The notes below the pieces were generated by a model. It worked only from the letters and a program-made list of their open reading frames with translations, was not told the origin of the DNA and made no database searches. From a virus, in IMG/VR virus record IMGVR_UViG_3300020154_000003, positions 248,001 through 312,000 of that record: DNA of 64,000 bases; one strand, written 5' to 3'. Position numbers and translations under genes: made by a program. Positions 1 to 64,000 of this stretch are shown here, piece by piece. Every line of letters begins with the position of its first letter. Position 1 is the stretch's first letter.

Positions 1-6
1 TATTCA

Positions 7-37
7 AATATACGCAAACCAGAGGAAAATGTTACAA
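7..37 (-). promoter_or_regulatory. early-type promoter pointing out of the left edge
   Basis: In the leftward sense the site reads TTGTAAC, exactly 16 bases, CGTATATT, continuing as TTG, so the -10 region is TATATTTG and matches the Bacteroidota -7 consensus TAnnTTTG. Spacing is identical to ten other sites in this window. It should drive a leftward gene lying to the left of the window. Confidence 0.65.
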
Positions 38-53
38 AAAAGGCTACTTTTTT
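36..53 (-). terminator. weak A/T hairpin after the first small gene
   Basis: AAAAAAG, loop GCTA, CTTTTTT forms a hairpin 12 bases past the end of the leftward ORF at 65-247. It ends in a T run in both directions. The stem has only one G-C pair, so the call is tentative. It overlaps the -35 part of the outgoing promoter. Confidence 0.35.
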
Positions 54-64
54 ATCATCCTGAA

Positions 65-247
65 TTAAGGATGGAGGTAGTAAACAAGGGTGTTAAAGAC
101 AAGAAATGCAGCACCGAATGCTACTAGTATTGAAACCACTATTGAAATTTTTAACGCCCTTGCCCTTGCTTTATTTTTTGCGATCTCCTTCCTCACGTTT
201 CTTTTCAATAAATTGGTATAATAAGATGAACAGGATAAGAGTGACAT
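65..247 (-). CDS. small single-pass membrane protein, unknown function
   Basis: A 60-residue ORF with a basic N-terminal half (residues about 15-32, rich in K and R) followed by one hydrophobic segment (about 33-57). This predicts an inner-membrane protein with the basic end in the cytoplasm. The sense strand upstream carries CTATTTATAAG (280-287 region), one base away from the GTATTTAT word found before late genes further right. No family is recognised. It could be a holin-like or host-takeover membrane peptide, but nothing in the sequence decides this. Confidence 0.5.
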   Translation of the reverse strand: MSLLSCSSYYTNLLKRNVRKEIAKNKARARALKISIVVSILVAFGAAFLVFNTLVYYLHP

Positions 248-292
248 AAAAGCTAATGAATAGGTTTATAAACATTCTTATAAATAGTAAAA

Positions 293-347
293 GTTTTAGG
301 CAAGTGCATCGACCATTTGGGTTCGCAGCAATGGTCTTGCCTAAAAC
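293..347. ncRNA. long two-part stem-loop (11 bp + 7 bp)
   Basis: GTTTTAGGCAA (293-303) pairs perfectly with TTGCCTAAAAC (337-347). Inside it, after a 7-base bulge on the 5' side, GACCATT (311-317) pairs with AATGGTC (330-336), leaving a 12-base loop. The two helices abut without a gap on the 3' side. Read leftward, the stem is followed by TTTTACTATTTAT, so it could be the 3' end of the leftward structured RNA described at 373-1826. Read rightward it sits just before a terminator hairpin. Confidence 0.5.
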
Positions 348-350
348 ATA

Positions 351-375
351 ACTGAGAGTTTCTCAGTTTTTCTTT
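351..375 (+). terminator. intrinsic terminator, rightward
   Basis: ACTGAGA, loop GTT, TCTCAGT followed by TTTTCTTT. A perfect 7-bp stem with a T run only in the rightward sense. It lies 3 bases after the stem-loop at 293-347, so any rightward transcript covering that element would end here. Confidence 0.55.
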
Positions 376-592
376 AAATAGTAACCCACGCCTTAATAGT
401 ATAGGTTCGGTTCTTACTCTGTTCGAGCACTGAGTTTTTCAGAACCTACGACTGTTTGTACATCTGCCAGTACGACCCACAGACAAATTACTGGCATCAT
501 GGTATTCCAATGGCTCTCACGTTCGCCAATCCTCTCTTCCCTCTCTTTTGCTTGGCCATCATGACGATGGTTTTCATTCTGACAAGGATCAA

Positions 593-650
593 GGTCGCTA
601 CAATACTTACGGGTTTGTAGGGCATATTGCAAGCCCCTTGCAACACGACC
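593..650. ncRNA. three-way junction A within the structured block
   Basis: Closing helix GGTCG (593-597) with CGACC (646-650). Helix two CTACAA (598-603) with TTGTAG (615-620). Helix three TTGCAAG (627-633), loop CCC, CTTGCAA (637-643). The first and second helices abut directly. On the leftward strand helix three gains U-G and A-U pairs at 626/644 and 625/645. Rightward it is followed by GAGTTTTTTTAG, so a terminator reading is also possible. Confidence 0.55.
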
Positions 651-1065
651 GAGTTTTTTTAGAGATAGATAGAAATGCTTACTTATGTGTTCAAGTTCGG
701 CATCCCCGTGTGGCAGCTTTGCAATCCGTACTTCACGATGAATGAGACCGTGGAGCAAAGTTTTCTCTTTAAGTCGCTAACCATGCGACAGCCAGTCTTA
801 TTTTCAATGTCACGATCTAAAGGATGTTTAACAGTCGATCTTAATGGGTATTTCAAGGTTCCTGACTTCATCCACTACTACGAACCCTTTTTCGTAACCA
901 TGACATTCAAAAAAACAGCAACTACACAGAAGGTTTTTTAATGTTGTTTCACTCAATCAGCAGCTATACAACTGTGTAGTCCCTTACGTTATCCCCCTTA
1001 TCATCAGTGTGGCCACACGGATTTACGGTTGGTTCCCATATCAGTTTACCGTTCAAAAATCATTA

Positions 1066-1164
1066 TGTTGTGATCAGCCATCGAGTACTTTTATCCACCA
1101 ACGCCACTCTATGTATTGGCGCACAACTTTGGCTGGCTATGGTCACCATCTTAAAATCACAACA
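1066..1164. ncRNA. three-way junction B within the structured block
   Basis: Closing helix TGTTGTGAT (1066-1074) with ATCACAACA (1156-1164), 9 bp. It abuts CAGCCA (1075-1080) paired with TGGCTG (1130-1135), which encloses CGCCA (1102-1106) with TGGCG (1117-1121). The third arm is ATGG (1139-1142) with CCAT (1146-1149). All pairs are Watson-Crick. Confidence 0.55.
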
Positions 1165-1330
1165 TTAAATAACATGTGGTCAGGGATTATGGCATCTCGC
1201 TTGCAGTGCCAAACTTGCGGATAATCCTCCCCTCCACAATGAGATAATAAATTGACGAATGATCGAGATTTATATAGCCGCGAAGTAGAACAACGCTCTC
1301 TTTCTGTGCTGCGCATTTATCGCCAATTTA

Positions 1331-1372
1331 AAATAAAAAATTAAGTCTCATCACTACAGTTGTAATGAGATT
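1331..1372 (-). terminator. possible leftward terminator inside the structured block
   Basis: In the leftward sense a stem of ATCTCAT/ATGAGAC type (1365-1372 with 1344-1351, one mismatch) is followed by TTAATTTTTTATTTT. It would end a transcript begun at 1826 after about 495 nt. Alternatively it is an internal hairpin of a longer RNA, because the next helix (1320-1330 with 1248-1258) starts at once. Confidence 0.4.
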
Positions 1373-1729
1373 GTCGTAACTTCCTCTTACTTTCTTCAGA
1401 GCGAGATTTAATATGATCAGAGCGTACTCGCGAAGGAGCGACACATTTAAGCGTTCTAAGACCAGTACCGAAGTACCGACCCAATGAGTAATCACATTAC
1501 GAAACCAACTTTACCAACTTACTGTACGCATACACAGGTGTCATTACTCTGTTTACCAATGTGTGTCGGTGAGCCTCTGCAGCGAGACCCTTGGCTTAAT
1601 TTCTATTTTTTCAAAGAACAATGAGGTGCAGGAAGGTCGGTTATGCCTCCTTTTTCCAATACGTACATTTAAACGTTCATCCTGCAAACCTTGCAGTAAC
1701 CACACCTCCAACCCTATAGGAGTTGTTTG

Positions 1730-1819
1730 TAGGGGTGAGAGGATTCGAACCTCCACTCTTCGGGGCTTCAGTAATGCAACCACAGCCCCGATGTTTTATC
1801 CAGTTAAACTACCTCCCCT
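1730..1819 (-). tRNA. tRNA-like element with abnormal anticodon arm
   Basis: The leftward strand shows a clear T arm (GGAGG, TTCGAAT, CCTCT at about 1738-1754), a D arm (GTTT...AAAC with the GG of the D loop) and an acceptor stem AGGGGAG/CACCCCT with one A-A mismatch; no CCA is encoded. The anticodon arm is not canonical: CGGGGCT pairs with AGCCCCG (7 bp) and leaves a 16-base loop in place of 5 bp plus 7 bases, so no anticodon can be assigned. There is also one extra base between acceptor and D stems. At 90 nt it is as long as a class II tRNA, but no variable-arm stem can be drawn. It may be a decayed tRNA or a tRNA-mimicking domain of the larger RNA. The promoter -10 at 1833-1840 lies 13 bases upstream. 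Confidence 0.5.
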
Positions 1820-1832
1820 GTAATCATATGCA

Positions 1833-1863
1833 ATTATACGGAGAATAATGTGAATTGTTCACA
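1833..1863 (-). promoter_or_regulatory. early-type promoter for the tRNA-like element and structured RNA
   Basis: Leftward sense: TGTGAAC, 16 bases, CGTATAAT. The predicted start is near 1826, seven bases before the tRNA-like 5' end, with no protein start codon in between. It overlaps the stop of the small ORF at 1864-1971. Confidence 0.65.
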
Positions 1864-1971
1864 CTATTCAATCTTTTTTCGACAAAATTCTTTATTCGCT
1901 TTTTTCTTTTTGTCAGGGACAACCATAGGTTTGGGCATGATATTAGTTTCACGACTAATTTTTTTAGCCAT
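1864..1971 (-). CDS. very small lysine-rich protein, unknown
   Basis: A 35-residue leftward ORF starting MAKKISRETN and ending in a K-rich tail (KKKKANKEFCRKKIE). It begins 38 bases after the stop of the upstream gene at 2010-2240, and its stop codon overlaps the -35 part of the promoter at 1833-1863. The strongly basic composition would suit nucleic-acid binding. No family is recognised, and with this length it could be chance, but its position as last gene of a tight leftward run supports it. Confidence 0.45.
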   Translation of the reverse strand: MAKKISRETNIMPKPMVVPDKKKKANKEFCRKKIE

Positions 1972-2009
1972 CTTAAGTCTGTCCAAATTCGTTATGGTTT
2001 TCTTCGTTT

Positions 2010-2240
2010 TCAAAATCCTATAAATCTATATACTGGAAGTACTGTAAATTGGGAATGTTGCCACCTCTCCGAATTCTCAGCATGAGCCAAAGCCTCTTCC
2101 ACCGTATCAAACTCCTGTTCTTCACGATAATCAGGGCCGTAATTATTCCCTGAAGGATCGGTTAAAGTTAATGTAAATGAACCATTTATTGAGGTTTCAA
2201 TCAGAAACACTAAACGATATTTTGTTACTAAACGCTTCAT
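2010..2240 (-). CDS. small protein with beta-strands and a C-terminal helix, unknown
   Basis: 76 residues. The N-terminal half is predicted beta (YRLVFLIE, SFTLTLTD), followed by an acidic helix (FDTVEEALAHAENSE). This strand-strand-helix layout recurs in short phage accessory proteins, but no named family can be assigned. It lies 5 bases from its upstream neighbour and so is part of the same leftward unit as the RNA ligase. Confidence 0.65.
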   Translation of the reverse strand: MKRLVTKYRLVFLIETSINGSFTLTLTDPSGNNYGPDYREEQEFDTVEEALAHAENSERWQHSQFTVLPVYRFIGF

Positions 2241-2245
2241 AACTA

Positions 2246-2467
2246 TTAATTAAGTATGACAAAAATCAATGCTTTCGGGTTATATACATTATAACACCAA
2301 TCAATTACTGGCTGTTTCGTTATCCAGTACATCTGTGTTGTTTTCAGATTCGCTTTGCGAAACTCCATGAGCAATTCAAGATCACCGAAGCCTGATTCAA
2401 ACAGGACTTCGTGTGATATTAAAGATGACTTCAAATCTTCGATATTAGCTGGTTCAATATGTTCCAT
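2246..2467 (-). CDS. small hypothetical protein
   Basis: 73 residues, acidic helical N-terminus (MEHIEPANIEDLKSSL) and a hydrophobic C-terminus (ALIFVILN). It is 9 bases downstream of the RNA ligase and most likely cotranscribed with it. No motif is recognised. Confidence 0.6.
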   Translation of the reverse strand: MEHIEPANIEDLKSSLISHEVLFESGFGDLELLMEFRKANLKTTQMYWITKQPVIDWCYNVYNPKALIFVILN

Positions 2468-2476
2468 AACTTTATT

Positions 2477-3556
2477 TTATAAATCGTCATCACTATTATT
2501 AATAAATGGCTTACACCATTTTGGTCTCACAAGAGGCCAAATGTTTCTGCTAATGTCCTTCCCATCCATAAGACTGAACACCAGCTTGGAGTTAGTGCAA
2601 TTCTTAAACACATATTCTGCCATTTCCTTTCTTGAAGAAAAGTTTTGTAACATGACTTCACGGTGTTCCAACATAGCACGTTCGTGGACTTCATTGAATC
2701 GATCCGTAAGTTCTTGCACAGTCTTTTTGATGAACTGGTCAAATTCATCAGGTGTTCTATCCAATAATTCATCGAATGATTTTCCATCTCTCAAATGCTC
2801 CCATACAATCACATTCGAAACGTTAGTTACGATGCTATGCAAACGGCAGTATTCTTCGAACTTCATTTTCACTCTGAATCCGTTGATGAACTTAGCAATA
2901 TATCCTTCACGGTTGGAGTCCTGCACATCCCTTACTTTTTCAAGGTCAGTAAACCCATCGTATCTTTTAACAACTTCAAAACCGATCTCTTCCAAAGGCA
3001 AGTCATTTCCAGTGGTATTGTCAATTACTGCCAACAATACCAGATCATCCTTCCCAAAGTAATCGCAGACAATCCTGTTTTCAGGATAGATGATTTCGAA
3101 CAGATATGTCGCACCTTTGTTCAACTTCTCAAAAGTGTGCTGGTATCTTTCGTACAGAACCTTGTTTGCGTGTTTAGCCTGATCGCTCTCAAAGCTTCCT
3201 CTGGAAGCGATATAAGGCTTGCCATTCAACCAATACAAAATACCCAACGAACCGTCCATCTTTTCGTATAGTTCGAAAGGAAGTGCAGGAATCTGCTCTG
3301 GTGTGTGTTCCTCATAATTGAAAAACTTGATGAATGGTCTAGCGACAATATTCATCTCACCATCAAGGATTAGTCCCCGTGTAAGCAAAGTGATCTCGTT
3401 CCACAATCTTTCGAATTGGGCCTTACGGGTATAGTTGTAGATGTACAGGTCTGCGTTAGGGTGTTTTTGCACCATGACGTATTCCTGAGCCAACATTTCC
3501 TTAAGTAATTCCTTATTCATATTATATACAGCTAGAAACTCACCCGATTTTGCCAT
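2477..3556 (-). CDS. rnlA: RNA ligase, T4 Rnl1 type
   Basis: An ATP-dependent RNA ligase that would reseal broken RNA, in T4 typically tRNA cut by host anticodon nucleases. From the chosen ATG (359 aa; T4 Rnl1 has 374) the nucleotidyltransferase motifs appear in order: motif I K99 in EKMDGS, RG at 119-120, motif III FEIIYP at 153-158, motif IV EGYI at 217-220 and motif V KMKFEEY near 230. The N-terminal block with NYTRKAQ and ARPFIKFFN matches the Rnl1 adenylylation-domain entry. The open frame extends three codons further to a TTG at 3565, and a second ATG at 3520 (MNKELLKEM) is an equally good start. Neighbours are short unknown proteins. Other possible RNA-repair enzymes occur further right (15884, 19700, 21473, 23622). 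Confidence 0.9.
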   Translation of the reverse strand: MAKSGEFLAVYNMNKELLKEMLAQEYVMVQKHPNADLYIYNYTRKAQFERLWNEITLLTRGLILDGEMNIVARPFIKFFNYEEHTPEQIPALPFELYEKMDGSLGILYWLNGKPYIASRGSFESDQAKHANKVLYERYQHTFEKLNKGATYLFEIIYPENRIVCDYFGKDDLVLLAVIDNTTGNDLPLEEIGFEVVKRYDGFTDLEKVRDVQDSNREGYIAKFINGFRVKMKFEEYCRLHSIVTNVSNVIVWEHLRDGKSFDELLDRTPDEFDQFIKKTVQELTDRFNEVHERAMLEHREVMLQNFSSRKEMAEYVFKNCTNSKLVFSLMDGKDISRNIWPLVRPKWCKPFINNSDDDL

Positions 3557-3568
3557 CGGGGTCAAAAT

Positions 3569-3853
3569 TTATTTTTTTAGTATTGAAAAGCCCTTTTGCT
3601 TCATTTTTGTGGTATATTGCTCAAACGGGACAACCACGATGTCGATATAAGCGTCAATAATTGACACAGGTAAACTTCTCATGGTCGCTGACTTGCCCAA
3701 CCAGATTTTATTGATCTCGTCCAAGCCGATCAATTCAACATACTGCGCGAAATTCCCATCTTTCTTTTTTCGGTAGAGCACATCTTTTACTTTTAATTCA
3801 TATCCCATTGATTGGTATTGTGTTACCAGTACTTTCGTTTTGAATGGTGTCAT
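3569..3853 (-). CDS. hypothetical protein
   Basis: 94 residues, mostly predicted beta with a basic block VLYRKKKDG and a basic C-terminus (KMKQKGFSILKK). It ends 12 bases before the RNA ligase ATG, so the two are probably translated from one mRNA started at 4159-4189. No family recognised. Confidence 0.65.
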   Translation of the reverse strand: MTPFKTKVLVTQYQSMGYELKVKDVLYRKKKDGNFAQYVELIGLDEINKIWLGKSATMRSLPVSIIDAYIDIVVVPFEQYTTKMKQKGFSILKK

Positions 3854-3887
3854 CTTGCACTCCCCGCAGTTTAGAAAATCATGTAAT

Positions 3888-4136
3888 TTATTCGAACATT
3901 TTTAATTGTTTTGATTGATCAGTGTAAAGTTTCTCAATGGTGATTATCCTATCCAGCAACTCATTGGCATCCTCATTACCAGTTGTAATGAAATGTCTGT
4001 CAGCCTTTAATAGAAGTTCCCGTGGCGTATTCTTAATTAAGAAATCATATCTCCGCTTGATTTTGCTCGACAACGTGGCCTGTAGTTCCAACGTTTTAGT
4101 GTATTGTTTCAGCAAATCTACTCCGTACTGTTTCAT
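3888..4136 (-). CDS. small helical protein, unknown
   Basis: 82 residues, almost wholly predicted alpha-helical, with alternating charges suggesting a coiled coil (residues about 5-35 and 55-80). First gene of the leftward unit that leads through 3569 to the RNA ligase. The promoter at 4159-4189 ends 22 bases before the ATG, and the word GTATTTAT also occurs 5 bases before the ATG. Confidence 0.65.
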   Translation of the reverse strand: MKQYGVDLLKQYTKTLELQATLSSKIKRRYDFLIKNTPRELLLKADRHFITTGNEDANELLDRIITIEKLYTDQSKQLKMFE

Positions 4137-4158
4137 AATAAATAAATACCCACCATCA

Positions 4159-4189
4159 AATATACGTGTATTTTGTAAATAAGTTACAA
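4159..4189 (-). promoter_or_regulatory. early-type promoter
   Basis: Leftward sense TTGTAAC, 16 bases, CGTATATT, continuing TTG: the -10 region TATATTTG fits the Bacteroidota TAnnTTTG box. It sits between the terminator at 4191-4218 and the gene starting at 4136. Confidence 0.75.
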
Positions 4190-4190
4190 A

Positions 4191-4218
4191 AAAAGGGTGA
4201 TATTGCTATCACCCTTTT
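4191..4218 (-). terminator. intrinsic terminator after rIIB
   Basis: GGGTGATA, loop TTGC, TATCACCC, flanked by A and T runs, so it can act in both directions. It closes the rIIA/rIIB unit 28 bases after the rIIB stop and directly abuts the next promoter. Confidence 0.8.
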
Positions 4219-4246
4219 CACAAACAGTACAGAAACAAACAGTATT

Positions 4247-5413
4247 TTATTGGTTCAGGATGGTATTCAAATCAACCAATCTGGATTCAAGTATCTTTTT
4301 GTAATCAAGCTGATTGGGTGCCGATCTCACTCCATTATTTTCTGCTTGTTGGATAGCATCCAGATCACGCTCAACCTGTTCCTTCTCATATGCTGAGTAG
4401 TCGGTTTCGAAGTATGGTTGTTCAAGCACGTCAAAATGAGTACCCTTTTCGTCCTTCGATACATTCAGGACAGCATACGGATAGTATTCAGCAGTCCTCA
4501 TTTTTGTTGACTCGCTGCTCGGAACGTGAATGACATGTGCTGGATTCACGAGTACCATCAATACGGTCTCACCTTGATTGTAGAACCATTTCACATATGG
4601 TGTTGAACCAACGTGTAAACCATTTGAACTACATTCAACCGTATGAGGTTCAAACTGGCGTTCCTTCCTAACTGCTTCTCCCAACATGATTCGGGTTGTG
4701 CCGTTATGCTTGTCGGTATAGACAACTTTATCGGTAGCAGCGTCAATTTTATCAAATAGATCAGATAGGTTACCAACAAATTTAACGTTCTCGTTCAGAT
4801 CAGGGATGACACTATCATCAAGAACGGAATTCATGACGATGTAGGTGTTCTTCGTAGTATCTCTCAATACTGAATAGTTCTTCGGAGATTTTTTGTTCAG
4901 CTTAACCCTCTTATACTTTTCCTGAACATATGCGACCAATTCCGCATCCATCGAGTTTTGGAGTGTTTTCACAACTTTGTAAGCAATGAAATATCCATTA
5001 TCAGTAATGGCGAACTGATATTGCTGCAGAAAATCAAATAACGTTTGGCGAATCTTCACATCTGGATTTAGCATGAGCAACTTCCAAAAATTGACCAGTG
5101 CTTCTGTGGGGAAGTTGTTGTCAATGTATTCCAAAAACGTGTTTACAAGTACTTCAGGAATCGGTTCATTGAAACCTTTCAGGAAGTATTGATCGTTTTC
5201 AGTTTCCAGAAAACCATGTACGACTGCTCGATACATGCGATTTAGACTAGTCAGAAGCGTATTCAATTCTCTTTCACCACCCCTCTTAGCTTCCAGCGCA
5301 AGTTTGAAGAATTCATCGGCCTGAGCCTTCTCTTCAAAGCTTTTTTGGTAAACATTACCATCAATCAAGAGATTGACTACTTTACCAATTTTATTTGCTA
5401 CGATTGTCGCCAT
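4247..5413 (-). CDS. rIIB: rIIB-like protein
   Basis: 388 residues; T4 rIIB is 312. Conserved blocks in the order seen in T4 rIIB are LFDFLQQYQFAITDNGYF followed by AYKVV (about 143-168), CSSNGLHVGS (about 278-287), a V-x-V-x-P hydrophobic run and KMRT near residue 326. In T4, rIIA and rIIB act together at the inner membrane in lysis timing and in tolerance of lambda RexAB exclusion; the molecular activity is still debated. Here it directly follows rIIA, with a separate promoter (5453-5483) at the rIIA stop and a terminator after it. Family assignment rests on these motifs alone. Confidence 0.85.
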   Translation of the reverse strand: MATIVANKIGKVVNLLIDGNVYQKSFEEKAQADEFFKLALEAKRGGERELNTLLTSLNRMYRAVVHGFLETENDQYFLKGFNEPIPEVLVNTFLEYIDNNFPTEALVNFWKLLMLNPDVKIRQTLFDFLQQYQFAITDNGYFIAYKVVKTLQNSMDAELVAYVQEKYKRVKLNKKSPKNYSVLRDTTKNTYIVMNSVLDDSVIPDLNENVKFVGNLSDLFDKIDAATDKVVYTDKHNGTTRIMLGEAVRKERQFEPHTVECSSNGLHVGSTPYVKWFYNQGETVLMVLVNPAHVIHVPSSESTKMRTAEYYPYAVLNVSKDEKGTHFDVLEQPYFETDYSAYEKEQVERDLDAIQQAENNGVRSAPNQLDYKKILESRLVDLNTILNQ

Positions 5414-5450
5414 TTTATTATTTTTATAAATTTGTTACAAAGTTACTGCT

Positions 5451-7643
5451 TTATTTTACGTAAACCAACTTAATAAGTTTCATCAATTCAGGGTTTTTTG
5501 TTGCGTCATCCCATTTACTATCAGGAATATTGATGTAGTCCAACATTGTGTTTTTCTCCATCTGCTGTTCCATGTAGGCTAACTCTTTCTCGAAACCTGC
5601 AGTCAATTTATTTTCATCGATTTGAAGCAGTGTAAAGTCAATCGGAAGGTGTTTCTGAGATAAGGATTTAACTTTATTATAGTGATTCTCAACACTTTTA
5701 CTGTACACTTTCAATTTCTTATCAACGGTGGTCAGTGCTTTGTTGAAGAAAAGAGAATTCAAATTCTCATACCTATCAACGAATTTCTTTGCTTGAAGAA
5801 TGGAGATCACCTTATCACGTTTCTTCATGATGAACTTCTTGATGAAGAGTGAATGATGAATTACGTTTTTGAAGTTCTTCACAAATCCCTCATTACCCTT
5901 AGCGATTGCAATGAATTTGATTTTTTTGTTAGAACCTAAAAGATAATCTCTGTAGTTGTTCTTCGTGCTCTTAGCTACGTCCAATTGTTCTGTCAGTTCG
6001 TAATAATTGCTAAGAGTGCGTTCATCATCTTTGAAACCATATACAATAGTCCCTTTGAAATCATGAAGCTGGCGCAGGATCACCCTTGTACGGTCATAAC
6101 CTCCTGCAATCGCATTTACGGGAATTTCGTGATCAAGAAGCACTTCATTCACCACATTCCTCTTCGGGATTTCAAAATATTCAGGTACAACGATGCTATC
6201 GTAGTGTTTCGTTTCTGCTTTGATTACGCCCATCACTTCATCCATAAGCATCATTGCTTCCTTTTCAATTTCAGGGCTGGATGGTAGAACCTTTCCATCA
6301 GATTTTGTGAGAAATACATCTTTCAAAATTTGATCGAACTTCTCATCGTAAGCATCTTTCACAGGTGAGATTGATACGTATACTCCTAACTCTGCTTTTA
6401 AATAAGCTTGTACACGTCTCTTTCTTTTAGTTCCAACAGGAGTGAAGATCAAATTATGCCATTTATGCATCGTTAGAAGTCCACCATCCCAAGTCTCTTT
6501 TCTGTAGCGTTTCTTACCAGTATTACCAATGGTGCGAATGTTAATGAGGGCATCAACAACAGAACTGGCACTCGGAATAAAAGGCAACGCTTTGTATTTC
6601 GGATATACCAACTCGCTACTTTTGGCAATAGTACCGATGAAAATAGATACGTCTTTCTTAGCATCGATAACAAGTCTACCGTATGCGTCTTTGCATTGGT
6701 AGTAATCTTTGATCGTAGAGATATTTTTATGCTGCGCCAACAGCATGTCCTTCAATTCTTGTTTTGCTGCTTCGATCTTCAGCTTGATCATTTTTTTTGT
6801 ATGATCATTATATTCAAGACTCTCACGGGAAGCACCAACGTTGAGTTCACCAATATCGAATCTCAAAGCCACAGGTATACTATGTTCCCTTTCATCAATA
6901 CCAATTGCATTGTAGTCTATAGGGTATGCCACACGTCCCAAACAGATGTGCATTTTGCTGGAATAGTCGTTTCCTCTGTAAAGGAAATTTTGGCCAGTAT
7001 AGATGACGTATTCGTTGATTACCGAGTTACTAAACCCTTCGAAAATCACATTTTCAAAGTAGTAAAGTTGACGGTTGATTTCTCTTTCAAAGTTGTAGAT
7101 GTCACTACCTTTGATCGGAACTTTGACAGTCGTTCCATTGCGTTCAATCGTATCCTCGGTCGAAAGAAGGTCAATGACAGGAGATTTTTGACCTTTGTAA
7201 ATACAGTAATAGTATTTTTTACCGTTGAAGTTGGTAACAATATAGAACGAATCTGTATACGCCAAAGGAGTTTTTCCACCAATACCGAAACCACCGATTT
7301 GGTTGTTATCACCTCTCTTTGTGGTTTTGAAATACTTCGCATAGATGGTAGCGATCCGTTCAGGGGACATACCAACTCCAACATCAATAAATTGAATGTA
7401 GTGTTGGCCATTTTCTTTTATCAGACGAATAACAACAGGCTCATTGATGTTAGCTTCTTTATGAGAATCGAAGCAATTGGATGTGATTTCACGAACGATT
7501 GAGCCGATGGGGTTTGAATAGATGTTTTTCGTAAACATCGCAAAGATCATTTCATCGGAATTTTCGTCAAATCCGAAGGCAATGGATTTTTCAGTGCCTA
7601 TCGATTCTACTGTTTCTTCTGAGAATGCGGTATTGAGTTTCAT
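5451..7643 (-). CDS. rIIA: rIIA-like GHKL ATPase
   Basis: 730 residues, almost the length of T4 rIIA (725). The N-terminus is a GHKL ATP-binding fold: N box around E52/N55 (REITSNCFDS), G1 box D87-x-G-x-G91, G2 box GGFGIGGKTPL (117-127) and an ERNGTTVKVP strand near 170. The rest is long, mostly helical and family specific. By analogy with T4 it works with rIIB at the host membrane to keep the infected cell from dying early. The promoter at 7670-7700 lies 26 bases upstream of the ATG. Adjacent rIIB gives strong contextual support. Confidence 0.85.
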   Translation of the reverse strand: MKLNTAFSEETVESIGTEKSIAFGFDENSDEMIFAMFTKNIYSNPIGSIVREITSNCFDSHKEANINEPVVIRLIKENGQHYIQFIDVGVGMSPERIATIYAKYFKTTKRGDNNQIGGFGIGGKTPLAYTDSFYIVTNFNGKKYYYCIYKGQKSPVIDLLSTEDTIERNGTTVKVPIKGSDIYNFEREINRQLYYFENVIFEGFSNSVINEYVIYTGQNFLYRGNDYSSKMHICLGRVAYPIDYNAIGIDEREHSIPVALRFDIGELNVGASRESLEYNDHTKKMIKLKIEAAKQELKDMLLAQHKNISTIKDYYQCKDAYGRLVIDAKKDVSIFIGTIAKSSELVYPKYKALPFIPSASSVVDALINIRTIGNTGKKRYRKETWDGGLLTMHKWHNLIFTPVGTKRKRRVQAYLKAELGVYVSISPVKDAYDEKFDQILKDVFLTKSDGKVLPSSPEIEKEAMMLMDEVMGVIKAETKHYDSIVVPEYFEIPKRNVVNEVLLDHEIPVNAIAGGYDRTRVILRQLHDFKGTIVYGFKDDERTLSNYYELTEQLDVAKSTKNNYRDYLLGSNKKIKFIAIAKGNEGFVKNFKNVIHHSLFIKKFIMKKRDKVISILQAKKFVDRYENLNSLFFNKALTTVDKKLKVYSKSVENHYNKVKSLSQKHLPIDFTLLQIDENKLTAGFEKELAYMEQQMEKNTMLDYINIPDSKWDDATKNPELMKLIKLVYVK
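5453..5483 (-). promoter_or_regulatory. early-type promoter for rIIB
   Basis: Leftward sense ATGAAAC, 16 bases, CGTAAAAT. The -35 lies inside the last codons of rIIA and the -10 overlaps its stop codon; the rIIB ATG is 39 bases downstream. It would allow rIIB to be made independently of rIIA. Confidence 0.55.
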
Positions 7644-7669
7644 TTCTGTTTACTGTTTGTTTGTATGGA

Positions 7670-7700
7670 GTTATACGTAAACAATGTGAAAAAGTTACAA
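7670..7700 (-). promoter_or_regulatory. early-type promoter for rIIA
   Basis: Leftward sense TTGTAAC, 16 bases, CGTATAAC. The -35 overlaps the stop codon of the gene at 7695-8129, so the promoter is squeezed into the gene junction. Confidence 0.75.
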
Positions 7701-8129
7701 ATTAATGAATAAATCCTCTTCATACATTCTACTGCCCGGAAGCTGCGTATGAGCGATTATTTTGTCCCGATTCCTAATTAAGTGTTGGTGATTTACCTTA
7801 ATGCAGCTAAACTTAGTTGTCCCCACTGACACATATTGACTATAACCAGACCTCCTAGGCAGGGTAAAAGTCAATTCTCTAAAATCAATAATCTTATGTC
7901 TATGACCAGTTCTTAAACAAATAATATAGGTATCTTCATCTTTGACCCAATTGTCATTAAGAATCAGATACCCTTGACCAAGGCTTAGTAATATGTCCGC
8001 TTCAAGGTCGATCTTTCTACCTATTTTGACAGACAAATAATCCTCGATTTCATCCAAGTATTTATTATCCTCGTATGGATTTCCACCGCTAATTACAACA
8101 TTAATTTTATGTTTTTCTAATGCTGTCAC
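7695..8129 (-). CDS. hypothetical protein
   Basis: 144 residues with alternating predicted strands (INVVISGG, DILLSLGQGYLIL, YIICLRTGH) and a basic middle (LPRRSGYSQY). The opening VVISGGNPYED could be the first strand-loop of a nucleotide-binding fold, but the glycine pattern is not a P-loop. It overlaps the upstream gene by four bases (ATGA), so the two are translationally coupled. Confidence 0.65.
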   Translation of the reverse strand: MTALEKHKINVVISGGNPYEDNKYLDEIEDYLSVKIGRKIDLEADILLSLGQGYLILNDNWVKDEDTYIICLRTGHRHKIIDFRELTFTLPRRSGYSQYVSVGTTKFSCIKVNHQHLIRNRDKIIAHTQLPGSRMYEEDLFINL

Positions 8130-8626
8130 AATTTTGCAAGTTCTTCCTTAAGAGACTTCAAATCTTCTTCCAATTTCTTTTTCTTCTCTGTAAGGGCGAG
8201 TTTGAGAACCCTTTTAACGTCCGAAGCTGACGCTTGCCTGCGGCCATTAAGTATCTGCCCTTCAACATCATTGAATGCAGACATCTTGATGACTTCTGAT
8301 TTAATTATTTTAGTACCGTCAGCAGCATAAACTTCCCATTCGAGATCGACATTCACCAACAGTGCTTTGGTACGTGCAGTAACTGCCGGTTTATTTTCTG
8401 TAATCTTGAAAGACTGTAATCTCCAATATGAGATGCCTGACTTTTCACCTTCACGAAGAAACCACTTTGTAGAATTCGTATTGATGAAACTTTTTAACAT
8501 GTCAGAAAGAAACTTAACACCCAATTCAGGAGTCGCTTTAAGTTGTTTCAGTATTTCTCTGCGTTCCTTGTCGATTTCACCAAGTCTCTTTGACAGTCTT
8601 TCAAATGAGGAAATTTTTATTGCCAT
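8126..8626 (-). CDS. hypothetical protein with terminal coiled coils
   Basis: 166 residues. A helical, heptad-like N-terminus (residues 5-35, SSFERLSKRLGEIDKERREI), a beta-rich middle (about 60-115) and a strongly charged C-terminal coiled coil (about 135-166, KKKLEEDLKSLKEEL). It lies between the DUF262 gene (23 bases upstream) and 7695 in one leftward unit. Function unknown; the shape suggests an oligomeric or partner-binding protein. Confidence 0.65.
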   Translation of the reverse strand: MAIKISSFERLSKRLGEIDKERREILKQLKATPELGVKFLSDMLKSFINTNSTKWFLREGEKSGISYWRLQSFKITENKPAVTARTKALLVNVDLEWEVYAADGTKIIKSEVIKMSAFNDVEGQILNGRRQASASDVKRVLKLALTEKKKKLEEDLKSLKEELAKL

Positions 8627-8648
8627 TGTCTGTATTATTTAATTTTTT

Positions 8649-9479
8649 TTACATTCTAATTGATCTTACGTAGTCAATGTGTTCCTTACTCATTGGCACA
8701 CCAGTAAAATTGATTGCCAAGAATACCCGCAAAGCATCTTTGTCAGTTGTGTCTTCATCCAGTTCCACATAAAATAACTGTCGATAGGATAAAAATATAT
8801 GCTGCGCTTCGCTGGACAAATCTGAATAAAGATTACCATGCAAATCCGGGAATTTATCGTTATAGAATTCCCATAACGCATTGAATCTCTGTTTTCCATC
8901 AACTAAGTCTGCGAAAGCTGTGTGTTCAAATTTTCCTTCTTTGATACGGCTTTCAACCCAATCCCATGATCGTCTTCTAAACACGAATTTGCCGATTTCA
9001 ACATGGTTATAAATGGATTCAATCAGCATTTGTTTCTGCTCTAATGTCCATACCAACCCACGCTGGTATTCGACTTCATTCCCCTCACTATCGATGACTG
9101 TAGGGTCTTGACAAACCTCAGGGATTGTTTTTCCGTTCACTGACTCAAAACGTTTGCCTCTATCCCTCGCTTCGACACCACCCCGCCAGAATAGCTGCTC
9201 AATATCTATTGCATAAGCACTAGCCCTTAATTCAGGTTGAAATGGATTAGCACCAATTTCACGGACGCTTTTTCGTACTTCGGTAAGCTTTCTGGTTTGG
9301 AGTTCACGATACCCATGTCTTTCGAAAAAGACTGTATCTCCCTCTACCTTAAGTACTTCAACCAGTTCTTCGCTATCAGGTCGATTAAACGACATACCCT
9401 TCACATAGATGCCATCGCCCTTAATTAAGGGTTTTGCAAGGTATTCGGCTATGAGTTCCGCTTTGGTTTTTGCTTTCAT
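8649..9479 (-). CDS. DUF262 (ParB/GmrS-N-like) protein
   Basis: 276 residues. The DUF262 signature is visible: YQRGLVWTLEQKQMLIESI (about 138-156), then GKFVFRRR, DLVDGKQR (about 196-203, the D-G-K-Q-R motif) and a helical stretch with FLAINFTGVPMSKEH near the end. In type IV restriction enzymes (GmrSD, BrxU) this domain is an NTP-dependent nuclease or NTPase module and is followed by an HNH domain (DUF1524). Here the protein ends after the DUF262 part, so no second domain is present. In a phage it could be a decoy of such an enzyme, a DNA-modifying regulator or a superinfection-exclusion factor; nothing decides. The promoter at 9485-9515 places the transcript start at or next to the ATG. Confidence 0.8.
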   Translation of the reverse strand: MKAKTKAELIAEYLAKPLIKGDGIYVKGMSFNRPDSEELVEVLKVEGDTVFFERHGYRELQTRKLTEVRKSVREIGANPFQPELRASAYAIDIEQLFWRGGVEARDRGKRFESVNGKTIPEVCQDPTVIDSEGNEVEYQRGLVWTLEQKQMLIESIYNHVEIGKFVFRRRSWDWVESRIKEGKFEHTAFADLVDGKQRFNALWEFYNDKFPDLHGNLYSDLSSEAQHIFLSYRQLFYVELDEDTTDKDALRVFLAINFTGVPMSKEHIDYVRSIRM

Positions 9480-9484
9480 ATGAT

Positions 9485-9515
9485 ATTATACGTAAATTGA
9501 CGTAAAATGTTTGAG
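9485..9515 (-). promoter_or_regulatory. early-type promoter, leaderless for the DUF262 gene
   Basis: Leftward sense CTCAAAC, 16 bases, CGTATAAT. Only five bases separate the -10 box from the ATG at 9479, which places the predicted +1 on the start codon. It is divergent from the rightward promoter at 9541-9571. Confidence 0.7.
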
Positions 9516-9540
9516 ATTAGCAAGTTAATAACTTGTTTGA

Positions 9541-9571
9541 ACGTAACAAATTATTCTCATATACGTATAAT
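9541..9571 (+). promoter_or_regulatory. early-type promoter for the rightward unit 9580-11767
   Basis: ACGTAAC, 16 bases, CGTATAAT. The ATG at 9580 follows eight bases after the -10 box, so the leader is at most one or two bases. Confidence 0.75.
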
Positions 9572-9579
9572 ACTTTATC

Positions 9580-9945
9580 ATGTTCACAAAACAGCAAAAA
9601 GACGAACTGCTCTGTCGCATTGAGATCAGGAAGGATACAATTGAAGAGGATTTGGATAGTGCTGATGCATTTGAGGCTATACCTGATGCACTCGATAAAC
9701 TCAGAGAAAAGATTCTTTACGATTCTAAAGACTTCAGTGAGGCTGAAAAAAAGTGGATGATTGAGGAATTAGACAATCAATTGGGGGTCTCAGTACGTGA
9801 TGATCATCAAATCAGGGGAGCAATTACTAAAATTAAGAACTTACCCAACCCTGAACTTAAGGAACGAGAAGCATACCTGAATAACATTAATGAAGTATTG
9901 GGTTTGGATGAAAACGTACTTAAAGAAAAGCGTAAAAAAAGATAA
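9580..9945 (+). CDS. charged helical protein, unknown
   Basis: 121 residues, predicted entirely helical and highly charged, ending in KEKRKKR. First gene of a rightward five-gene unit (9580-11767). The start is fixed by the promoter immediately upstream; alternative upstream starts are excluded by it. No family recognised. Confidence 0.7.
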   Translation: MFTKQQKDELLCRIEIRKDTIEEDLDSADAFEAIPDALDKLREKILYDSKDFSEAEKKWMIEELDNQLGVSVRDDHQIRGAITKIKNLPNPELKEREAYLNNINEVLGLDENVLKEKRKKR

Positions 9946-9948
9946 AAT

Positions 9949-10569
9949 ATGGAAGACAAGAAATCAACTTTAGGCTCATTGTTGCTTGAAGAATTGAAAA
10001 AAACTCGTGAGGAATTGGGTAACATTTATTATCACTTATTCGCCATCAAAGGTGAAAAGGATTTGAGTGAAGTACTGGAAGTGTATTACGCTCTATCAAA
10101 GGAAAATCCAGAAAATTGGTTCGCCTCATTCCATAAGTCCATGAGACAAACAGATTTCTTTCAAGACTGCACGGTGTCAATATCTAACCCAACGATTACC
10201 GATGAAGAGCGGATAGAATTACAGACACTTAGTGCTGATTACCATAAGACTGATAAGCATCTCTCTCAATTTGAAAATGGATTGCTAGAAGCACTCCCTA
10301 CTCCTGATGACCCAACATACAAGGAGAGGTATAACAGCTATGTCGATACTTATCGACTTAAGTTTCGAGAATTCTTTCCTCAAGAAAAAATAAACAGGAG
10401 AAGGGAACTGATAAAAAAACTGCGAAACAAAGAAGAACATTCTATAAGTGGACATTTGGATTCAATTCTTTGGCTGACTATTGCCAATGATCAAAATGGT
10501 TTATTATATTTGACCATCGACCATGTTTTCAGCGAGTACGATTACAAGAAAAAACATAAACTAGTATAA
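9949..10569 (+). CDS. hypothetical protein
   Basis: 206 residues, mainly helical and charged. A short motif ENPENWFASFHKSMRQTDFF lies near residues 54-73, and a basic stretch RRELIKKLRNKEEH near 148. Four bases separate it from 9580 and two from the next gene, indicating one operon. No family recognised. Confidence 0.65.
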   Translation: MEDKKSTLGSLLLEELKKTREELGNIYYHLFAIKGEKDLSEVLEVYYALSKENPENWFASFHKSMRQTDFFQDCTVSISNPTITDEERIELQTLSADYHKTDKHLSQFENGLLEALPTPDDPTYKERYNSYVDTYRLKFREFFPQEKINRRRELIKKLRNKEEHSISGHLDSILWLTIANDQNGLLYLTIDHVFSEYDYKKKHKLV

Positions 10570-10571
10570 CA

Positions 10572-11114
10572 ATGGAATTCGTGTATGATGATGGCGGTAG
10601 AGAAGCCGCAGGTTACAAAGGTGATGCTGGTGATTGTGTGTGTAGAGCAATCACAATTGTTACAGGACTTCCATATAAGGAAGTTTATGATCGACTTGCA
10701 GAGGGGAACGCTACACAACGAAAAGGCAAACGAGCAAAGTCAAAAGATGGTGTTCGCACTGCTGCCAAAGGAATCAATACCAATCGTAAATGGTTTAAAG
10801 ATTATATGCAGTCATTGGGATTCAAATGGGTTCCCACTATGCTGGTCGGTCAAGGATGTAAGGTGCATTTGTGCAAAGAAGAATTACCAAAGGGTAAGTT
10901 AATCGTTGCAGTGAGCAAACATTACACTGTCGTTATCGATGGTGTAATTCATGATACACATAACCCATCTGAACGTGGTGTTACTGTGTATCCTCCAACT
11001 TACCCAAAGGATCAATTACCAAAGGGAGCATATTGGATGGAGAATGGAAATGGTTGGGCGTATGCCCCTCAACGTTGTGTGTACGGATATTACTACAGAG
11101 ATGAAAATAATTAG
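10572..11114 (+). CDS. papain-like cysteine peptidase-like phage protein
   Basis: 180 residues. GDAGDCVCRAITIVTG (about 17-32) resembles the active-site cysteine and helix of papain-fold enzymes, with Cys23 the likely nucleophile. KHYTVVIDGVIHDTHNPS (about 117-134) offers the histidine (H118) and a following Asp/Asn. This GDC-x-R-A-I layout is common in short uncharacterised phage proteins that fit the peptidase C39/C1 fold. Substrate is unknown: processing of a phage or host protein, deubiquitinase-like activity against host conjugation systems, or a catalytically dead binder are all possible. Cotranscribed with helical proteins of unknown role. Confidence 0.55.
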   Translation: MEFVYDDGGREAAGYKGDAGDCVCRAITIVTGLPYKEVYDRLAEGNATQRKGKRAKSKDGVRTAAKGINTNRKWFKDYMQSLGFKWVPTMLVGQGCKVHLCKEELPKGKLIVAVSKHYTVVIDGVIHDTHNPSERGVTVYPPTYPKDQLPKGAYWMENGNGWAYAPQRCVYGYYYRDENN

Positions 11115-11547
11115 AAAGCCAAAGAAGGTTGCCGTTAAGAAACCAAAATACCAATCATTGGAGAGGGTATTACGTGATACGTATACCAACTGGACAGCAA
11201 CACACTCTGTTGAAGCGTATGATATTGACTTCAATAAGGTACAGACTTCTGATTTGATAACGCTATACAGAAATTTGACTCTATTCACTTACTGGATAGG
11301 TGATCTTAAAGTTAGTTCACCTGACTTAGAGCGAGAAGCATATTTACACGTTCTTGCTTCAGTTATTGATGTTAAATTTAATGAAATGGATGCTAAGTCA
11401 ATAAAAAACAAAACTTTTTTAGAGAATAGACCAGTACTTATAAGTAAGCTGAAGGCTATACTTGCAACCAGAGAACACATACCGAACAAAAAACAAGCGA
11501 AGGAAATAAGAAGAAAAAAAGCACAAGGAAAATTTATTGTAGACTAA
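11101..11547 (+). CDS. basic hypothetical protein
   Basis: 148 residues from the ATG at 11101, which overlaps the previous gene by 14 bases; the open frame extends further upstream but inside 10572-11114. Both ends are very basic (MKIIRKPKKVAVKKPK and KKQAKEIRRKKAQGK), while the core is helical. The composition would suit nucleic-acid binding. No family recognised. Confidence 0.65.
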   Translation: MKIIRKPKKVAVKKPKYQSLERVLRDTYTNWTATHSVEAYDIDFNKVQTSDLITLYRNLTLFTYWIGDLKVSSPDLEREAYLHVLASVIDVKFNEMDAKSIKNKTFLENRPVLISKLKAILATREHIPNKKQAKEIRRKKAQGKFIVD

Positions 11548-11554
11548 ACCAGAG

Positions 11555-11767
11555 ATGCCAGCAATCGTAGAAAGAGCAAAGTGGGACGTGCTCGTTAAAA
11601 TGTTCCAGTACCTGTATTACGCCAAGCTAAGAAAAGAACAAGTTAAAAAGGTTGATTACCTTTTCAAGTTCGGAAAACATAAAGAAGTTGCAGAAAAAGT
11701 GTGGGAGTGCTTTTTCGTTCAAAACCTTGAATGGCCACACGAAATGTATAATGAAGTTTTCAAATAA
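11555..11767 (+). CDS. small hypothetical protein
   Basis: 70 residues, helical, with aromatic and basic residues (WDVLVKMFQYLYYAKLRKEQ). Last gene of the rightward unit, followed at once by a hairpin that faces the leftward gene at 11776. Confidence 0.6.
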   Translation: MPAIVERAKWDVLVKMFQYLYYAKLRKEQVKKVDYLFKFGKHKEVAEKVWECFFVQNLEWPHEMYNEVFK

Positions 11768-11790
11768 AAAATCCCTTAGGACTTTTTCGT
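11765..11790. terminator. hairpin between convergent genes
   Basis: AAAAATCC, loop CTTA, GGACTTTTT with one mismatch, flanked by A and T runs. It lies in the 8-base gap between the convergent genes ending at 11767 and 11776 and could stop transcription from both sides. Confidence 0.5.
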
Positions 11791-12165
11791 TATGTATTGA
11801 ACCATTGCCAGCCAGATCGCTTCCTTCTTTGTATCTGCTGTGACCTCCACAAACATCTCAGTACCTAGAAATTCAACAACAAATACATTTCTACCATCGA
11901 TGTGGAATGTTACACCATCCTTCGCCTCAAGCATTTCAAGGGCATCCATCAATTCCCTATAATCCTCATGATAGACCAATTTTGCACCATGCTTGTAAAC
12001 CCTAGATTTTCCTAGCTTGATAAATTCAGCAAAAGTATCCACTGATTTCAATCGCCAGTACCCGTAATTTATTCCATTCGGACGTTCATGTTCTGGATTA
12101 ACGCTTGAAATGTATTCATAACCAAGATAATTCGCGATCATCTTGTTGCCTTCTGTATGGTTCAT
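11776..12165 (-). CDS. hypothetical protein
   Basis: 129 residues, alternating strands and helices; the C-terminal part (FEVTADTKKEAIWLAMVQYI-like, about 103-125) follows the small phage sandwich pattern in which a strand precedes an amphipathic helix beginning T-x-x-E-A. The N-terminus contains a second helix (EGNKMIANYLGYEYI). Start overlaps the stop of the upstream small membrane protein (TAATG). Function unknown. Confidence 0.65.
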   Translation of the reverse strand: MNHTEGNKMIANYLGYEYISSVNPEHERPNGINYGYWRLKSVDTFAEFIKLGKSRVYKHGAKLVYHEDYRELMDALEMLEAKDGVTFHIDGRNVFVVEFLGTEMFVEVTADTKKEAIWLAMVQYITKKS

Positions 12166-12305
12166 TATTTTCTTTTTAAAACGATAATTATTCCGATAGA
12201 TAATCCGATGAGTGCTCCTATAAACGTCCCTAGAACGCCAAAGAAAGAGCCAAAAACAGCCCCACCAGCACTACATGAGATCGGGGTGCTAAAAATTATA
12301 TTCAT
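12165..12305 (-). CDS. small glycine-rich membrane peptide
   Basis: 46 residues. After a short N-terminus (MNIIFSTPISCS), residues about 13-43 form one long hydrophobic stretch with glycines spaced as in a glycine zipper (GGAVFGSFFGVLGTFIGAL), ending in KRK. It overlaps the upstream gene by 17 bases and the downstream start by one (TAATG), so reading frames are fixed by coupling. Glycine-zipper segments often oligomerise in membranes; a pore-forming or holin-like role is possible but unproven. Confidence 0.6.
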   Translation of the reverse strand: MNIIFSTPISCSAGGAVFGSFFGVLGTFIGALIGLSIGIIIVLKRK

Positions 12306-12702
12306 AATCTAAAAAATCTGCGCAATACATTGATATGATGGCGTTATAGTAAACCTGACCTGCTACACTTAACCCACCATTATCGAGCCAATAAGCATCA
12401 CTATCATACAAAACCTGAACCTCAGACAAAAAGTTTTTCCCAAGTTCATAAATTTCAGATGGAAGGTATGTGGAGATGTCCTCCATTTCTAACTTGTCAT
12501 TAACTAAACGCCTTAAATTTTTGACACTACCAGTTAATTCTTCAGGTTTGTGTTCATCACTGATATAACGACCAATCGCACATTTAAGTCCGTGTTCGTT
12601 TTTATATTTTCTATCAGAATTTCGTCTATGTGGGTGTGTTCCATAAAAATAGACCATATCGTTTAAAAAACGTGTTCTTGCTTCCTGCAATGTTTCCATC
12701 AT
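12289..12702 (-). CDS. hypothetical protein with CAIGRYI motif
   Basis: 137 residues. Contains YFYGTHPHRRNSDRK (about 18-32) and KCAIGRYISDEH (about 40-51), a combination seen in uncharacterised phage proteins. Mostly helical afterwards. It overlaps the nucleotidyltransferase gene by four bases. Function unknown. Confidence 0.65.
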   Translation of the reverse strand: MMETLQEARTRFLNDMVYFYGTHPHRRNSDRKYKNEHGLKCAIGRYISDEHKPEELTGSVKNLRRLVNDKLEMEDISTYLPSEIYELGKNFLSEVQVLYDSDAYWLDNGGLSVAGQVYYNAIISMYCADFLDYEYNF

Positions 12703-13307
12703 ATTTCCTTTGGAGCCACAACTCTGAACCGAGTTAGCAAATTATTGTAGCGATTTTTATAGGTGAGAAACAACTCACTCCAATCATATTTATTCATTAT
12801 TTCCTCGAACAATAGATTACAACATCCATAGTCGTATATCTTGCCCTTCTCTGCCAATTGAATACCATATTCGATGATCCGCATGGCATGGAATAAACTC
12901 TTTCTTCCAAGGCTTAAATCATAGTCCTTTTCGACAGTCAATTTCTTTTTGGCCTTAACCCAACTGTTGGATGATTTTGCTCGAAGGGAATATCTTAATT
13001 TAGTATTGTCTATATTAAAAGAGAATTTTCTTTTCTCTAACAAGATGAATTGAGAATCCAGAAACTGACATTCAATAGCAGATATTTCATGCTCATCAAG
13101 CCGTTGCTGATGTTCCTCCGGGGTGTAAAAATTGATGTTAATTAGATTGTCGGAAAACTGCTTATTGACCTTATTTGTGGTCACTACAATGAAATCGTAA
13201 TCCGACTGCTTTGTGATATTCCCATACACCCTTGACCCGTATACGTAGACTGCAACCACCTCTTTTTCAGATAATTTGGCTTTGGTCAGGATGGTGTGTA
13301 AATTCAT
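12699..13307 (-). CDS. nucleotidyltransferase (MNT/KNTase-like)
   Basis: 202 residues from the ATG at 13307. The polymerase-beta type signature is clear: GSRVYG (about 25-30), then SDYDF (36-40) giving the metal-binding D-x-D, as in minimal nucleotidyltransferases. A third carboxylate may be E79 in AIECQFL. The rest is helical. Such enzymes transfer NMP to proteins, RNA or small molecules; here the acceptor is unknown. A GTG two codons upstream (13313) overlaps the promoter -10 and cannot be used from it. The predicted transcript start coincides with the ATG, so the mRNA is probably leaderless. It heads the unit 13307-11776. Confidence 0.75.
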   Translation of the reverse strand: MNLHTILTKAKLSEKEVVAVYVYGSRVYGNITKQSDYDFIVVTTNKVNKQFSDNLININFYTPEEHQQRLDEHEISAIECQFLDSQFILLEKRKFSFNIDNTKLRYSLRAKSSNSWVKAKKKLTVEKDYDLSLGRKSLFHAMRIIEYGIQLAEKGKIYDYGCCNLLFEEIMNKYDWSELFLTYKNRYNNLLTRFRVVAPKEI

Positions 13308-13312
13308 ACCCA

Positions 13313-13343
13313 CTTTTACGTAAAACTTGGGAAATTGTTTTAT
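13313..13343 (-). promoter_or_regulatory. early-type promoter for the nucleotidyltransferase unit
   Basis: Leftward sense ATAAAAC, 16 bases, CGTAAAAG. The ATG at 13307 is five bases after the -10 box. The -35 overlaps the end of the preceding gene (stop at 13340). Confidence 0.55.
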
Positions 13344-13666
13344 TTTTGAAGGTCTTTCCAGTACTTAAACATTTTCTCGATTTTATTGATAATTGTCTCA
13401 TCATCGATCCAAAGAGTAAGCATCATAACCACTTTATCAATATCTTCTAAGCTATAAATAAGTTCCTTATCTGGATGACGAAGTGGTTTATTATCATTAC
13501 CATCTTGAACAAAAATCCCATCATTAAATCTCCAATTAGTGTCACCGACAGTCAATGTTAAACCATTTAATCCATTGATCTCCGTTAATTCACCACCTAG
13601 GTTTATAAGGTCTTCATCCTCATCTTCAAAGTATTCGTCTTCAAATTCAAAATCGTCCTCTTCCAT
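13340..13666 (-). CDS. acidic protein, paralogous to 13692-14141
   Basis: 108 residues. The first 22 are extremely acidic (MEEDDFEFEDEYFEDEDEDL). The C-terminal 38 (YSLEDIDKVVMMLTLWIDDE, then an F-x-x-W helix) match the end of the next gene upstream (YSLKDIQSLVGLLTLGIDDE), showing a shared domain. Function unknown; the acidic N-terminus could mimic nucleic acid or bind a basic partner. Confidence 0.7.
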   Translation of the reverse strand: MEEDDFEFEDEYFEDEDEDLINLGGELTEINGLNGLTLTVGDTNWRFNDGIFVQDGNDNKPLRHPDKELIYSLEDIDKVVMMLTLWIDDETIINKIEKMFKYWKDLQK

Positions 13667-13691
13667 TTATCCATACCAAAACAAATAAAAA

Positions 13692-14141
13692 TTATTTAGC
13701 AATCTCCCCTTCTCGCCATTTTGAAAATGTTTCATCCATTTCCAATCTGGTTTTTTCATCATCAATTCCTAGCGTAAGAAGTCCAACAAGACTTTGAATG
13801 TCTTTTAGTGAGTATCTTGTTTGGTTCATTTTTTCATCGTATGTCGGTTCTTTAATCTTAGGTTTACTGCCTTCCCTAATGAAACGTTCAAACGCTTCAA
13901 GCTGAAGTTGATACTCTCTTTCATCTTGCTGTTTTTTCTGTTTTACTTCCTCGTGTCCACTTTTAAGATAATGGGCAGGGATGCCAGCAACTTTGGATAT
14001 TTGTTCCAGAAAATATGCGGTAATTTTAGTATGTTCATCCATGTATTCGGAAATCTTAAAATCTCCAGTTGCAGGATCAACACCAACAAGATATTGTGGC
14101 ACCTTTGCCTTCATCCAATGCTTATAATACTCTTCTCCCAT
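13692..14141 (-). CDS. hypothetical protein sharing a C-terminal domain with 13340
   Basis: 149 residues. A middle coiled-coil stretch (about 60-100, EEVKQKKQQDEREYQLQLE) precedes the YSLKDIQSLVGLLTLGIDDE domain shared with the adjacent gene. N-terminus contains YLVGVDPATGDFKISEY. It directly abuts the next upstream gene (14142). Function unknown. Confidence 0.7.
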   Translation of the reverse strand: MGEEYYKHWMKAKVPQYLVGVDPATGDFKISEYMDEHTKITAYFLEQISKVAGIPAHYLKSGHEEVKQKKQQDEREYQLQLEAFERFIREGSKPKIKEPTYDEKMNQTRYSLKDIQSLVGLLTLGIDDEKTRLEMDETFSKWREGEIAK

Positions 14142-14612
14142 TTAATCTGGTTGTGATAATGGTGATGTACCGAAAGTACTGGCTTGGGCTTTTCTTATTT
14201 CGTCAAGTTTGTCTGGTGAATACCACTCATTCCCTTTAGGATTTACCTCAGGATTTTTGCTGCATGGTTCACATATTGATCTTATCCAACCATTAGTACG
14301 TCCAACATTTTGATTAGTACCGCAGTTTTCGCATATACTATAAGAGAAGTCTTCCACAAACCCAATTATACCACTTATGTATTCGTCACCACCTTCAAAA
14401 TAAATTCTAAGACCTCCGAATTTTTCTTTGATTGTTGAAATGGTGAATTCTAACGGAGGATTATTGCCGTACCGAGATTTCCATTCCAAGTAGCGTTGAA
14501 TTTTAAGTAACGCTCTGTCGAGCAATCCAACCCATCCATTACCACAGCTAATACCGTAGTGTAATTGAAGCATGGATTTGTATTTCTCTTGTAGTTCCTC
14601 AGTTGTTTTCAT
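14142..14612 (-). CDS. zinc-ribbon protein with KEKFGGLRIY motif
   Basis: 156 residues. A helical N-terminus with GNGWVGLLDRALLKI, then STIKEKFGGLRIY (about 64-76), then a ribbon with CENCG (about 102-106) and CEPCS (about 120-124). This combination is frequent in uncharacterised phage proteins from many hosts. The four cysteines probably bind zinc. Biochemical role unknown. Confidence 0.7.
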   Translation of the reverse strand: MKTTEELQEKYKSMLQLHYGISCGNGWVGLLDRALLKIQRYLEWKSRYGNNPPLEFTISTIKEKFGGLRIYFEGGDEYISGIIGFVEDFSYSICENCGTNQNVGRTNGWIRSICEPCSKNPEVNPKGNEWYSPDKLDEIRKAQASTFGTSPLSQPD

Positions 14613-14623
14613 TGATGTAAAAT

Positions 14624-14854
14624 TTAATAATCAAATACTTTTACGACATTCCATCCCTTTGGAACATAGACTTTCATTTTACCAACACCGCTCATATCTG
14701 GATACCTGTACTTACAACGAACAAGATATTCATAACCTCTATCTTCGATTACCTTACCAAAGAAGCGATAGTTTCCGTATTTCTTCACATCTTCCTCAGA
14801 TTGAGTACCCATTTTGGAAACTGCCTGTGTCGGATGATAAAACATTATATACAT
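14624..14854 (-). CDS. small beta-rich hypothetical protein
   Basis: 76 residues, mainly strands (YRFFGKVIEDRGYEYLVRCKYRY, MKVYVPKGWNVVKVFDY), suggesting a small barrel. It is 3 bases from the upstream gene, so part of the 15871-13340 unit. No family recognised. Confidence 0.6.
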   Translation of the reverse strand: MYIMFYHPTQAVSKMGTQSEEDVKKYGNYRFFGKVIEDRGYEYLVRCKYRYPDMSGVGKMKVYVPKGWNVVKVFDY

Positions 14855-14857
14855 TTT

Positions 14858-15871
14858 TTATTTTTTCCTCTTTTTACTTGGTTTCGATTTATGTTCTGAA
14901 ATCATAATTGGTTCTTTAATTATGATTTTCTCACGACCCCTATCAATAAAGGTCTTCACATTTTCGTTGTTGATTTCATGTGCCTTCTCATTCAATGTTT
15001 CCAGTACCACATCAAGGGTAAGGTTACAATAATCGTCAATCCAATCTCCAACGTAGTAAAGTCTTCGTGAATTTTCCATCACCCCGAATAAGATAGGGTC
15101 TTTGTCCCTTTTCTCTTTTTCCTCTTTAGTGAGGTTGGTTGCATCGTTATTAGGATCGTAATGTAAAATTACGTAGTTGTCGAACACGAACGTTAAATCC
15201 AATTTCTCCTTCACATCCAGAATCTTGGTAGGGATAGGCTTGATGAAGTTTTTCATCCAAGTTAGCTTTAATTTATTATCCCTGTCAGTTTTTCTGTAAA
15301 AATCAACTACTTGCTGCTCAGTCAAATAAAGATTCAAACCGTATGCCACCAACTGAGCCTCAGACTTAGCAGCAGTAAGTCTACCCTTCAATTGTTCCAC
15401 CAGAGAAACCTGACCTGCTTTCTGAGCATTGTTGATCGCTGTTTCATAGTGAATTGCAATGTCTGTCAAGGTTTTCAATTCGTTCAAATTAGTAGCTAGG
15501 CTCGTAAAGAATTCAATGATTGTCATTGCCTTCTTTCTTTCAAGTTGAACGGCCTCTTTTTGCTTCTGTTTTTCTTCCCTCTTAGTTCGCCACTTTTTAA
15601 ATAATCTTGAAATCAGGCTCTCTTTCTTCGGGGTAGAATCCGTATTTCCAATAATATAGGTATTCAACCCGGATGTACCAGTAGCTGTGTTCCATGAAAT
15701 AACATTACCCATCGACCAGTCCTCGCTTGGCACTGCTAGTCCATCGCTAATCGCAATACCACTAACTTGGGAACTTTTAAGTTCCACAGATTCACCAACT
15801 TTGTACTTGGGAAGATTCTTGTCAATTTCGAATCTTTCGAAGACTTCTAATTTATCATTATGTGTTACCAT
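14858..15871 (-). CDS. hypothetical protein with central helical region
   Basis: 337 residues. The N-terminus is beta-like (KYKVGESVELKSSQVSGIAI), followed by a basic helix (about 84-112, LFKKWRTKREEKQKQKE) and a long helical region (about 115-200). The C-terminus is basic (KSKPSKKRKK). No enzymatic motif is seen. Its size and long helices suit a structural or scaffold role, but the position among accessory genes does not support a virion component. Confidence 0.65.
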   Translation of the reverse strand: MVTHNDKLEVFERFEIDKNLPKYKVGESVELKSSQVSGIAISDGLAVPSEDWSMGNVISWNTATGTSGLNTYIIGNTDSTPKKESLISRLFKKWRTKREEKQKQKEAVQLERKKAMTIIEFFTSLATNLNELKTLTDIAIHYETAINNAQKAGQVSLVEQLKGRLTAAKSEAQLVAYGLNLYLTEQQVVDFYRKTDRDNKLKLTWMKNFIKPIPTKILDVKEKLDLTFVFDNYVILHYDPNNDATNLTKEEKEKRDKDPILFGVMENSRRLYYVGDWIDDYCNLTLDVVLETLNEKAHEINNENVKTFIDRGREKIIIKEPIMISEHKSKPSKKRKK

Positions 15872-15883
15872 GAGTAATATTTT

Positions 15884-16270
15884 TTATTTTGTTACTGCTT
15901 TACTGCCATCGAAATATCCTTCCGTGGTATCGATGAAAATAGGCGTTTTGAACATTTCAATCTTATCTGGATTTTCATCAAAAGCATTATTGCTCTTTAC
16001 TGGTGAAACTCCTTCCGCAGTTGACAATGTTATGTGTGGGAATTTGTTCTTTGATTTAGGATTTTCCACTAATAAAGCGTCTACCTGATCGGTTGTTATT
16101 CTACCAATGATTGGTAAGTTTACCTTGTTACCTAATTCAATATTATCACCATTCTTAGGTCTGAACTCTATCGTTGAGTGGTGATAAAACGTGTTAGGGT
16201 GTACGGGAGGAAACATACCCTTTAACTTAGAGACGTTGTCTACAAATAATGCGTGATAATTGATGTTCAT
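15884..16270 (-). CDS. 2H phosphoesterase-like protein (LigT/2'-5' RNA ligase fold)
   Basis: 128 residues with two H-x-T motifs: H31-S-T33 within FYHHSTIEF and H79-I-T81 within FPHITLS. Two such tetrapeptides about 50-70 residues apart define the 2H phosphoesterase superfamily, which hydrolyses 2',3'-cyclic or other cyclic phosphodiesters (tRNA-repair CPDases, ThpR, and the phage anti-CBASS enzyme Acb1). Substrate cannot be read from sequence; overall length and motif spacing differ from T4 Acb1. It sits next to a deoxyribosyltransferase-like gene (9 bases away) and a Nudix gene, which supports nucleotide or RNA-end processing. Confidence 0.6.
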   Translation of the reverse strand: MNINYHALFVDNVSKLKGMFPPVHPNTFYHHSTIEFRPKNGDNIELGNKVNLPIIGRITTDQVDALLVENPKSKNKFPHITLSTAEGVSPVKSNNAFDENPDKIEMFKTPIFIDTTEGYFDGSKAVTK

Positions 16271-16279
16271 ATAATTAAT

Positions 16280-16771
16280 CTAACCGTATAATCTTTCTTC
16301 CCAAATTACTCTCATATGCTTGCTGAATTCCTCAAAAGTTTCATAGAACGGAACGTTGTAATAATTACAAGTAAATTCAACATTACCTCTCCTATAAAAT
16401 CCCTCAGGACAGCAAACAAATAATTTATTTTCTTTGGCAGTTAGCCCAAGTTCAGCGAGTGTTATTGGTGATTTTGTATTAGGGTCAAAATACATGACCA
16501 CATAATCTGCCAATTCAAGACCTGATAATTCCCATCCAACTTGGTAGGCAAACTCAGGATTATTTACTGATTGCTCCCATGACGAGTCCCAATCCAGTCT
16601 TCTAGGATTTAGAAAATTTATCTCTAAATCTTCGTACTGAGTGACAAACTTATCTTGCCAATTTTCAGCTTTTCCCATCTCAATAGAACCAGCAAGAAAT
16701 ACGGTTATACCTCCATTTCTATTCATTCTGGAGGTAAAATCGTTCTTATTTGTTGGTCTAATAACTACCAT
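16280..16771 (-). CDS. nucleoside 2-deoxyribosyltransferase-like protein
   Basis: 163 residues. ITVFLAGSIEMG (about 22-33), NFLNPRR, WELSGLELADYVVMYFDPNTKSPITLAELGL (about 81-111) match the Nuc_deoxyri_tr2 family, with the N-terminal strand-GSI loop and the acidic residue before the TLAELG helix in place. Classical members exchange the base of deoxynucleosides; relatives cleave NAD-like or other N-glycosidic bonds. It overlaps the Nudix stop by one base (TAATG). Likely role: salvage or remodelling of nucleotides during infection, or neutralising a nucleotide signal. Confidence 0.75.
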   Translation of the reverse strand: MVVIRPTNKNDFTSRMNRNGGITVFLAGSIEMGKAENWQDKFVTQYEDLEINFLNPRRLDWDSSWEQSVNNPEFAYQVGWELSGLELADYVVMYFDPNTKSPITLAELGLTAKENKLFVCCPEGFYRRGNVEFTCNYYNVPFYETFEEFSKHMRVIWEERLYG

Positions 16772-17205
16772 TATTGTTTCTCTACATACTTGTCATGTTC
16801 CATATAATCGATTGTCACAGGCATGAAACCTGAGTCCAATGCCATCGCAACTAACCATTTGATGTTTGGCAATACTTCACCTCTATATAAGCTATCAACC
16901 CATAAAGTAACAACTTCTTCTTCAGTAGTTGTTTGAAGTGCTTCAAGATCACCAAACGCCACGTAACAGAACACATCAAAATTGCTATTTTTCATTAGCG
17001 CAAAATATCGCCATTCATTATGAATATGACCAGTTTCTTCTCTGAATTCCCTGATCATGGCTTCGTGTGGTGCTTCACCTTCTTCAATCTTACCTCCGAT
17101 ACCATTCAATTTACCTGCCTGCCAATCAGGCTTTGTTTTCTTAATTAAGGCTACCCTTTTCTTATCTTCTGAAAAATAGAACCCTAAAACATATTGTTTT
17201 GCCAT
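16771..17205 (-). CDS. Nudix hydrolase
   Basis: 144 residues with a complete Nudix box: GGKIEEGEAPHEAMIREF followed by REETGH (about residues 37-60), fitting G-x5-E-x7-REUxEExGU. The residues before it (DWQAGKLNGIG) are typical of NTP- or ADP-ribose-hydrolysing members. It would hydrolyse a nucleoside diphosphate linked to another group. Translationally coupled to the deoxyribosyltransferase-like gene, suggesting a joint pathway. Substrate not deducible. Confidence 0.85.
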   Translation of the reverse strand: MAKQYVLGFYFSEDKKRVALIKKTKPDWQAGKLNGIGGKIEEGEAPHEAMIREFREETGHIHNEWRYFALMKNSNFDVFCYVAFGDLEALQTTTEEEVVTLWVDSLYRGEVLPNIKWLVAMALDSGFMPVTIDYMEHDKYVEKQ

Positions 17206-17206
17206 A

Positions 17207-17392
17207 TTAAATATAATCGTTTAAGTCGTCAAACATTGGATTTTCATCTTCCTCCACGGGTGCTTGACAATTGTAACAAATATAAGAATTTTCTTGATTC
17301 CCAACATAGATATTGTCGGAAATTTCATAGTTTGTTAACTTTCTCTCACATTCTGAACATTTATGTTCTTTCGTTTCGTCATTCATATCCAT
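17207..17392 (-). CDS. small zinc-ribbon protein
   Basis: 61 residues with two C-x-x-C knuckles (KCSEC near 11-15 and ICYNC near 38-42), so a single zinc ribbon, followed by an acidic tail. One base separates it from the Nudix gene. It could be a nucleic-acid or protein adaptor. Start overlaps the previous gene (17379) by 14 bases. Confidence 0.65.
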   Translation of the reverse strand: MDMNDETKEHKCSECERKLTNYEISDNIYVGNQENSYICYNCQAPVEEDENPMFDDLNDYI

Positions 17393-17654
17393 GTTCGATC
17401 CTCCATTGTTTTATAATCGATAGTATTGTTGATTTTGGAACCAGATCACATTTATTTGTTATTTCCTCAATTCGATTAGCAGGAATGTCGTAATGTGGCC
17501 TCGGTTTGCTGTTTTTTATTTTTTTATTTTTGTAATGGAAAAAATGTCTTCCGATACTTAAATCATCAGCCATTTTGTGAAGATTTTGCAAGCTGTATGG
17601 TAAACAAATGAGATGTCTACCACCATCACACAAATATTTTAGTCTTTCTTCCAA
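17379..17654 (-). CDS. DUF4031-like protein
   Basis: 91 residues. The DUF4031 pattern is present: RHLICLPYSLQNLHKMADDL (about 13-32), GRHFFH and PHYDIPANRIEEI (about 52-64). Function of the family is unknown although it is widespread in phages. The frame opens with a TTG at 17654 inside the preceding gene; no ATG exists before the conserved region, so a TTG start (here or at codon 8) must be used. Overlaps 17639-17992 by 16 bases. Confidence 0.7.
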   Translation of the reverse strand: MEERLKYLCDGGRHLICLPYSLQNLHKMADDLSIGRHFFHYKNKKIKNSKPRPHYDIPANRIEEITNKCDLVPKSTILSIIKQWRIEHGYE

Positions 17655-17992
17655 AGCAGTAATGGTTTCCCTGAATTTATTTTTGTCTTATGTTCCAATA
17701 CCTTTGGTACTGGCATATCTGAAGGAAATTTATATTGGAATTTATACCCTATGTAGTTGAATAATTCACGTTCATACTCATCCATCTCCAACTCAAATTT
17801 GAGATCAGGATATTGTTTGAAAATATCATTCACCTCCTTTTGAATCAATAACATAACCAAGAACACCGAATGATCGAAGGCATGTTCAACCATCATATCA
17901 TAAGCATTCCATTTAAGAATTAAAGCTTTAAGCTTTTTCTCAGGAGTATTACCTAGTGCTTTGGTTCGGAGGATTGTTGGATATTTTTTCAT
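17639..17992 (-). CDS. hypothetical protein
   Basis: 117 residues, mostly helical, basic N-terminus (MKKYPTILRTKALG). The start lies within the end of the upstream gene (44-base overlap with 17949-18167), consistent with tight packing. No family recognised. Confidence 0.55.
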   Translation of the reverse strand: MKKYPTILRTKALGNTPEKKLKALILKWNAYDMMVEHAFDHSVFLVMLLIQKEVNDIFKQYPDLKFELEMDEYERELFNYIGYKFQYKFPSDMPVPKVLEHKTKINSGKPLLLWKKD

Positions 17993-18167
17993 CTTTTCTA
18001 ACAGGGATATTTTTCTTAACGATGGCTATCCATTCCGCTTTAATTTCATCTTGGATTTCTTCATCAATATCGTCCCAAGCATTTTGCAGCCCACCTCTAT
18101 CCGTAAGGTCGTTCAATATCTCAGTGACAATTTTTTTGGAAAGAATATTAATTTGATTTAACGTCAT
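17949..18167 (-). CDS. small helical phage protein (DxIDEEIQ type)
   Basis: 72 residues from the ATG at 18167. The open frame extends 27 codons upstream, but only the internal ATG lies just outside the neighbouring gene that ends at 18170. LTDRGGLQNAWDDIDEEIQDEIKAEWIAIV (about 21-50) is a motif common in short unnamed phage proteins. Function unknown. Confidence 0.7.
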   Translation of the reverse strand: MTLNQINILSKKIVTEILNDLTDRGGLQNAWDDIDEEIQDEIKAEWIAIVKKNIPVRKDEKISNNPPNQSTR

Positions 18168-18169
18168 AT

Positions 18170-18511
18170 TTACTTTGTAATTGTAAAAGGTAATTTCCAT
18201 TTTTCTGACAATCCTTTTAGGTATGCTTCTTGGGTCAATCTTTCCCATTCATGATCGTCACTGAATTTAAAGATTGGAATTTGTAGAGAATCATCAAAAC
18301 TGAAAGTTGCATATGACCTACCTCTAAGGGTTACATGGTCTTCATGGATGATAATACTCTCAGCATTCTGAAGATTGCTATAAACATAAATCCAGTGCAT
18401 TATCGATCCTACTGACTTGTATGGACAATCACTCCACCAACCGGAATAATGTTTAATTGCCGTATTTTGAAAGCGTATTTCTTCTTGGCTTAATTCATCA
18501 TTTTCCTTCAT
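18170..18511 (-). CDS. hypothetical protein
   Basis: 113 residues. Tryptophan-rich start (HYSGWWSDCPYKS), then strands (AESIIIHEDHVTLRG, YATFSFDD). Overlaps its upstream neighbour by 14 bases. No family recognised. Confidence 0.6.
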   Translation of the reverse strand: MKENDELSQEEIRFQNTAIKHYSGWWSDCPYKSVGSIMHWIYVYSNLQNAESIIIHEDHVTLRGRSYATFSFDDSLQIPIFKFSDDHEWERLTQEAYLKGLSEKWKLPFTITK

Positions 18512-19454
18512 ACCAGTACGGTTTACCTTTATGTTTACTATTCAATAGTTTTTTTACTTTCGAATGAAATTTTATGTCTATCCAAATGTCTTTCAAGGTT
18601 TCAACGTTAGTAAGCGTCAATTGTGGTTCTATTTCTTGAATAAGCTTCTCAACTTCCGCATTTCCTTCGTCTGTTTTTCTGAAGTCTATGTACTTCCAAT
18701 AGGAAGCCATGTTAGCATCATAGATTTTATTATTATCCTTAGAATCACGAATCGCCTGATCAATAGGATGTTTTTTACCCCATGCATCTAAGTGTTGGAT
18801 TCTTGCGATATGCGCAGCCCGTTGTTTCGTTGTTGGGATTAGTTTAAATATTTCTTTTCGCCTTTCATCATCCAACAAGAAGAAACAGATTCTGTCCTCA
18901 CTGTATGGTGTGTAATTGAAACCATTTTCCAATGGTGTGCCCCATCCATCCCCACCAAGGGCCATATTCCAATCAGTTCTCCTTTTCTCCCATGCTTTTT
19001 TACCAATCTTTTTTGGCTTATCACACTGATTTTGATAATGATAATCCTCAATTTCGGGCATTGACTCAAATACTTCTCGCAAGTCCTTCTTTTCAGTATA
19101 AAGGAGGATTAAAATTTCTCCTGTTTTAAGAGGTAAAATGTTGATGGAGAAACCAAAATCCACATCCGGGTCTCGCTCATTAGAGATTTTAATGTGTGCC
19201 ATTCTCTTAGCGATATACCGCTCTATACCAAACTGTAAGTTGCCGCCATCTTTCGAAACGAAGTACATTGCTTCGTCATAGATTCCAAATTGATTCTTAT
19301 CAAGGACTTCGAAATATGTTTTAAAGAAAGTTTGATAATACAAATTCTCTGCAACAGGCTTTACCTTATCCCTTAAGCGAATACAGAAACTATGTACTTC
19401 ACTTAATGAAAGAGATTTTTTGAATTTATAACCGTTGTAGATTTTGGTGCTCAT
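18498..19454 (-). CDS. conserved phage protein, unknown function
   Basis: 318 residues. Opens MSTKIYNGYKF, followed by mixed alpha/beta (about 1-120), a helical region with two basic patches and a C-terminal helix ending in KHKGKPYWYEGK. The opening and the length recall an uncharacterised protein found in many T4-like phages. No catalytic motif could be identified. It is 2 bases from its upstream neighbour. Confidence 0.65.
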   Translation of the reverse strand: MSTKIYNGYKFKKSLSLSEVHSFCIRLRDKVKPVAENLYYQTFFKTYFEVLDKNQFGIYDEAMYFVSKDGGNLQFGIERYIAKRMAHIKISNERDPDVDFGFSINILPLKTGEILILLYTEKKDLREVFESMPEIEDYHYQNQCDKPKKIGKKAWEKRRTDWNMALGGDGWGTPLENGFNYTPYSEDRICFFLLDDERRKEIFKLIPTTKQRAAHIARIQHLDAWGKKHPIDQAIRDSKDNNKIYDANMASYWKYIDFRKTDEGNAEVEKLIQEIEPQLTLTNVETLKDIWIDIKFHSKVKKLLNSKHKGKPYWYEGK

Positions 19455-19456
19455 GA

Positions 19457-19669
19457 TTATTGCATTGGGATGTTTGGGTATTGTTCTAACATGCTTCTTT
19501 TAACTTTCTGAGCAAGTCTGAAATCCTGTTCACTATCAAAAAGAAAGCTGTAATGGTTTTTATCGTTGTATGATGGGATGCCTTTAAAATTGATTCCCTG
19601 ATTTTTTAGTCTTGTTAAAAATACTCTATGTGAATCTTCGTTTATATTCGCTCTGAATCCTAAAATCAT
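19457..19669 (-). CDS. small hypothetical protein
   Basis: 70 residues with strand-helix-strand-helix pattern (MILGFRANI, SHRVFLTRLKNQGI, HYSFLFDSEQDFRLAQKVKRSM), a ferredoxin-like half that often serves as a small binding domain. No family recognised. Confidence 0.6.
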   Translation of the reverse strand: MILGFRANINEDSHRVFLTRLKNQGINFKGIPSYNDKNHYSFLFDSEQDFRLAQKVKRSMLEQYPNIPMQ

Positions 19670-19699
19670 TTTAATTAAACCTGTTATATTTTTAAATTA

Positions 19700-20179
19700 T
19701 TACATATTACTATTGGAATATTCAGGGTTGCCAGTAACTTCCTCAATCAACCATTCGGGGATGCTGAATTTATCGTCAATACTTTGCAATTCAATTTCAG
19801 CGAGTACTAACCCGCTTTTATGTCCACCAAATACGTCAACCTCCCAACGTGACTTATATACATAAACCACATATCTAACTTTTTCTATTAGCGGAGTTTT
19901 ACAGTATGATAACAACCTATCGATTTCATGAGTTGATGCGACATCATACTCAAATTCATCGACACCTACACTTCCATCGTTTATTTTGATGGTTAAAACA
20001 CCTGCAATACCATCTTGGTTTTCGACTTTCCTAATTCTTACTACTTTAATATCATCAGCATGGAGATACCCTTGAGTGATTTTGGAAATCGATATTGGTT
20101 TGTTAGTCATTCCAATATAATCATTGAATAGATCAAAATTCACCAAAAACTTTCGCTCAATTTCTCTATTTAGGCTCAT
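19700..20179 (-). CDS. CYTH-domain protein (triphosphate tunnel metalloenzyme)
   Basis: 159 residues from the ATG at 20179. The hallmark E-x-E-x-K reads EIERKF at residues 5-10, and further tunnel strands follow (KVVRIRKV near 46, GVLTIKIN near 60, EFEYDV near 75, VRYVVYVYKSRWEVDVF near 100, LVLAEIELQS near 122). Family members hydrolyse inorganic or nucleoside triphosphates or cap RNA ends. The start is fixed by the ATGA overlap with the upstream gene; a longer frame to 20230 would run inside it. In a phage a role in RNA 5'-end repair or triphosphate removal is possible. Confidence 0.85.
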   Translation of the reverse strand: MSLNREIERKFLVNFDLFNDYIGMTNKPISISKITQGYLHADDIKVVRIRKVENQDGIAGVLTIKINDGSVGVDEFEYDVASTHEIDRLLSYCKTPLIEKVRYVVYVYKSRWEVDVFGGHKSGLVLAEIELQSIDDKFSIPEWLIEEVTGNPEYSNSNM

Positions 20180-20481
20180 ACAAGGTGTGGTATAATCATT
20201 AGAAGTATTGACACCGTTGTAATAATCCAAAACGGCTTTCTACTTGGATGACAGTGTTTATGGGAGCAGCTAGACTTTTTATGTAGGTAGTACATATAAT
20301 AACCAACTGCAATAGAGGCTAAGTTAAGGATTATCAACACCCCTTCATACTCGTGCATAAACTCGAAATAATGTCCCATCGATGTAAGACCGATCACAAA
20401 ACAAACTACTGGCATTACACAGCATAATGAATGTGCAATTAAGGTGACAAACATTAATGACAATACCGACTTATTATTCAT
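20176..20481 (-). CDS. MerC-like small membrane protein
   Basis: 101 residues with about four hydrophobic segments (8-30, 46-63, 84-99 the clearest). The first segment carries HSLCC, and a loop holds CSHKHCH, a potential metal-binding cluster. The size, the cysteine pair in the first segment and the His/Cys loop resemble MerC-type membrane proteins of Bacteroidota. Whether it transports metal is unknown. It overlaps the CYTH gene by four bases and follows the AAA+ gene by four bases. Confidence 0.55.
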   Translation of the reverse strand: MNNKSVLSLMFVTLIAHSLCCVMPVVCFVIGLTSMGHYFEFMHEYEGVLIILNLASIAVGYYMYYLHKKSSCSHKHCHPSRKPFWIITTVSILLMIIPHLV

Positions 20482-20485
20482 TTTT

Positions 20486-21469
20486 TTAACGACTACCGAA
20501 CCCTATAGATTTTCCTCCAAACTTCTTTGAATTAGGACGTTCTTCGTTCAATTCTTTCAACGTCTTTATTACTTCCTCGAACGGATTTCCTTGAATAACC
20601 GTTGAGACTATTAATTCACGTAAGTGAGCAATAGACATTTTCTCTGTTTGCTTAACCCATTCATCCAAATTTATCGCAGCAATATCGTGAGGCTTCAAAG
20701 TCTTCTCGAAATAATATTTCCTCACTTCATCATTAGGAAGTGTAATTTCATATCTTTTATCGAAACGCGATGGTCTATTGATAATACGTTCGCCAAGTTC
20801 CTCAGGGAAGTTAGTGGTGGCAAGATAAACGATGTTATCCATCTGATTCATTCCGTCAAGAATGTTTAATAGCAGCGTTTCAGTTGCTTTGCCTGCATTG
20901 AACAGTCCATCAATGTCTTCAATGATTGTAACAATTTTACGGTTGCGCTCAACCACTTTGAAAGTCGAATGCATGAAGTTGCTGTAGAACTGTACATCTT
21001 CAGGAGTTTCAATTCTAAAAACAACACCAGATTCTTTTTCAATAAGATGTTTTACAATAAGTTGTATGATGTGTGACTTTCCGCAACCGGGGCTACCATA
21101 CATTAAAACACCTCGTTTATACGTCAAACCGTACTCTGTAAATTTCTCACCATTCTCCCAAAAACTAACAATGTCTTTAAGAATGCTTTTAGTTTCAGGC
21201 ATAGGAAGTTCCAAAATACTGTCAGTACTGTGACCCATTTTTCTGACAAAGTATTTCTCCTGTCGTTGATCATATCCAATACTATAAAATCCTGTTGGAA
21301 TTTTATTTGCTAGTTGAACTTGATACTCTGGATAATAAATTCCTCCACCGTGAGTACTCCACTGAATATATTTTGGGGTTTCTAATACTATCTCTTTATC
21401 TTCTGGAACGCTTGGTTCACTATTACCGTAATTATAATTATCTGCTTGATCAATCGTCTCTACTCTCAT
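20486..21469 (-). CDS. AAA+ ATPase
   Basis: 327 residues. Walker A GSPGCGKSH (125-133), Walker B TIIEDID (181-187), sensor 1 ATTN (217-220), then a PSRFDKRYE block (233-241) with the arginine-finger region. This is a classic AAA module close to the Cdc48/FtsH/BCS1 group. The N-terminal 100 residues are unrelated and may bind substrate. Likely a protein remodelling or unfolding motor. One gene in a tight leftward run with the MerC-like and HAD genes. Confidence 0.85.
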   Translation of the reverse strand: MRVETIDQADNYNYGNSEPSVPEDKEIVLETPKYIQWSTHGGGIYYPEYQVQLANKIPTGFYSIGYDQRQEKYFVRKMGHSTDSILELPMPETKSILKDIVSFWENGEKFTEYGLTYKRGVLMYGSPGCGKSHIIQLIVKHLIEKESGVVFRIETPEDVQFYSNFMHSTFKVVERNRKIVTIIEDIDGLFNAGKATETLLLNILDGMNQMDNIVYLATTNFPEELGERIINRPSRFDKRYEITLPNDEVRKYYFEKTLKPHDIAAINLDEWVKQTEKMSIAHLRELIVSTVIQGNPFEEVIKTLKELNEERPNSKKFGGKSIGFGSR

Positions 21470-21472
21470 GCT

Positions 21473-21928
21473 TTACTTAATAAATTTTAAAATTAATTCT
21501 TTAACATTTTCTCCGCACAGACCGTCAATGGAATCACAAAGAACAAAGTTTGGTACTTTTTTAGATTTTAAATTTAAGTCATCAAAGGCAACCCATTTTT
21601 CAGGTTTATGTTCATTTAAATAAGTGCTAATTTGGTGTATCCTATTTATTTCAAGATCAAACATTTTCACATTTTCATTTGAGATCATACCAACGGGCTT
21701 TTTTATTATCCCATTCCATTCGAAAATCTCCCCTATTTGTTCCAATGTCCAATACAATCGCCAATCTGAGGATAGAACCAGATCAGCATCAGTTTCTCGT
21801 AAAATTTCGTTAAGAACTTCAACACATTTAGGATTCATGCGGTAGATACTACCCCACTTTGTTTCTTCGCGCTTCCCACACTCATCAGTTGCCAGTGGGC
21901 CATCAATATCTACAAAAATTAATTTCAT
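21473..21928 (-). CDS. HAD-superfamily phosphatase-like (HAD_SAK type)
   Basis: 151 residues. Motif I IFVDIDGPLAT (D6-x-D8), motif II SSDWR (about 53-57), motif IV with AFDD (about 114-117). The SSDWR-type second motif and the short length fit the HAD domains first described in Swiss Army Knife RNA-repair proteins. Such enzymes remove phosphate, possibly from nucleic-acid ends. A second, longer HAD of the same type is encoded at 23622. Confidence 0.75.
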   Translation of the reverse strand: MKLIFVDIDGPLATDECGKREETKWGSIYRMNPKCVEVLNEILRETDADLVLSSDWRLYWTLEQIGEIFEWNGIIKKPVGMISNENVKMFDLEINRIHQISTYLNEHKPEKWVAFDDLNLKSKKVPNFVLCDSIDGLCGENVKELILKFIK

Positions 21929-21958
21929 GTTGTGTGTTCGTAAACCTATGAATAAAAG

Positions 21959-22156
21959 TTAAACATTGCAAACTTTTCTAAAAAATGCAGTATAATATAT
22001 TTTTTTATCTTTTAGGTAATTGCCCCTTAAATAGACATCAAGATTGATAGCCAATACGGTGAAATATTGATCGTTTGGCCCACATAGAACATGTACGTCC
22101 ATCTGAAAGAATTCTCGTCTTTTAACTGACAATTCAACTGCTTGCGGTAGTGTCAT
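21959..22156 (-). CDS. small hypothetical protein
   Basis: 65 residues: one helix (TLPQAVELSVKRREFF), then strands (VHVLCG, YFTVLAINLDVYLRG, KIYYTAFF). Four-base overlap with the upstream gene. No family recognised. Confidence 0.6.
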   Translation of the reverse strand: MTLPQAVELSVKRREFFQMDVHVLCGPNDQYFTVLAINLDVYLRGNYLKDKKIYYTAFFRKVCNV

Positions 22157-22461
22157 CTTATGCTGGCAAAGTCAATTGTCTGAACCAATGCCTTTAGTAA
22201 AGCCTTATCGAATTCTTTCCTGAATACCACAGGAATTTCATTTTCGTATAAGTTAGGTTGCTCTCCGGGTTTGATGGCACATAAGTGAATAGTAGTACAC
22301 CATTCTTCATCAAATCGGTAGCCATCCCAACGACCGCTTTCAAATTCAACAATTTCATAGTTCAAAGCTTTCAAAAAAGTGAGTACTGATTCTAGGCTCA
22401 GAATATCAAAACGATATGTCTCACGGTTTATGTTTTTTTTGCTGGTTTCTTGGGTTTTCAT
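22153..22461 (-). CDS. hypothetical protein
   Basis: 102 residues, alternating strands and helices; ends with a helix EFDKALLKALVQTIDFAS. It overlaps both neighbours by four bases (ATGA), so it is embedded in a coupled row with the macro-like gene. No family recognised. Confidence 0.6.
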   Translation of the reverse strand: MKTQETSKKNINRETYRFDILSLESVLTFLKALNYEIVEFESGRWDGYRFDEEWCTTIHLCAIKPGEQPNLYENEIPVVFRKEFDKALLKALVQTIDFASIR

Positions 22462-22856
22462 ACTAAGTAGTTTAAGAATTTTTGGGGTAAGAATACATTT
22501 TCCAATTGAACGGCATCCTTAAATAAGGGTGCTACATCCTTGTGTTTTAAGCCAGCTAGGCCAGTGCCAATTTCGGTCACGAGAAACTTGTACTTTGGGT
22601 TGTTTTTTGCAAATTTTATAAACCTCTCGACATGGGGCTGTATTTGGTCTATACGCAACGTTTGAATGTGGCGATCCTTGGTAGGTATACCGTAAGTACG
22701 TCCCATTAAACCTGAAGCCTGACCATATACGGCACCCCATTTTCTTTGAGCAGTCAAAGCAGCACCACGGCTATGTGCGCCACGTAGATTAGAACCGAAA
22801 ACGAATATTTCATCGTCCTCTAAATTTACTATATGTTCAGGGGTAACTCGATTCAT
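22458..22856 (-). CDS. macro-like domain protein (A1S_2505 type)
   Basis: 132 residues. EIFVFGSNLRGAHSRGAALTA (split at about 16-36 here), KWGAVYGQASGLMG and YGIPTKD (about 55-61) are the conserved blocks of the phage A1S_2505 macro-like family, and TEIGTGLAG (about 94-102) supplies the second glycine loop. Macro domains bind ADP-ribose and related nucleotides and may hydrolyse them. In phages this could reverse ADP-ribosylation or bind a nucleotide signal. It overlaps the bactofilin-like gene by four bases. Confidence 0.75.
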   Translation of the reverse strand: MNRVTPEHIVNLEDDEIFVFGSNLRGAHSRGAALTAQRKWGAVYGQASGLMGRTYGIPTKDRHIQTLRIDQIQPHVERFIKFAKNNPKYKFLVTEIGTGLAGLKHKDVAPLFKDAVQLENVFLPQKFLNYLV

Positions 22857-23254
22857 GATTTCCTATGTTTTACGCTTACTGCATCTATATCCCCTGCAAC
22901 ATTGCCACACTTAACCGATGTCGCGTCAATATCGCCACCAACGTCCCCACACACTACCGAAGTAGCATCCACCTTACCATGTACATTACCAACAATTTCA
23001 CAGCTAGTGCAATCCAATTTAGCCAACTCACCTTCCCATTTAATATGGACTGTATTACTAATTATATTGTCAACGATAACTTTTCCATCAACAATAATTC
23101 TTCTGTTTACGACAGAAACGTTTTTTCCCTCAACATCATAGGATACACCATCAATAGTTATTTTATTCATAAAGTTATCGAAATAGTTATTTAATTTTTT
23201 GAATTTGCTTTTTACCTTCTTTACAAGAGTGTCGTATGTATCGTTAATATTCAT
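22853..23254 (-). CDS. bactofilin-like repeat protein
   Basis: 133 residues. After a helical N-terminus (1-30) comes a run of strands and, at the C-terminus, about four imperfect 14-residue repeats of the form VDATSVVCGDVGGD / IDATSVKCGNVAGD. The period and the alternating hydrophobic and glycine pattern suggest a right-handed beta-solenoid as in bactofilins or polymer-forming cytoskeletal proteins. The repeats carry a cysteine or valine at a fixed place. It may polymerise into filaments. A beta-solenoid of another family is the main alternative. Confidence 0.55.
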   Translation of the reverse strand: MNINDTYDTLVKKVKSKFKKLNNYFDNFMNKITIDGVSYDVEGKNVSVVNRRIIVDGKVIVDNIISNTVHIKWEGELAKLDCTSCEIVGNVHGKVDATSVVCGDVGGDIDATSVKCGNVAGDIDAVSVKHRKS

Positions 23255-23257
23255 ATT

Positions 23258-23635
23258 TCATTTTATAATAATGTCGAATTCGAATCTGTGATCATAAAAA
23301 TTATCTCTGACATGCTCAACTTCTAAGTTTCTTACTTCCGATTCAAATGATTCCTTGAAGTACGCCATGTAGTCAATTCCTTTTTTTATGTCCAAATAGT
23401 TGTTTGTTTCCTTAAGGTAACTTATCTGGTCATTAATTTTGCGAATAATGTCTCGTATTGTGTTGTAATTCCGTCTTGCTTTAATGATTTCACAAATACC
23501 ATTATCTTTAAGATAAAGTACATACTCTGAATTAATCAGAACCGAAAACTCTACCTTGCTTCGTATCATAGACGTATTACGAAATGATTTATGAATCTCA
23601 TTCTCGTGTATATATGAAACTTTAATCTCCTTCAC
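23258..23635 (-). CDS. hypothetical protein
   Basis: 125 residues with an N-terminal beta part (KVEFSVLINSEYVLYL) and a long helix (about 55-90, TIRDIIRKINDQISYLKET), ending in strands. Overlaps the HAD gene upstream by 14 bases. No family recognised. Confidence 0.6.
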   Translation of the reverse strand: MKEIKVSYIHENEIHKSFRNTSMIRSKVEFSVLINSEYVLYLKDNGICEIIKARRNYNTIRDIIRKINDQISYLKETNNYLDIKKGIDYMAYFKESFESEVRNLEVEHVRDNFYDHRFEFDIIIK

Positions 23636-24242
23636 GACTCAATATTTTAAGTGCCTTCAAATATTGTTTTTCACCAAATCCCGTTCTGTTTTTGCAGTGT
23701 ACAAAATTCTTTCTTTGTTCATAAAGCATGTCCGAATCGTCATCGAGTATGACATAAGTTGAAAGAGTACACTTCGCTTTTTCCTTACGCACATATTCCC
23801 CATCCCACTGCCAATGTGCAAAATTATGTTTGATACGATAATACCACTCAATTTCACAACCTCTCGGTATTGTGACACCACGATCTGATTTCAATCTGAT
23901 CAATTGGTTCATGTTGCTGCCGTACCGACTAGATTCGGCATTAACTCTCAAATCCCCTCTGAAGTCTGGTGTAATTCCAATAACTTCTCCTTCCATTTTT
24001 CTCAACTTCCACATCCCTCTCATTGCCTTGAGACCTGCATGTCGCCATGTGGAAGACACCACTATTTTAGCACCTGTTTCCCGTATCAATCGGTTTAACA
24101 ATTCCTGAGCAATTGGGTCAAATAATTGACCGTATTTGTCACGGGGAACTTGCTTCTTATGTTTTTTAAACCAAGTTTTATAGTAGCGTTGTGAATTCAG
24201 AACACCATCAATATCTAAGAAAATTATTTTAATTTTCTCCAC
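23622..24242 (-). CDS. HAD-superfamily protein (HAD_SAK_2 type)
   Basis: 206 residues. Motif I IIFLDIDGVLNS (D10-x-D12), motif II VVSSTWRH (about 61-68), motif IV YVILDDDSDML (about 163-173). A basic insert (about 72-100) distinguishes it from 21473. It belongs to the HAD group found in RNA-repair polyproteins. Probable phosphatase or 5'-nucleotidase-like activity on an RNA or nucleotide end. Three bases separate it from the small gene upstream. Confidence 0.8.
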   Translation of the reverse strand: MEKIKIIFLDIDGVLNSQRYYKTWFKKHKKQVPRDKYGQLFDPIAQELLNRLIRETGAKIVVSSTWRHAGLKAMRGMWKLRKMEGEVIGITPDFRGDLRVNAESSRYGSNMNQLIRLKSDRGVTIPRGCEIEWYYRIKHNFAHWQWDGEYVRKEKAKCTLSTYVILDDDSDMLYEQRKNFVHCKNRTGFGEKQYLKALKILSREGD

Positions 24243-24245
24243 AGA

Positions 24246-24395
24246 TCAATGAGTAATAGCTTTTGCAATCGCTTTCTTTTTAACCTTGCTTTTATCTGAA
24301 ACGTTTAAATCGTTATATTCAGAATCAGTTAATATATCGCCCATACGGTAACTTTTACCATTAGAAGCTTTGAATGATTGTTTTGCTACGTACAT
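24246..24395 (-). CDS. very small basic protein
   Basis: 49 residues: starts MYVAKQSFKASNGKSYRMGD and ends with a lysine-rich helix (DKSKVKKKAIAKAITH). Three bases before the HAD start. The layout SF-x-x-x-NGK-x-Y-x-x-GD followed by a helix resembles tiny phage proteins with an SH3-like hairpin. Function unknown. Confidence 0.6.
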   Translation of the reverse strand: MYVAKQSFKASNGKSYRMGDILTDSEYNDLNVSDKSKVKKKAIAKAITH

Positions 24396-24415
24396 TGTTG
24401 TTTTTGTTTGCTGCT

Positions 24416-24616
24416 TTAAATTATTCTTGACCCATCAGCCTTTGCCCCTATGAAAGCATAAGAAGATGTATAACGATCATTGTCATCAGGCTCACTCCCA
24501 ACCTCAAAACTTATTGTTTTGAGTTCAACTTTATGATGCGTTTTAAAGTGGTCTATTAAAATTTTTTCAACATCAGTTCTAGTCAACTTGATGTGTACCT
24601 TATCTACGATTTCCAT
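24416..24616 (-). CDS. small hypothetical protein
   Basis: 66 residues from the ATG at 24616, two bases after the stop of the upstream gene (a longer frame to 24631 overlaps it). Helix LTRTDVEKILIDHFKTHH followed by strands. No family recognised. Confidence 0.6.
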   Translation of the reverse strand: MEIVDKVHIKLTRTDVEKILIDHFKTHHKVELKTISFEVGSEPDDNDRYTSSYAFIGAKADGSRII

Positions 24617-24617
24617 A

Positions 24618-24833
24618 TTATTCGCGTCCAAATTTTACTTTAAGTCCGTCCTGTGTCGCAATGATACCTAGAATTTTTTCTCCGGGTCGTTTGTTAACTG
24701 CATGTGCAATAAAGGGTTTCAACACTTCCCATGAAAACTCACTAATGACACCACCCTCAGCCTCACGCTTAAACTGTTCATCAGAAACACTTGCTTCCAA
24801 CGATTTGTAAATTTTTTGTACTATTTTATCCAT
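24618..24833 (-). CDS. small hypothetical protein
   Basis: 71 residues from the internal ATG at 24833, which overlaps the end of the DUF3307 gene by 13 bases; the longer frame to 24905 would lie inside that gene. N-terminal helix DKIVQKIYKSLEASV and C-terminal strands. No family recognised. Confidence 0.6.
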   Translation of the reverse strand: MDKIVQKIYKSLEASVSDEQFKREAEGGVISEFSWEVLKPFIAHAVNKRPGEKILGIIATQDGLKVKFGRE

Positions 24834-25165
24834 AAAAAGGTATAATATAATGTCATTATATGTATCAACTGATCCAATCCAATTACCGTCCAGAACCAGT
24901 ACCAATTTTGTTTTTTGTAAAAAAACGATGTTGTTTTACTAGTAACGAAATCAGTGCATAAATGTAAGAAACTATTCAACAATAACCAAAGAGTAAATGT
25001 TACAAAGTTCTCGAAAATAAAGAAAGTTGAAAGACCGAGTGCTATCGTATAGGCAACAATATGGACGGAGAGCCAATAAAAGCTTTTACTCTTATTATCA
25101 CCCATTTGTCTGGTCTGGCAAACGAAGTCAGCAAAGAAGTGGCCTACAAAAATGAATCCTAGCAT
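24821..25165 (-). CDS. DUF3307 membrane protein
   Basis: 114 residues, three or four membrane segments (about 1-15, 29-52, 55-75, 90-110). GHFFADFVCQTRQMGDNKS (about 8-26) and LHLCTDFVTSK (about 67-77) are the DUF3307 signature: a conserved H-x-x-x-D pair repeated in two membrane helices. Bacterial homologues are integral membrane proteins of unknown activity. It shares one base with the upstream gene. Confidence 0.8.
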   Translation of the reverse strand: MLGFIFVGHFFADFVCQTRQMGDNKSKSFYWLSVHIVAYTIALGLSTFFIFENFVTFTLWLLLNSFLHLCTDFVTSKTTSFFYKKQNWYWFWTVIGLDQLIHIMTLYYTFLWIK

Positions 25166-25548
25166 TATTTTGAAGGTTTATTTTGTTTATAATATTCTTG
25201 CATTTCTTCCAAACTATTGATGTGTTTGGGGACGATTTGGTTCAACCCTTTTGCAAATTCAGCCCATTTGTAGTTATCCCCATCCATTACAAAGTGATCA
25301 ACCGATGAAGAAAACCCTCTACTTATTACGCGAGTAGAAGGATACTCAGCCATCTTTTTTATGGCATTGATAAAATCTACCGCAGGATCGCCAGACTTAA
25401 ATTTGATGACCTTCTCCTTGCCCTTCTTACTATCTGCTGTCATTGTGCTCACATGCAGTTCTATAGCCTTGTATGACGATTGATCGCCATCATCATAGTC
25501 TATATTTAAGAATAGCTGGTAATATTCTTTTGGTTTACTCTTTGCCAC
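25165..25548 (-). CDS. hypothetical protein
   Basis: 127 residues. Basic start (MAKSKPKEYYQLF), strands in the first half, then ADSKKGKEKVIKFKSGD and a helical C-terminus ending in basic residues. Overlaps 25535-25888 by 14 bases. No family recognised. Confidence 0.6.
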   Translation of the reverse strand: MAKSKPKEYYQLFLNIDYDDGDQSSYKAIELHVSTMTADSKKGKEKVIKFKSGDPAVDFINAIKKMAEYPSTRVISRGFSSSVDHFVMDGDNYKWAEFAKGLNQIVPKHINSLEEMQEYYKQNKPSK

Positions 25549-25888
25549 GTTTGATAATTGTTAACATTTTTTCCGAATACCCACCATCAATAGACATTTT
25601 CCTATGAATTGAAAATGCCCACTTAAGAAGTTCATCACTGGAATTATCAACCCGCTTATACACGGGTTCTTTCCTTAATTTAGGATTGGTAGCCAATCCG
25701 TATAGTGGAGTACCGTCACAGTCACGAAGATGGGCCACAACATAAAGTCTTAACCCCGGTTCACCATTCTCATCCGTCACTTCTACCAAAGATTCGAGTG
25801 GTATGTTGTGGGAAATGGTTAAGTTGTTCTCTTTTAAGGTTTTACCGTTGTTTTCAACGACATCACCAAGAAATACTATGTTTTTCAT
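25535..25888 (-). CDS. hypothetical protein
   Basis: 117 residues, strand-rich: GEPGLRLYVVAHLRDCDGTPLY (split at about 41-62) is the most distinctive block, followed by a helix with DELLKWAFSIHRKM. First gene of the leftward unit 25888-21473 or a part of it. The promoter at 25896-25926 leaves seven bases before the ATG, so the mRNA is essentially leaderless. Confidence 0.65.
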   Translation of the reverse strand: MKNIVFLGDVVENNGKTLKENNLTISHNIPLESLVEVTDENGEPGLRLYVVAHLRDCDGTPLYGLATNPKLRKEPVYKRVDNSSDELLKWAFSIHRKMSIDGGYSEKMLTIIKRGKE

Positions 25889-25895
25889 ATGTCAG

Positions 25896-25926
25896 AATAT
25901 ACGGATTTTGCGGTTAATTGTTGTAA
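25896..25926 (-). promoter_or_regulatory. early-type promoter, leftward of a divergent pair
   Basis: Leftward sense TTACAAC, 16 bases, CGTATATT. It shares a border with the rightward promoter that begins at 25927; the two -35 boxes are back to back. Confidence 0.65.
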
Positions 25927-25957
25927 ACATAACAAAATTCTCTATTTATCGTATATA
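25927..25957 (+). promoter_or_regulatory. early-type promoter, rightward of a divergent pair
   Basis: ACATAAC, 16 bases, CGTATATA. The ATG at 25963 follows after five bases, so the predicted mRNA begins at or beside its start codon. Confidence 0.7.
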
Positions 25958-25962
25958 AGGGC

Positions 25963-26223
25963 ATGAAAACAATAGATTTACTCAAAAACTTATATCATAA
26001 CTACCGCCAGAAACGGTTGTCAAATGTTGACAAACTGCGTTGGCTTGGTGGAATGGAAGCATACCTTATTGAATTAGGATTTCTTCAAGTTGGTGGGTTT
26101 CCGTTTGACTTTAAAAGGTCAGTCCTACTGAAGTTTTGGGTGATCAAAATAACTGTAAGAGAGAATTATGAAGAATTCATAATCCGTCATGTGAAGGAGG
26201 CTATAAATGGTAAAGCTATTTAG
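25963..26223 (+). CDS. small basic hypothetical protein
   Basis: 86 residues. Helical and basic start (LLKNLYHNYRQKRLSNVDKLRW), then strands (LLKFWVIKITVRENYEEFIIRHV). Leaderless start imposed by the promoter. Its last 17 bases overlap the next ORF. No family recognised. Confidence 0.65.
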   Translation: MKTIDLLKNLYHNYRQKRLSNVDKLRWLGGMEAYLIELGFLQVGGFPFDFKRSVLLKFWVIKITVRENYEEFIIRHVKEAINGKAI

Positions 26224-26425
26224 AAAATGGTTTAGCAATTGGAGTGATTGGGAACTTATCGCTGAAAACGTACCATACATTAAAACCGTTATTGAAACTC
26301 AGTTCCACGGTGAAATAAGTATCACACCTAAATCGGTAATTGTCGATATTTACCAGAAAAAAAACAAAAAAACTTCCAAAGTCAAACGTAAAATCGTTGA
26401 AAAACGAGTTTATCGCAAGTTCTGA
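26207..26425 (+). CDS. small basic hypothetical protein
   Basis: 72 residues, very basic at the C-terminus (KKNKKTSKVKRKIVEKRVYRKF). A tryptophan-rich beginning (FRKWFSNWSDWELI). Starts inside the previous gene. Composition suggests nucleic-acid or ribosome contact, but no family is recognised. Confidence 0.6.
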   Translation: MVKLFRKWFSNWSDWELIAENVPYIKTVIETQFHGEISITPKSVIVDIYQKKNKKTSKVKRKIVEKRVYRKF

Positions 26426-26528
26426 AGTTTATTTTATTCAAACTTTGTATATTATTCATGATTTCCATATTATTGCAATAGGTCAGTAGGCCGATTCAAT
26501 TATAATTTTATCGTACTTAACGATATAC

Positions 26529-26948
26529 ATGGAAATTAAGGATGCAATAGCTGAAGCACATAAAACAGCAGTAGAAAAAGGATTCTGGAAAACAGACTGG
26601 AACCTTGGAGAGAAATTAATGCTCATCACCTCCGAACTCGGAGAAGCCCTTGAAGCAGTTCGCACAGGAAAAGAAATCAACCGAACACAATTCGATCTTG
26701 AAATACAGGAGGCTTGGGAAAATTTCAGTACCAAATCAGCCACCCCTATCACATTTGAAGAATACACAAGCAAATTCGTAAAATCATTCGAAAACAATAT
26801 CAAAGATTCATTTGAAGATGAAATGGCTGATGCCGCTATTAGACTATTTGATTTGGCAGGTAAGATGAATGTTGATTTGGATTATCACATCCGTAAAAAA
26901 ATGGATTACAATAAAACCAGAGCAATACTTCACGGGAAGAAATTTTAA
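26529..26948 (+). CDS. MazG-like NTP pyrophosphohydrolase
   Basis: 139 residues. The all-alpha NTP-PPase pattern is visible: helix with MLITSELGEALEAVRTG (about 35-51) giving the E-x-x-E metal ligands, and SFEDEMADAAIRLFDLAGKMNVD (about 93-115) giving the second E-x-x-D pair. An insert of about 35 residues between these is typical of phage forms. MazG-type enzymes hydrolyse NTPs or ppGpp-like alarmones to the monophosphate; in phages they may adjust nucleotide pools. A region with TATAAT (26501-26506) and CGTACTT (26512) lies upstream, but no full promoter of the standard type. Confidence 0.8.
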   Translation: MEIKDAIAEAHKTAVEKGFWKTDWNLGEKLMLITSELGEALEAVRTGKEINRTQFDLEIQEAWENFSTKSATPITFEEYTSKFVKSFENNIKDSFEDEMADAAIRLFDLAGKMNVDLDYHIRKKMDYNKTRAILHGKKF

Positions 26949-26978
26949 TATAACACCAAATCAAAGTAGGACAACATA

Positions 26979-29900
26979 ATGGCGATAAAAACAATTGCGC
27001 ATTTAGCAGATATACATATTCGTAAATCAACAGTCAGACATGATGAATATAGAGAAGTTTTCAACAACTTAGTTCAATCACTAAGAAATGAAAAACCTGA
27101 TCGTATTGTCATTGTCGGTGACTTATTTCATGACTACAATAAAATTGAAGGCGAGTTATTAATACTCGCTTCCAAATTTGTAAATGCACTTGCTAAAATA
27201 GCACCAGTTATTATCACTCGTGGCAACCATGATATTCTACGGTCAGCACTAAATCGAGTTGATTCAATTGAAGCTTTAATTAATGCAATTGACAATCCCA
27301 ATGTCAAATTCTATAATGAAACAGGGTTCTTTGTAGACGAGAACGTTGTATGGTGCGTATGGAAGCATGGTGAGAAAAAGAATAGTCCTTGGAGTGGAAG
27401 CGTTATTAAGGAACCTTCTAAAACATACATCGATCTTTACCACGATCCAGTTAACGGATGTGTGAACGCTGATGGGTTTGAATTCAACAGCAAAACGTAC
27501 AGATCATTAAGTAGTTTTGAAGGGGATTATTCTTTTTTTGGTGATATACACAAACACCAGTACCTGAACGAAACAAAAACTAAAGCTTACTCAGGCTCAC
27601 TAATCGCTCAGAATTTTTCTGAAGGTGACGATGAATTTCACGGTTATATATTATGGGATATTGCCAATGGGACAAACAGGGACATTTCTATACAAAATAA
27701 TTACAAGTTTTCAACAGTAATTGTCAACAGATTCACTGATTTTGATAGTTTAAATGTTTACATTCCAAATCCGGGTATATATAATTTTCTGCGAGTTAAA
27801 TGGCAGACACTACCAGCAATAAAAAATACTGAGAATGAAGATAAGTTGAATAAACATCTTCAGGAACGCTATTCCCCTGTTTACATTAAACACAAAACAG
27901 AATTTGTCGAAGAGGACAAAATTGACATTCAGGAGGCGGGGACTATTGACAATATCACTAAAAGAGAAGTTTTACACCCCATCTTCACAGAGTATCTACA
28001 AAAAATAGGTTTAGAGGAAGACGTTATTGCGGACGTTATAAAACTTGATCAAGAAATTGAAAGCAGAATTCAGATTGAGGACTTAACCAACATTCAGTGG
28101 TCGATTGTCAAATTTTCTGGCAGACACTTCCGCAATATTAAAGAAATTAATATTGATTGGCGAAATAAAAACGGTATTTACCAAATTACTGGCGAGAATA
28201 CTGCAGGTAAGTCATCCATCATTCAACTATTGTCTTACATACTTTATGGTAAAACGCTAGAGACTGATAAGTCAAAAAAATTTGGAGATTCGCGATTCGT
28301 CAACAATAGAATATCGACAAATTCTTGTGAAGGCTATCTGGTTATTAACTGTAATGGTGAACACTATGGTATCAAAAGAACTACTACCCTTGAATTTAAT
28401 AAAAAGGGTGAAATGAAGGGTTCGCCAACTGTAGTATCATATTATAAATTAAGTGACCCTGATGAACCTTTATCCAACGATAATGACATCACTTCCTTAA
28501 ACGAAGAAGAAAGGAAAAGTACGCAGCGCAGAATTGATGAAATCATCGGTACGTATGATAACTTCACACGTATTATTTTAACTACTGCAGATACCCTTAA
28601 TTCAATATTAGGTACTGAAAGTGCAGACTTCATAGATTCAATACTCAATGACTCTGGCCTAGATATTTTCGATCTTCGTCTAACTGAATTTAAAAAATAT
28701 CGCAAAGAACTTATAGCTAATGATAGAATTAGCTGCAATCTGGATACTGAAGAAAGTGCCATCACATATCTGCAAAACCAAAGTGCGGAATATGGTAAAA
28801 GAATTTCCACCCATATAAATGAGGGTAAAGCGATTCTTGCAAAAATAGAATTAGTGGATAAAGAAAAGGAACGACTTTCTCAAACCATGCATCAAATCGA
28901 CCCATCAATAGCTTCCTTGAACGTTGCAGCTATAAATGCAGAGATTACACAACATAAGAGAAATATTGCAACATTGGATGATGAGAAAGCAAACATCGAA
29001 GCCAGCATTGCTAAATTAAAAGAAACTTATGATGCGGACACATTAACTAAATTAGTTGAGAAACGAGAATCACATCGGAGCGATGAATTTAAATTAAGGA
29101 CTGAGATTAACAATCTTAAGCTTCAGTCTGAACAAATTTTGTCCAAGCAACATAGGGCAAATGGTGACATTGAATTACTTAAAAGAGAAGGTGCTTCTAA
29201 AAAGCAAGAAATCTTAGCATTAAAAGACAGTAAAAATTGTCCAACCTGCGGTCAACTTAAAACTGAGGATTCGCTTAATCACATCCAAGCCAGCATTAAG
29301 GAGAAAGAAACCTACATGTTTGGCATCGTTGATAAGATCAAGGCAAAACAAAAGGAAAAAGAATCTTTCTCTGGTGAAATTGATGGGATAAAATATTCCA
29401 TTGCTGCCATCGAACAGCAAATTGCAGAAAATTCTATTGGGTTTGAATCCATATTGGTTCAGATAGGTAATTTAAATAATGAAAAATTAGAGGTTGAAAG
29501 GCGAATAAGACTCGCAGAAGAATTGAAGGGCTTTCCTATTCGGTATGAGAACCTTGATCTCAAAATCAAGTCTCTTGAAGATAAATTAGTTAGATTCAAT
29601 GAACTTAAAGTAAAAATCGAAGAGAATGATAAAATCAAATTAGAGATCGGAACACTCAATGATAAATTGAATGATTTAAAACGTGACCATCAAGAAGTCA
29701 ATAATTTGATAGGGAAGTTCAATAATGACATCTTGTTTAATGATCGTCAAATTGCTCAAAAGACTGAGTTGATACGGAAATACAAAGAACAGGTAAAACA
29801 GGACACCGTTATGAGCATTTACGAAAAATGTGTTCATAGAGATGGAATTCCAACTCAAATTTTAACCAAAATTCTCCTACCCAAAATAAATGCTTCATTA

Positions 29901-30293
29901 GCCAATCTATTGAACTCTGTTGACTTCGATGTTTGGTTGGATGAGACTGACCTTAAGCTAAAAATGTCTTATTCTAGGCAACCTAATGCAGTGATAGACT
30001 GCATGGGAGGTTCTGGTAAGGAAAGAACATTTTCAAGTATCTCACTGAAGGTAGCATTGAACGAAATTAACACAAAATCCAAACCAACGATATTTATGTT
30101 GGATGAGGTAATGGGTAAATTAAAAGGTGAGAGTGTCACCGAATTCCTTGAATTTTTAGGAATTATCAAAACAAGGGTAAATAAGATGATTGTGATTGAA
30201 CAAAATCATGAGATCAATCCAGATTATGTTATCCACGCAGCCATTGACAATAATGGGGTGTCCACAATAAATTTATTAGATGAAGAATCTTGA
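26979..30293 (+). CDS. fused SbcD-SbcC (Mre11-Rad50, gp47-gp46) nuclease
   Basis: 1104 residues, a single-chain recombination nuclease. Residues 1-350 form the Mre11/SbcD metallophosphoesterase: D11-x-H13, GDLFHD (47-52), GNHD (82-85) and GDIHKHQ near 188. From about 375 the SbcC/Rad50 ATPase follows: Walker A GENTAGKSS (about 404-412), a long coiled coil with the zinc hook CPTC near 754-757, a signature-like region GGSGKE near 1008 and Walker B PTIFMLDEV near 1032-1040. In T4 and bacteria the halves are separate proteins; here one reading frame joins them without stop or frameshift. The complex resects DNA ends for recombination-dependent replication and can clip hairpins. The gene stands alone in a rightward unit with two short genes after it. 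Confidence 0.92.
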   Translation: MAIKTIAHLADIHIRKSTVRHDEYREVFNNLVQSLRNEKPDRIVIVGDLFHDYNKIEGELLILASKFVNALAKIAPVIITRGNHDILRSALNRVDSIEALINAIDNPNVKFYNETGFFVDENVVWCVWKHGEKKNSPWSGSVIKEPSKTYIDLYHDPVNGCVNADGFEFNSKTYRSLSSFEGDYSFFGDIHKHQYLNETKTKAYSGSLIAQNFSEGDDEFHGYILWDIANGTNRDISIQNNYKFSTVIVNRFTDFDSLNVYIPNPGIYNFLRVKWQTLPAIKNTENEDKLNKHLQERYSPVYIKHKTEFVEEDKIDIQEAGTIDNITKREVLHPIFTEYLQKIGLEEDVIADVIKLDQEIESRIQIEDLTNIQWSIVKFSGRHFRNIKEINIDWRNKNGIYQITGENTAGKSSIIQLLSYILYGKTLETDKSKKFGDSRFVNNRISTNSCEGYLVINCNGEHYGIKRTTTLEFNKKGEMKGSPTVVSYYKLSDPDEPLSNDNDITSLNEEERKSTQRRIDEIIGTYDNFTRIILTTADTLNSILGTESADFIDSILNDSGLDIFDLRLTEFKKYRKELIANDRISCNLDTEESAITYLQNQSAEYGKRISTHINEGKAILAKIELVDKEKERLSQTMHQIDPSIASLNVAAINAEITQHKRNIATLDDEKANIEASIAKLKETYDADTLTKLVEKRESHRSDEFKLRTEINNLKLQSEQILSKQHRANGDIELLKREGASKKQEILALKDSKNCPTCGQLKTEDSLNHIQASIKEKETYMFGIVDKIKAKQKEKESFSGEIDGIKYSIAAIEQQIAENSIGFESILVQIGNLNNEKLEVERRIRLAEELKGFPIRYENLDLKIKSLEDKLVRFNELKVKIEENDKIKLEIGTLNDKLNDLKRDHQEVNNLIGKFNNDILFNDRQIAQKTELIRKYKEQVKQDTVMSIYEKCVHRDGIPTQILTKILLPKINASLANLLNSVDFDVWLDETDLKLKMSYSRQPNAVIDCMGGSGKERTFSSISLKVALNEINTKSKPTIFMLDEVMGKLKGESVTEFLEFLGIIKTRVNKMIVIEQNHEINPDYVIHAAIDNNGVSTINLLDEES

Positions 30294-30295
30294 TT

Positions 30296-30517
30296 ATGAG
30301 TAAAACGTATAAAAAAACAACACCAAGACTAGAAGCAAAAATTGTTAAGGTATCAACCAATGAAGTTATTTTCACCTGTCCAACAAATAGTATGGACGTT
30401 CACCAGTACTTCAGAAATGATTTTATCGATCAAATAATGAAACAAACCTTTGGAGCACAGACTGAAAAGATCGGTGATGTGCTGGTAGTTATTGATCAAT
30501 ATTACCAGTATAGTTAA
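30296..30517 (+). CDS. small hypothetical protein
   Basis: 73 residues from the ATG at 30296 (a TTG two codons upstream opens the frame inside the stop of the nuclease gene). Strand-rich; begins MSKTYKKTTPRLEAKIVKV. Two bases after the nuclease stop, so cotranslated with it. No family recognised. Confidence 0.6.
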   Translation: MSKTYKKTTPRLEAKIVKVSTNEVIFTCPTNSMDVHQYFRNDFIDQIMKQTFGAQTEKIGDVLVVIDQYYQYS

Positions 30518-30520
30518 TCT

Positions 30521-30730
30521 ATGAAGCAACACATTAAGCCAGTACTGTTATTCATCACTAAGTTTTTAGCGTATAGCATATTATCCTTCTTGTTACTTTT
30601 CGGATTGTTCTGCTTTAGGGGTAAATCAATTACGTTCACTGAATTTGTTCTGAATATGCTCCCTATATGGGGTTTAAGCATAGTTGCTACTATTTACGCC
30701 TTGGCGATTATGTATATTGCCAAAAAATAG
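30521..30730 (+). CDS. small two-pass membrane protein
   Basis: 69 residues with two hydrophobic segments (about 7-27 and 42-66) separated by a short loop with FRGKSIT. Ends in YIAKK. Its stop meets the stop of the convergent gene 30731. No family recognised; size and topology would also fit a small holin-like protein. Confidence 0.6.
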   Translation: MKQHIKPVLLFITKFLAYSILSFLLLFGLFCFRGKSITFTEFVLNMLPIWGLSIVATIYALAIMYIAKK

Positions 30731-31225
30731 TTACAATCTTTCCATGTACAAGGTCATGTCGTGAGGGGCAGGTATGTTACCTCCAAAATAAGGCCATAAC
30801 AGATATTTGAACAAAACTTTATCTTCCTGCTTTGGCACTCTCACGGTATGTGTATATCCCTTACCATAGAAAACGTAAACATAAGCTGACTCGATGTCTT
30901 CAATCGAGCATTCAAACGTTTCTTCAGGCTTTATTGTGGCCAACACACTTGCAGCCATTCTTTCACCGTGGTTATAGGTGTAAGTAACAATCTCAATATT
31001 TTGACCGTCAGTACATCTCCATCCAATCCTTGCAGATTGGTTATGATGAAAATACGTGGTTGAGAAACCAAACAATTTATTGATGTCATAATTATCATTG
31101 GTCTTAAGATCATAAAGACATGAAACACTGAATTTGGCTCTTACCTTAATTTTCTTCTTGAAAGTAATCCCAAAATGAAGTCCTCTACAATCGTGTTGAC
31201 CCTTTTTTATAACGTATTTCTTCAT
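30731..31225 (-). CDS. beta-rich hypothetical protein
   Basis: 164 residues, mostly strands, basic N-terminus (MKKYVIKKGQHDCRG) and a C-terminal aromatic stretch. The pattern suggests a beta-sandwich. Four-base overlap with the upstream membrane protein. No family recognised. Confidence 0.65.
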   Translation of the reverse strand: MKKYVIKKGQHDCRGLHFGITFKKKIKVRAKFSVSCLYDLKTNDNYDINKLFGFSTTYFHHNQSARIGWRCTDGQNIEIVTYTYNHGERMAASVLATIKPEETFECSIEDIESAYVYVFYGKGYTHTVRVPKQEDKVLFKYLLWPYFGGNIPAPHDMTLYMERL

Positions 31226-31449
31226 TGCTGCGCTTTTTTCTCCTTACGTTTTCTTAACCATCTCTTTAATGGATTACCGAGAGGTGAAAACCAGATTATT
31301 GCTGCAAACAATGCTACTGCTACAGTGATGCCTAATATTGTCTGTGCTAATGAGCCATCAGGTATGATATGCACTAAGGCGACCCAAATACCAAAACCTA
31401 CAACGATTTTAATAACTTCCTTAATGTCGTTTTTTGTTACTTTTTCCAT
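31222..31449 (-). CDS. small two-pass membrane protein with basic tail
   Basis: 75 residues. Hydrophobic segments at about 12-29 and 34-54, then a strongly basic C-terminus (KRWLRKRKEKKAQQ). This is the general shape of a class II holin, but no lysis gene is adjacent. The word GTATTTAT lies 16 bases upstream of the ATG (31466-31473). Confidence 0.6.
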   Translation of the reverse strand: MEKVTKNDIKEVIKIVVGFGIWVALVHIIPDGSLAQTILGITVAVALFAAIIWFSPLGNPLKRWLRKRKEKKAQQ

Positions 31450-31465
31450 ATTCTTTGATTTATAT

Positions 31466-31473
31466 ATAAATAC
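31466..31473 (-). promoter_or_regulatory. late-type word GTATTTAT
   Basis: Leftward sense GTATTTAT followed by ATATAAAT, 16 bases before the ATG at 31449. Confidence 0.4.
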
Positions 31474-31484
31474 AGAAAGAGCAT

Positions 31485-31514
31485 AAAAAAACCTGAACCG
31501 CTATGGTTCAGGTT
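31485..31514 (-). terminator. intrinsic terminator after the exonuclease gene
   Basis: AACCTGAACC, loop GCTAT, GGTTCAGGTT: a perfect 10-bp stem preceded on the + strand by seven A, giving a U run for leftward transcripts. It ends the 34724-31543 unit. Confidence 0.85.
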
Positions 31515-31542
31515 AAAACGAAACAAACCCAATTATAAAATC

Positions 31543-32280
31543 TTATACTACGACTAACTTCAATACTAAGTCCATGACTACGCTCACATCAGCCCTGCAA
31601 TAGGTCGCAATATTGTTTAATTTAGTGATCTCATCGTCAGTGTGGTTCCAGAAATAGTCGCCAAGATTACTTCCATTAACAGTCCCTTGCTTAGATGAAG
31701 GAATACCTAAAAATTCAGCAATAGTATCTAATGACATGATCTTACTAGTACCCATTTTCCAGTCTTTCATTGTATCAGTCACTTTAGCCTCCCAAGGTTT
31801 GGCATCAATAGCATTTTTAAGTACTATAGGTATTTTGATGCCGTATTTGATCATTCTTTTCATCAAGAAAGGAATGTCATATTCGAGAATATTATGACCT
31901 ACCAAATTGATGTTAGCGTTATTTTGATAAGCCTTATCCAATTGACCTTGAAATTTTTCAAGTATTTCCTTCTCGTTAATTGACTTGATATTATATATCT
32001 TTTTTACAGGGGCACCTGTTTGATCAAATTCAATAAACCCAAAAGCAACACAGACTACCCTAGCATATTCCGGGAATAGTGCCGCCTTTGTGAGGTAGAT
32101 TTCTTCATCTGTTACGGTTTCACCAGCTTTCAATGCATCAGCATAGAATTTTGCGGCTACTCTTTTCCAATTCTCAAGGCTTCTACATGCAGTAAAATCT
32201 TGAAAAGTTTTAAACTCTCTTACGGTTTCTATATCGAAAAATAACATGTTGGGGATTTTATTAGAGGTGTAATTTTGCAT
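31543..32280 (-). CDS. PolB-type 3'-5' exonuclease
   Basis: 245 residues. DEDD exonuclease motifs: Exo I FFDIETV (D14-x-E16), Exo II VGHNILEYDIPFL (about 126-138) and Exo III YCRADVSVVMDL (about 228-239). Spacing and the NILEYDIPFLMKR sequence fit the stand-alone family related to the exonuclease domain of family B polymerases (DNA_pol_B_exo2). No polymerase domain follows. Likely roles are proofreading in trans, end trimming or degradation of host DNA. Followed by a strong terminator. Confidence 0.85.
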   Translation of the reverse strand: MQNYTSNKIPNMLFFDIETVREFKTFQDFTACRSLENWKRVAAKFYADALKAGETVTDEEIYLTKAALFPEYARVVCVAFGFIEFDQTGAPVKKIYNIKSINEKEILEKFQGQLDKAYQNNANINLVGHNILEYDIPFLMKRMIKYGIKIPIVLKNAIDAKPWEAKVTDTMKDWKMGTSKIMSLDTIAEFLGIPSSKQGTVNGSNLGDYFWNHTDDEITKLNNIATYCRADVSVVMDLVLKLVVV

Positions 32281-32310
32281 ACTTTATATCTTATATGCAA
32301 ATATAACATT

Positions 32311-32730
32311 TTAATTCACTCCTGAAAATAATAATACGTGAGATTTTCCTTTTTTATCCACACAAATAGATAAATATTGACCAAATTCATCCTGAACGGC
32401 CATGCTTGTTTGTAGGGATTTTTTTCTCCAATAATAAATAACAGGATTGTCAAGAGTAATTATATGTTGAATAATATTATCAACCACTCTTTTGAGTTGC
32501 ATTTTATAGAGATAATCGAAATTGATTGTGTATTTCTTTTTTGAATCAATTAATTCGACTTCAGCAACATAAAAAATTTGAGAGTCACTTTGCTGTATGT
32601 AAATGTTTTTAACGATGCCGCACTTATTATTGATGAATTTGAATTCTTTGTTGTGTAAGCCAGATATTAGTACTGTATTACCCGTTTCAATTCTATCAAT
32701 TTCTTCATGTGTGCCAAACGTTAATTTCAT
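32311..32730 (-). CDS. beta-rich hypothetical protein
   Basis: 139 residues, with strands dominating. Opens MKLTFGTHEEIDRIETGNTV and contains IYIQQSDSQIFYVAEVELI. The first part resembles an SH3-like barrel. It overlaps 32727-33068 by four bases. No family recognised. Confidence 0.6.
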   Translation of the reverse strand: MKLTFGTHEEIDRIETGNTVLISGLHNKEFKFINNKCGIVKNIYIQQSDSQIFYVAEVELIDSKKKYTINFDYLYKMQLKRVVDNIIQHIITLDNPVIYYWRKKSLQTSMAVQDEFGQYLSICVDKKGKSHVLLFSGVN

Positions 32731-33068
32731 TTAAAAATGTAGTCCATCAATTTTGTCCAAAATGATCTCTTTTTAGAGAGTGCTTGTTCTTCCATTTTCA
32801 ACAATTCATCAAAACTTTTTTGACTAGTTTCAAATGAAACTTCCTTTTTGGTTTCTATTTCTTCAGCCAGCATCTCCCCATTATTGAGTACTTCTTCTAT
32901 TAAATACTTCTTTTGGTATTCAAAAGCTACCTGATCTGCCAATCTTTCCCGCTCAAACTCTTCTAACTCCTTATCGATCAACTCATCGAATTTCTTACCA
33001 ATTTCCTGAGGATTAGCGTTAAGTTCGGTAAGTTCCTTGTTTATTTTTTTATCAAATTGATTTTCCAT
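32727..33068 (-). CDS. coiled-coil hypothetical protein
   Basis: 113 residues, nearly all helical and acidic with heptad-like leucines (KKINKELTELNANPQEIGKK onward), ending in an aromatic, slightly hydrophobic tail (RSFWTKLMDYIFK). Start lies within the end of 33052-33681. Function unknown. Confidence 0.65.
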   Translation of the reverse strand: MENQFDKKINKELTELNANPQEIGKKFDELIDKELEEFERERLADQVAFEYQKKYLIEEVLNNGEMLAEEIETKKEVSFETSQKSFDELLKMEEQALSKKRSFWTKLMDYIFK

Positions 33069-33681
33069 GCAACAACTCTTCTAGTCTTTTCATGTCCCCA
33101 TCGATAGCTTTACCTTGTTCTTCAACAACTTCAATTGGTTTAGCTGGTGCTTCAGTATTATCTACTGACGCTTCTTCTTCCACTTCACCAACACTTTCCT
33201 CCGTAGTTACAGTAACAGCTTCTGTTTTTTCATGCTTGATGGTTTTCAAATTTTCAATCTCTTTGCTTAGAGACATTTGAATTTGCACCATTCTATCACG
33301 CATTTCTTGCAGTTCCTTTTCTTTCTCTTTAATCTTGACCTGAATGGCATTGTTCCGTTCTATTATATCAATAGCAAACAATAATAACTCATCAAAATCT
33401 GCAGCAAATTCTTCCGAATTATTTACGAGTTTAATTACTTTTCCGTTACCATTCTCACTAACCAACACACATCCATAAGTATTCATAGTCATATCATGTG
33501 CCCAATCCTTGGGTACACCTAAGTACAACTCGTAACTTTGTGTTTCAACATTTAAATCCAGCTTCCAGAAATACTGTTCTATTGGGCTTAAAATGTCTTT
33601 AAATTTTATAATTCTATTTTCAAGAAAATATTTTGTCAGTTGACCAATATCCTCTTGGGAAAACTTGCTCGTGTCTATCAT
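33052..33681 (-). CDS. hypothetical protein with coiled coil and acidic linker
   Basis: 209 residues. N-terminal globular part (1-95) with strands, a coiled coil (about 98-140, KIKEKEKELQEMRDRMVQIQ), then a low-complexity E/V/T-rich linker (about 145-190) and a short helix. The linker probably tethers the C-terminal helix. It ends one base before its small membrane-protein neighbour. Function unknown. Confidence 0.65.
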   Translation of the reverse strand: MIDTSKFSQEDIGQLTKYFLENRIIKFKDILSPIEQYFWKLDLNVETQSYELYLGVPKDWAHDMTMNTYGCVLVSENGNGKVIKLVNNSEEFAADFDELLLFAIDIIERNNAIQVKIKEKEKELQEMRDRMVQIQMSLSKEIENLKTIKHEKTEAVTVTTEESVGEVEEEASVDNTEAPAKPIEVVEEQGKAIDGDMKRLEELLHGKSI

Positions 33682-33873
33682 TTAAATTAAGTAGGCTATA
33701 AAAACTCCAACTGATAGCCAAAGTAGAACCCTACCAATATTACCCAATATATATACCGTTTCAATATTGTATCTAATTCTCCTGACTAAACGATAAAAAA
33801 ACATGAATCCACAATTTAGCAGATACACTGTGCTTAATATGAATAAAAATTGGTAGAGTTCAACAAAGTCCAT
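33682..33873 (-). CDS. small membrane protein
   Basis: 63 residues with two hydrophobic segments (about 5-28 and 43-63) and a basic loop (RLVRRIRYN). It shares one base with the gene upstream. No family recognised. Confidence 0.6.
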   Translation of the reverse strand: MDFVELYQFLFILSTVYLLNCGFMFFYRLVRRIRYNIETVYILGNIGRVLLWLSVGVFIAYLI

Positions 33874-34148
33874 TATCCAGCTTGGGTTTCAGATGCAGGT
33901 GAGTTAGCCTTGTTAGGCTCAGATGCGAGTTCTTGCTTCGGAGCAGCTTCAGGGAAGTAAATATCCATAAGCTTTACCGATTCAATCAACACAACGTTTT
34001 TCTTCACTAATTCAGTGAGTTTTTCGATGCGTTCCTTATGTGAATAAATTGTATCATTTTCAACTATTCTCCTTATTTCCGCTTCGTTAAAATAACGTTC
34101 ATTACGCAGTTCGTTTACTGCGTCTATTTTGATGATTTTTAAGTCCAT
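33873..34148 (-). CDS. hypothetical protein
   Basis: 91 residues, helical, charged; ends in a disordered tail (ASEPNKANSPASETQAG). Hydrophobic heptads around residues 40-60. No family recognised. Confidence 0.6.
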   Translation of the reverse strand: MDLKIIKIDAVNELRNERYFNEAEIRRIVENDTIYSHKERIEKLTELVKKNVVLIESVKLMDIYFPEAAPKQELASEPNKANSPASETQAG

Positions 34149-34220
34149 TTTCTATATTTTCCAGCTAAAATTATTTAAGCTGTAAATTTAGAATAATTTA
34201 CATTAAATCCAAACCTTTTT

Positions 34221-34724
34221 TTACTTTTCTAGTAATTTTTTTTTTGATTCCAAACACTGATCGAAAACCTTGTATAAGTCAGCTAATACTTTCATTATAC
34301 TTTTTTGTTTTTTAGGATATATACTGAAAATATCATCCCAAAATGACATGTATGATTTGATTGTTGGTAATGGGTCTAAGTTATAGAACTGCAGGGTGAA
34401 ATACTCATAAAAGTATTCTCTTAATTTATCTGTATTCTTGAATATAATTCCTTCAATTTCGAATTCAGCTACAACTTTATTAAAGGCCCAATTGAAATGT
34501 CCCTTGATGTCTTCTTCCTTATGTAAATACTCCTTACCGAAGTAAGTGGTGTGTGCATAACAAATTAAGTTAATAACGAAATCTCTGTAAAGTTCAACTC
34601 TCTCCTTGACCATGTTGTTCGCCTTTAACTCTTTCATTACCTCGTACTCGTTGTTAAAAATTTCATTATCCTTATAGACCTTCTCTATTCTAACTTTGTT
34701 ATTATTGTTTTTCATATCCTCCAA
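34221..34724 (-). CDS. helical hypothetical protein
   Basis: 167 residues, predicted helical throughout, with aromatic-rich segments (YFYEYFTLQFYNLD near 105-118). Begins MEDMKNNNNKVRIEK and ends KKKLLEK. First gene of the leftward unit after a 230-base gap. No family recognised. Confidence 0.65.
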   Translation of the reverse strand: MEDMKNNNNKVRIEKVYKDNEIFNNEYEVMKELKANNMVKERVELYRDFVINLICYAHTTYFGKEYLHKEEDIKGHFNWAFNKVVAEFEIEGIIFKNTDKLREYFYEYFTLQFYNLDPLPTIKSYMSFWDDIFSIYPKKQKSIMKVLADLYKVFDQCLESKKKLLEK

Positions 34725-34878
34725 TATTTACATTGCAGTTATTTACTAATGATAATTCTATACCAAAATCACATTCAAGCAATTTGTGTAATTATAAATT
34801 TTTTACGCGAGAAAAGAACGACAATAACATAATTTATTTATACTAAATCTGAACGTTTTCATATAGTATTGTTTAAAT

Positions 34879-34886
34879 ATAAATAC
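34879..34886 (-). promoter_or_regulatory. late-type word GTATTTAT
   Basis: Leftward sense AAGTATTTATATTTAAA, after the thioredoxin terminator and before the gene at 34724, the natural place for a promoter. Confidence 0.5.
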
Positions 34887-34906
34887 TTGATTAATGAGTG
34901 AAGGGA

Positions 34907-34932
34907 ATAAAAAAAGGTGCCGAAGCACCTTT
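34907..34932 (-). terminator. intrinsic terminator after thioredoxin
   Basis: AAAGGTGC, loop CGAA (tetraloop), GCACCTTT, preceded on the + strand by seven A, giving a U run leftward. It lies 22 bases after the thioredoxin stop. Confidence 0.85.
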
Positions 34933-34954
34933 AAATGTTTTTTATAAAAAAAAA

Positions 34955-35281
34955 TTATTTTAAGATGTTTTTTATTTTTTCATCAAAAAATGATTTTGGT
35001 GCTGCACCTGAATGACGCATAACGACTTCGTTGTTTTTCAACACAACAAACGTTGGAATACTACGGACACCGTACTTACTTGCAGATTCTTTATGCAAGT
35101 CAACATTTACTTTAACTACTTTCATTTGCTCTTGATATGTATCTGCAAGTTGTTCAATGACAGGCATAACCATTTTACAAGGGCCACACCAATCAGCATA
35201 AAAGTCGATAAAGACTGGTTGATTTGATTCACTAACAATCGATATTAATTCTTCCGAACTAACGTTTTGTACTTTACTCAT
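34955..35281 (-). CDS. thioredoxin
   Basis: 108 residues, the normal length of bacterial thioredoxin. FIDFYADWCGPCKMV contains the redox CGPC (32-35); IPTFVVLKN with the cis-proline (about 76) and a closing helix follow. It would reduce disulfides in the cytoplasm, supply electrons to ribonucleotide reductase or, as with T7 polymerase, serve as a subunit. It is 13 bases after the 874-residue gene. A strong terminator follows. Confidence 0.95.
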   Translation of the reverse strand: MSKVQNVSSEELISIVSESNQPVFIDFYADWCGPCKMVMPVIEQLADTYQEQMKVVKVNVDLHKESASKYGVRSIPTFVVLKNNEVVMRHSGAAPKSFFDEKIKNILK

Positions 35282-35294
35282 TTAATTAACAAAT

Positions 35295-37919
35295 TTAGAA
35301 TTTAACTGATTTTTTTGTGTTAACGAAATCTTTTGAATTGTAGCCCATTAAATGCTCCATCTTTTTTAAGTTTTCATTGATCACACCTTTGGCTTCGCCT
35401 GTAGACTTTTTAGTTTTAACTACAGTATTCTCAACCAAATAAAAATCAAATTCGTTCACAATATCTGCAAAGTTTTTATTTTCATTAATTTTTTGAGTGT
35501 ACTTATTTCCTAAACCTTCAAGATTTAGTTTGTAACCTTCGTTAACTGATTCAACTTCAGCTACATCATCTACAACAAATTCAACTAATTTGTTCTTACC
35601 GAAATCGTCAGTGTATTTACCAGTAAATGATTCGTTGTTGTAACCTTTTTTGAACTTATTATCTTGTTCAACTGCGTTACCGCTTTCTGTTGGTTGAGTT
35701 TCTTTGTTGTACATAGGCATATCTTCTCTGTATTTCATTTTTTCTTGTCTTAATTTATATTGGTCTTCACCCATATCTTGTTTAAGTCTATCTTCAAATC
35801 TGTCTGAAGGTTTGTTATCATAAACGATGTTGTGCATACCATCACCTCTATTCATAGCTAATGCTAACATTTCGTCTTTAGTTAAGTTTCTCTTAGGAAT
35901 TTCATTACCTTGAGCATTGGCTGAGTCACCAACGTTTTTCAAACCAGCATCTTTAGGTTGAATTTTAGCAAGTGCTGCCTTTTCAATTTCTTCAGCAGTC
36001 AGAGCATCCTTTTGGACTTTATCCAAATCTTGTTCAATATAAAATTCATCAGGATTAGGATACACTTCAGCTTGCTTAAGTGCATCAGACTGTGCCATGT
36101 CTTTCTTAGTTAAAGCAGCAGTTTCTTTATTAATTTTTTCTTTATTCAACATTGACGGTGTTTTTCTTTCTTCGTTCATATTCGTAGATTTTTTTATTGA
36201 TTCGGTTACTGGTTGTGTCCCATCTGCGGGTACACCACTCACATTTAATTCTTCGCTATCCATTGTTTTTGCCATTGAGGTTTCAGGTGTGTTCACCATC
36301 GAATCCGCTCTGTCATCAAGCATACTTGACTCTGCCACATTGTTAGCTGTTGTACTTTTCACTAAATTAAGAATATCTTTTGGATTTCTTCCCTTCAATT
36401 GTGGAAAATCATTAACGAAATTCTTAGCTAATGCTTTAATCTCTTCTTCAGCTTTATTTAAATCAGGGAATAAAAGTTTTCCTAATTCAAGGAACACGTT
36501 ATCATCACCTGACTCTAAAGGAGAATTTTCTGCTACAGGCTGTTGAAACTGTTTTGTATTATCAACGTGTGGTTTGTTATCAGCAAACGTAGGCTGATCT
36601 TCAACCTTTCCGGTGGTTGCTCTATCTGTATAGATTTTAACTAACTCCTGATATTCTGGCATTCCATTCAATTCCTGATTTTCACCAGCCATTCTTTGTA
36701 ACTGTCTTAAGATTTGTTCAGCATGTTGTTTGATGCTGACAGCTTCATTAATAGGTTCATCATTTATCATTTGACCTAACTCATTAAGACCTTCAGCCAG
36801 TCTAACATACTTTTTCAAACCTTCAGGATTGGTTAGATAATCTTGATCCAACGCTTCCTTCAATACACTACTCTTAATGATCGAACCGCCATGCCAAAGT
36901 GGAGTATCAAGTACTTTCTTTCTCTTTCCGGGGAACGGGCCAACGAATGCACCACTACTAGCAGATGTTGTTGTTTCAGTCAATTCACCTTCACCCAATG
37001 CTGGCACACCATCAAATTTCATTTCATCAGATGCAAAGTCAGCCATGCTTCCATCAGTAACTTCAGCAGGAACACCTTTAACACCATTCTTAACTGCCAC
37101 GTACCAAGGCATTTTTTCATATTTCAAACCGTCAGCAAATTTTGCTGCAGTTTCTTGATTTTTTTCTTGAGGGATATTTGGAGAAATAACACCTACAGCG
37201 ACTTTCTTAGATTTATCAACAATATATGTGTCATTCTTACTTGCCTTATGGGTGTTCAACGGTGCTGATGGTTGTCCTAAACCAAACAATTCGTTGATTT
37301 CCTCATCAGCATCCTCAGATGCTTTTTTCATTTGCGCTGCAATATCGTCATCACCTTCTTCTTCATGGTGATCGCCCAATTCTTTCTTCACCTTATCCAA
37401 AGCAGCAGTGTCGCCCTTTATATCTGACATTTTTTTGTCTCTCTGTAAAACTTTAGCATCATCGTCCTTCTTCACATCGTCAACCTTATCTTGAAGTTTT
37501 CTTTCAAGTTCTTCTGAACCTTCCTGACCTCTTCTTTTCTTATTAATCGCTTTTGTATTTTTATATTTTTGCAAGTAGCCAGCATCATTCAACACATACT
37601 CATTGAAAAGAATATTCATGATTGTTTCATTCCAATGGTATCCATAGGTTTCTTCCGCATCCTGCTTAAGATCGTTATAGATATTTGAAAGATATTCATC
37701 AGTGTATACTAATGTTTCCATCTTAGCGAGATTAAAAATCTTCTTTTTTAAAGATTCTTTTTTCTCGTTAACGTTATTATTGTTGTTTTCTGCCATGTTC
37801 TTCATATTTAAACCTACTTTACGCATTTCTTTGGAAAAACCACCATCAATTTTCTTCCCCAAAGTAGATGGGGTTTTCATAGTTGGTTTGAAATTCTTAA
37901 AATTAAAATCGTCAGCCAT
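35295..37919 (-). CDS. large low-complexity protein, probable virion or scaffold component
   Basis: 874 residues, rich in E, K, D, N and Q, with few hydrophobic cores: a coiled-coil start (about 30-75), a charged region with repeated K/D/E (120-210), a central mixed part and a C-terminal folded-looking segment ending in EHLMGYNSKDFVNTKKSVKF. No enzymatic motif was seen. Size, composition and location between the late word at 38150 and thioredoxin suggest an abundant late product, perhaps a scaffold or internal protein. Not assigned to a family. Confidence 0.7.
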   Translation of the reverse strand: MADDFNFKNFKPTMKTPSTLGKKIDGGFSKEMRKVGLNMKNMAENNNNNVNEKKESLKKKIFNLAKMETLVYTDEYLSNIYNDLKQDAEETYGYHWNETIMNILFNEYVLNDAGYLQKYKNTKAINKKRRGQEGSEELERKLQDKVDDVKKDDDAKVLQRDKKMSDIKGDTAALDKVKKELGDHHEEEGDDDIAAQMKKASEDADEEINELFGLGQPSAPLNTHKASKNDTYIVDKSKKVAVGVISPNIPQEKNQETAAKFADGLKYEKMPWYVAVKNGVKGVPAEVTDGSMADFASDEMKFDGVPALGEGELTETTTSASSGAFVGPFPGKRKKVLDTPLWHGGSIIKSSVLKEALDQDYLTNPEGLKKYVRLAEGLNELGQMINDEPINEAVSIKQHAEQILRQLQRMAGENQELNGMPEYQELVKIYTDRATTGKVEDQPTFADNKPHVDNTKQFQQPVAENSPLESGDDNVFLELGKLLFPDLNKAEEEIKALAKNFVNDFPQLKGRNPKDILNLVKSTTANNVAESSMLDDRADSMVNTPETSMAKTMDSEELNVSGVPADGTQPVTESIKKSTNMNEERKTPSMLNKEKINKETAALTKKDMAQSDALKQAEVYPNPDEFYIEQDLDKVQKDALTAEEIEKAALAKIQPKDAGLKNVGDSANAQGNEIPKRNLTKDEMLALAMNRGDGMHNIVYDNKPSDRFEDRLKQDMGEDQYKLRQEKMKYREDMPMYNKETQPTESGNAVEQDNKFKKGYNNESFTGKYTDDFGKNKLVEFVVDDVAEVESVNEGYKLNLEGLGNKYTQKINENKNFADIVNEFDFYLVENTVVKTKKSTGEAKGVINENLKKMEHLMGYNSKDFVNTKKSVKF

Positions 37920-38131
37920 TATCTACCTATCTCATTTTGCCAAACACCCTTACGTACCCACATGAATTTATACAAATCCGTAAGTGCATCTTTGACCAGT
38001 TTGTTCGTTTCCTTCTTTAAATCACCGTTTTTCATGGATTCTTTAAAGTGCTTTGCAAGTTCATCCTTTAACACAGTTTTGATCTCCTTTCGGATCAAAT
38101 CTTTTACCTCGGATATACTCAAATTAGCCAT
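37919..38131 (-). CDS. small helical protein
   Basis: 70 residues from the ATG at 38131 (MANLSISEVKDLIRKEI); the frame extends to 38161, but the late-type word at 38150-38157 lies between, so the internal ATG is preferred. Charged, helical. Shares one base with 35295-37919 and may be its partner. Confidence 0.65.
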   Translation of the reverse strand: MANLSISEVKDLIRKEIKTVLKDELAKHFKESMKNGDLKKETNKLVKDALTDLYKFMWVRKGVWQNEIGR

Positions 38132-38149
38132 ACTGATATTACATTTTTT

Positions 38150-38157
38150 ATAAATAC
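38150..38157 (-). promoter_or_regulatory. late-type word GTATTTAT
   Basis: Leftward sense GAGTATTTATAAAAAATG, 18 bases before the ATG at 38131 and just after the terminator at 38170-38198. Confidence 0.55.
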
Positions 38158-38169
38158 TCAAAAAGTATT

Positions 38170-38198
38170 AAAAAAAGCCCATCTTTTGAATGGACTTC
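38170..38198 (-). terminator. intrinsic terminator after the spanin-like gene
   Basis: AAGCCCAT and ATGGACTT pair with one mismatch around a short loop; seven A precede on the + strand, giving a U run leftward. Confidence 0.65.
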
Positions 38199-38222
38199 CC
38201 TTTAATTTATGGCAAACTAATC

Positions 38223-38969
38223 TTATTTAAGTATCAAACCACCCACGAGAACTCCAGCCCCAAATATGACAATTTTGCCACCAGTACTTTTACTTAAATT
38301 ACCTAATTTCATCCAGAATGTCGGTTTAACATTCTCTCTGGTCAATTCTTTGATTGCGTAACTGTTAATATCATAAACCTTATAGTACGGGTTGCTATTG
38401 GTCACAGTGAATGCAATGGGATAACCTTCCTTCTTATCATCCTTCCAATGAAACTCGATAAATTGAGTGTTTGGCAATTCAAACTTTCTGAACTCCAATG
38501 AAGGCAATTTCACTCCGTAAGGTTGTACGTTATTGACTGCAATCTCATATTTGATAGAATCACTATCAGTCGAAAATTGAATTGTACTGTCATTTTCTAC
38601 AATTGGCTTATTATTAATCAAGCCATCGAGTTTCAGACCCATTTCAATTAAGGCAGCACTGATCACTGTATTGTCCTTGCTGATTTGTTCAATTCTGCGC
38701 ACCAATTCTTGCTGGTTTTTAGTCAATACGATTTTATCGTCCTTCAAGTCCTTAATATCCGTTTGAAGAGTAAGCTTTTCGTATACCCATTCCTTTTCCT
38801 TATTCTGGTAAGTCTTAAGGGTATCAGTTAAAGCTACTTGTAGATTTTTATTAAGAAGATGTTTGTTGTTGTGTTTTTCGATTTGCCAGAAGTGATATGC
38901 ACCACCTCCCAAAAGGAGTAGTGTAAGAACAAGTATGATTATTGTCTTACCATCAAGATTTAGTTTCAT
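38223..38969 (-). CDS. membrane-anchored coiled-coil protein, spanin-like (DUF6549-like)
   Basis: 248 residues. N-terminal anchor (about 8-26, IIILVLTLLLLGGGAYHFW), periplasmic coiled coil (about 35-115), a beta-rich domain (about 125-215) and a second glycine-rich hydrophobic segment at the C-terminus (VIFGAGVLVGGLIL). An anchored periplasmic coiled coil next to an amidase is the arrangement of lysis spanins, and proteins of this shape occur in phages of Bacteroidota. The C-terminal segment is unusual for an i-spanin and would give two anchors. Preceded by a late-type word at 38987-38994. Confidence 0.6.
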   Translation of the reverse strand: MKLNLDGKTIIILVLTLLLLGGGAYHFWQIEKHNNKHLLNKNLQVALTDTLKTYQNKEKEWVYEKLTLQTDIKDLKDDKIVLTKNQQELVRRIEQISKDNTVISAALIEMGLKLDGLINNKPIVENDSTIQFSTDSDSIKYEIAVNNVQPYGVKLPSLEFRKFELPNTQFIEFHWKDDKKEGYPIAFTVTNSNPYYKVYDINSYAIKELTRENVKPTFWMKLGNLSKSTGGKIVIFGAGVLVGGLILK

Positions 38970-38986
38970 TGGTTTTATACTTTTTT

Positions 38987-38994
38987 ATAAATAC
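38987..38994 (-). promoter_or_regulatory. late-type word GTATTTAT
   Basis: Leftward sense TGGTATTTATAAAAAAG, 17 bases before the ATG at 38969. Confidence 0.55.
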
Positions 38995-39012
38995 CAACCA
39001 ACTGAAAATCTG

Positions 39013-39234
39013 TTAGTTTACAACCAATTCAATTATGAGATTTTGTTTATCAATTTTTAGAATGTTTTGGTCTTTGCAACATTCAACGAACCTAGGATGC
39101 TCCATTTTCAGAGCAATTAAAACAGAGTTGAACAATTTTTTATCTGCTTCGTGATTCTTCTTATCTGGATGGCGAACAACAATTTTGCCCTTTGTAAAAA
39201 ATTTCTCAATGTAGTTTGAAACTAGTGACATCAT
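39013..39234 (-). CDS. small hypothetical protein
   Basis: 73 residues, basic helical start (SNYIEKFFTKGKIVVRHPDKK) and a strand-rich end (LKIDKQNLIIELVVN). Shares one base with 39234-39710. Two ATGs in a row (39234 and 39231) could start it. No family recognised. Confidence 0.6.
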   Translation of the reverse strand: MMSLVSNYIEKFFTKGKIVVRHPDKKNHEADKKLFNSVLIALKMEHPRFVECCKDQNILKIDKQNLIIELVVN

Positions 39235-39710
39235 TAAAATTCGTTTTGGATTTGTAATTCATTATCTCTCCAGTACTTATAGAAATCATTAAAATAAGCC
39301 TGAACCTTCTTTATAATTTCATCATTATCAGGATTCGTAGGATCGAAACCTTCAAGATACTTTATATCTACTTTTTTGTCCTTTTCATCAGGAGCAACAA
39401 TGTAAGAAAATAACAACTGGCCGTTGATTTTACCAGCCCAAAACACTGCATTATCATATACTTCCAAGGGTTGAAATTCGATATTAACGTTATCATCCTG
39501 AAAGTAATTCAGCATTTTTTCCTGCTCACGATCAATTTCAGCTTGACTCAAAGTTCTAGCACCGTCAGTAGCCTCGTTCAACTTTCTCATAACACCCATC
39601 ATGTCCCTCATAGACATTTCCTGTACTGGTTGTTTTTTATATCCCATTACACGACCATATCTATCTGTGGTTTGTGTTATTTTATCCAGAATGTTATTCT
39701 TCATGATCAT
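39234..39710 (-). CDS. hypothetical protein
   Basis: 158 residues. Helical, charged N-terminal half including QPVQEMSMRDMMGVMRKLNE (about 27-46), then strands and a C-terminal helix. Start at 39710 or at the ATG two codons later (39704); the late-type word at 39709-39716 overlaps the first, so the second is more likely. No family recognised. Confidence 0.6.
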   Translation of the reverse strand: MIMKNNILDKITQTTDRYGRVMGYKKQPVQEMSMRDMMGVMRKLNEATDGARTLSQAEIDREQEKMLNYFQDDNVNIEFQPLEVYDNAVFWAGKINGQLLFSYIVAPDEKDKKVDIKYLEGFDPTNPDNDEIIKKVQAYFNDFYKYWRDNELQIQNEF

Positions 39711-39716
39711 AAATAC
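39709..39716 (-). promoter_or_regulatory. late-type word GTATTTAT
   Basis: Leftward sense AAAGTATTTATGATCATG, overlapping the first possible ATG (39710) and four bases before the second (39704). Confidence 0.4.
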
Positions 39717-39722
39717 TTTTCC

Positions 39723-40379
39723 TTATACAAAAATATTTAACTCCTTTAGGAATCTTTTAAAGTCAAAGGATGGATTTAAATCAGTATAATCCGAATTGTA
39801 GTTCGATCTTGTTAGAATACCATTGAAATTAATGGCATTTTCCTGTATTACGTAGCTTCCAAAGCAATCCTGAGTTATACCGTAGTTTCGGCACAAGTAA
39901 ATGCAAAGATTTACACAAGTCTTAAATTGCTCTTCAGTGTACGTTTCCCAATACCTGTTATTTTTCCACAATTTTTCAGAAACAATGCTTTCGTCACATT
40001 CCTCATTTATCCAATTGACATATGTGTTTCTGTCATAGTCGAAGAAGACCATACCCATATTTTCAAGTTGCACAGTAATGGCCTTTTTATCGATCTCCTT
40101 AACACCCATAAATTCGCTGTAGTATTGCGGATCGAAGTGCTGAAACACCCTCCCATCCCTACGAATAGTGAACATTGGCCATTTTTTACTTAGTCCGAAA
40201 TCCTTCTTTCTCAGTCTCAAAATATGATTACTACCAGCCCTCAGGCTACCACCCAATATGATTTGGCTCTTCTTTGTCTTAACCGCATGGAAGTTTTTAG
40301 CCTCGATTTTATGTGTTTTTCGGTCAATTTCGAACATTGCGCTCTTTTCCTCAACCCCGAATGGAATATTACTGTTCAT
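39723..40379 (-). CDS. N-acetylmuramoyl-L-alanine amidase-like endolysin
   Basis: 218 residues. The amidase_2/PGRP pattern is seen in order: SNHILRLRKKDFG (about 50-62), MFTIRRDGRVFQHFDPQYYSEFMG (about 70-92; the GRVFQHFD strand), KKAITVQLENMG (about 97-108), a helix EEQFKTCVNLCIYLCRNYGI (split, about 148-168) and SDYTDLNPSFDF near the end in place of the usual D-P-G-x-x-F. The zinc ligands cannot be assigned with confidence, so activity is not certain. It would cut the peptide from the glycan of peptidoglycan at lysis or entry. With the spanin-like gene downstream it forms a probable lysis group. Confidence 0.6.
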   Translation of the reverse strand: MNSNIPFGVEEKSAMFEIDRKTHKIEAKNFHAVKTKKSQIILGGSLRAGSNHILRLRKKDFGLSKKWPMFTIRRDGRVFQHFDPQYYSEFMGVKEIDKKAITVQLENMGMVFFDYDRNTYVNWINEECDESIVSEKLWKNNRYWETYTEEQFKTCVNLCIYLCRNYGITQDCFGSYVIQENAINFNGILTRSNYNSDYTDLNPSFDFKRFLKELNIFV

Positions 40380-40383
40380 AGGA

Positions 40384-40391
40384 ATAAATAC
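40384..40391 (-). promoter_or_regulatory. late-type word GTATTTAT
   Basis: Leftward sense CGGGTATTTATTCCTATG, four bases before the ATG at 40379. It lies beside the rightward early-type promoter at 40399-40429. Confidence 0.45.
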
Positions 40392-40398
40392 CCGTTTA

Positions 40399-40429
40399 TT
40401 GTAACTTTTAGTGTGATTTTACGTATAAT
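40399..40429 (+). promoter_or_regulatory. early-type promoter for the rightward island
   Basis: TTGTAAC, 16 bases, CGTATAAT, one of the best copies of the motif. The ATG at 40446 follows after 16 bases. Confidence 0.8.
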
Positions 40430-40445
40430 TCAATAAAAGCAAATT

Positions 40446-41417
40446 ATGAAAATTTTAACCACATTAGCTATTATCTTTACACTTAATTTAGGATTTGCCC
40501 AAACACAGCAAGTTATCCTTGATAGGACTGGTGAGGATATGTTTACCAGTATGAAACACTCGGTTCAACATGACCGTCTGTTTGCAGGTGACAAAAAGGG
40601 TCAAATTTCCGTAATTGATGCTAAACAAGGTCGGTTGATAAATACCGTAAAAGTCGGTAAATCGCAAGGAACCATCCACCTTGACAATATTGGAGCCTTG
40701 GGAGCCTTTTCTGACAATTCTCAGATGATTCGATTTTTCAATCAGAAAACATTGAAAGTAGTGGACAGTGTTCAAATGCCAAAAGTTACTTCATATATAA
40801 TCTACTCAGTGTGGTTTACTGAGCATAGCGTCCTAGTCGGTAATAACGAAAAGAATTACAGGTACGACCTAGTTACTCGCAAGTTGACACCAGCACCGGA
40901 ATTAGACAGTTACCGCATACTGGACTACTCACTCACCGAAGATAAATTGCTGCTTGGATTTTGGGATAAATCAATTCCGGGGGATGGAAATAAAATCAAC
41001 ACTCTTTACATTGCCAAAGGAACGAAGCTGTATGATAAACAACTGATGTATTCATCCTCGGAAGTTATTAATGCTCAAACCGGAGCGTACATGATGGAAC
41101 ATGGTACTAAAATTGTTGTTCTCGACAAGTCTGGCATCAACATAGTACATTTCAATAACAAGTCAGGCATTGCCGTTCCGAATGCTCAAATACGTGCCAT
41201 TGCGAAACTGGATGATATGAACTTGTTCTACTCCGTGCGCACAAAGGATTTAATACATAGTTTGAAATCCTATAATACAAGCTACAAAGAAAATCGTTTA
41301 GACCTCGCTTTGAAGTATGCATCATACAATGATAACATCTTCAAGACGAATTCAGATAAAATCTACGTACTGAATTCGTATGACGGTACAAAAACACGTA
41401 TAATTGTAATTCAATAA
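40446..41417 (+). CDS. secreted beta-propeller-like protein
   Basis: 323 residues with a typical signal peptide (MKILTTLAIIFTLNLGFAQT; cleavage after about residue 19). The mature part is a series of strands with repeated short motifs such as FAGDKKGQISVIDAKQGRLI and MIRFFNQKTLKVVDSV, which fit WD40-like or NHL-like blades. It would be exported to the periplasm of the host, possibly acting at the envelope or shielding against other phages. The start is supported by the promoter and signal sequence. It heads a rightward four-gene island flanked by leftward genes. Confidence 0.7.
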   Translation: MKILTTLAIIFTLNLGFAQTQQVILDRTGEDMFTSMKHSVQHDRLFAGDKKGQISVIDAKQGRLINTVKVGKSQGTIHLDNIGALGAFSDNSQMIRFFNQKTLKVVDSVQMPKVTSYIIYSVWFTEHSVLVGNNEKNYRYDLVTRKLTPAPELDSYRILDYSLTEDKLLLGFWDKSIPGDGNKINTLYIAKGTKLYDKQLMYSSSEVINAQTGAYMMEHGTKIVVLDKSGINIVHFNNKSGIAVPNAQIRAIAKLDDMNLFYSVRTKDLIHSLKSYNTSYKENRLDLALKYASYNDNIFKTNSDKIYVLNSYDGTKTRIIVIQ

Positions 41418-41428
41418 TTCTTAAAGTT

Positions 41429-41929
41429 ATGGTGGAGATTGAAGCTGCGCCCTACATTTATGTGGATGGTAACGAGCAGGTTAAGAAAGAACTTTACAGC
41501 AACTACTTTGACGTTTCACATTTAGGTAACATCAAAGGAGAACGACCGATCATGGGTATTGGATTTTGGGAAACGACCCACGGTTATGCCAGCCGCTTAA
41601 AGGAGTGGGAAGAGCACGAGAAGAACGTTTACTTCGAAGGGTGGACTTGCAAAGACATGCGGCTCTGGCAAGTATTTACGAATAAAGATGGGGTTGGAGT
41701 AGTATTCGAAATTAACTCTTACTACATCACCATTGGAGATAAAGAATACCATTTTCCAGTACTGCCTGAGACTATCGATGATCTGATCAACGATTTTAAG
41801 AGGGTCGGAGTCAAATTGTTCTGGAAAGAATCAATAGTGAATAAGTTCGGTTACGAAAACCTTAATTCCGATAAACGGACGGTGGAATACCATAAAATTA
41901 TGAATGGCATAAGGAAGGAAAATGAATAA
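41429..41929 (+). CDS. hypothetical protein
   Basis: 166 residues, mixed alpha/beta, aromatic-rich (YASRLKEWEEHEKNVYFEGW). A CACGTATAATTG box lies within the end of the upstream gene (about 41394-41405), though without a matching -35. Shares one base with the HNH gene. No family recognised. Confidence 0.65.
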   Translation: MVEIEAAPYIYVDGNEQVKKELYSNYFDVSHLGNIKGERPIMGIGFWETTHGYASRLKEWEEHEKNVYFEGWTCKDMRLWQVFTNKDGVGVVFEINSYYITIGDKEYHFPVLPETIDDLINDFKRVGVKLFWKESIVNKFGYENLNSDKRTVEYHKIMNGIRKENE

Positions 41930-42768
41930 TGCAGGTCTTAAAAATAGGTAGTAGAAAATTTGATACGAGCGATAACTGGAAGGTATTTCATCCGAACGGT
42001 AAACACATGTTTACCACAAGTAAAAGAAAAGCTGATTGGTACTTGCGCAAGGCAGGGGCAAAGTTGATCGGTGAGAACGAAATTCAATTAACCAAAACTC
42101 CAAAAGGCGAGGGTTTTCATGAATCAGAAATATTCGGTTTAACTCCTAGAGTAAATCAATGTGTTGTTTGCGGTGAAGAAGATAACTTGCAAAGGCACCA
42201 TGTGGTTCCATATCACTATCGAAAGTTCATGCCATTGGATTACAAGTCACGTAATCACCATGACGTAGTGTTGATCTGCAGGAAGCACCATGAGCAATAC
42301 GAAGAAATCGCTAAGGAGTATAAGGCTCAAATAGCAAAGGTCTATAACGTAAAAACTATAGAACAGCTAAACTATGAGTACATCACAACAGTAATTGACA
42401 GGTTGCGATTGAAGTTTAAAATTAGTAAGTTGCTCACAACAATCATCGATGACTACAATCACATCCCTACGAACAAGATTGAGGTGATCGCCAAAGAATT
42501 AAGCACCCTGTTAAGATTTGATGTATTGAATTCAACGTTCGATCAACTTGAAAAGATTAACAAGAAGTTGCGTAAGCATATTGAAAAAGAGAAAACTGCT
42601 GTGATGCATGTTAACGATTATTATCACGGTAATCTTGTCGTCAAGCAATTCACTAAGCACGAAGACTTCGAAATTTTCGTTAGGGGATGGAGAACACACT
42701 TTGTACAAACGATGAATCCTCAATTCTTGCCTTTGGGATGGTCAATAGATTTTAGATGTAAACGATAA
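41929..42768 (+). CDS. HNH endonuclease
   Basis: 279 residues. N-terminal part (1-60) with basic and strand content, then the HNH module: CVVCGEEDNLQRHHVVPYHY (about 75-94) provides the first C-x-x-C and the H-H, and VLICRKHHEQYEE (about 112-124) the second C/H pair. A long helical C-terminus follows. It may be a free-standing homing endonuclease or a nuclease against host or rival DNA. It is coupled to neighbours by one-base overlaps. Confidence 0.8.
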   Translation: MQVLKIGSRKFDTSDNWKVFHPNGKHMFTTSKRKADWYLRKAGAKLIGENEIQLTKTPKGEGFHESEIFGLTPRVNQCVVCGEEDNLQRHHVVPYHYRKFMPLDYKSRNHHDVVLICRKHHEQYEEIAKEYKAQIAKVYNVKTIEQLNYEYITTVIDRLRLKFKISKLLTTIIDDYNHIPTNKIEVIAKELSTLLRFDVLNSTFDQLEKINKKLRKHIEKEKTAVMHVNDYYHGNLVVKQFTKHEDFEIFVRGWRTHFVQTMNPQFLPLGWSIDFRCKR

Positions 42769-43148
42769 TGCAGCCAATCTACGTCAATGGTAATGGGAAG
42801 CATCAATTCAGACTTAACGTTATGTATGTGACCAACGGTGTAGATTATTTATCTGAATCAAGGAAAAATTATTTAGACAACGTTGGAGCCTTCATCGATG
42901 ATGACCCCTATCGATATGAATGTGCTATATTTTATTTCGAAATAGGAATAAAAAAATGGTTTTCTAATTTTGAATGGAAGCGCATACGAGAACACTATCC
43001 CCTAGGGAAATTAATTAGGGATGATGATGGTGTTGCTACGAGACAGTTATATACTCACCTTATGGAATTTAGGAATCTGGATGGAGCACTAGACTATTGG
43101 GAGAAATTCGTTGTACAAGAGAAAAATTACAAATTTTGGTATTGCTGA
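42768..43148 (+). CDS. hypothetical protein
   Basis: 126 residues, mixed alpha/beta with many aromatic residues and ending KFWYC. Last gene of the rightward island; the terminator at 43152-43183 follows immediately. No family recognised. Confidence 0.65.
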   Translation: MQPIYVNGNGKHQFRLNVMYVTNGVDYLSESRKNYLDNVGAFIDDDPYRYECAIFYFEIGIKKWFSNFEWKRIREHYPLGKLIRDDDGVATRQLYTHLMEFRNLDGALDYWEKFVVQEKNYKFWYC

Positions 43149-43151
43149 TTG

Positions 43152-43183
43152 ACCAAATCCGGTAAGATTTGGTTATTTTTTTT
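43152..43183 (+). terminator. intrinsic terminator, rightward
   Basis: ACCAAATC, loop CGGTAA, GATTTGGT followed by TATTTTTTTT. Perfect 8-bp stem. It overlaps the end of the convergent leftward gene (stop at 43173). Confidence 0.85.
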
Positions 43184-43904
43184 CATCCCGTTTTGCTCTA
43201 AACATTTCCTTCACCTCATCCAAAGTATATGACTTCATATTGTCTTTATTTTCTTCAAAATCATATTGAATGTCTTCCAGCCGCTTGATTGTGCCATCTC
43301 GCATATCAGGGCTACCATGCCAGCTAATTTCGTGTAGGATCGCATCGATTAAATCGAATAGTCTGATACCATCTAGCTTTGCAACGTGCGTAGGAACGTA
43401 TTTATGTGGTGGTTCCACGGTAGTATCATGAAAAAAGAAATCCACCTTAGTGTTTATCCTCAATTTATGATCTTTTAGGGTTGAAAGTGACGTGAATGCG
43501 ATACCATAAGGTATATTTTCTCCGTCCTCATCCTTTTCCTTAATTAAGTGAAACCCGAAATAGGGGTGGAAATCAAACGGATCATTAATTTCATACTTCC
43601 ACAAGTCTGGTACATGGTAAACTTCCAAATACTCGCTCTGATGATCATCAGCTTCATCGGGAGAAACTTCTTTCAAAAAATCCTGATAGAAGACTTCGAA
43701 ATCAAAGAACCCTAATGAATGAGCAAAGATGTGATTAATAATATCTTTTTGTTGATACAACATGTCAATCAAATGGCCAAAGGTGAAATTATCATCCAAC
43801 TCTACATTCGATGAAAGAAATTTCAATAATTCTGTTGGTGGAAGAGTATCAATCGTATTGTTAGAATTGGTATATTCCAACTTATCATTAAATAATTTTA
43901 TCAT
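43173..43904 (-). CDS. hypothetical protein
   Basis: 243 residues. Helical first part, then strands; contains LRINTKVDFFFHD and a D/E-rich C-terminus with a helix SYTLDEVKEMFRAKRDEKK. No catalytic motif noticed. Overlaps the exonuclease gene by four bases. Confidence 0.65.
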   Translation of the reverse strand: MIKLFNDKLEYTNSNNTIDTLPPTELLKFLSSNVELDDNFTFGHLIDMLYQQKDIINHIFAHSLGFFDFEVFYQDFLKEVSPDEADDHQSEYLEVYHVPDLWKYEINDPFDFHPYFGFHLIKEKDEDGENIPYGIAFTSLSTLKDHKLRINTKVDFFFHDTTVEPPHKYVPTHVAKLDGIRLFDLIDAILHEISWHGSPDMRDGTIKRLEDIQYDFEENKDNMKSYTLDEVKEMFRAKRDEKK

Positions 43905-44422
43905 TTGAATGTTCCTTTTAAACCCATTTCTTTTTGCATATACAACATTACTTCCGCATTTCCCATCGCATCATCAACCGGATGATGAGTGTGTTGGGTT
44001 TTTCGAAGATGTTTCCACTTCGAATAAAGATCACCAGTTAAACCAGCATACATATCCCCTATTCGTCTACCAGAAAATCCGAAAGGATTTTTATCGATAA
44101 AAGTATGAAAATAGTAATTTATCCATTGCCAATCAAAACAGGGGTTGTCTGAAACAAATACTGGATGTCCTTTTGAGTTTTCTTTGATCCATTCAGCGAA
44201 CTGCGCCATAACATCAACTGGTTCATCAAATGTTTTATGTGTCTCGCGACTAAACCCTGATATTTTCAATGCCTCTGGAATCCAAAATTCAGATATTGGT
44301 TTGGTCTGTCCGTAAAATGTCTTACTCAATGTTGGTTCAACTACAACTGCCCCAAAAGAAACCATCGAGTATTTAAAAGGTATTGGCCCATCAGCCTCAA
44401 CGTCTACAACGATAAAACTCAT
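43901..44422 (-). CDS. DEDDh exonuclease (DexA / Rv2179c-like)
   Basis: 173 residues. Exo I FIVVDVEADG (D7-x-E9), Exo II VFVSDNPCFDWQWI (D around 94-100), Exo III HHPVDDAMGNAEVM (H about 148, D about 152). The family includes T4 DexA and mycobacterial Rv2179c; members degrade single-stranded DNA or RNA from the 3' end. In T4 DexA contributes to host DNA breakdown. Overlaps the small gene upstream by four bases. Confidence 0.85.
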   Translation of the reverse strand: MSFIVVDVEADGPIPFKYSMVSFGAVVVEPTLSKTFYGQTKPISEFWIPEALKISGFSRETHKTFDEPVDVMAQFAEWIKENSKGHPVFVSDNPCFDWQWINYYFHTFIDKNPFGFSGRRIGDMYAGLTGDLYSKWKHLRKTQHTHHPVDDAMGNAEVMLYMQKEMGLKGTFK

Positions 44423-44595
44423 ATATAACCTTTCATTTCTCTAAGTTTATAACATACCATCACCTTGCAAGGGTCAATTGTTGTTATCTGTATGAATTCA
44501 ACCATAGCTAAACCTCCAAGCCAACCATTTATCTGTTCTTCAATAGATTGTGGTGTTGTCTTTTTTTCAAAAGTAAAAACTTTTACTTTGTACAT
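44419..44595 (-). CDS. small hypothetical protein
   Basis: 58 residues: strand MYKVKVFTFEKKTT, helix PQSIEEQINGWLGG, then strands FIQITTIDPCKVMVCYKL. This strand-helix-strand design with EQINGWL is seen in short phage and plasmid proteins that deal with cofactors or partners, but no function is known. Starts inside the end of 44583-44906 and overlaps the exonuclease start (ATGA). Confidence 0.65.
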   Translation of the reverse strand: MYKVKVFTFEKKTTPQSIEEQINGWLGGLAMVEFIQITTIDPCKVMVCYKLREMKGYI

Positions 44596-44906
44596 AATAT
44601 TTCTTTACACAAGTTTTTTAAATCATTTTCTCGTTGGGTACGATAGAAGTTCCCCGGTATACCCTTAATTACATTAATAGGATCGAACCTTTTACCTATT
44701 TCACTTTTAATAAGACTATCGGTTGGATTGCTGATAGTTTTATCAAGTTGCATGGCGACAGCTAAAGGGCAAAATTTATGATTCTTCTCATCATAATTAA
44801 CCGTATCGAAGATCAGCATGTCAATATTATCGACTATCCTCTGAAGTTCTTCTTTTGATAGTAATGAAAGTCTTTGTTTCATCACTTTATATCTCTCATC
44901 AACCAT
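44583..44906 (-). CDS. hypothetical protein
   Basis: 107 residues, helical; contains IVDNIDMLIFDTVNYDEKNH and CPLAVAMQL, then a helix near the end with NDLKNLCKEILC. No family recognised. Three bases separate it from the upstream gene. Confidence 0.6.
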   Translation of the reverse strand: MVDERYKVMKQRLSLLSKEELQRIVDNIDMLIFDTVNYDEKNHKFCPLAVAMQLDKTISNPTDSLIKSEIGKRFDPINVIKGIPGNFYRTQRENDLKNLCKEILCTK

Positions 44907-44909
44907 TTG

Positions 44910-45236
44910 TTAATTATCAGAAGAAGGTAAATAATATCTACCACCTTTAATCCATTCTTGATGCCTTGCAATTACCGTATCAAGATAATTTGGATTATGA
45001 ATTCTGATGGCATTACCACGTTTCTTTTCAAACGTATAATCATTTGTATCCCATTGGCGCAAATACCACCACTCATCATCGAATTGGTACTGAACAAAGT
45101 ACCTGTCATAAGTTTCCAAATACTCTAATCTGTATTGTTTACGAAGTTTCTCCCTCTCGATTTCTTCAGGGGATTTAATGAGAATAACCTCCCTCTTTTT
45201 AAAGAGAAAGGATAATAATTTTTTAATCTTTAACAT
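44910..45236 (-). CDS. hypothetical protein
   Basis: 108 residues. Basic helical N-terminus (LKIKKLLSFLFKKREVILIK) that may sit at the membrane surface, then an aromatic strand region (YFVQYQFDDEWWYLRQWD). Overlaps the membrane protein upstream by 14 bases. No family recognised. Confidence 0.6.
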   Translation of the reverse strand: MLKIKKLLSFLFKKREVILIKSPEEIEREKLRKQYRLEYLETYDRYFVQYQFDDEWWYLRQWDTNDYTFEKKRGNAIRIHNPNYLDTVIARHQEWIKGGRYYLPSSDN

Positions 45237-45471
45237 ATCTTGCCAAGAAAATTTCTATTTGAATGTTAATTTGTTTAACAAGCAAAACAGTTGAAGTTAT
45301 AAATGCGATTGCAGTGTAGATCATTAAGAATATCATCACTATGGCAATAAGCCAAGTAATGAAAACACTTTTAAAAATGACTGCAAGAATCGATAAGAAA
45401 CAAAGGGCACCGAAGTGCCCAAGCATTAAAATATTACTATATTTTTCAACTTTATTGATTTTACTACCCAT
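45223..45471 (-). CDS. small two-pass membrane protein
   Basis: 82 residues with hydrophobic segments at about 13-33 and 37-63. Ends FLARYVKD. Overlaps the RlpA-like gene by eight bases. The adjacent envelope-directed protein (45464) suggests a role at the cell surface or in lysis. Confidence 0.6.
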   Translation of the reverse strand: MGSKINKVEKYSNILMLGHFGALCFLSILAVIFKSVFITWLIAIVMIFLMIYTAIAFITSTVLLVKQINIQIEIFLARYVKD

Positions 45472-46201
45472 TAACTACGAGTTCGTCTTGAACTATTGGA
45501 ATAATTTGATGTCCTACGACAATTTTCTTCGTAATGATAATGTTTTTATTCCAATAATGCAACATTCCAGTCTTAGGATGTTGTAAAAAATCTATCCAAT
45601 TGCGCTGATAATGTTTTTTATACACTATACCGTTTTGTATTTTGTACTCTTTACTAGCCATCATATCCTCATTTACTGCCTCTGGAGAGGTTTTTTGAGG
45701 TTTCCAGTAATAATCACCCATTGTATCCTTAACTATCCAGTACCCCTTTATTTTTTCGTATTTGGCGATCATTTCTCCTGTCTTTTTCTCTGAAAGCTTA
45801 TGTTTTTTAGCAAATTCAAGAACGGCTTTCTTATCATAATCAATCCATACGGTATCTTTAAAATTCAGCTTGCCCGTAAAATTGTATCGCTTAGTTTTCA
45901 GATTAATCAAATCTCGGCTTACTGCTATCCATCTTAATTCATTGACTCTGGTGGTGTCGATTCTTGAGCCATCAGCAGTGATGAGTGGTGTGCTATCGGT
46001 TTGCTCAGGCACTGCATGATACACAGTACCAACTACATTCTTGTATATAATTTGATATTCGTATATCGGTACTTTTTTTGTAATTGTTACTTTAGTTTCA
46101 AATTTAACATCATTCATTTCATGTGCATCAGATGGCATGTAACCTGTCGTGACACCAGTAAGAAAGAATAATATTATTGTTAAAATTAAATTTTTTTTCA
46201 T
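45464..46201 (-). CDS. RlpA/3D-like double-psi barrel protein, secreted
   Basis: 245 residues with an N-terminal signal (MKKNLILTIILFFLTGVTTG). VGTVYHAVPEQTDSTPLITADGS (split at about 58-80) and RWIAVSRDL followed by GKLNFKDTVWID (about 115-126) follow the pattern of the 3D/RlpA barrel: strand with Y-H, T-A/L-x-x-D-G motif, then I-A-V and a conserved G-x-x-V. In RlpA the domain cleaves or binds glycan strands. Here it may act on the host wall at lysis or in tail attachment. Confidence 0.55.
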   Translation of the reverse strand: MKKNLILTIILFFLTGVTTGYMPSDAHEMNDVKFETKVTITKKVPIYEYQIIYKNVVGTVYHAVPEQTDSTPLITADGSRIDTTRVNELRWIAVSRDLINLKTKRYNFTGKLNFKDTVWIDYDKKAVLEFAKKHKLSEKKTGEMIAKYEKIKGYWIVKDTMGDYYWKPQKTSPEAVNEDMMASKEYKIQNGIVYKKHYQRNWIDFLQHPKTGMLHYWNKNIIITKKIVVGHQIIPIVQDELVVNG

Positions 46202-46253
46202 AAACTTTTCGGTTTTTATAAATTTATTTTCGCAAAGGTAAAGTATAAATATG

Positions 46254-46280
46254 AAAAAAGGGTAGGAAATTCCCCACCCT
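46254..46280 (-). terminator. imperfect hairpin terminator after the patatin gene
   Basis: GGGTAGG and CC..ACCC pair around AAATT with one bulge; six A lie before it on the + strand, so the U run is leftward. It lies in the 134-base gap between 46201 and 46335, which holds nothing else recognisable. Confidence 0.55.
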
Positions 46281-46334
46281 CATCTATTATCGCTTTTTCC
46301 GCGCTAAAAACAAAGAAAAAAACCTTACGTAAGT

Positions 46335-47291
46335 TTATTTTTTACCCAAATATTCTATTCTATTTACATTCTTCGCAGTTTGAAATCCTTCTCTATACCA
46401 TTCAAGCATCTGTCTTTTATCAAACATTAAACTATTATTTGTTATTTTTCTTGGTAACCAAAATACTCTGACTTTGATTCCTTTTTCTTCCGCATACTCA
46501 TCAATTTTTTTAATCAAATCTCCGTCTTTAAACTCAATATCATAACGCATAGCATCGACAGTTCTTTCAACGTTGTGTATAAAATCTTTTACGAATGGTC
46601 TTTGTTTAAATGTTTTTGGTCTCTCTCTATGCATAATAATATCAACTTCATCGCAACCAGAATCCAACACTTTATAGAATGGTGCTAATTCCGTTAAACC
46701 ACCATCTGTCCACTCACCAATATACCATCTTTGATCTTCAACATCGTACCAAGGCTTTCTATGTAATGACATAACAAAAGGAGCATTAGCTGAACACCAA
46801 ACCCAATCTTTAAAATCTTCAAAACTTTGAGTGAGCGAAGAAAAGAATTCAATCTTTGATGGATAGGCATTTATATTTACAGTCCCAACAATCACTTCCT
46901 TTTGTAATTTTTTCAACAAATTGAAATGCTCTTCAGTGAAAAATTTATCTATGGTCTTTCGCAACTGATTTGTCGTTGCCAATGTGTTCAACGTTTCCTT
47001 TCTACCGAAAAATCTCATCATCAAAACATAAAGAATTGCCATCTCATTCAATTCACCATTTTTTTTAAATGTTTTTGGTCTAAGAAATTTTCTATCGAAG
47101 ATGTCATCTTGAACCACTGATGTATATGCTTGTCTTAATACTTTAAACTCTTTAAGAGCAACCAGTGAACTCATCAATGCACCAGTTGAGATACCAGCAA
47201 CAATGTCATAATCGTTATTAAGTGCCGCTAAAGTCCCTGCACCATATGCGCCCATTGCGCCACCTCCAGAAATGATTAAACCTTTTTTCAT
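46335..47291 (-). CDS. patatin-like phospholipase
   Basis: 318 residues. Oxyanion loop GGGAMGAYGAG (9-19), nucleophile elbow GISTG (33-37; Ser35) and the catalytic DGG (196-198) of the Ser-Asp dyad are all present, so an active lipid acylhydrolase is likely. It would cut acyl chains from phospholipids. It lies 8 bases after the large fibre gene, suggesting late expression or co-packaging. Patatin-like enzymes are better known as bacterial defence effectors (CapV), so a phage copy is notable. It has no signal peptide. Confidence 0.85.
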   Translation of the reverse strand: MKKGLIISGGGAMGAYGAGTLAALNNDYDIVAGISTGALMSSLVALKEFKVLRQAYTSVVQDDIFDRKFLRPKTFKKNGELNEMAILYVLMMRFFGRKETLNTLATTNQLRKTIDKFFTEEHFNLLKKLQKEVIVGTVNINAYPSKIEFFSSLTQSFEDFKDWVWCSANAPFVMSLHRKPWYDVEDQRWYIGEWTDGGLTELAPFYKVLDSGCDEVDIIMHRERPKTFKQRPFVKDFIHNVERTVDAMRYDIEFKDGDLIKKIDEYAEEKGIKVRVFWLPRKITNNSLMFDKRQMLEWYREGFQTAKNVNRIEYLGKK

Positions 47292-47299
47292 AAAAAAAC

Positions 47300-50200
47300 T
47301 TAAACTATATATGTCGAATTATCTACAAAAGTGCCCACCTGTAATGTAACACTTGCCGTAGGATTTTTACCATATACTGTACCAACCAATACTATATTAC
47401 CACTACCATATATTGATTCTTCAATCCCTGATGGTATGATTCGTGTACCACCTTGAATACTTATTAATCCTGCATTACAATGTAGACGTAGACCACCATG
47501 ATCACCTGCGTTTATGTTCTCGATTCTATCACAGTTAATATGCACCTTGCTACCTGCCCAACGAGTAATGATATACATTGATGGTGATTGACCCATTGTT
47601 GTTACTTCTTGTGCCTGAATAGTTAATTTACCTTGATAGTTATCAAACCAAACGGCAGGTGCAACGTTAGGGGTTGAAGTGGTACTAGTATTTATAATAC
47701 GGTTAGCTTTTATTTGCATGTTATCATCTGTCGATCCAATTGTATTAATGGAAATTGGTGTTGAAGAACCACTAATAATATTCGCGTTGACAGTTAATTT
47801 TAAAGCCCCATCCGAAGCAACACCTGACTGTCCTATATGTCTAATTGTATTCGTAGTGATATTAACAGTACCAGAAGAATTTGATGTGGTGCTAATCTCA
47901 TTAGCCACGATGTTTACTACTGCTCCAGCGTTAGTTATCGCAATTGAGCCATTGATTTTTCTAACTTTAATATTGATGAATGCTGCCGCACTAACACTAA
48001 GATTTCTAAATTCACCATCACCAAGTATTGAAAAATCAACTGCAGAAGAAACATTAAAATCAGTCAATTTTGCACCAATTAAATTAAAATCAATATAATT
48101 ATAGAAGGTTGAAAGAGTTTCACTGTAACTTCCCGGTAAAACATAAATAACACATCTGTTAGTTGAAGTTGCAACTCCTGCAGTATTCATTGCACTCAAA
48201 GCCGCAGCAACAGTTAAATATGGTTTACTTGATTTTCCAACCTCACCAGTACTATCGTTACCGTTCTTAGCAACATATACAATATTACTGTATGTAGCCA
48301 CAAGTGATGATTGTGCTACCTTACGAACTATTTTATTTGCGGAATTCCAACTAAGCAAATCATCATTACCACCACTACTTGGTGTTGTGAAGACTGCTAA
48401 TGATGGAACTGCAACAGTGTCCACATATGTTGTGCCTGTTAACTTAATTAACTGTCCACCAATGATTGCTGATCTAACGTTGCCTGAAGCAATATTATGA
48501 TTTTGTCCACCAAGGATTGCTGAATTATTAGCTAATGCTCCGTGACCTATAGTTTGGGCTGCTGTATTCTGTGAAAAGTTGAATGCGGTATTACCCAATG
48601 CGTAAACAGAACGTAATCCTGATGTTATTGGATTGATACCTAATCCGGTATTCATTCCTAAACCTTGTCCTCCAGCGAATGCGCTAGTACCGTGAGCAAA
48701 AGTTGAAAACCCAATTGCAAATCCGTTAGTACTATATGCTCTAGCACCAGTACCAAATCCAAAAGAAGTACTACCAGTTGCACTAGTGCCACCATTACCA
48801 CCTGCAATTGAAAAATTGTCCGCTAATACAGCATTCATTGCAAATGAATTCGTTTTAGCGTAACCAGTTCCTTGGCCAAAGCCAAAAGAATAATTTCCAA
48901 CCCTGATATTATTACCAAAAGAAACAGATGAAGTTCCAGAAGCAACACCACCAGAATTACCAACTACAAGTGACGATGTGCCCGCAGTACCAGTTCTACT
49001 TCCAATTGTTACCGAAACTGTTGACGGATCAAATACAAGATTGCTACTACCACCGAAACCAGTATTTGTTCTATATTGTATTGCGTTCAATGGTAATGCT
49101 GCCAATGCTCTCAGGCCAATTCTTTCAACAGCACCTGTTGATGTATTTCTTACTAGAATTTGATCAGTACTACCTGAGGCGGGTACAGCAGAAAGATTTA
49201 ATGTTGGTGTGGTAAGTACGTTTGAAACATAGGTTAATCCAGCACCACCGCCTAAAGCACCTGCATTATTTATTTGCACTTGACCATTTGAACCTGCAGG
49301 ACTGAAATTTAATTTAATAACACGATTCAATCCCACAGATGATGTGATTGTTTGAATATTACTTCCACCACTAACCATCAACACACCACTATCAGGCATC
49401 GATAAAACGCCACCACTATTTCCGTTAATGCTGAAAGAAATACCTCCACCACCTGTTGAAGATATTGTTTTACTATCAATTCCAATGACGTGACCAGCAC
49501 CATCCAATTGGATACTTTGTATTACTGTTTGTCCCGTATTATTAACATCACCCTGAGTTGAAGTGTCTGGGTGTGTCCATGCAGCACTTGAAAGAGATGA
49601 TACGTGTCCAGCATCGTCTAGTTGTACGTTTTGAATAAACGTGAAGCCTGTATTGTTAACGCTTGCTTGTGAAGACGTATCAGGGTGTGTCCATGCCGAT
49701 GTTGTAGCACCAGTTACGTGGCCAAAACCGTCAAACTTCAATTGTTGAACATAAGTTCTTCCTGTACCATTTACATTGGCTTGTGAAGATGTGTCTGCGT
49801 GAGAAAATGTGAAAGAGACTCTATTAGGAGGGATATTACCTGAAAAGACACCACCACCAGTCAAACCAACCCCGGCTGTCGCGGTAATACCACTAATAAT
49901 CTGTGGCTTATTCGTTAATTCAGTATAATCACTAACATTACTTGCGGTACTACCAGTACTTATCTGAAGTAATAAAAACTCACCAGTTGATTTATTGTAA
50001 TTGTAACGGGCAAATACGTTCGTTCCAACGTTAGGATCACCAGATGCATCTAAAACAAGTACATTCGTATTGTCGAGAATCGGTATGGTAATACCGGATG
50101 TTCCTGATGTTGGGGTTGAGCCAGTTAATGCATTACGTGAAGCTATGTTTGGCACCCTAACATCGCGTAGATCACCGATTAATGACCATTCTGAGGGTAC

Positions 50201-50341
50201 AAAAGTATCTGATGTCTCTGATTTGGCTTTATATACAAAGCCGTTATATTCGACATATTCCTTTGCCTCATATACTCTATTTTCGTGTTCCAGTAAAGCA
50301 TCTCTACCCGGAATCAACCTTAATGCACTTTTTTCTGCCAT
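47300..50341 (-). CDS. tail fibre protein
   Basis: 1013 residues. The N-terminal part (about 1-60) contains a short W/Y motif block (VYEAKEYVEYNGFVYKAKSE) resembling the tail-attachment or carbohydrate-binding beta-hairpin of fibres. Three tandem repeats follow (about 190-290), each with an SAWTHPDTSSQ-type tail and a GHV strand. Then come YadA-like head repeats with GxxAxA/GNxS periods (about 450-590, for example TSFGFGTGARAYSTNGFAIG) and a C-terminal right-handed beta-helix (about 700-1013) starting GNDSTGEVGKSSKPYLTVAA. No chaperone domain is visible. A late-type word lies 21 bases upstream. Likely the host-recognising fibre. Confidence 0.85.
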   Translation of the reverse strand: MAEKSALRLIPGRDALLEHENRVYEAKEYVEYNGFVYKAKSETSDTFVPSEWSLIGDLRDVRVPNIASRNALTGSTPTSGTSGITIPILDNTNVLVLDASGDPNVGTNVFARYNYNKSTGEFLLLQISTGSTASNVSDYTELTNKPQIISGITATAGVGLTGGGVFSGNIPPNRVSFTFSHADTSSQANVNGTGRTYVQQLKFDGFGHVTGATTSAWTHPDTSSQASVNNTGFTFIQNVQLDDAGHVSSLSSAAWTHPDTSTQGDVNNTGQTVIQSIQLDGAGHVIGIDSKTISSTGGGGISFSINGNSGGVLSMPDSGVLMVSGGSNIQTITSSVGLNRVIKLNFSPAGSNGQVQINNAGALGGGAGLTYVSNVLTTPTLNLSAVPASGSTDQILVRNTSTGAVERIGLRALAALPLNAIQYRTNTGFGGSSNLVFDPSTVSVTIGSRTGTAGTSSLVVGNSGGVASGTSSVSFGNNIRVGNYSFGFGQGTGYAKTNSFAMNAVLADNFSIAGGNGGTSATGSTSFGFGTGARAYSTNGFAIGFSTFAHGTSAFAGGQGLGMNTGLGINPITSGLRSVYALGNTAFNFSQNTAAQTIGHGALANNSAILGGQNHNIASGNVRSAIIGGQLIKLTGTTYVDTVAVPSLAVFTTPSSGGNDDLLSWNSANKIVRKVAQSSLVATYSNIVYVAKNGNDSTGEVGKSSKPYLTVAAALSAMNTAGVATSTNRCVIYVLPGSYSETLSTFYNYIDFNLIGAKLTDFNVSSAVDFSILGDGEFRNLSVSAAAFINIKVRKINGSIAITNAGAVVNIVANEISTTSNSSGTVNITTNTIRHIGQSGVASDGALKLTVNANIISGSSTPISINTIGSTDDNMQIKANRIINTSTTSTPNVAPAVWFDNYQGKLTIQAQEVTTMGQSPSMYIITRWAGSKVHINCDRIENINAGDHGGLRLHCNAGLISIQGGTRIIPSGIEESIYGSGNIVLVGTVYGKNPTASVTLQVGTFVDNSTYIV

Positions 50342-50362
50342 AAAAATCTCGTTTCTTTCACT

Positions 50363-50370
50363 ATAAATAC
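50363..50370 (-). promoter_or_regulatory. late-type word GTATTTAT
   Basis: Leftward sense ACGGTATTTATAGTG, 21 bases before the fibre ATG at 50341. Confidence 0.55.
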
Positions 50371-50408
50371 CGTGAAAGACTTCATTTTTTTAGACAAAAA
50401 GAAATTAA

Positions 50409-51533
50409 TTACCCTTGCAGACTTTCAATTATGTTTTTTGCTTCATTATAAGTAACCATTGCGTATCTTTTGTTGCCAGATACCTTGAATGCACCCAAAT
50501 GGCCTAGTTCGTTATAAAAATCTTGAATGATTCTGGATGAGTATTGAGCACCTTTGCTTTTAGTAATTAAAATTAATTTGGTCACACTAATAACGACATC
50601 ATCTGGCTGTATCTCACCATTTTTGTAGACAAGCTTCAGAAGGTATTCATATTTCTCTCTTTTCTTCAAGATGGGATCAAGTTTCGATTCAACTTCATAA
50701 AAAGACTTATGCTCATATAATTCTCTGAAAAAGATACCTGCAATAATCAACAACTCCGATCCTATTGAAATAATTAAAAATAATAGTATCGATTCAAAAT
50801 CAGCCTCTTTATTTGATTCTATTTCCTCTTTCTCGCTATTCTTCAAACCATCCAGCCTAGTAGCTAAATTTTTTTCTATCAAAGTTAGGTTATTTTGTTT
50901 TTCTTGGATGGACTTTTCATTAGCGTCAATAAGGGCATTATAATCGTTTCTAACGCTACGGTAATTGAGAGGTGTATTATCACGTTTCTCTCTTAAAACT
51001 TTGTTAGAGGCTCTCAAATCCTCAATTTCAAGCTGAATAGGCTCCTTAGACTTGATAGCTATCATAGTGAGGCTATCAGCTACTGATTTTGTGCTTTGTA
51101 TGACGATTTCATTTTTCGAACCACTAACCTTGGAGAAATTTATTCCACCATTGACAGAAAAATAAAAACTTGCACCGAAAATTAGAACACTGAACGTAAA
51201 TAAACTGATTACCGAAGTTGTAAAGAGATTGAAGGAACTCTGTATGAACTCTGCAGAGAATATTTTAAATACATTTCGTTTAACATATTCAACACCAACT
51301 AGAATGGCGATAGTTAGAAATATACCTAACAATTGAAATATGAATGAATCCGCTAAATGTTGTGAAATTGTTTCCTGTAATGCTGGATTCAATAAAAAAA
51401 ATGCAAAAAATATCGCACCTGCGTTTCCTAAAAAAGATAGCGTAAATAAACCCTTATCTAAACCTTTAAAATTGATTTCAAAACTTTTATCCCTGATTTT
51501 CGTTTTGAGTTGCTTATATTTTTGTATGTCCAT
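50409..51533 (-). CDS. multi-pass membrane protein with periplasmic coiled coil
   Basis: 374 residues. Four hydrophobic segments: about 27-48, 63-83, 106-128 and 251-272, with a long coiled coil (about 160-245) between the third and fourth and a cytoplasmic C-terminal winged-helix-like part (about 285-370, ending with a wing-like GNKRYAMVTY). Could sense or transmit a signal across the membrane or block superinfection. No family recognised. Three bases from the gene upstream. Confidence 0.65.
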   Translation of the reverse strand: MDIQKYKQLKTKIRDKSFEINFKGLDKGLFTLSFLGNAGAIFFAFFLLNPALQETISQHLADSFIFQLLGIFLTIAILVGVEYVKRNVFKIFSAEFIQSSFNLFTTSVISLFTFSVLIFGASFYFSVNGGINFSKVSGSKNEIVIQSTKSVADSLTMIAIKSKEPIQLEIEDLRASNKVLREKRDNTPLNYRSVRNDYNALIDANEKSIQEKQNNLTLIEKNLATRLDGLKNSEKEEIESNKEADFESILLFLIISIGSELLIIAGIFFRELYEHKSFYEVESKLDPILKKREKYEYLLKLVYKNGEIQPDDVVISVTKLILITKSKGAQYSSRIIQDFYNELGHLGAFKVSGNKRYAMVTYNEAKNIIESLQG

Positions 51534-51536
51534 ATA

Positions 51537-51923
51537 TTAATCTCCGGGTTCTAAGGTATCATTCGAAATTCTTTTAAGATTTTGATCCCTTTCTTTCAGT
51601 TTTTCCATAACCAACTTATTATTGTCACGAAGCTTTTCCAAATACGGGATCAATCGATCAGCGTCTTCCGGGTTCATCAAAAAAGTATCCCAATCACCGT
51701 ATCTTGACCTATAACCAAAAATGTACTTAATGGCCACCCAAATTCTTTTAAAGAATCCATTATACTCCGTCAAATGGATCGATACATCCATACAGTCTTC
51801 ATAAATCGCACCCTCAATACCAGTAATATCCTCGCGCTCTTCTGAGCAATAAGTAAATACAATTTGATGTTCAACTGACGAACATTCACATATTAAAACT
51901 TCGGTTTTATTCATTTCGGTCAT
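51537..51923 (-). CDS. conserved phage protein, unknown function
   Basis: 128 residues. The block SIHLTEYNGFFKRIWVAIKY (about 49-68) continuing as IFGYRSRYGDWDTFLM is strongly reminiscent of a short protein found in many unrelated phages, with a cysteine-containing N-terminus (LICECSSVEH). It probably binds a partner at the membrane (hydrophobic GFFKRIWVAIKYIFGY) but the function is not established. Confidence 0.7.
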   Translation of the reverse strand: MTEMNKTEVLICECSSVEHQIVFTYCSEEREDITGIEGAIYEDCMDVSIHLTEYNGFFKRIWVAIKYIFGYRSRYGDWDTFLMNPEDADRLIPYLEKLRDNNKLVMEKLKERDQNLKRISNDTLEPGD

Positions 51924-52055
51924 TTTTTCAGATAGAGTACATTAAACAATGCAAATTTGTCACAAATTACAACAAATATATGCTAAAATTCGAATTGGTA
52001 CAACATTTATAGATATTTCTTCAGAAATAACATTTATAATAAATACATAAAAATT

Positions 52056-52463
52056 ATGAACTTAATTAAACACAAAACACCCCTATTTGACCTGCTTTTG
52101 AGCGATATTTTTAATGAAAATGAAACTGTCGCCAAATCATTTGAAACAGTTTATACGCCACTCGGTGACGTACTGGAAACTGACGAGCAATATCTCATAG
52201 AATTGATGCTTCCGGGCTTTACTAAAAGCGATGTGAAAATCGACCTTCAAGATAATGTGCTTACAGTAAGTGGTGAGAGAAAAAAAGGTGAAGTGAAATA
52301 TAATAGACAGGAAAGCTATTATGGTAAAATCAAAAAACTATACACCTTACCAAATCATATTAGTGTTGACGACATTAAAGCTAAATTCGAGAACGGTGTT
52401 TTAAAACTCACTATTCCGAAAGACGTTAAAAAGCTGCAAGCAAATTCAATTGAGATCGAATAA
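52056..52463 (+). CDS. Hsp20 small heat-shock protein
   Basis: 135 residues: the alpha-crystallin domain (about 39-128) with PGFTKSDVKIDLQDNVLTVSGERK (split; about 68-92), a Y-x-x-x-I-K-x-Y patch and the G-V-L-x-L-x-I-P-K (about 115-124) consensus, ending in the C-terminal I-x-I (IEIE). It holds unfolded proteins in solution and is encoded by many T4-like phages, possibly to help virion assembly. A single rightward gene with its own terminator. Upstream carries two CATTTATA boxes (about 52010 and 52031) close to the late word. Confidence 0.92.
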   Translation: MNLIKHKTPLFDLLLSDIFNENETVAKSFETVYTPLGDVLETDEQYLIELMLPGFTKSDVKIDLQDNVLTVSGERKKGEVKYNRQESYYGKIKKLYTLPNHISVDDIKAKFENGVLKLTIPKDVKKLQANSIEIE

Positions 52464-52498
52464 AGTAGGAGGGGGAACACCCCTCTTTACTGTTTTTT
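52462..52498 (+). terminator. intrinsic terminator after hsp20
   Basis: AGTAGGAGGGG and CCCCTCTTTACT pair with small mismatches around GAACA, followed by GTTTTTTAA. It overlaps the end of the convergent sigma-factor gene. Confidence 0.8.
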
Positions 52499-53059
52499 AA
52501 GTTTCTTATGAAGCTTGCTTTTGGTGTAGTTGATTTTATTTGAGACCGTAGAACTGGTCAAAGAGTATACTTGTCCAATTTCATTATGTGAGTAACCCTC
52601 AACATACTTCATCTTAATCATACGTTCAGATTCATGGTCAAGATCGGAGGTTATATAATTAAGTGTGTTATCTGTTGCAAATTTCTCTTCAAAATTATCC
52701 TGACAGGGTATTTCAATGAAATGATTTTTATCAATATCCTCAATCTGATTGTAAACGAAATGTTCTGTTCTATTAGAGAGTTTATTTTTAAAATTTATTG
52801 TAGTATTCTCAGCAATAGTTAAAACCCATGTTTTGAAATTTGACTTATCGGAATCGTATTCTTTCAAATTAGATAGCATCTTCACCACAGTATCCGATGT
52901 CAAATCTTCTGAATCTTCGTTTGTTAATTTGAATTTTTTCTTGATATGTTTTTTTATTTCCTCCGTATAGTAGGAATACAACTCATTATTCGCTTTGGAA
53001 TTATTATCGTTTAGTATAGAATTTAAAAGTTCTACATCTCTATCTTGTCTTGAAATCAT
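52487..53059 (-). CDS. RNA polymerase sigma factor, ECF-like
   Basis: 190 residues. Region 2 at about 20-90 includes YYTEEIKKHIKKKFKLTNEDSEDLTSDT and NFKTWVLTIAENT (the conserved F/W-x-x-W-x-x-x-I-A-x-N-x). Region 4 is about 138-190 with the helix-turn-helix GYSHNEIGQVYSLTSSTVSN. Region 3 is absent, as in ECF factors. It would direct host RNA polymerase to a set of phage promoters. The nearby late-type word GTATTTAT, which lacks a -35 box, is a candidate target. Convergent with hsp20. Confidence 0.8.
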   Translation of the reverse strand: MISRQDRDVELLNSILNDNNSKANNELYSYYTEEIKKHIKKKFKLTNEDSEDLTSDTVVKMLSNLKEYDSDKSNFKTWVLTIAENTTINFKNKLSNRTEHFVYNQIEDIDKNHFIEIPCQDNFEEKFATDNTLNYITSDLDHESERMIKMKYVEGYSHNEIGQVYSLTSSTVSNKINYTKSKLHKKLKKQ

Positions 53060-53082
53060 TAATCATAAACACTAACTTAAAA

Positions 53083-54117
53083 TTATCTGACGCATAAAAA
53101 ATCATCGTCCACCAAATGTCTCGCTTTTTTAATTTCTGCGATGACAGCACTCACTCCATTGTTTCTTTTTAATTCGTCTAAATCATACATAACTGGTTTA
53201 CCCTTTTTATCAAGTATTACTTTACCAGTTTTGTCAACCGCTTTCACATCTAGTTTAACTATCTTAACTTTATGCTCACAATCATAATAAATTGCTTGCA
53301 GTTGGGTATATAGTTTCATTGCGTTCTTCCACGCATCGGGGTCTAAGATAACAATAATATCTGGCTTTTTCTCTTTTATCTTGAAAAAAAGTTTCTCACC
53401 CAAAACCTTACCAAGCATCGTTATTGTATTAACTGGGAAACTCAAATAATCAAATGGCCCTTCGACCAAATATACGGTTGAGTCCCAATCAATATAACCT
53501 TCATTAAAGATGATTGAGTCCTTGCTAGACTTTAAATTATCATAGGGAGGCTTCATCCATTTAAGATATGCTCTCCCCACGAAATAATTTATCCTTCCAT
53601 TCGCATCAAATGAAGGTATTATAATTCTCTTTTTATACCTGCCCTCAACACAAAACCCAATCCTGTATTTAAGTATTGTGTCATACGTCATCTGTCTATC
53701 GTAAATAAGGTAGTTATACGCCTCGACATGATCAGGATTGGATGGATTCATATCTGCAAATGATATGAACTCAGTAGGCAATTCGACGTTTTGTATGACA
53801 ATTTTTTCCTCTACATCGATCAGGGAATCGAAATTATTCTCAACGTATTCTTTATAATCTCTTTCATCCTCGAAATTTCCTTTTTCAGAGATCAAATAAG
53901 ATAGGTCGCCAGAAAAATATGGATTATCACACTTCCAACATCTAAACTTCTTTTTACGAAGATTTATTTCAAGATTAAATTTTCCATCGGGTTCAGATAA
54001 GCTTTCACTCTCCTGACACCTATGGCAATTTACTTGAATTTGTTCGTTACCTTCATTCCGAACATCATCGTAAATTCGTTTGATTATTGTGGTTAATTCA
54101 TCCCACTCGTGTTTCAT
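53083..54117 (-). CDS. primase-like protein (zinc ribbon + toprim)
   Basis: 344 residues. A four-cysteine zinc ribbon at the start, C31-H-R-C34 and C60-W-K-C63, followed by a toprim domain: VYLVEGPFDY (glutamate motif; about 210-219) and DIIVILDPDAWKN (D-x-D; about 247-259). This is the DnaG/T7-primase architecture without a helicase. It would make RNA primers for DNA replication. No other replication gene is in the window. CGTACTTT about 40 bases upstream recalls the early -10 but lacks a matching -35. Confidence 0.85.
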   Translation of the reverse strand: MKHEWDELTTIIKRIYDDVRNEGNEQIQVNCHRCQESESLSEPDGKFNLEINLRKKKFRCWKCDNPYFSGDLSYLISEKGNFEDERDYKEYVENNFDSLIDVEEKIVIQNVELPTEFISFADMNPSNPDHVEAYNYLIYDRQMTYDTILKYRIGFCVEGRYKKRIIIPSFDANGRINYFVGRAYLKWMKPPYDNLKSSKDSIIFNEGYIDWDSTVYLVEGPFDYLSFPVNTITMLGKVLGEKLFFKIKEKKPDIIVILDPDAWKNAMKLYTQLQAIYYDCEHKVKIVKLDVKAVDKTGKVILDKKGKPVMYDLDELKRNNGVSAVIAEIKKARHLVDDDFLCVR

Positions 54118-54132
54118 ATATTTTAAAAAGCA

Positions 54133-54158
54133 AATGCTTTGACGTTAATCAAAGCATT
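54133..54158 (-). terminator. intrinsic terminator upstream of primase
   Basis: AATGCTTTGA, loop CGTTAA, TCAAAGCATT: a perfect 10-bp stem with A/T flanks (AAAAAG on the + strand before it). It ends the unit that includes 54197-54697. Confidence 0.8.
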
Positions 54159-54196
54159 AAAAGTACGTAAAATTCAAACAATAAACAAACTAAAAT

Positions 54197-54697
54197 TTAG
54201 CCCCAATGTTTGTACTGTACATAATCATGTAGATACGGAAATGTTTGTAAAAACATATCCAAAACTCCATTACGGAATTGCGGATTTGAGAAGGCTACCT
54301 GTTTAAAAGGTGTATTATACTTATTTCTACCAGTATAAACGTTCTCAAAGTGCTTGTACAATTCGATAACCTTTTCCTTTTCTGATTCACCAGAATCGAA
54401 CCTAGGCATATTCACCCCTCCATTGCTTCTAAGTGCGTTATTTTCTTGGGTCAAAAGAAGAATTTTATTCTCCATTTCTTCAACCTGCTGATTCAATGCA
54501 TTTAGTTGTTGTTCTAACCATCTCGAAGCCTTGTCTTCATCTGCAACAGGAGAAATCATCTCTTCAGTTGCCACTTCTTGTTGATTTTCATCCGGTTCTT
54601 CCAAACCAGTACCTTTAAGAAGGTCATTAACCTTCTTTTTCGCTTCCTTTATTTTTTCTTCGTCAACGGTGCTCACCGCAGATTTTTTTTTAGCCAT
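54197..54697 (-). CDS. coiled-coil hypothetical protein
   Basis: 166 residues: basic, helical start (MAKKKSAVSTVDEEKIKEAKKK), a strong coiled coil (about 60-95, SRWLEQQLNALNQQVEEMEN), then a globular C-terminus ending YLHDYVQYKHWG. Located between the phosphoesterase and primase genes. The shape suggests a virion linker or recruiting factor. No family recognised. Confidence 0.65.
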   Translation of the reverse strand: MAKKKSAVSTVDEEKIKEAKKKVNDLLKGTGLEEPDENQQEVATEEMISPVADEDKASRWLEQQLNALNQQVEEMENKILLLTQENNALRSNGGVNMPRFDSGESEKEKVIELYKHFENVYTGRNKYNTPFKQVAFSNPQFRNGVLDMFLQTFPYLHDYVQYKHWG

Positions 54698-54709
54698 TGT
54701 AATTATAAT

Positions 54710-56155
54710 TTAAATAATATTATGTGAGAACTCAGCAACCAATCCGTTATCTTTCGCATATAGGAATGCTATTGCTGATTTCATACTCATATATCCTTTT
54801 CTGTTATGCCAATCATCAGTTCCACTCAGCGATGGCAATATTCTTACCGTAAAACCTTGAAATTCTTGTACATCCAAATATTTGGTTGTTTTTCGAGAGT
54901 GGAAGTGACCCAAATGCATTTGTCTACATTTTGTTTTAGCCCACAGATCAGGTTTTTCAGTTGCCATGATCAATCCCAATTCTTGATGCTTCTCTTCATT
55001 ACCGTGAGTAAATCCGATCAGGTTAATACCGTAAACATGGTACTTTCTTTGTGTTGCATCATTATTGATTGTGACATTCGTAGACTTATGATAATAAGCT
55101 TGCAATACACATCCCAAATAGTACACTGTTTGATAATCATGGTTACCACTAACCATCATTACTTTTACAGGCGCAATTGCAGATAATTTATTGATGTTTT
55201 CAATCAACAAATCCTTTGCTTTCTGAAACATTTGTTGCCATCTTGAGTCAACTCTTTGATCAGTACCTGCAGTAGTCTTATTCAACATGTTATCGATGTT
55301 GAATAAATCATTACCTACTGGAAGTAGTATTTCTTCGATTTCATCTTTATAATGTGCAACGTGTGAAAGGAGTTTTTCAACAGATTCGTTGTATCGCTGA
55401 ATAGCAATTTTTGTGTCGTAGTTTTCACCGCTTTCATCTTCCCAAGCCAATTTACCAATATGAAGATCAGGGAGTGAAAGTTCCAACATATACTTCTTTC
55501 CTTGTGCAGAATGAGGTTTAGTCAGATATGAAAGGTCGGGAGCATTATCACGAATGTTAACCAAGAAATTTTCCCACACTCGTTGTTCTTCTTGGGTGCG
55601 AATTCTTGATAAGAATAATTTAACTTGGAAGTTCTGGAAAGTTGCGGGGTCAGTAGTTGTTTGAACTGGTTTACCGTTTTCATCGTACTCAGTCTTTTTC
55701 AACTTCATGGTAACATCCCATTTGTTGGCAATTTCTTTGTCGATTTTCCAAACATTAAGATCAATATCTGCTGCCTTAACTAATTGTTCAGCAGTCTTGA
55801 TAATCTCATTACCTCTATAATCAACTTCTATCGTATTATCGGTTTTTGTTTGATGTGTTTGTTCTTTTTCGATGATTGTTTCGCCACCAAGTAAACCGTC
55901 ATCACCACTCTCTTCAAGAATCTCTTTCTTGAGATCATCAAATTGATTTGATATAAATGAGTTGTATTTTTTTATGAATTTGTCGTATATTTCTTTTTCT
56001 TCAGGAGTTGTTGGAGTTGATCCTCTTAAAGTTCTAAGAAATCTTTCTGGTCTTTTATAGAATATACAAGCTTGGGTTAGTGTGGTGTCATTTAATGCTG
56101 CGTGATCTATGATTTTGATGCCTGCAAGTAATCTAATTATAAGCGTTTCTAACAT
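54710..56155 (-). CDS. calcineurin-like metallophosphoesterase
   Basis: 481 residues from the ATG at 56155; the frame extends to a TTG at 56224 with no extra conserved sequence. The first 220 residues are helical and charged. The C-terminal half holds the motifs: SLPDLHIGK (D-x-H), VGNDLF (GND), VSGNHDYQ (GNHD), GFTHGNE and LGHFHSRK (GHxH), all metal ligands of the Mre11/calcineurin fold. A nuclease or phosphodiesterase acting on DNA is likely. It is the second such enzyme in the window; no SMC partner is adjacent. Proteins of this size occur in other phages of Bacteroidota. Confidence 0.8.
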   Translation of the reverse strand: MLETLIIRLLAGIKIIDHAALNDTTLTQACIFYKRPERFLRTLRGSTPTTPEEKEIYDKFIKKYNSFISNQFDDLKKEILEESGDDGLLGGETIIEKEQTHQTKTDNTIEVDYRGNEIIKTAEQLVKAADIDLNVWKIDKEIANKWDVTMKLKKTEYDENGKPVQTTTDPATFQNFQVKLFLSRIRTQEEQRVWENFLVNIRDNAPDLSYLTKPHSAQGKKYMLELSLPDLHIGKLAWEDESGENYDTKIAIQRYNESVEKLLSHVAHYKDEIEEILLPVGNDLFNIDNMLNKTTAGTDQRVDSRWQQMFQKAKDLLIENINKLSAIAPVKVMMVSGNHDYQTVYYLGCVLQAYYHKSTNVTINNDATQRKYHVYGINLIGFTHGNEEKHQELGLIMATEKPDLWAKTKCRQMHLGHFHSRKTTKYLDVQEFQGFTVRILPSLSGTDDWHNRKGYMSMKSAIAFLYAKDNGLVAEFSHNII

Positions 56156-56227
56156 TCGTTTCTTTGTTGAATAAGATAATTTTCTCTCGTTCGTAAATAA
56201 AAATAGTATTTTATTACCAAACAAGCA

Positions 56228-56536
56228 TTATTTGAAATATGTATTATTTTCTTTTAAAAACTTAAATGTTTCCTCATACTTTTTACAAAGTTCAAGAAAT
56301 CCAATTTCCTCTTCCAATGAAAAAGAAAACCATTCGCCAGTTTTTTTGAACGGGCTATAATAATTCTTTAAAGTTGTTTCGAGAAGATGTGGGTTTTCGC
56401 TTTCAAAGACATGTATGATACTAATGTTCTCTGCATTGCCAGTCTGATGCTGCTTACGCCTCTTGTGAGGATTTTTGCTCACTCCTATCTTATAGCATCC
56501 ACTTTCATCGGATTGCATTAAATACACATATTTCAA
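56228..56536 (-). CDS. GIY-YIG-type endonuclease (T5orf172-like)
   Basis: 102 residues. YVYLMQS (3-9) and CYKIGVSKNPHKRRKQHQTG (split; about 14-33) match the T5orf172/GIY-YIG core: the usual G-x-x-K-I-G-x-S-x-x-P-x-x-R and the histidine/arginine, and LETTLKNYYSPF carries the catalytic glutamate (about E55). It ends GEWFSFSLEEEIGFLELC. Possible homing or restriction-like nuclease. It is between the RuvC-like gene and the phosphoesterase. Confidence 0.75.
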   Translation of the reverse strand: MKYVYLMQSDESGCYKIGVSKNPHKRRKQHQTGNAENISIIHVFESENPHLLETTLKNYYSPFKKTGEWFSFSLEEEIGFLELCKKYEETFKFLKENNTYFK

Positions 56537-56571
56537 ATTTTAGGTATGTTACAAAAGCAATAATAGTTAAA

Positions 56572-57186
56572 CTATTTAACAATTCCAAGCACCTTTAATC
56601 CTGAAAATCCTACCACATACGCATCAGACATATCATAGCTGGTCTCTTTCACCGCGCCACTCTTCTTATACATCCACTTAATTTGAGGCTCCATTTTCGA
56701 GACTTTATGCCATAGGTAAACCTTCTTATCCACGTCCTTCGGGAAGCTTAACGTTTCCTTAACTTTGCCCTTAACTTTCTTAACTTTAACTAATTCAGGA
56801 CAGAATAACTTTCTTGAATTATACACAGAAATCAGGTAAGGTGGTACTCCAAAAATTTCTTTAAGAATATAACAAGCAATCCCATTGAAAGCCAGTAATT
56901 TAGCTGTAGTTTCAATATTAACGGGAGTGTTCATCAAAGGTGCCTCCACAAAAATATTCTTTATGGTGCAGTTATATTCCTTTTCTACTCGCTCTCTAAA
57001 TAAGTGTACATATTGTTTAAATATGTCAGCCTTATCCAAATACCTAACTTCTTCAGGTACATTTTTATTCGTTTCCAACTTTAAATGCCTCAATTCCACG
57101 AGTTTACCCCGCTCATCCCATAATGCCATACCGACATTAGTTGTTGAGATGTCCAACGACCATGAATATTCTAACTCAGTACCCAT
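56572..57186 (-). CDS. RuvC-like Holliday-junction resolvase
   Basis: 204 residues. RNase-H fold acids: SLDISTTNVGMALWDE (D12), IFVEAPLM (E about 79), YDMSDAYVVG (D about 186 and 189). The spacing matches RuvC-type resolvases. It would resolve recombination junctions and branched DNA before packaging. Co-located with primase, phosphoesterase and GIY-YIG genes, which suggests a replication-recombination cluster. A helical insert carries a basic stretch VKVKKVKGKVKE. Confidence 0.75.
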   Translation of the reverse strand: MGTELEYSWSLDISTTNVGMALWDERGKLVELRHLKLETNKNVPEEVRYLDKADIFKQYVHLFRERVEKEYNCTIKNIFVEAPLMNTPVNIETTAKLLAFNGIACYILKEIFGVPPYLISVYNSRKLFCPELVKVKKVKGKVKETLSFPKDVDKKVYLWHKVSKMEPQIKWMYKKSGAVKETSYDMSDAYVVGFSGLKVLGIVK

Positions 57187-57192
57187 CCTTAA

Positions 57193-57396
57193 TTAATTAC
57201 CGTTTAGCTTATCAATTTGCTTCTGCAACTCTTTAGGGTCGCTTAGGTAAAGCTTAATTAAGTCTTCGATCACGCCACCAATTTTTCTTTTGCTGCCCAT
57301 ACAATACTTTTTCATTCTCGCATGGAGTGCGCCATCAATAATTACTGACTTAGATTTTTGATCGTCTTTCAGTGTGTTTTTTACTAATTCTTCCAT
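57193..57396 (-). CDS. ribbon-helix-helix-like protein
   Basis: 67 residues. SKSVIIDGALHARMKKYCMGSK (split) followed by KIGGVIEDLIKLYLSDP is the strand-helix-helix order of MetJ/Arc-type repressors. It would bind DNA as a dimer and may regulate the genes next to it. Six bases before the resolvase gene. A late-type word lies 33 bases upstream. Confidence 0.6.
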   Translation of the reverse strand: MEELVKNTLKDDQKSKSVIIDGALHARMKKYCMGSKRKIGGVIEDLIKLYLSDPKELQKQIDKLNGN

Positions 57397-57429
57397 TTTT
57401 CATATTTATTACAATCAGATGATTTTATA

Positions 57430-57437
57430 ATAAATAC
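57430..57437 (-). promoter_or_regulatory. late-type word GTATTTAT
   Basis: Leftward sense TAGTATTTATTATAAAATC, 33 bases before the ATG at 57396. Confidence 0.5.
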
Positions 57438-57479
57438 TAAAAATTTAGAAAAAAGAATAAAAATTTATAAGATTTTCTC

Positions 57480-58262
57480 TTAAAAATCCAAACTAAATTG
57501 GACTGTTCTAAATATTGTTGAATCCTTCGCAATAGGGTTGTTTAACTTACCCACAGCAACAAGATTATTATTATCGTCAAACACACCCACTTCACTGATT
57601 TGTACGGGGCTTGTGCTATCCCAAGTTGGGTTTGTTGTTGAATTATATTGATTCAAAGGCAATACAATTGAAATATCTGTTGTGTAAGCAATCGCTTGAA
57701 TTTCACTCCTAACATTACCAAAGAAGAAAGCTTCTTCTCCAAATGCTAATTTATTTGTATCGCCACTCAGGGCACTTGGATAATTTAAATAATCTAACGT
57801 ATAGGTCTCAGCATCATTGATCTCTTGAACGCCAATAGTTACTATGGTAGCAGAATTAAATGCAGCCTTAGGTATAGTTGTGCCTGAAAAAGATTCATAA
57901 CCATCTAATTGATTGGTCAAATCAAGAATTTTCCATCCATCCACATCAGGAGTGACCGTTGATCCAGTACCATCTACAATTTGAGCAACGCCAAAGAATT
58001 TAGTAGCTGACCAACCTTCACCCGTTTGTCCTGAAGCAATGTCTAAGGTATTTTTCATAAATGGGAAGAGAGACCCATCAGGAACAATAATGCTCAACGT
58101 CTTATTCACCAAAGAATTCGTTTCCAATTTCTCAATGTAATTACAATGAATACTAGGCGAATAACCATAAGATTTTCCTAATTCATATGCATTGGCAGTA
58201 CCGCCAGTAACTGAGTTATCTCCTAGTAAGTATGTAAAAAATATTGTTTTACCTAAACTCAT
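57480..58262 (-). CDS. probable tail or baseplate structural protein
   Basis: 260 residues, beta-rich, without catalytic motif. The start MSLGKTIFFTYLLGDNSVTGG and the strand pattern, with a T-G-G-x-A loop, fit virion proteins; the end VFDDNNNLVAVGKLNNPIAK is a typical strand-turn-strand. It is two bases from 58265-59851, whose product has the same style, so both probably belong to one complex in the tail. Confidence 0.6.
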   Translation of the reverse strand: MSLGKTIFFTYLLGDNSVTGGTANAYELGKSYGYSPSIHCNYIEKLETNSLVNKTLSIIVPDGSLFPFMKNTLDIASGQTGEGWSATKFFGVAQIVDGTGSTVTPDVDGWKILDLTNQLDGYESFSGTTIPKAAFNSATIVTIGVQEINDAETYTLDYLNYPSALSGDTNKLAFGEEAFFFGNVRSEIQAIAYTTDISIVLPLNQYNSTTNPTWDSTSPVQISEVGVFDDNNNLVAVGKLNNPIAKDSTIFRTVQFSLDF

Positions 58263-58264
58263 AA

Positions 58265-59851
58265 TTATGAATTATTTACAAATGTAACTGAACCATCAGT
58301 CAAGGTTATTTCTACCGTATCAGTTAACGTATTGTTAGGTGCTGGTACAAAATTATCAGTAACAACAATTGTGTATGTTCCAGTACCCAAATTACTGAAG
58401 ACATTTGATGCTTGACTAACGCCACCATTAATCGAATAAACTGGTTCAACAGCATTGCTAACGAATACAGTGATTTTACCATCGCTGACGCTAGATGATG
58501 TTGGATTGTTAATAACAAATGACATGTTAAACATATTGTTAACTGGCTCACAAGCAGATAAGTTGAAGCCAATCGTGGCTCTAGGTAGTGTCCAGTTTCT
58601 ATTCGATTTATATGTCATGGCGAATAACAATTCCTGATCTTCGATAACAAAAATCTTAAGATCATTGAAAACTTTCCCAACTACGTTTCCAAATCTGTCA
58701 ACCAGATCATGATACGTTGCAGTCAATCCGCTCAACACTTTTGGTGTGCTGTCACAACTCAACTTCAAACCAATAGTCCCACCAGTTTCATAATGCCACA
58801 TGATTGTTGGTAGTTCCAGCACCGGAGTATCTTCAAAAAGTCCTTCACCATAATGATTTGATGGAGATGCATTGGTGAAATGGATAATACCAATTTTTTT
58901 TATCTCCGGGGTTAAACGTTCTATGTAACGAACAAACCCACCAAAGCTTTTAGTATAATATTGTGAATAATTTCTATCTGTCGATGCAACACCTGCAACT
59001 TCCTCAGTAAAAACAATCGCCATATTCCAAACTGGAACATCTCTAACTGGACATATACAGTTCTCCAAAAATGCAATCACACTTTCTTCAATGAAATCAG
59101 TTACATATGGTGCGCTATAATATGTTTGAATTGAATCACCGCTAATTTCTCTATTGTTATTGTTTGGATACAAAAATGCTCCTGCAGCTATCGATCCTCC
59201 TTCACCATTGAAGTTAGGAAGTGGTTTATCAACAGTCACAACTAAATTATCTGTGCTCAAAGCACCTGAAATCTTGTTTTCTATTTTATACCAAATATAA
59301 GGTACAGCCTCACTCACTGTCGGACTGACAGTTCCACCGCTTATCAATGGATTTGACCATTTTACAAGTAAATAATCACCAATTACAGGTTCTGTAATAT
59401 TTGCCAAATAAGTTGGTGATTTTCTGATGGTTAACGTGGTTCCACCTGCTACTGTTGCAATGTTTATCTGCATGTCAGCCTGTTTCATTGTGAATGAATC
59501 GGTCAACAGCGTTGCGGATGTGCCAGTTATTGAGAAGAATCCACGTTCAGTAGCACTATTTGTTAAAATATTAGTGTTCGAAACAACGGTAGGTAGTGCA
59601 GTATATATTGTTTCCTCATCATCGCTATTCTGTAGAATATGCGAAATAAAAGTCGGATTATTGTCCTTTGGCCTGAGAATATTGGCCATAAACGCATCAA
59701 AACTGATGTCATTATTAAACCCATAGTCAATCTCACTATCACCAACAGCCCACTTAGTCATGGTCAATTTACCTTGTGAAAGTAATTGTCTACCAACATT
59801 CGTTAATTTAATGTTAATTACCGTAGGGTTATTTTTTAGTATGAAAGACAT
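58265..59851 (-). CDS. tail-associated structural protein
   Basis: 528 residues. The opening NNPTVINIKLTNVGRQLLSQGKLTMTKWAVGDSEIDY (split; about 7-43) is a signature seen in structural proteins of large phages of marine and gut Bacteroidota: V-I-N-V-K-L-T-x-x-G-R-x-L-L followed by W/F-A-x-G-D-S-E-I-D-Y. The rest is beta-sandwich-like, with an immunoglobulin-like domain near the C-terminus (about 430-528, with ITVFVSNAVEPVYSINGGVS). The late-type word at 59863-59870 precedes it by 11 bases. Confidence 0.75.
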   Translation of the reverse strand: MSFILKNNPTVINIKLTNVGRQLLSQGKLTMTKWAVGDSEIDYGFNNDISFDAFMANILRPKDNNPTFISHILQNSDDEETIYTALPTVVSNTNILTNSATERGFFSITGTSATLLTDSFTMKQADMQINIATVAGGTTLTIRKSPTYLANITEPVIGDYLLVKWSNPLISGGTVSPTVSEAVPYIWYKIENKISGALSTDNLVVTVDKPLPNFNGEGGSIAAGAFLYPNNNNREISGDSIQTYYSAPYVTDFIEESVIAFLENCICPVRDVPVWNMAIVFTEEVAGVASTDRNYSQYYTKSFGGFVRYIERLTPEIKKIGIIHFTNASPSNHYGEGLFEDTPVLELPTIMWHYETGGTIGLKLSCDSTPKVLSGLTATYHDLVDRFGNVVGKVFNDLKIFVIEDQELLFAMTYKSNRNWTLPRATIGFNLSACEPVNNMFNMSFVINNPTSSSVSDGKITVFVSNAVEPVYSINGGVSQASNVFSNLGTGTYTIVVTDNFVPAPNNTLTDTVEITLTDGSVTFVNNS

Positions 59852-59862
59852 ATATTTTTTAA

Positions 59863-59870
59863 ATAAATAC
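59863..59870 (-). promoter_or_regulatory. late-type word GTATTTAT
   Basis: Leftward sense AAGTATTTATTTAAAAAATATATG, 11 bases before the ATG at 59851 and overlapping the region before the glycosyltransferase stop. Confidence 0.5.
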
Positions 59871-60812
59871 TTACTCCTTTAATTTTAACGCTGCGGCTGT
59901 TTCACATATTTCATTGACATAGAAGCTTGAGCAGTACATGTTACTTACATACGACAAATCTTCATCGAATGGCGATTTTGCAATGAAATCACCTTTATAA
60001 AACATATGTGATCTATCATTTTCGGTAACACCTGCATTATGATAGATATTATTACTTTCTAGTTCAGATACTGGCGAAGTTGCCCAACAAAACGACAATT
60101 CATCAATTATTTCCGTATCCAGACCCATCAACCAAATATTCCACAACAATGCCCACATATCAGCAGTCCACGATTGTATTGGTGATTGAACTGCGTTCTT
60201 CTCAGAGGTTACCAACATTGTTTTATATAAAATGTTACAATCTCGTTCCACTTTATTCCAGAAATCGTATGATAAATTAAAATTTGAAGTAAATAAGTAC
60301 TGAGCACCACCGGACATTTCTTGGTTGTTGATTACATGTGTTGGATTGATTCCCACTACTCGACACATTTTTTCTAATAACCCTAAACCCTTTTCTCTAA
60401 TATATGCTGCACCGATATACGACCTAGTATCGGACACGTATATTTTTCTTTTGTCAATATAATCTTTCAAGTTTGGTATTTTTGTAAATATTACATCGCA
60501 GTCCATATATAAAACTGCTTTATTTTGTAATATGTCTGCGTATTCTCCAGTATATAATTGTTTAATTATATGAGGTCTAAGACTAGGTAAATATAATCTT
60601 TGAGACAAGTCCCTCGTATCTGGGAGAAAAATTACTCTAGCATCAGTAGTTTCTTTAAACTCAATTGCTTTTTCATTTATCCCAATTTTAGGATTATAAC
60701 CAAATAGTATAATAGTTTTATCTTCAATTCCAAATTTTTTGAAATTGTGCATTTGAACTTGTAGTTGCCAAACGTAGTAATCTGTATCTGGTTGAGCAGT
60801 TAAAAACTTCAT
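59871..60812 (-). CDS. glycosyltransferase-like protein
   Basis: 313 residues. VLYMDCDVIFTKIPN (about 95-109) contains the D-x-D of GT-A glycosyltransferases, preceded by a Rossmann-like half with ILFGYNP and VIFLPDTRD. W-x-A-D-M-W-A-L-L-W-N (about 215-225) and a later YHNAGV (about 258-263) resemble the acceptor-side motifs of the capsule-type enzymes. It would transfer a sugar onto a fibre, virion protein or surface glycan. Its place among structural genes suggests decoration of the neighbouring adhesins. Confidence 0.65.
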   Translation of the reverse strand: MKFLTAQPDTDYYVWQLQVQMHNFKKFGIEDKTIILFGYNPKIGINEKAIEFKETTDARVIFLPDTRDLSQRLYLPSLRPHIIKQLYTGEYADILQNKAVLYMDCDVIFTKIPNLKDYIDKRKIYVSDTRSYIGAAYIREKGLGLLEKMCRVVGINPTHVINNQEMSGGAQYLFTSNFNLSYDFWNKVERDCNILYKTMLVTSEKNAVQSPIQSWTADMWALLWNIWLMGLDTEIIDELSFCWATSPVSELESNNIYHNAGVTENDRSHMFYKGDFIAKSPFDEDLSYVSNMYCSSFYVNEICETAAALKLKE

Positions 60813-60826
60813 ATTCTATTGATTAA

Positions 60827-62239
60827 TTATACTGTAAGAGGCAGCTTAGAAGAAGACACACCAATACTTCCAGATAAAGTATCAAGTGATGCGTGATCCG
60901 AAATATTCCATGTAATTCCTCCATTATTAGAGTATAAATACGATTTATTTAGAACTGTAGCACCAACAAATATTAACATACCTATGTGAGAGTCATCAGG
61001 GCTTTCAATTTGTGAGAATGAACTTCCAGCGGTGCCTGCTCCCAATATATCTTCAATAGGTTGTGTTATTGTCCAAGTTGCCCCATTATCAGTAGACCTA
61101 CAAATATTTAATTTTGATGAACTTCCAATAGGTTTAGCTTGCAATACTAAAGTACCATCAGAAAGTACTACCAATCCAGTATAGTTCATACCTGCTGGCG
61201 ATGTAGCTAACGTAGTCCATGTCAATCCACCATCGGTAGTATTAATTAAAACATCTGAAGTAGAACTACCGCCATTTGTTCTAATCATCCAACCAAATCC
61301 ACTAGTATTTATTGAAAGTGAAGAGAAAGTCGATGATGGACTACCTAGACCAGTTGTCAAACTACCAGTAATATTTGTCCAAGTTACACCACCATTAACA
61401 GTTTTAATTAAACAAGACGTGAAAGGGCCGGGGTAATGATACAAACCATATCCTATAGAAGCATTTGCGAAATGCCATTCTTGAACAGCCATAAGAAGAC
61501 CCGGAAAAGTTACTACACTCCAACTATCCCCACCATTAGTTGATCGGTAGATATTATTACTCACCGTAGGGCCAGCCATCAATAAATTTTCTGTTACTGC
61601 GTATACGCTAATAATATTACTAACACCTGCAGGTTTATTAGTCCAAGTAGTACCACCATCAGTAGTTTTCATAAACCCATCATACGTACTATTAATAACG
61701 TAACCAGTTAAATTACGGAATGATCCCCGATATGCTGATGTAGTCATACCCGGAATTGTAATTTCGCTCCAATTAGCACCTCCATCAGCAGTTTTTAACA
61801 TTTTTCCTCCAATTGTAGGCGAACCAAATCCTAACCAGTAATAAACTGGTGGTGGTAAGGTTGTTGTGGTCGTAGTGGTTGTCGTTGTTGTGGTCGTAGT
61901 TGTAGTTGTGGTGGTTGTTGGTGGTAAAATAATTGGACATGCAGTATAATCAATACCAACCGATTGAGTTTTTAATGTAGCTATTTGACCACTAGTGATG
62001 TCTGTAACCAATTCTAAAAATTCATCTCTTCTTGCATAGTATTCAGCATCAGTCATTAAACTAACATCACTTTCATTTATTGCTGGATATATATTAGTAC
62101 TACCAGTAAACGCATTTTTCATATCAAATGAAAAATATGTTGCGCCAGTAGTCGTTACTCCATACCAATCAGTGACACCAGTGATAACACTTTTTATCAG
62201 TACCGACCTTCTATATTCACCGTTTTGTATTATACTCAT
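60827..62239 (-). CDS. Asp-box propeller adhesin with poly-threonine linker
   Basis: 470 residues. N-terminal domain (1-105, small and beta/alpha), then LPP, 20 threonines (codons at 61859-61918) and LPPP as a rigid linker, then seven Asp-box repeats of the form S/T-x-D/N-x-G-x-T/S-W (for example TADGGANW, TTDGGTTW, STNGGDSW, TVNGGVTW, TTDGGLTW, STDNGATW, SNNGGITW). These suggest a seven-bladed propeller as in Ycf48-like or sialidase-related proteins. No catalytic sialidase residues were seen. It is probably a virion protein that binds glycans. Two bases separate it from the next adhesin gene. Confidence 0.75.
   Translation of the reverse strand: MSIIQNGEYRRSVLIKSVITGVTDWYGVTTTGATYFSFDMKNAFTGSTNIYPAINESDVSLMTDAEYYARRDEFLELVTDITSGQIATLKTQSVGIDYTACPIILPPTTTTTTTTTTTTTTTTTTTTLPPPVYYWLGFGSPTIGGKMLKTADGGANWSEITIPGMTTSAYRGSFRNLTGYVINSTYDGFMKTTDGGTTWTNKPAGVSNIISVYAVTENLLMAGPTVSNNIYRSTNGGDSWSVVTFPGLLMAVQEWHFANASIGYGLYHYPGPFTSCLIKTVNGGVTWTNITGSLTTGLGSPSSTFSSLSINTSGFGWMIRTNGGSSTSDVLINTTDGGLTWTTLATSPAGMNYTGLVVLSDGTLVLQAKPIGSSSKLNICRSTDNGATWTITQPIEDILGAGTAGSSFSQIESPDDSHIGMLIFVGATVLNKSYLYSNNGGITWNISDHASLDTLSGSIGVSSSKLPLTV
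61859..61918 (-). repeat. poly-threonine coding tract (20 codons)
   Basis: Twenty consecutive Thr codons using all four synonyms (ACA, ACC, ACT, ACG mixed), flanked by LPP on both sides. The mixed codon use shows selection for the amino acids and not a microsatellite. Confidence 0.9.
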
Positions 62240-62240
62240 A

Positions 62241-64000
62241 TTATGATGTTATTGGGGTTCTCTCCCCTGAAAAGTTAATAAATAATTGTCCTGTTGGTTG
62301 ATCGATAAATGTCCATGTCGTACCACCATCAGTAGTTCTAAAATATCCGTTATTGGACGTGCTCGGATCAATAATTAAATGACCAGATGCAACACCAATA
62401 TTTTCATCAATGAAATAAAGTGCTGAATATGCACGACCAAGAGTATTAACTGCAGTCCACGTAGTACCACCATCTGTTGATCTAAGTATTTTTGCATCGT
62501 TTCCAGTATAACTCATTATCACGAAAACAATATTATCATCAATAGCCCATACTTGATTAACACCAAATCCATCAGCAGGTAGATTAGCACTAATATCAGT
62601 CCACGTATCGCCACCATCAATTGATTTGTATAATACGTTATCTGTACTCGTGCTATGTGTAAAGTATGCAACATTATTAGATGGTGCGAACGAAAGAGCC
62701 TTAGGTTGGCCAACAGGAGTCGCCAATATTTTAGTCCATGTTGTACCACCATTTGTGGTTTTATAAACGCCTTGATAACCACTATTAAACCCGTGATACC
62801 CTATTGCGTAACCAATATTTAAATCTTTAAAGTGTATACCATTTACAGCCTGACTAACTGCCCCAATAACTAACTCAGATCGAGACCAAGTTACACCGCC
62901 ATCTGTTGATTTTAAAAATCCGTTAGCCCCAACAGCACATAACACATTACTATTTAATGCTAACACAGCCTTAATACCACCACCATTATATCCTGCAGAA
63001 TTTAATGCAGGTCTTCTACTAGTCCATGTAGCACCTCCATCATTTGTTGTAATTATGTGAGGGAATGTTGCGTTTGAAGTAGATATGGTTGCACCCATAA
63101 TACCAACTTGCCCAACAAAACTAACATGACTATATCCAACACTATCAATTGTGGTTTGTGTGTTGACTGAAGTGAAGTTAAGTCCACTATCAATTGATCT
63201 ATATGCTGATTCGTTAGTTGTGTACCCAAAATAATCTGCTGCCCAAAATGATGGTATAGAACCAGCAGGTATTGTTATGGCTTCATTAACTGAGAACGGT
63301 AAAGGAGCGTCAATTATAGCACCGCTATCTGATGCTGTTATGGTGTTAATGTTAAGTGTTAGTGAAGTAGATGCGTCATCACTACTATTAGGACTGTGTG
63401 CGCTCATAGTTATCTGAATTGTCAGAGAATCGCTGCTTAACATAGTGAAGGATGATGAATTGTTTTCAGTACCATCAGTCACTTCGTTCGAATATATCAC
63501 ACTGCCATTCTTTATAATTTCCACTAAATTGCTTGCATCACTATCACCTTCTACCGTTGCAATTTGCCCCAAATCAAACCCTAACGTAAATATTGTTCCG
63601 TTAGATAAACTTGGGGTTATAGCAATTTCATATTCTAAGAATATGTCTGCATTACGATTTCCAGTAGTTGCACCGGAAGAGTATACTCTTTCAATTTCAG
63701 TCATAAAGAATTCATATTCATTAATAACATATTCTTGTTGAACACAAATAATATCATCCCACGCAAATGAAAATGTAGTATCCTGTACTCTTCTAACAAA
63801 TTCACTACCGTCATTACCTAAATGGTTTAATGACTGGTCAAAACTAACTCCCCTTCTATATGGAAATTTTTGCTTAGTAAATGCTGTGTTTCTAACCAGT
63901 ACACCACCTTTCTTTAGAATTATTGTGGCACTTAATAATTGATCTATGAATCTATGGAAAAAGCTATTGAACTTATTGATAAATGGATAAACGTTAGTAA
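62241..64000 (-). CDS. Asp-box propeller adhesin, truncated by the window edge
   Basis: At least 585 residues: the frame stays open upstream of the ATG at 63704 through to the edge of the window (98 more codons, ending EYEFFMTEIERV), so the real start lies to the right. Visible order: an N-terminal part with VRNTAFTKQKFPYRRGVSFD and WDDIICVQQEY, a beta-sandwich region, then seven Asp boxes (SIDSGLNF, TNDGGATW, STDGGVTW, TTNGGTTW, SIDGGDTW, STDGGTTW, TTDGGTTW), again a seven-bladed propeller. The C-terminal propeller is homologous in style to that of 60827-62239, so the two genes are paralogous in their distal halves. Probable receptor-binding or baseplate-associated protein. Confidence 0.75.
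   Translation of the reverse strand, partial: TNVYPFINKFNSFFHRFIDQLLSATIILKKGGVLVRNTAFTKQKFPYRRGVSFDQSLNHLGNDGSEFVRRVQDTTFSFAWDDIICVQQEYVINEYEFFMTEIERVYSSGATTGNRNADIFLEYEIAITPSLSNGTIFTLGFDLGQIATVEGDSDASNLVEIIKNGSVIYSNEVTDGTENNSSSFTMLSSDSLTIQITMSAHSPNSSDDASTSLTLNINTITASDSGAIIDAPLPFSVNEAITIPAGSIPSFWAADYFGYTTNESAYRSIDSGLNFTSVNTQTTIDSVGYSHVSFVGQVGIMGATISTSNATFPHIITTNDGGATWTSRRPALNSAGYNGGGIKAVLALNSNVLCAVGANGFLKSTDGGVTWSRSELVIGAVSQAVNGIHFKDLNIGYAIGYHGFNSGYQGVYKTTNGGTTWTKILATPVGQPKALSFAPSNNVAYFTHSTSTDNVLYKSIDGGDTWTDISANLPADGFGVNQVWAIDDNIVFVIMSYTGNDAKILRSTDGGTTWTAVNTLGRAYSALYFIDENIGVASGHLIIDPSTSNNGYFRTTDGGTTWTFIDQPTGQLFINFSGERTPITS

Follow-up and report, generated by a model that had tools for sequence, protein, structure and literature searches.

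An ECF-sigma-type promoter class across a 366-kb phage genome and its predicted leaderless genes

Results

We consider it highly probable, judging from sequence evidence, that this phage uses a genome-wide ECF-type promoter class, likely read by a phage sigma factor, at which transcription would start on an A at one fixed position (k = 7, with k counting the bases that separate the hexamer CGTATA from the ATG) and from which 26 of 67 promoter–gene pairs would yield leaderless or nearly leaderless messages, with predicted leaders of 0–5 nt; the other 41 are leadered. The window, that is, the whole 64,000-nucleotide stretch analyzed (positions 248,001 to 312,000 of IMG/VR record IMGVR_UViG_3300020154_000003), holds five of these roughly 26 leaderless-type genes in the region under study, positions 8,649 to 26,223. 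A first-pass annotation had described boxes 5–8 bases from the ATG at these five genes and 16–39 bases from it at four comparison genes; with the octamer CGTATAAT, or its variant, taken as the −10 box, we recovered the same gaps from the sequence (Table 1). Unmentioned at that stage was a second element: at 9 of 9 sites (the five and the four comparison sites), AAC lies exactly 16 bases upstream of CGT.

Table 1. Predicted promoters and sigma factor genes, with box-to-ATG gaps (bases), predicted +1 and leader, and motif score
Feature	Position	Strand	Elements	Box to ATG	Predicted +1	Leader	Bits
ECF-type promoter, gene 8649-9479 (276 aa)	9479..9511	-	AAC 9511-9509, CGTATA 9492-9487	CGTATAAT-atcat-ATG, 5	9479, A of ATG	0 nt	23.7
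ECF-type promoter, gene 9580-9945 (121 aa)	9545..9580	+	AAC 9545, CGTATA 9564-9569	CGTATAAT-actttatc-ATG, 8	9577	ATC (3 nt)	17.9
ECF-type promoter, nucleotidyltransferase gene 12699-13307	13307..13339	-	AAC 13339, CGTAAA 13320-13315	CGTAAAAG-tgggt-ATG, 5	13307, A of ATG	0 nt	24.5
ECF-type promoter, ORF 25535-25888 (117 aa)	25888..25922	-	AAC 25922, CGTATA 25903-25898	CGTATATT-ctgacat-ATG, 7	25890	AT (2 nt)	18.2
Weak ECF-type promoter, ORF 25963-26223 (86 aa)	25931..25963	+	AAC 25931, CGTATA 25950-25955	CGTATATA-agggc-ATG, 5	25963, A of ATG	0 nt	11.8
Sixth leaderless-type promoter, 92-aa gene, ATG at window base 1	1..33	-			A of ATG		28.3
Leadered ECF-type promoter, rIIA (5451-7643)	7664..7696	-		26	7664	21 nt	28.4
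Leadered ECF-type promoter, rIIB-like gene (4247-5413)	5447..5479	-		39	5447	34 nt	21.0
ECF-type promoter, gene 3888-4136	4153..4185	-		22	G	17 nt	23.5
Leadered ECF-type promoter, gene 40446-41417	40403..40435	+		16	40435	11 nt	24.6
ECF-type promoter 9 nt before tRNA gene (1730-1818, minus)	1827..1859	-			1827		18.4
Late-type motif, gene 39723-40379	40379..40392	-		GGTATTTAT then TCCT-ATG	ATG on predicted +1 of late-type class
ECF-like sigma factor gene (190 aa), phage-encoded, within window	52487..53059	-
Second ECF-like sigma gene, closer to SigW/SigM models, outside window	G000:C1:175356-175916	+

The bipartite pattern AAC-N16-CGTATA, with −10 variants CGTTAA and CGTTTA, recurs across the 366-kb genome in about 90 copies, and most of the information in the motif falls on the AAC and CG positions. 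Sites scoring at least 15 bits numbered 96 in the phage and 0 in a Markov control genome (13 control matches at ≥11 bits), and AAC-N16-CGTA(T/A)A occurred 61 times, against 5–11 times at any other single spacing between 10 and 23. AAC at −35, CGT at −10, and a fixed spacer of about 16 bases are the marks of an ECF-sigma promoter; by these marks, the AAC-N16-CGTATA sites are an ECF-sigma-type promoter, predicted to be read by an ECF sigma. The Bacteroidota primary-sigma element, TAnnTTTG at −7, was absent from the five leaderless sites and only weakly enriched upstream of genes genome-wide (28 versus 16). With a G+C content of 36%, at which lone TATA-like boxes are common, the genome might be thought to have set TATAAT-like boxes near ATGs by chance in its AT-rich intergenic DNA; for the class, this idea is excluded by the exact N16 spacing, the Markov control, a shifted-site control (below), and recurrence in relatives, and we regard its probability as negligible. 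The single weak site at 25963, the lowest scoring of the five, which precedes an ORF without a family match, could be a chance occurrence.

Gene starts were taken from a home-made caller covering 76% of the genome. Because it missed three of the five under study (ORFs 25535-25888 and 25963-26223 and gene 12699-13307), start codons at promoters were located without the caller, by looking for any ATG that opens an ORF of 40 aa or more. Such an ATG stood at exactly k = 7 for 15 of 92 promoters of ≥15 bits, whereas shifted controls averaged 0.29 and never exceeded 2. The distances were bimodal, with 26 genes at k = 7–12, none from −6 to 6, and a leadered group from 15. The base at k = 7 was also A at 93% and 83% of leadered sites (two types) and at 86% of sites with no ORF, so that the presumed +1 is marked independently of start codons. 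The proposal that transcription begins on the first codon or directly beside it is thus strongly supported, as a prediction, by sequence features other than the start codons themselves, and by the ATG peak falling on exactly that base. In all, about 26 genes have a predicted start on their first letter or no more than 5 bases before it, and their messages should therefore lack the usual leader. All 26 start with ATG, the only start codon that the search at +1 took in.

Leaders of leadered genes were A-rich, mostly 8–41 nt, and without a Shine-Dalgarno sequence; these genes also carry an A(−3)/A(−6) context, which leaderless-type genes lack (p = 0.02 each). The description of initiation at the five genes as free of Shine-Dalgarno sequences holds for those genes and is no distinguishing mark of them, as the phage's genes generally lack such sequences: they precede 11 of 307 genes, against 15 at a control offset, and are absent from every gene class.

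The promoter pattern, used as a probe, retrieved related phage contigs from IMG/VR, where two protein probes (rIIA and a helicase) found no relatives; the pattern is thus a usable probe for related phages. The relatives repeat the two classes (k = 7 eleven times, k = 8 six times, few at 9–14, and a leadered group at 15–30) and likewise argue for starts on the first codon; the +1 A is less sharp in them (k = 6–9 each 59–68% A), which counts against this reading. Three ortholog groups keep a predicted leader of 0–1 nt across phages: among these comparisons, a P-loop protein retains k = 8 in three phages at 54–62% identity, and the homologue of the gene starting at 9479, whose product has a GmrSD-like domain (GmrSD_N Pfam match), retains k = 7 between G000 and G005. 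Its homologues in G019 and G020 are leadered, as are the rIIA homologues in related phages.

Could the annotated ATGs be wrong, with gene calling having produced the short gap artificially and the true starts lying further into the genes? Starts were chosen mechanically, and first-codon coding scores are modest for a few genes. Against this stand the concentration of ATGs on one exact base, a next in-frame ATG at least 20 codons away in 21 of the 26 leaderless-type genes, and aligned orthologous starts in the P-loop group and a 94-aa group; in addition, residue 11 of the 12699-13307 product is the first of its NTP_transf_2 domain, which indicates that the start codon at 13307 is about right. 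We judge this explanation very improbable. Somewhat less remote, though still improbable, is that the promoters and +1 are correctly placed but that translation proceeds mostly from longer transcripts, started upstream or processed, with leaderless species a minor fraction. Many phage genes sit in operons and may have promoters, late-type or other, further upstream. Against this, the genes at 9479 and 9580 diverge across just 100 bases and those at 25888 and 25963 across just 74, neither gap holding another recognizable promoter, and leaderless-type genes lack the context expected within a leader.

Regarding the reader of the promoter, both phage sigma candidates belong to the sigma-70 family, are about 190 aa long, and match the ECF model TIGR02937 over their length (94.6 and 79.1 bits; cut-off 42.9), with Sigma70_r2 also above cut-off in both; these are the features of an ECF sigma factor. 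Homologues of one of them, sigma1, occur in six relatives, the larger ones, which share the promoter motif. AAC-N16-CGT also lies upstream of the sigma1 gene itself in G000, G005, and G008, and since in G000 this gene carries a promoter of the same class, the cascade must be set off by another factor. AAC-N16-CGT was not enriched in a crAss-like phage that has an ECF sigma, which makes the link between sigma and motif, and hence the reading of this class by a phage ECF sigma, circumstantial. A host ECF sigma, or another host or virion factor, might instead read the class, with the mRNAs still leaderless: ECF sigma factors are numerous in Bacteroidota (PMC7366714), and the promoter of this class before sigma1 also speaks for it. 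Set against the number of sites in a single phage and the co-occurrence of sigma1 with the motif, we hold this to be unlikely, if with an appreciable chance of being right. Bacterial relatives of sigma1 shared only 22–31% identity and the motif was absent from their genomes, which leaves them uninformative about the host. A search of the phage genome for an IF3 or bS21 gene that might favour leaderless initiation found neither, a point against the favoured reading.

The gene at 4247-5413 matches rIIB families, and the leader of gene 3888-4136, which has a G at its predicted +1, contains the late-type motif GGTATTTAT. Because this different motif precedes other genes, early expression of the leaderless-type genes in infection, as first suggested, is plausible, but six genes behind the late-type motif look leaderless too. 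An ATG at the predicted +1 of 1827 (minus strand) was rejected as a gene start, the next feature being a tRNA gene.

Discussion

In the mechanism that we favour, the boxes would be −10 elements of an ECF-sigma-type promoter found throughout the phage, read most likely by host core RNA polymerase with a phage-encoded ECF sigma, and transcription would start at an A, eight bases past the CGTATA hexamer. Gene placement would then set the form of the message: where this A is the A of the ATG, or lies 1–5 bases before it, the mRNA would be leaderless or nearly so, and the remaining genes would receive A-rich leaders without Shine-Dalgarno sequences. The host, probably a Bacteroidota-like bacterium (a phylum that we infer) whose ribosomes initiate independently of Shine-Dalgarno sequences, would have to initiate on a 5'-terminal AUG.

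More tentatively, and as a combination that we think unlikely to hold in full, a giant-phage lineage with its own ECF sigma may make leaderless and leadered mRNAs from one promoter class by ATG placement, with genes switching modes in evolution, as the leadered homologues in G019 and G020 suggest; the leaderless set would then be a translational regulon, with an output governed by the state of ribosomes or initiation factors during infection. If the prediction of leaderless messages is right, the phage offers a natural experiment: one promoter class would drive about 26 leaderless genes alongside 41 leadered ones, which allows one to ask by what means ribosomes indifferent to Shine-Dalgarno sequences begin at a 5'-terminal AUG. 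In the literature searched, we found no case of ECF promoters driving leaderless and leadered genes together, and no set of promoters belonging to an ECF sigma that a phage encodes.

The promoter itself has close bacterial counterparts. The Bacillus subtilis sigma-W promoter reads TGAAAC-N16-CGTA. In Flavobacterium psychrophilum, a CGT box at −10 is regarded as an ECF mark, and the SM6 motif has such a box (PMC9723704). These promoters share with the phage the −35 AAC, the −10 CGT, the 16-base spacer, and the presence of ECF sigma genes; the phage differs in its roughly 90 copies, in start codons sited on the +1, and in an ECF sigma binding that is predicted. Bacteroidota hosts and the phage are also alike in translation, as F. 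johnsoniae lacks Shine-Dalgarno sequences and shows the A(−3)/A(−6) context (PMC6847099) found in leadered phage genes. Short leaders are, however, rare in mapped Bacteroidota hosts: in B. thetaiotaomicron about 3.7% are shorter than 10 nt (PMC7366714), in F. psychrophilum 5.5% of messages are leaderless (PMC9723704), and in F. johnsoniae 13% have leaders of ≤10 nt (PMC6847099), in contrast to the 26 of 67 predicted at 0–5 nt here. The giant phage AR9 likewise has its own promoter specificities but differs in using phage multisubunit RNA polymerases and leaders of 26–491 nt (PMC5312081).

Leaderless phage mRNAs are already known: in the Thermus phage phiYS40, most middle and late mRNAs start at the start codon and are translated without a leader (PMC3594737). 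The phage described here would share leaderless messages with it, as predicted from sequence; in phiYS40 infection, IF2 and IF3 levels shift. The phiYS40 host is itself rich in leaderless mRNAs. Unlike phiYS40, the present phage would serve leaderless and leadered genes from one ECF-type promoter, in a type of host with few leaderless mRNAs.

A bipartite ECF-type promoter

By genome-wide motif count, the −10 box is one half of a bipartite promoter: AAC-N16-CGTA(T/A)A occurs 61 times across the 366,038-bp virus record that includes the window, against 5–11 times at every other spacing from 10 to 23. A weight matrix that stops two bases beyond the −10 box, and so contains no start codon, found 96 sites of at least 15 bits in the genome, whereas an order-2 Markov genome gave zero. 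The pairing of AAC at −35 with CGT at −10 across a constant 16-base spacer is characteristic of ECF-sigma promoters, a pattern that the sigma-W consensus likewise fits. The CGT box has been described as such a mark (PMC9723704).

Among the phage's genes are two for ECF-like sigma factors, along with rIIA- and rIIB-like genes; a third protein has a sub-threshold match to sigma region 2. One ECF-like factor, sigma1, has homologues in six of the fetched relatives, and the AAC-N16-CGT upstream of its gene in this phage and in relatives G005 and G008 suggests autoregulation. The promoters take two sub-forms, perhaps divided between the two sigma factors—AACATTTT..CGTATAAT, found all over the genome, and GTAACCTTT..CGTTAA/CGTTTA, mainly at 156–177 kb and 203–208 kb of the record. 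Many of the latter stand ahead of short ORFs, and they are far commoner here than in relatives.

Start codon placement

Defining k as the bases separating the CGTATA hexamer from an ATG that opens an ORF of 40 aa or more, we examined 92 sites of at least 15 bits. The ATG fell at exactly k=7 in 15 (shifted-site control: mean 0.29, maximum 2), at k=8 in four, k=9 in three, k=10 in two, and k=11 and k=12 in one each; none of the 92 had one at k −6 to 6. With k up to 60, predicted leaders were 0–5 nt in 26 of 67 promoter–gene pairs ("leaderless"), while the remaining 41 ("leadered") range upward from k=15, most densely at k 21–31.

The k=7 base is A in 93% of leadered CGTT-type promoters (k 15–48; n = 15), 83% of leadered CGTA-type promoters (k 15–48; n = 24), and 86% of promoters without a nearby ORF (n = 22), and T precedes it in 87% of CGTT-type sites. 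Because leadered and ORF-less sites have no start codon at k=7, this A probably marks +1 independently of start codons. The first-pass annotation had proposed transcription starts on or next to the first codon of five genes; its gaps hold on direct reading, and the predicted leaders agree, with the exact 5′ ends remaining predictions.

Features in the window, with the directly read gap between −10 box and ATG
Feature	Position	Strand	Gap (bases)	Predicted leader (nt)	Remark
Leaderless candidate	9479		5	0	
Leaderless candidate	9580		8	3	
Leaderless candidate	13307		5	0	
Leaderless candidate	25888		7	2	
Leaderless candidate	25963		5	0	Weakest promoter of the five, 11.8 bits
Sixth leaderless-type case	starts at base 1	minus			
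Comparison site	7643		26		
Comparison site	5413		39		
Comparison site	4136		22		
Comparison site	40446		16		
ECF-like sigma factor gene	52487–53059				
tRNA gene	1730–1818	minus			Rfam match; missed by ARAGORN

Translation signals

Shine-Dalgarno sequences precede 11 of 307 phage genes, versus 15 at a control offset; on this count, the phage's genes are without them. The proposal of Shine-Dalgarno-free initiation for some early genes thus stands as to the missing signal, but the absence is general to the phage. A(−3) and A(−6) occur in 61% and 71% of leadered genes, versus 31% and 42% of leaderless genes (p = 0.02 each). Leaderless genes are enriched for A at +4 and +5 relative to genes overall (p = 0.007 and 0.013, respectively), and in 21 of 26 the next in-frame ATG is at least 20 codons off.

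Late-type promoters and RNA genes

Other genes stand behind a second, late-type motif, AGTATTTATA. Where these are leadered, A occupies bases 4 and 5 after GTATTTAT in 84–86% of cases, and in six genes, including that at 40379, the ATG falls at exactly base 4; leaderless placement is therefore not confined to the ECF class here, though rare for this motif in relatives. Both motifs stand in tandem before 4136 (4136–4185, minus strand) and share the region between 40379 and 40446, suggesting that promoters of both classes act on these genes.

At 163703, 171152 and 172256 of the record (plus strand; 3703, 11152 and 12256 of stretch L009), a candidate small RNA with conserved ACATACGAA..AGTAGGAGAG..ACGGTTnnTGCAG occurs in three copies, each immediately downstream of a CGTTAAtatac promoter and lacking an ORF; the first terminates in a hairpin and T run. 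The tabulated tRNA gene lies 9 nt downstream of a predicted ECF-type +1. Forty tRNA matches, a number unusually high for a phage, fall within ~30 kb (89–120 kb of the record; stretches L005 and L006).

Recurrence in relatives

Searching IMG/VR by promoter pattern yielded distant relatives, of which ten records were fetched (G012 overlaps G015, and G006 overlaps G019). In the pooled set, k=7 occurs 11 times, k=8 six times and k=9–14 rarely, with a leadered group at k 15–30. A P-loop protein has k=8 in G005, G016 and G019 (identity 54–62%). For a 94-aa protein, the AAC-to-ATG distance is 32 bases in both G005 (N16, k=7) and G012/G015 (N17, k=6); in G006 and G008 it belongs to the leadered class. 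The gene at 9479 has a k=7 homologue in G005 and leadered homologues in G019 and G020. In relatives the A at +1 stands out less sharply, with k=6–9 each 59–68% A. AAC-N17-CGTATA is nearly as common as N16, or commoner, in G008, G012, G015 and G016, and was not seen in the phage studied here.

Proposed mechanism and known systems

Motif, spacing, conserved A, the two classes and their recurrence are read from the sequence itself; we infer sigma identity, exact 5′ ends, translation mode, host phylum and timing. Host core polymerase with a phage ECF sigma would open AAC-N16-CGTATA promoters and begin transcription at the k=7 A. Where the ATG lies on or just past this A, the mRNA would start with AUG or 1–5 bases ahead of it, and ribosomes would load on its 5′ end, as on other leaderless mRNAs; for other genes, an A-rich leader would provide host-type context.

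In the open-access literature searched, we found no phage-encoded ECF sigma with a set of promoters that mixes leaderless and leadered genes. Mapped Bacteroidota have few leaderless mRNAs: in one species ~3.7% of 5′ UTRs are <10 nt, a second has 5.5% leaderless, and in a third 13% of leaders are ≤10 nt. The phage's leadered genes share the Kozak-like context of A(−3) and A(−6) reported for Flavobacterium johnsoniae (PMC6847099), whereas its leaderless genes do not. Leaderless phage mRNAs, as predicted for this phage, are already known, notably from phiYS40 (PMC3594737).
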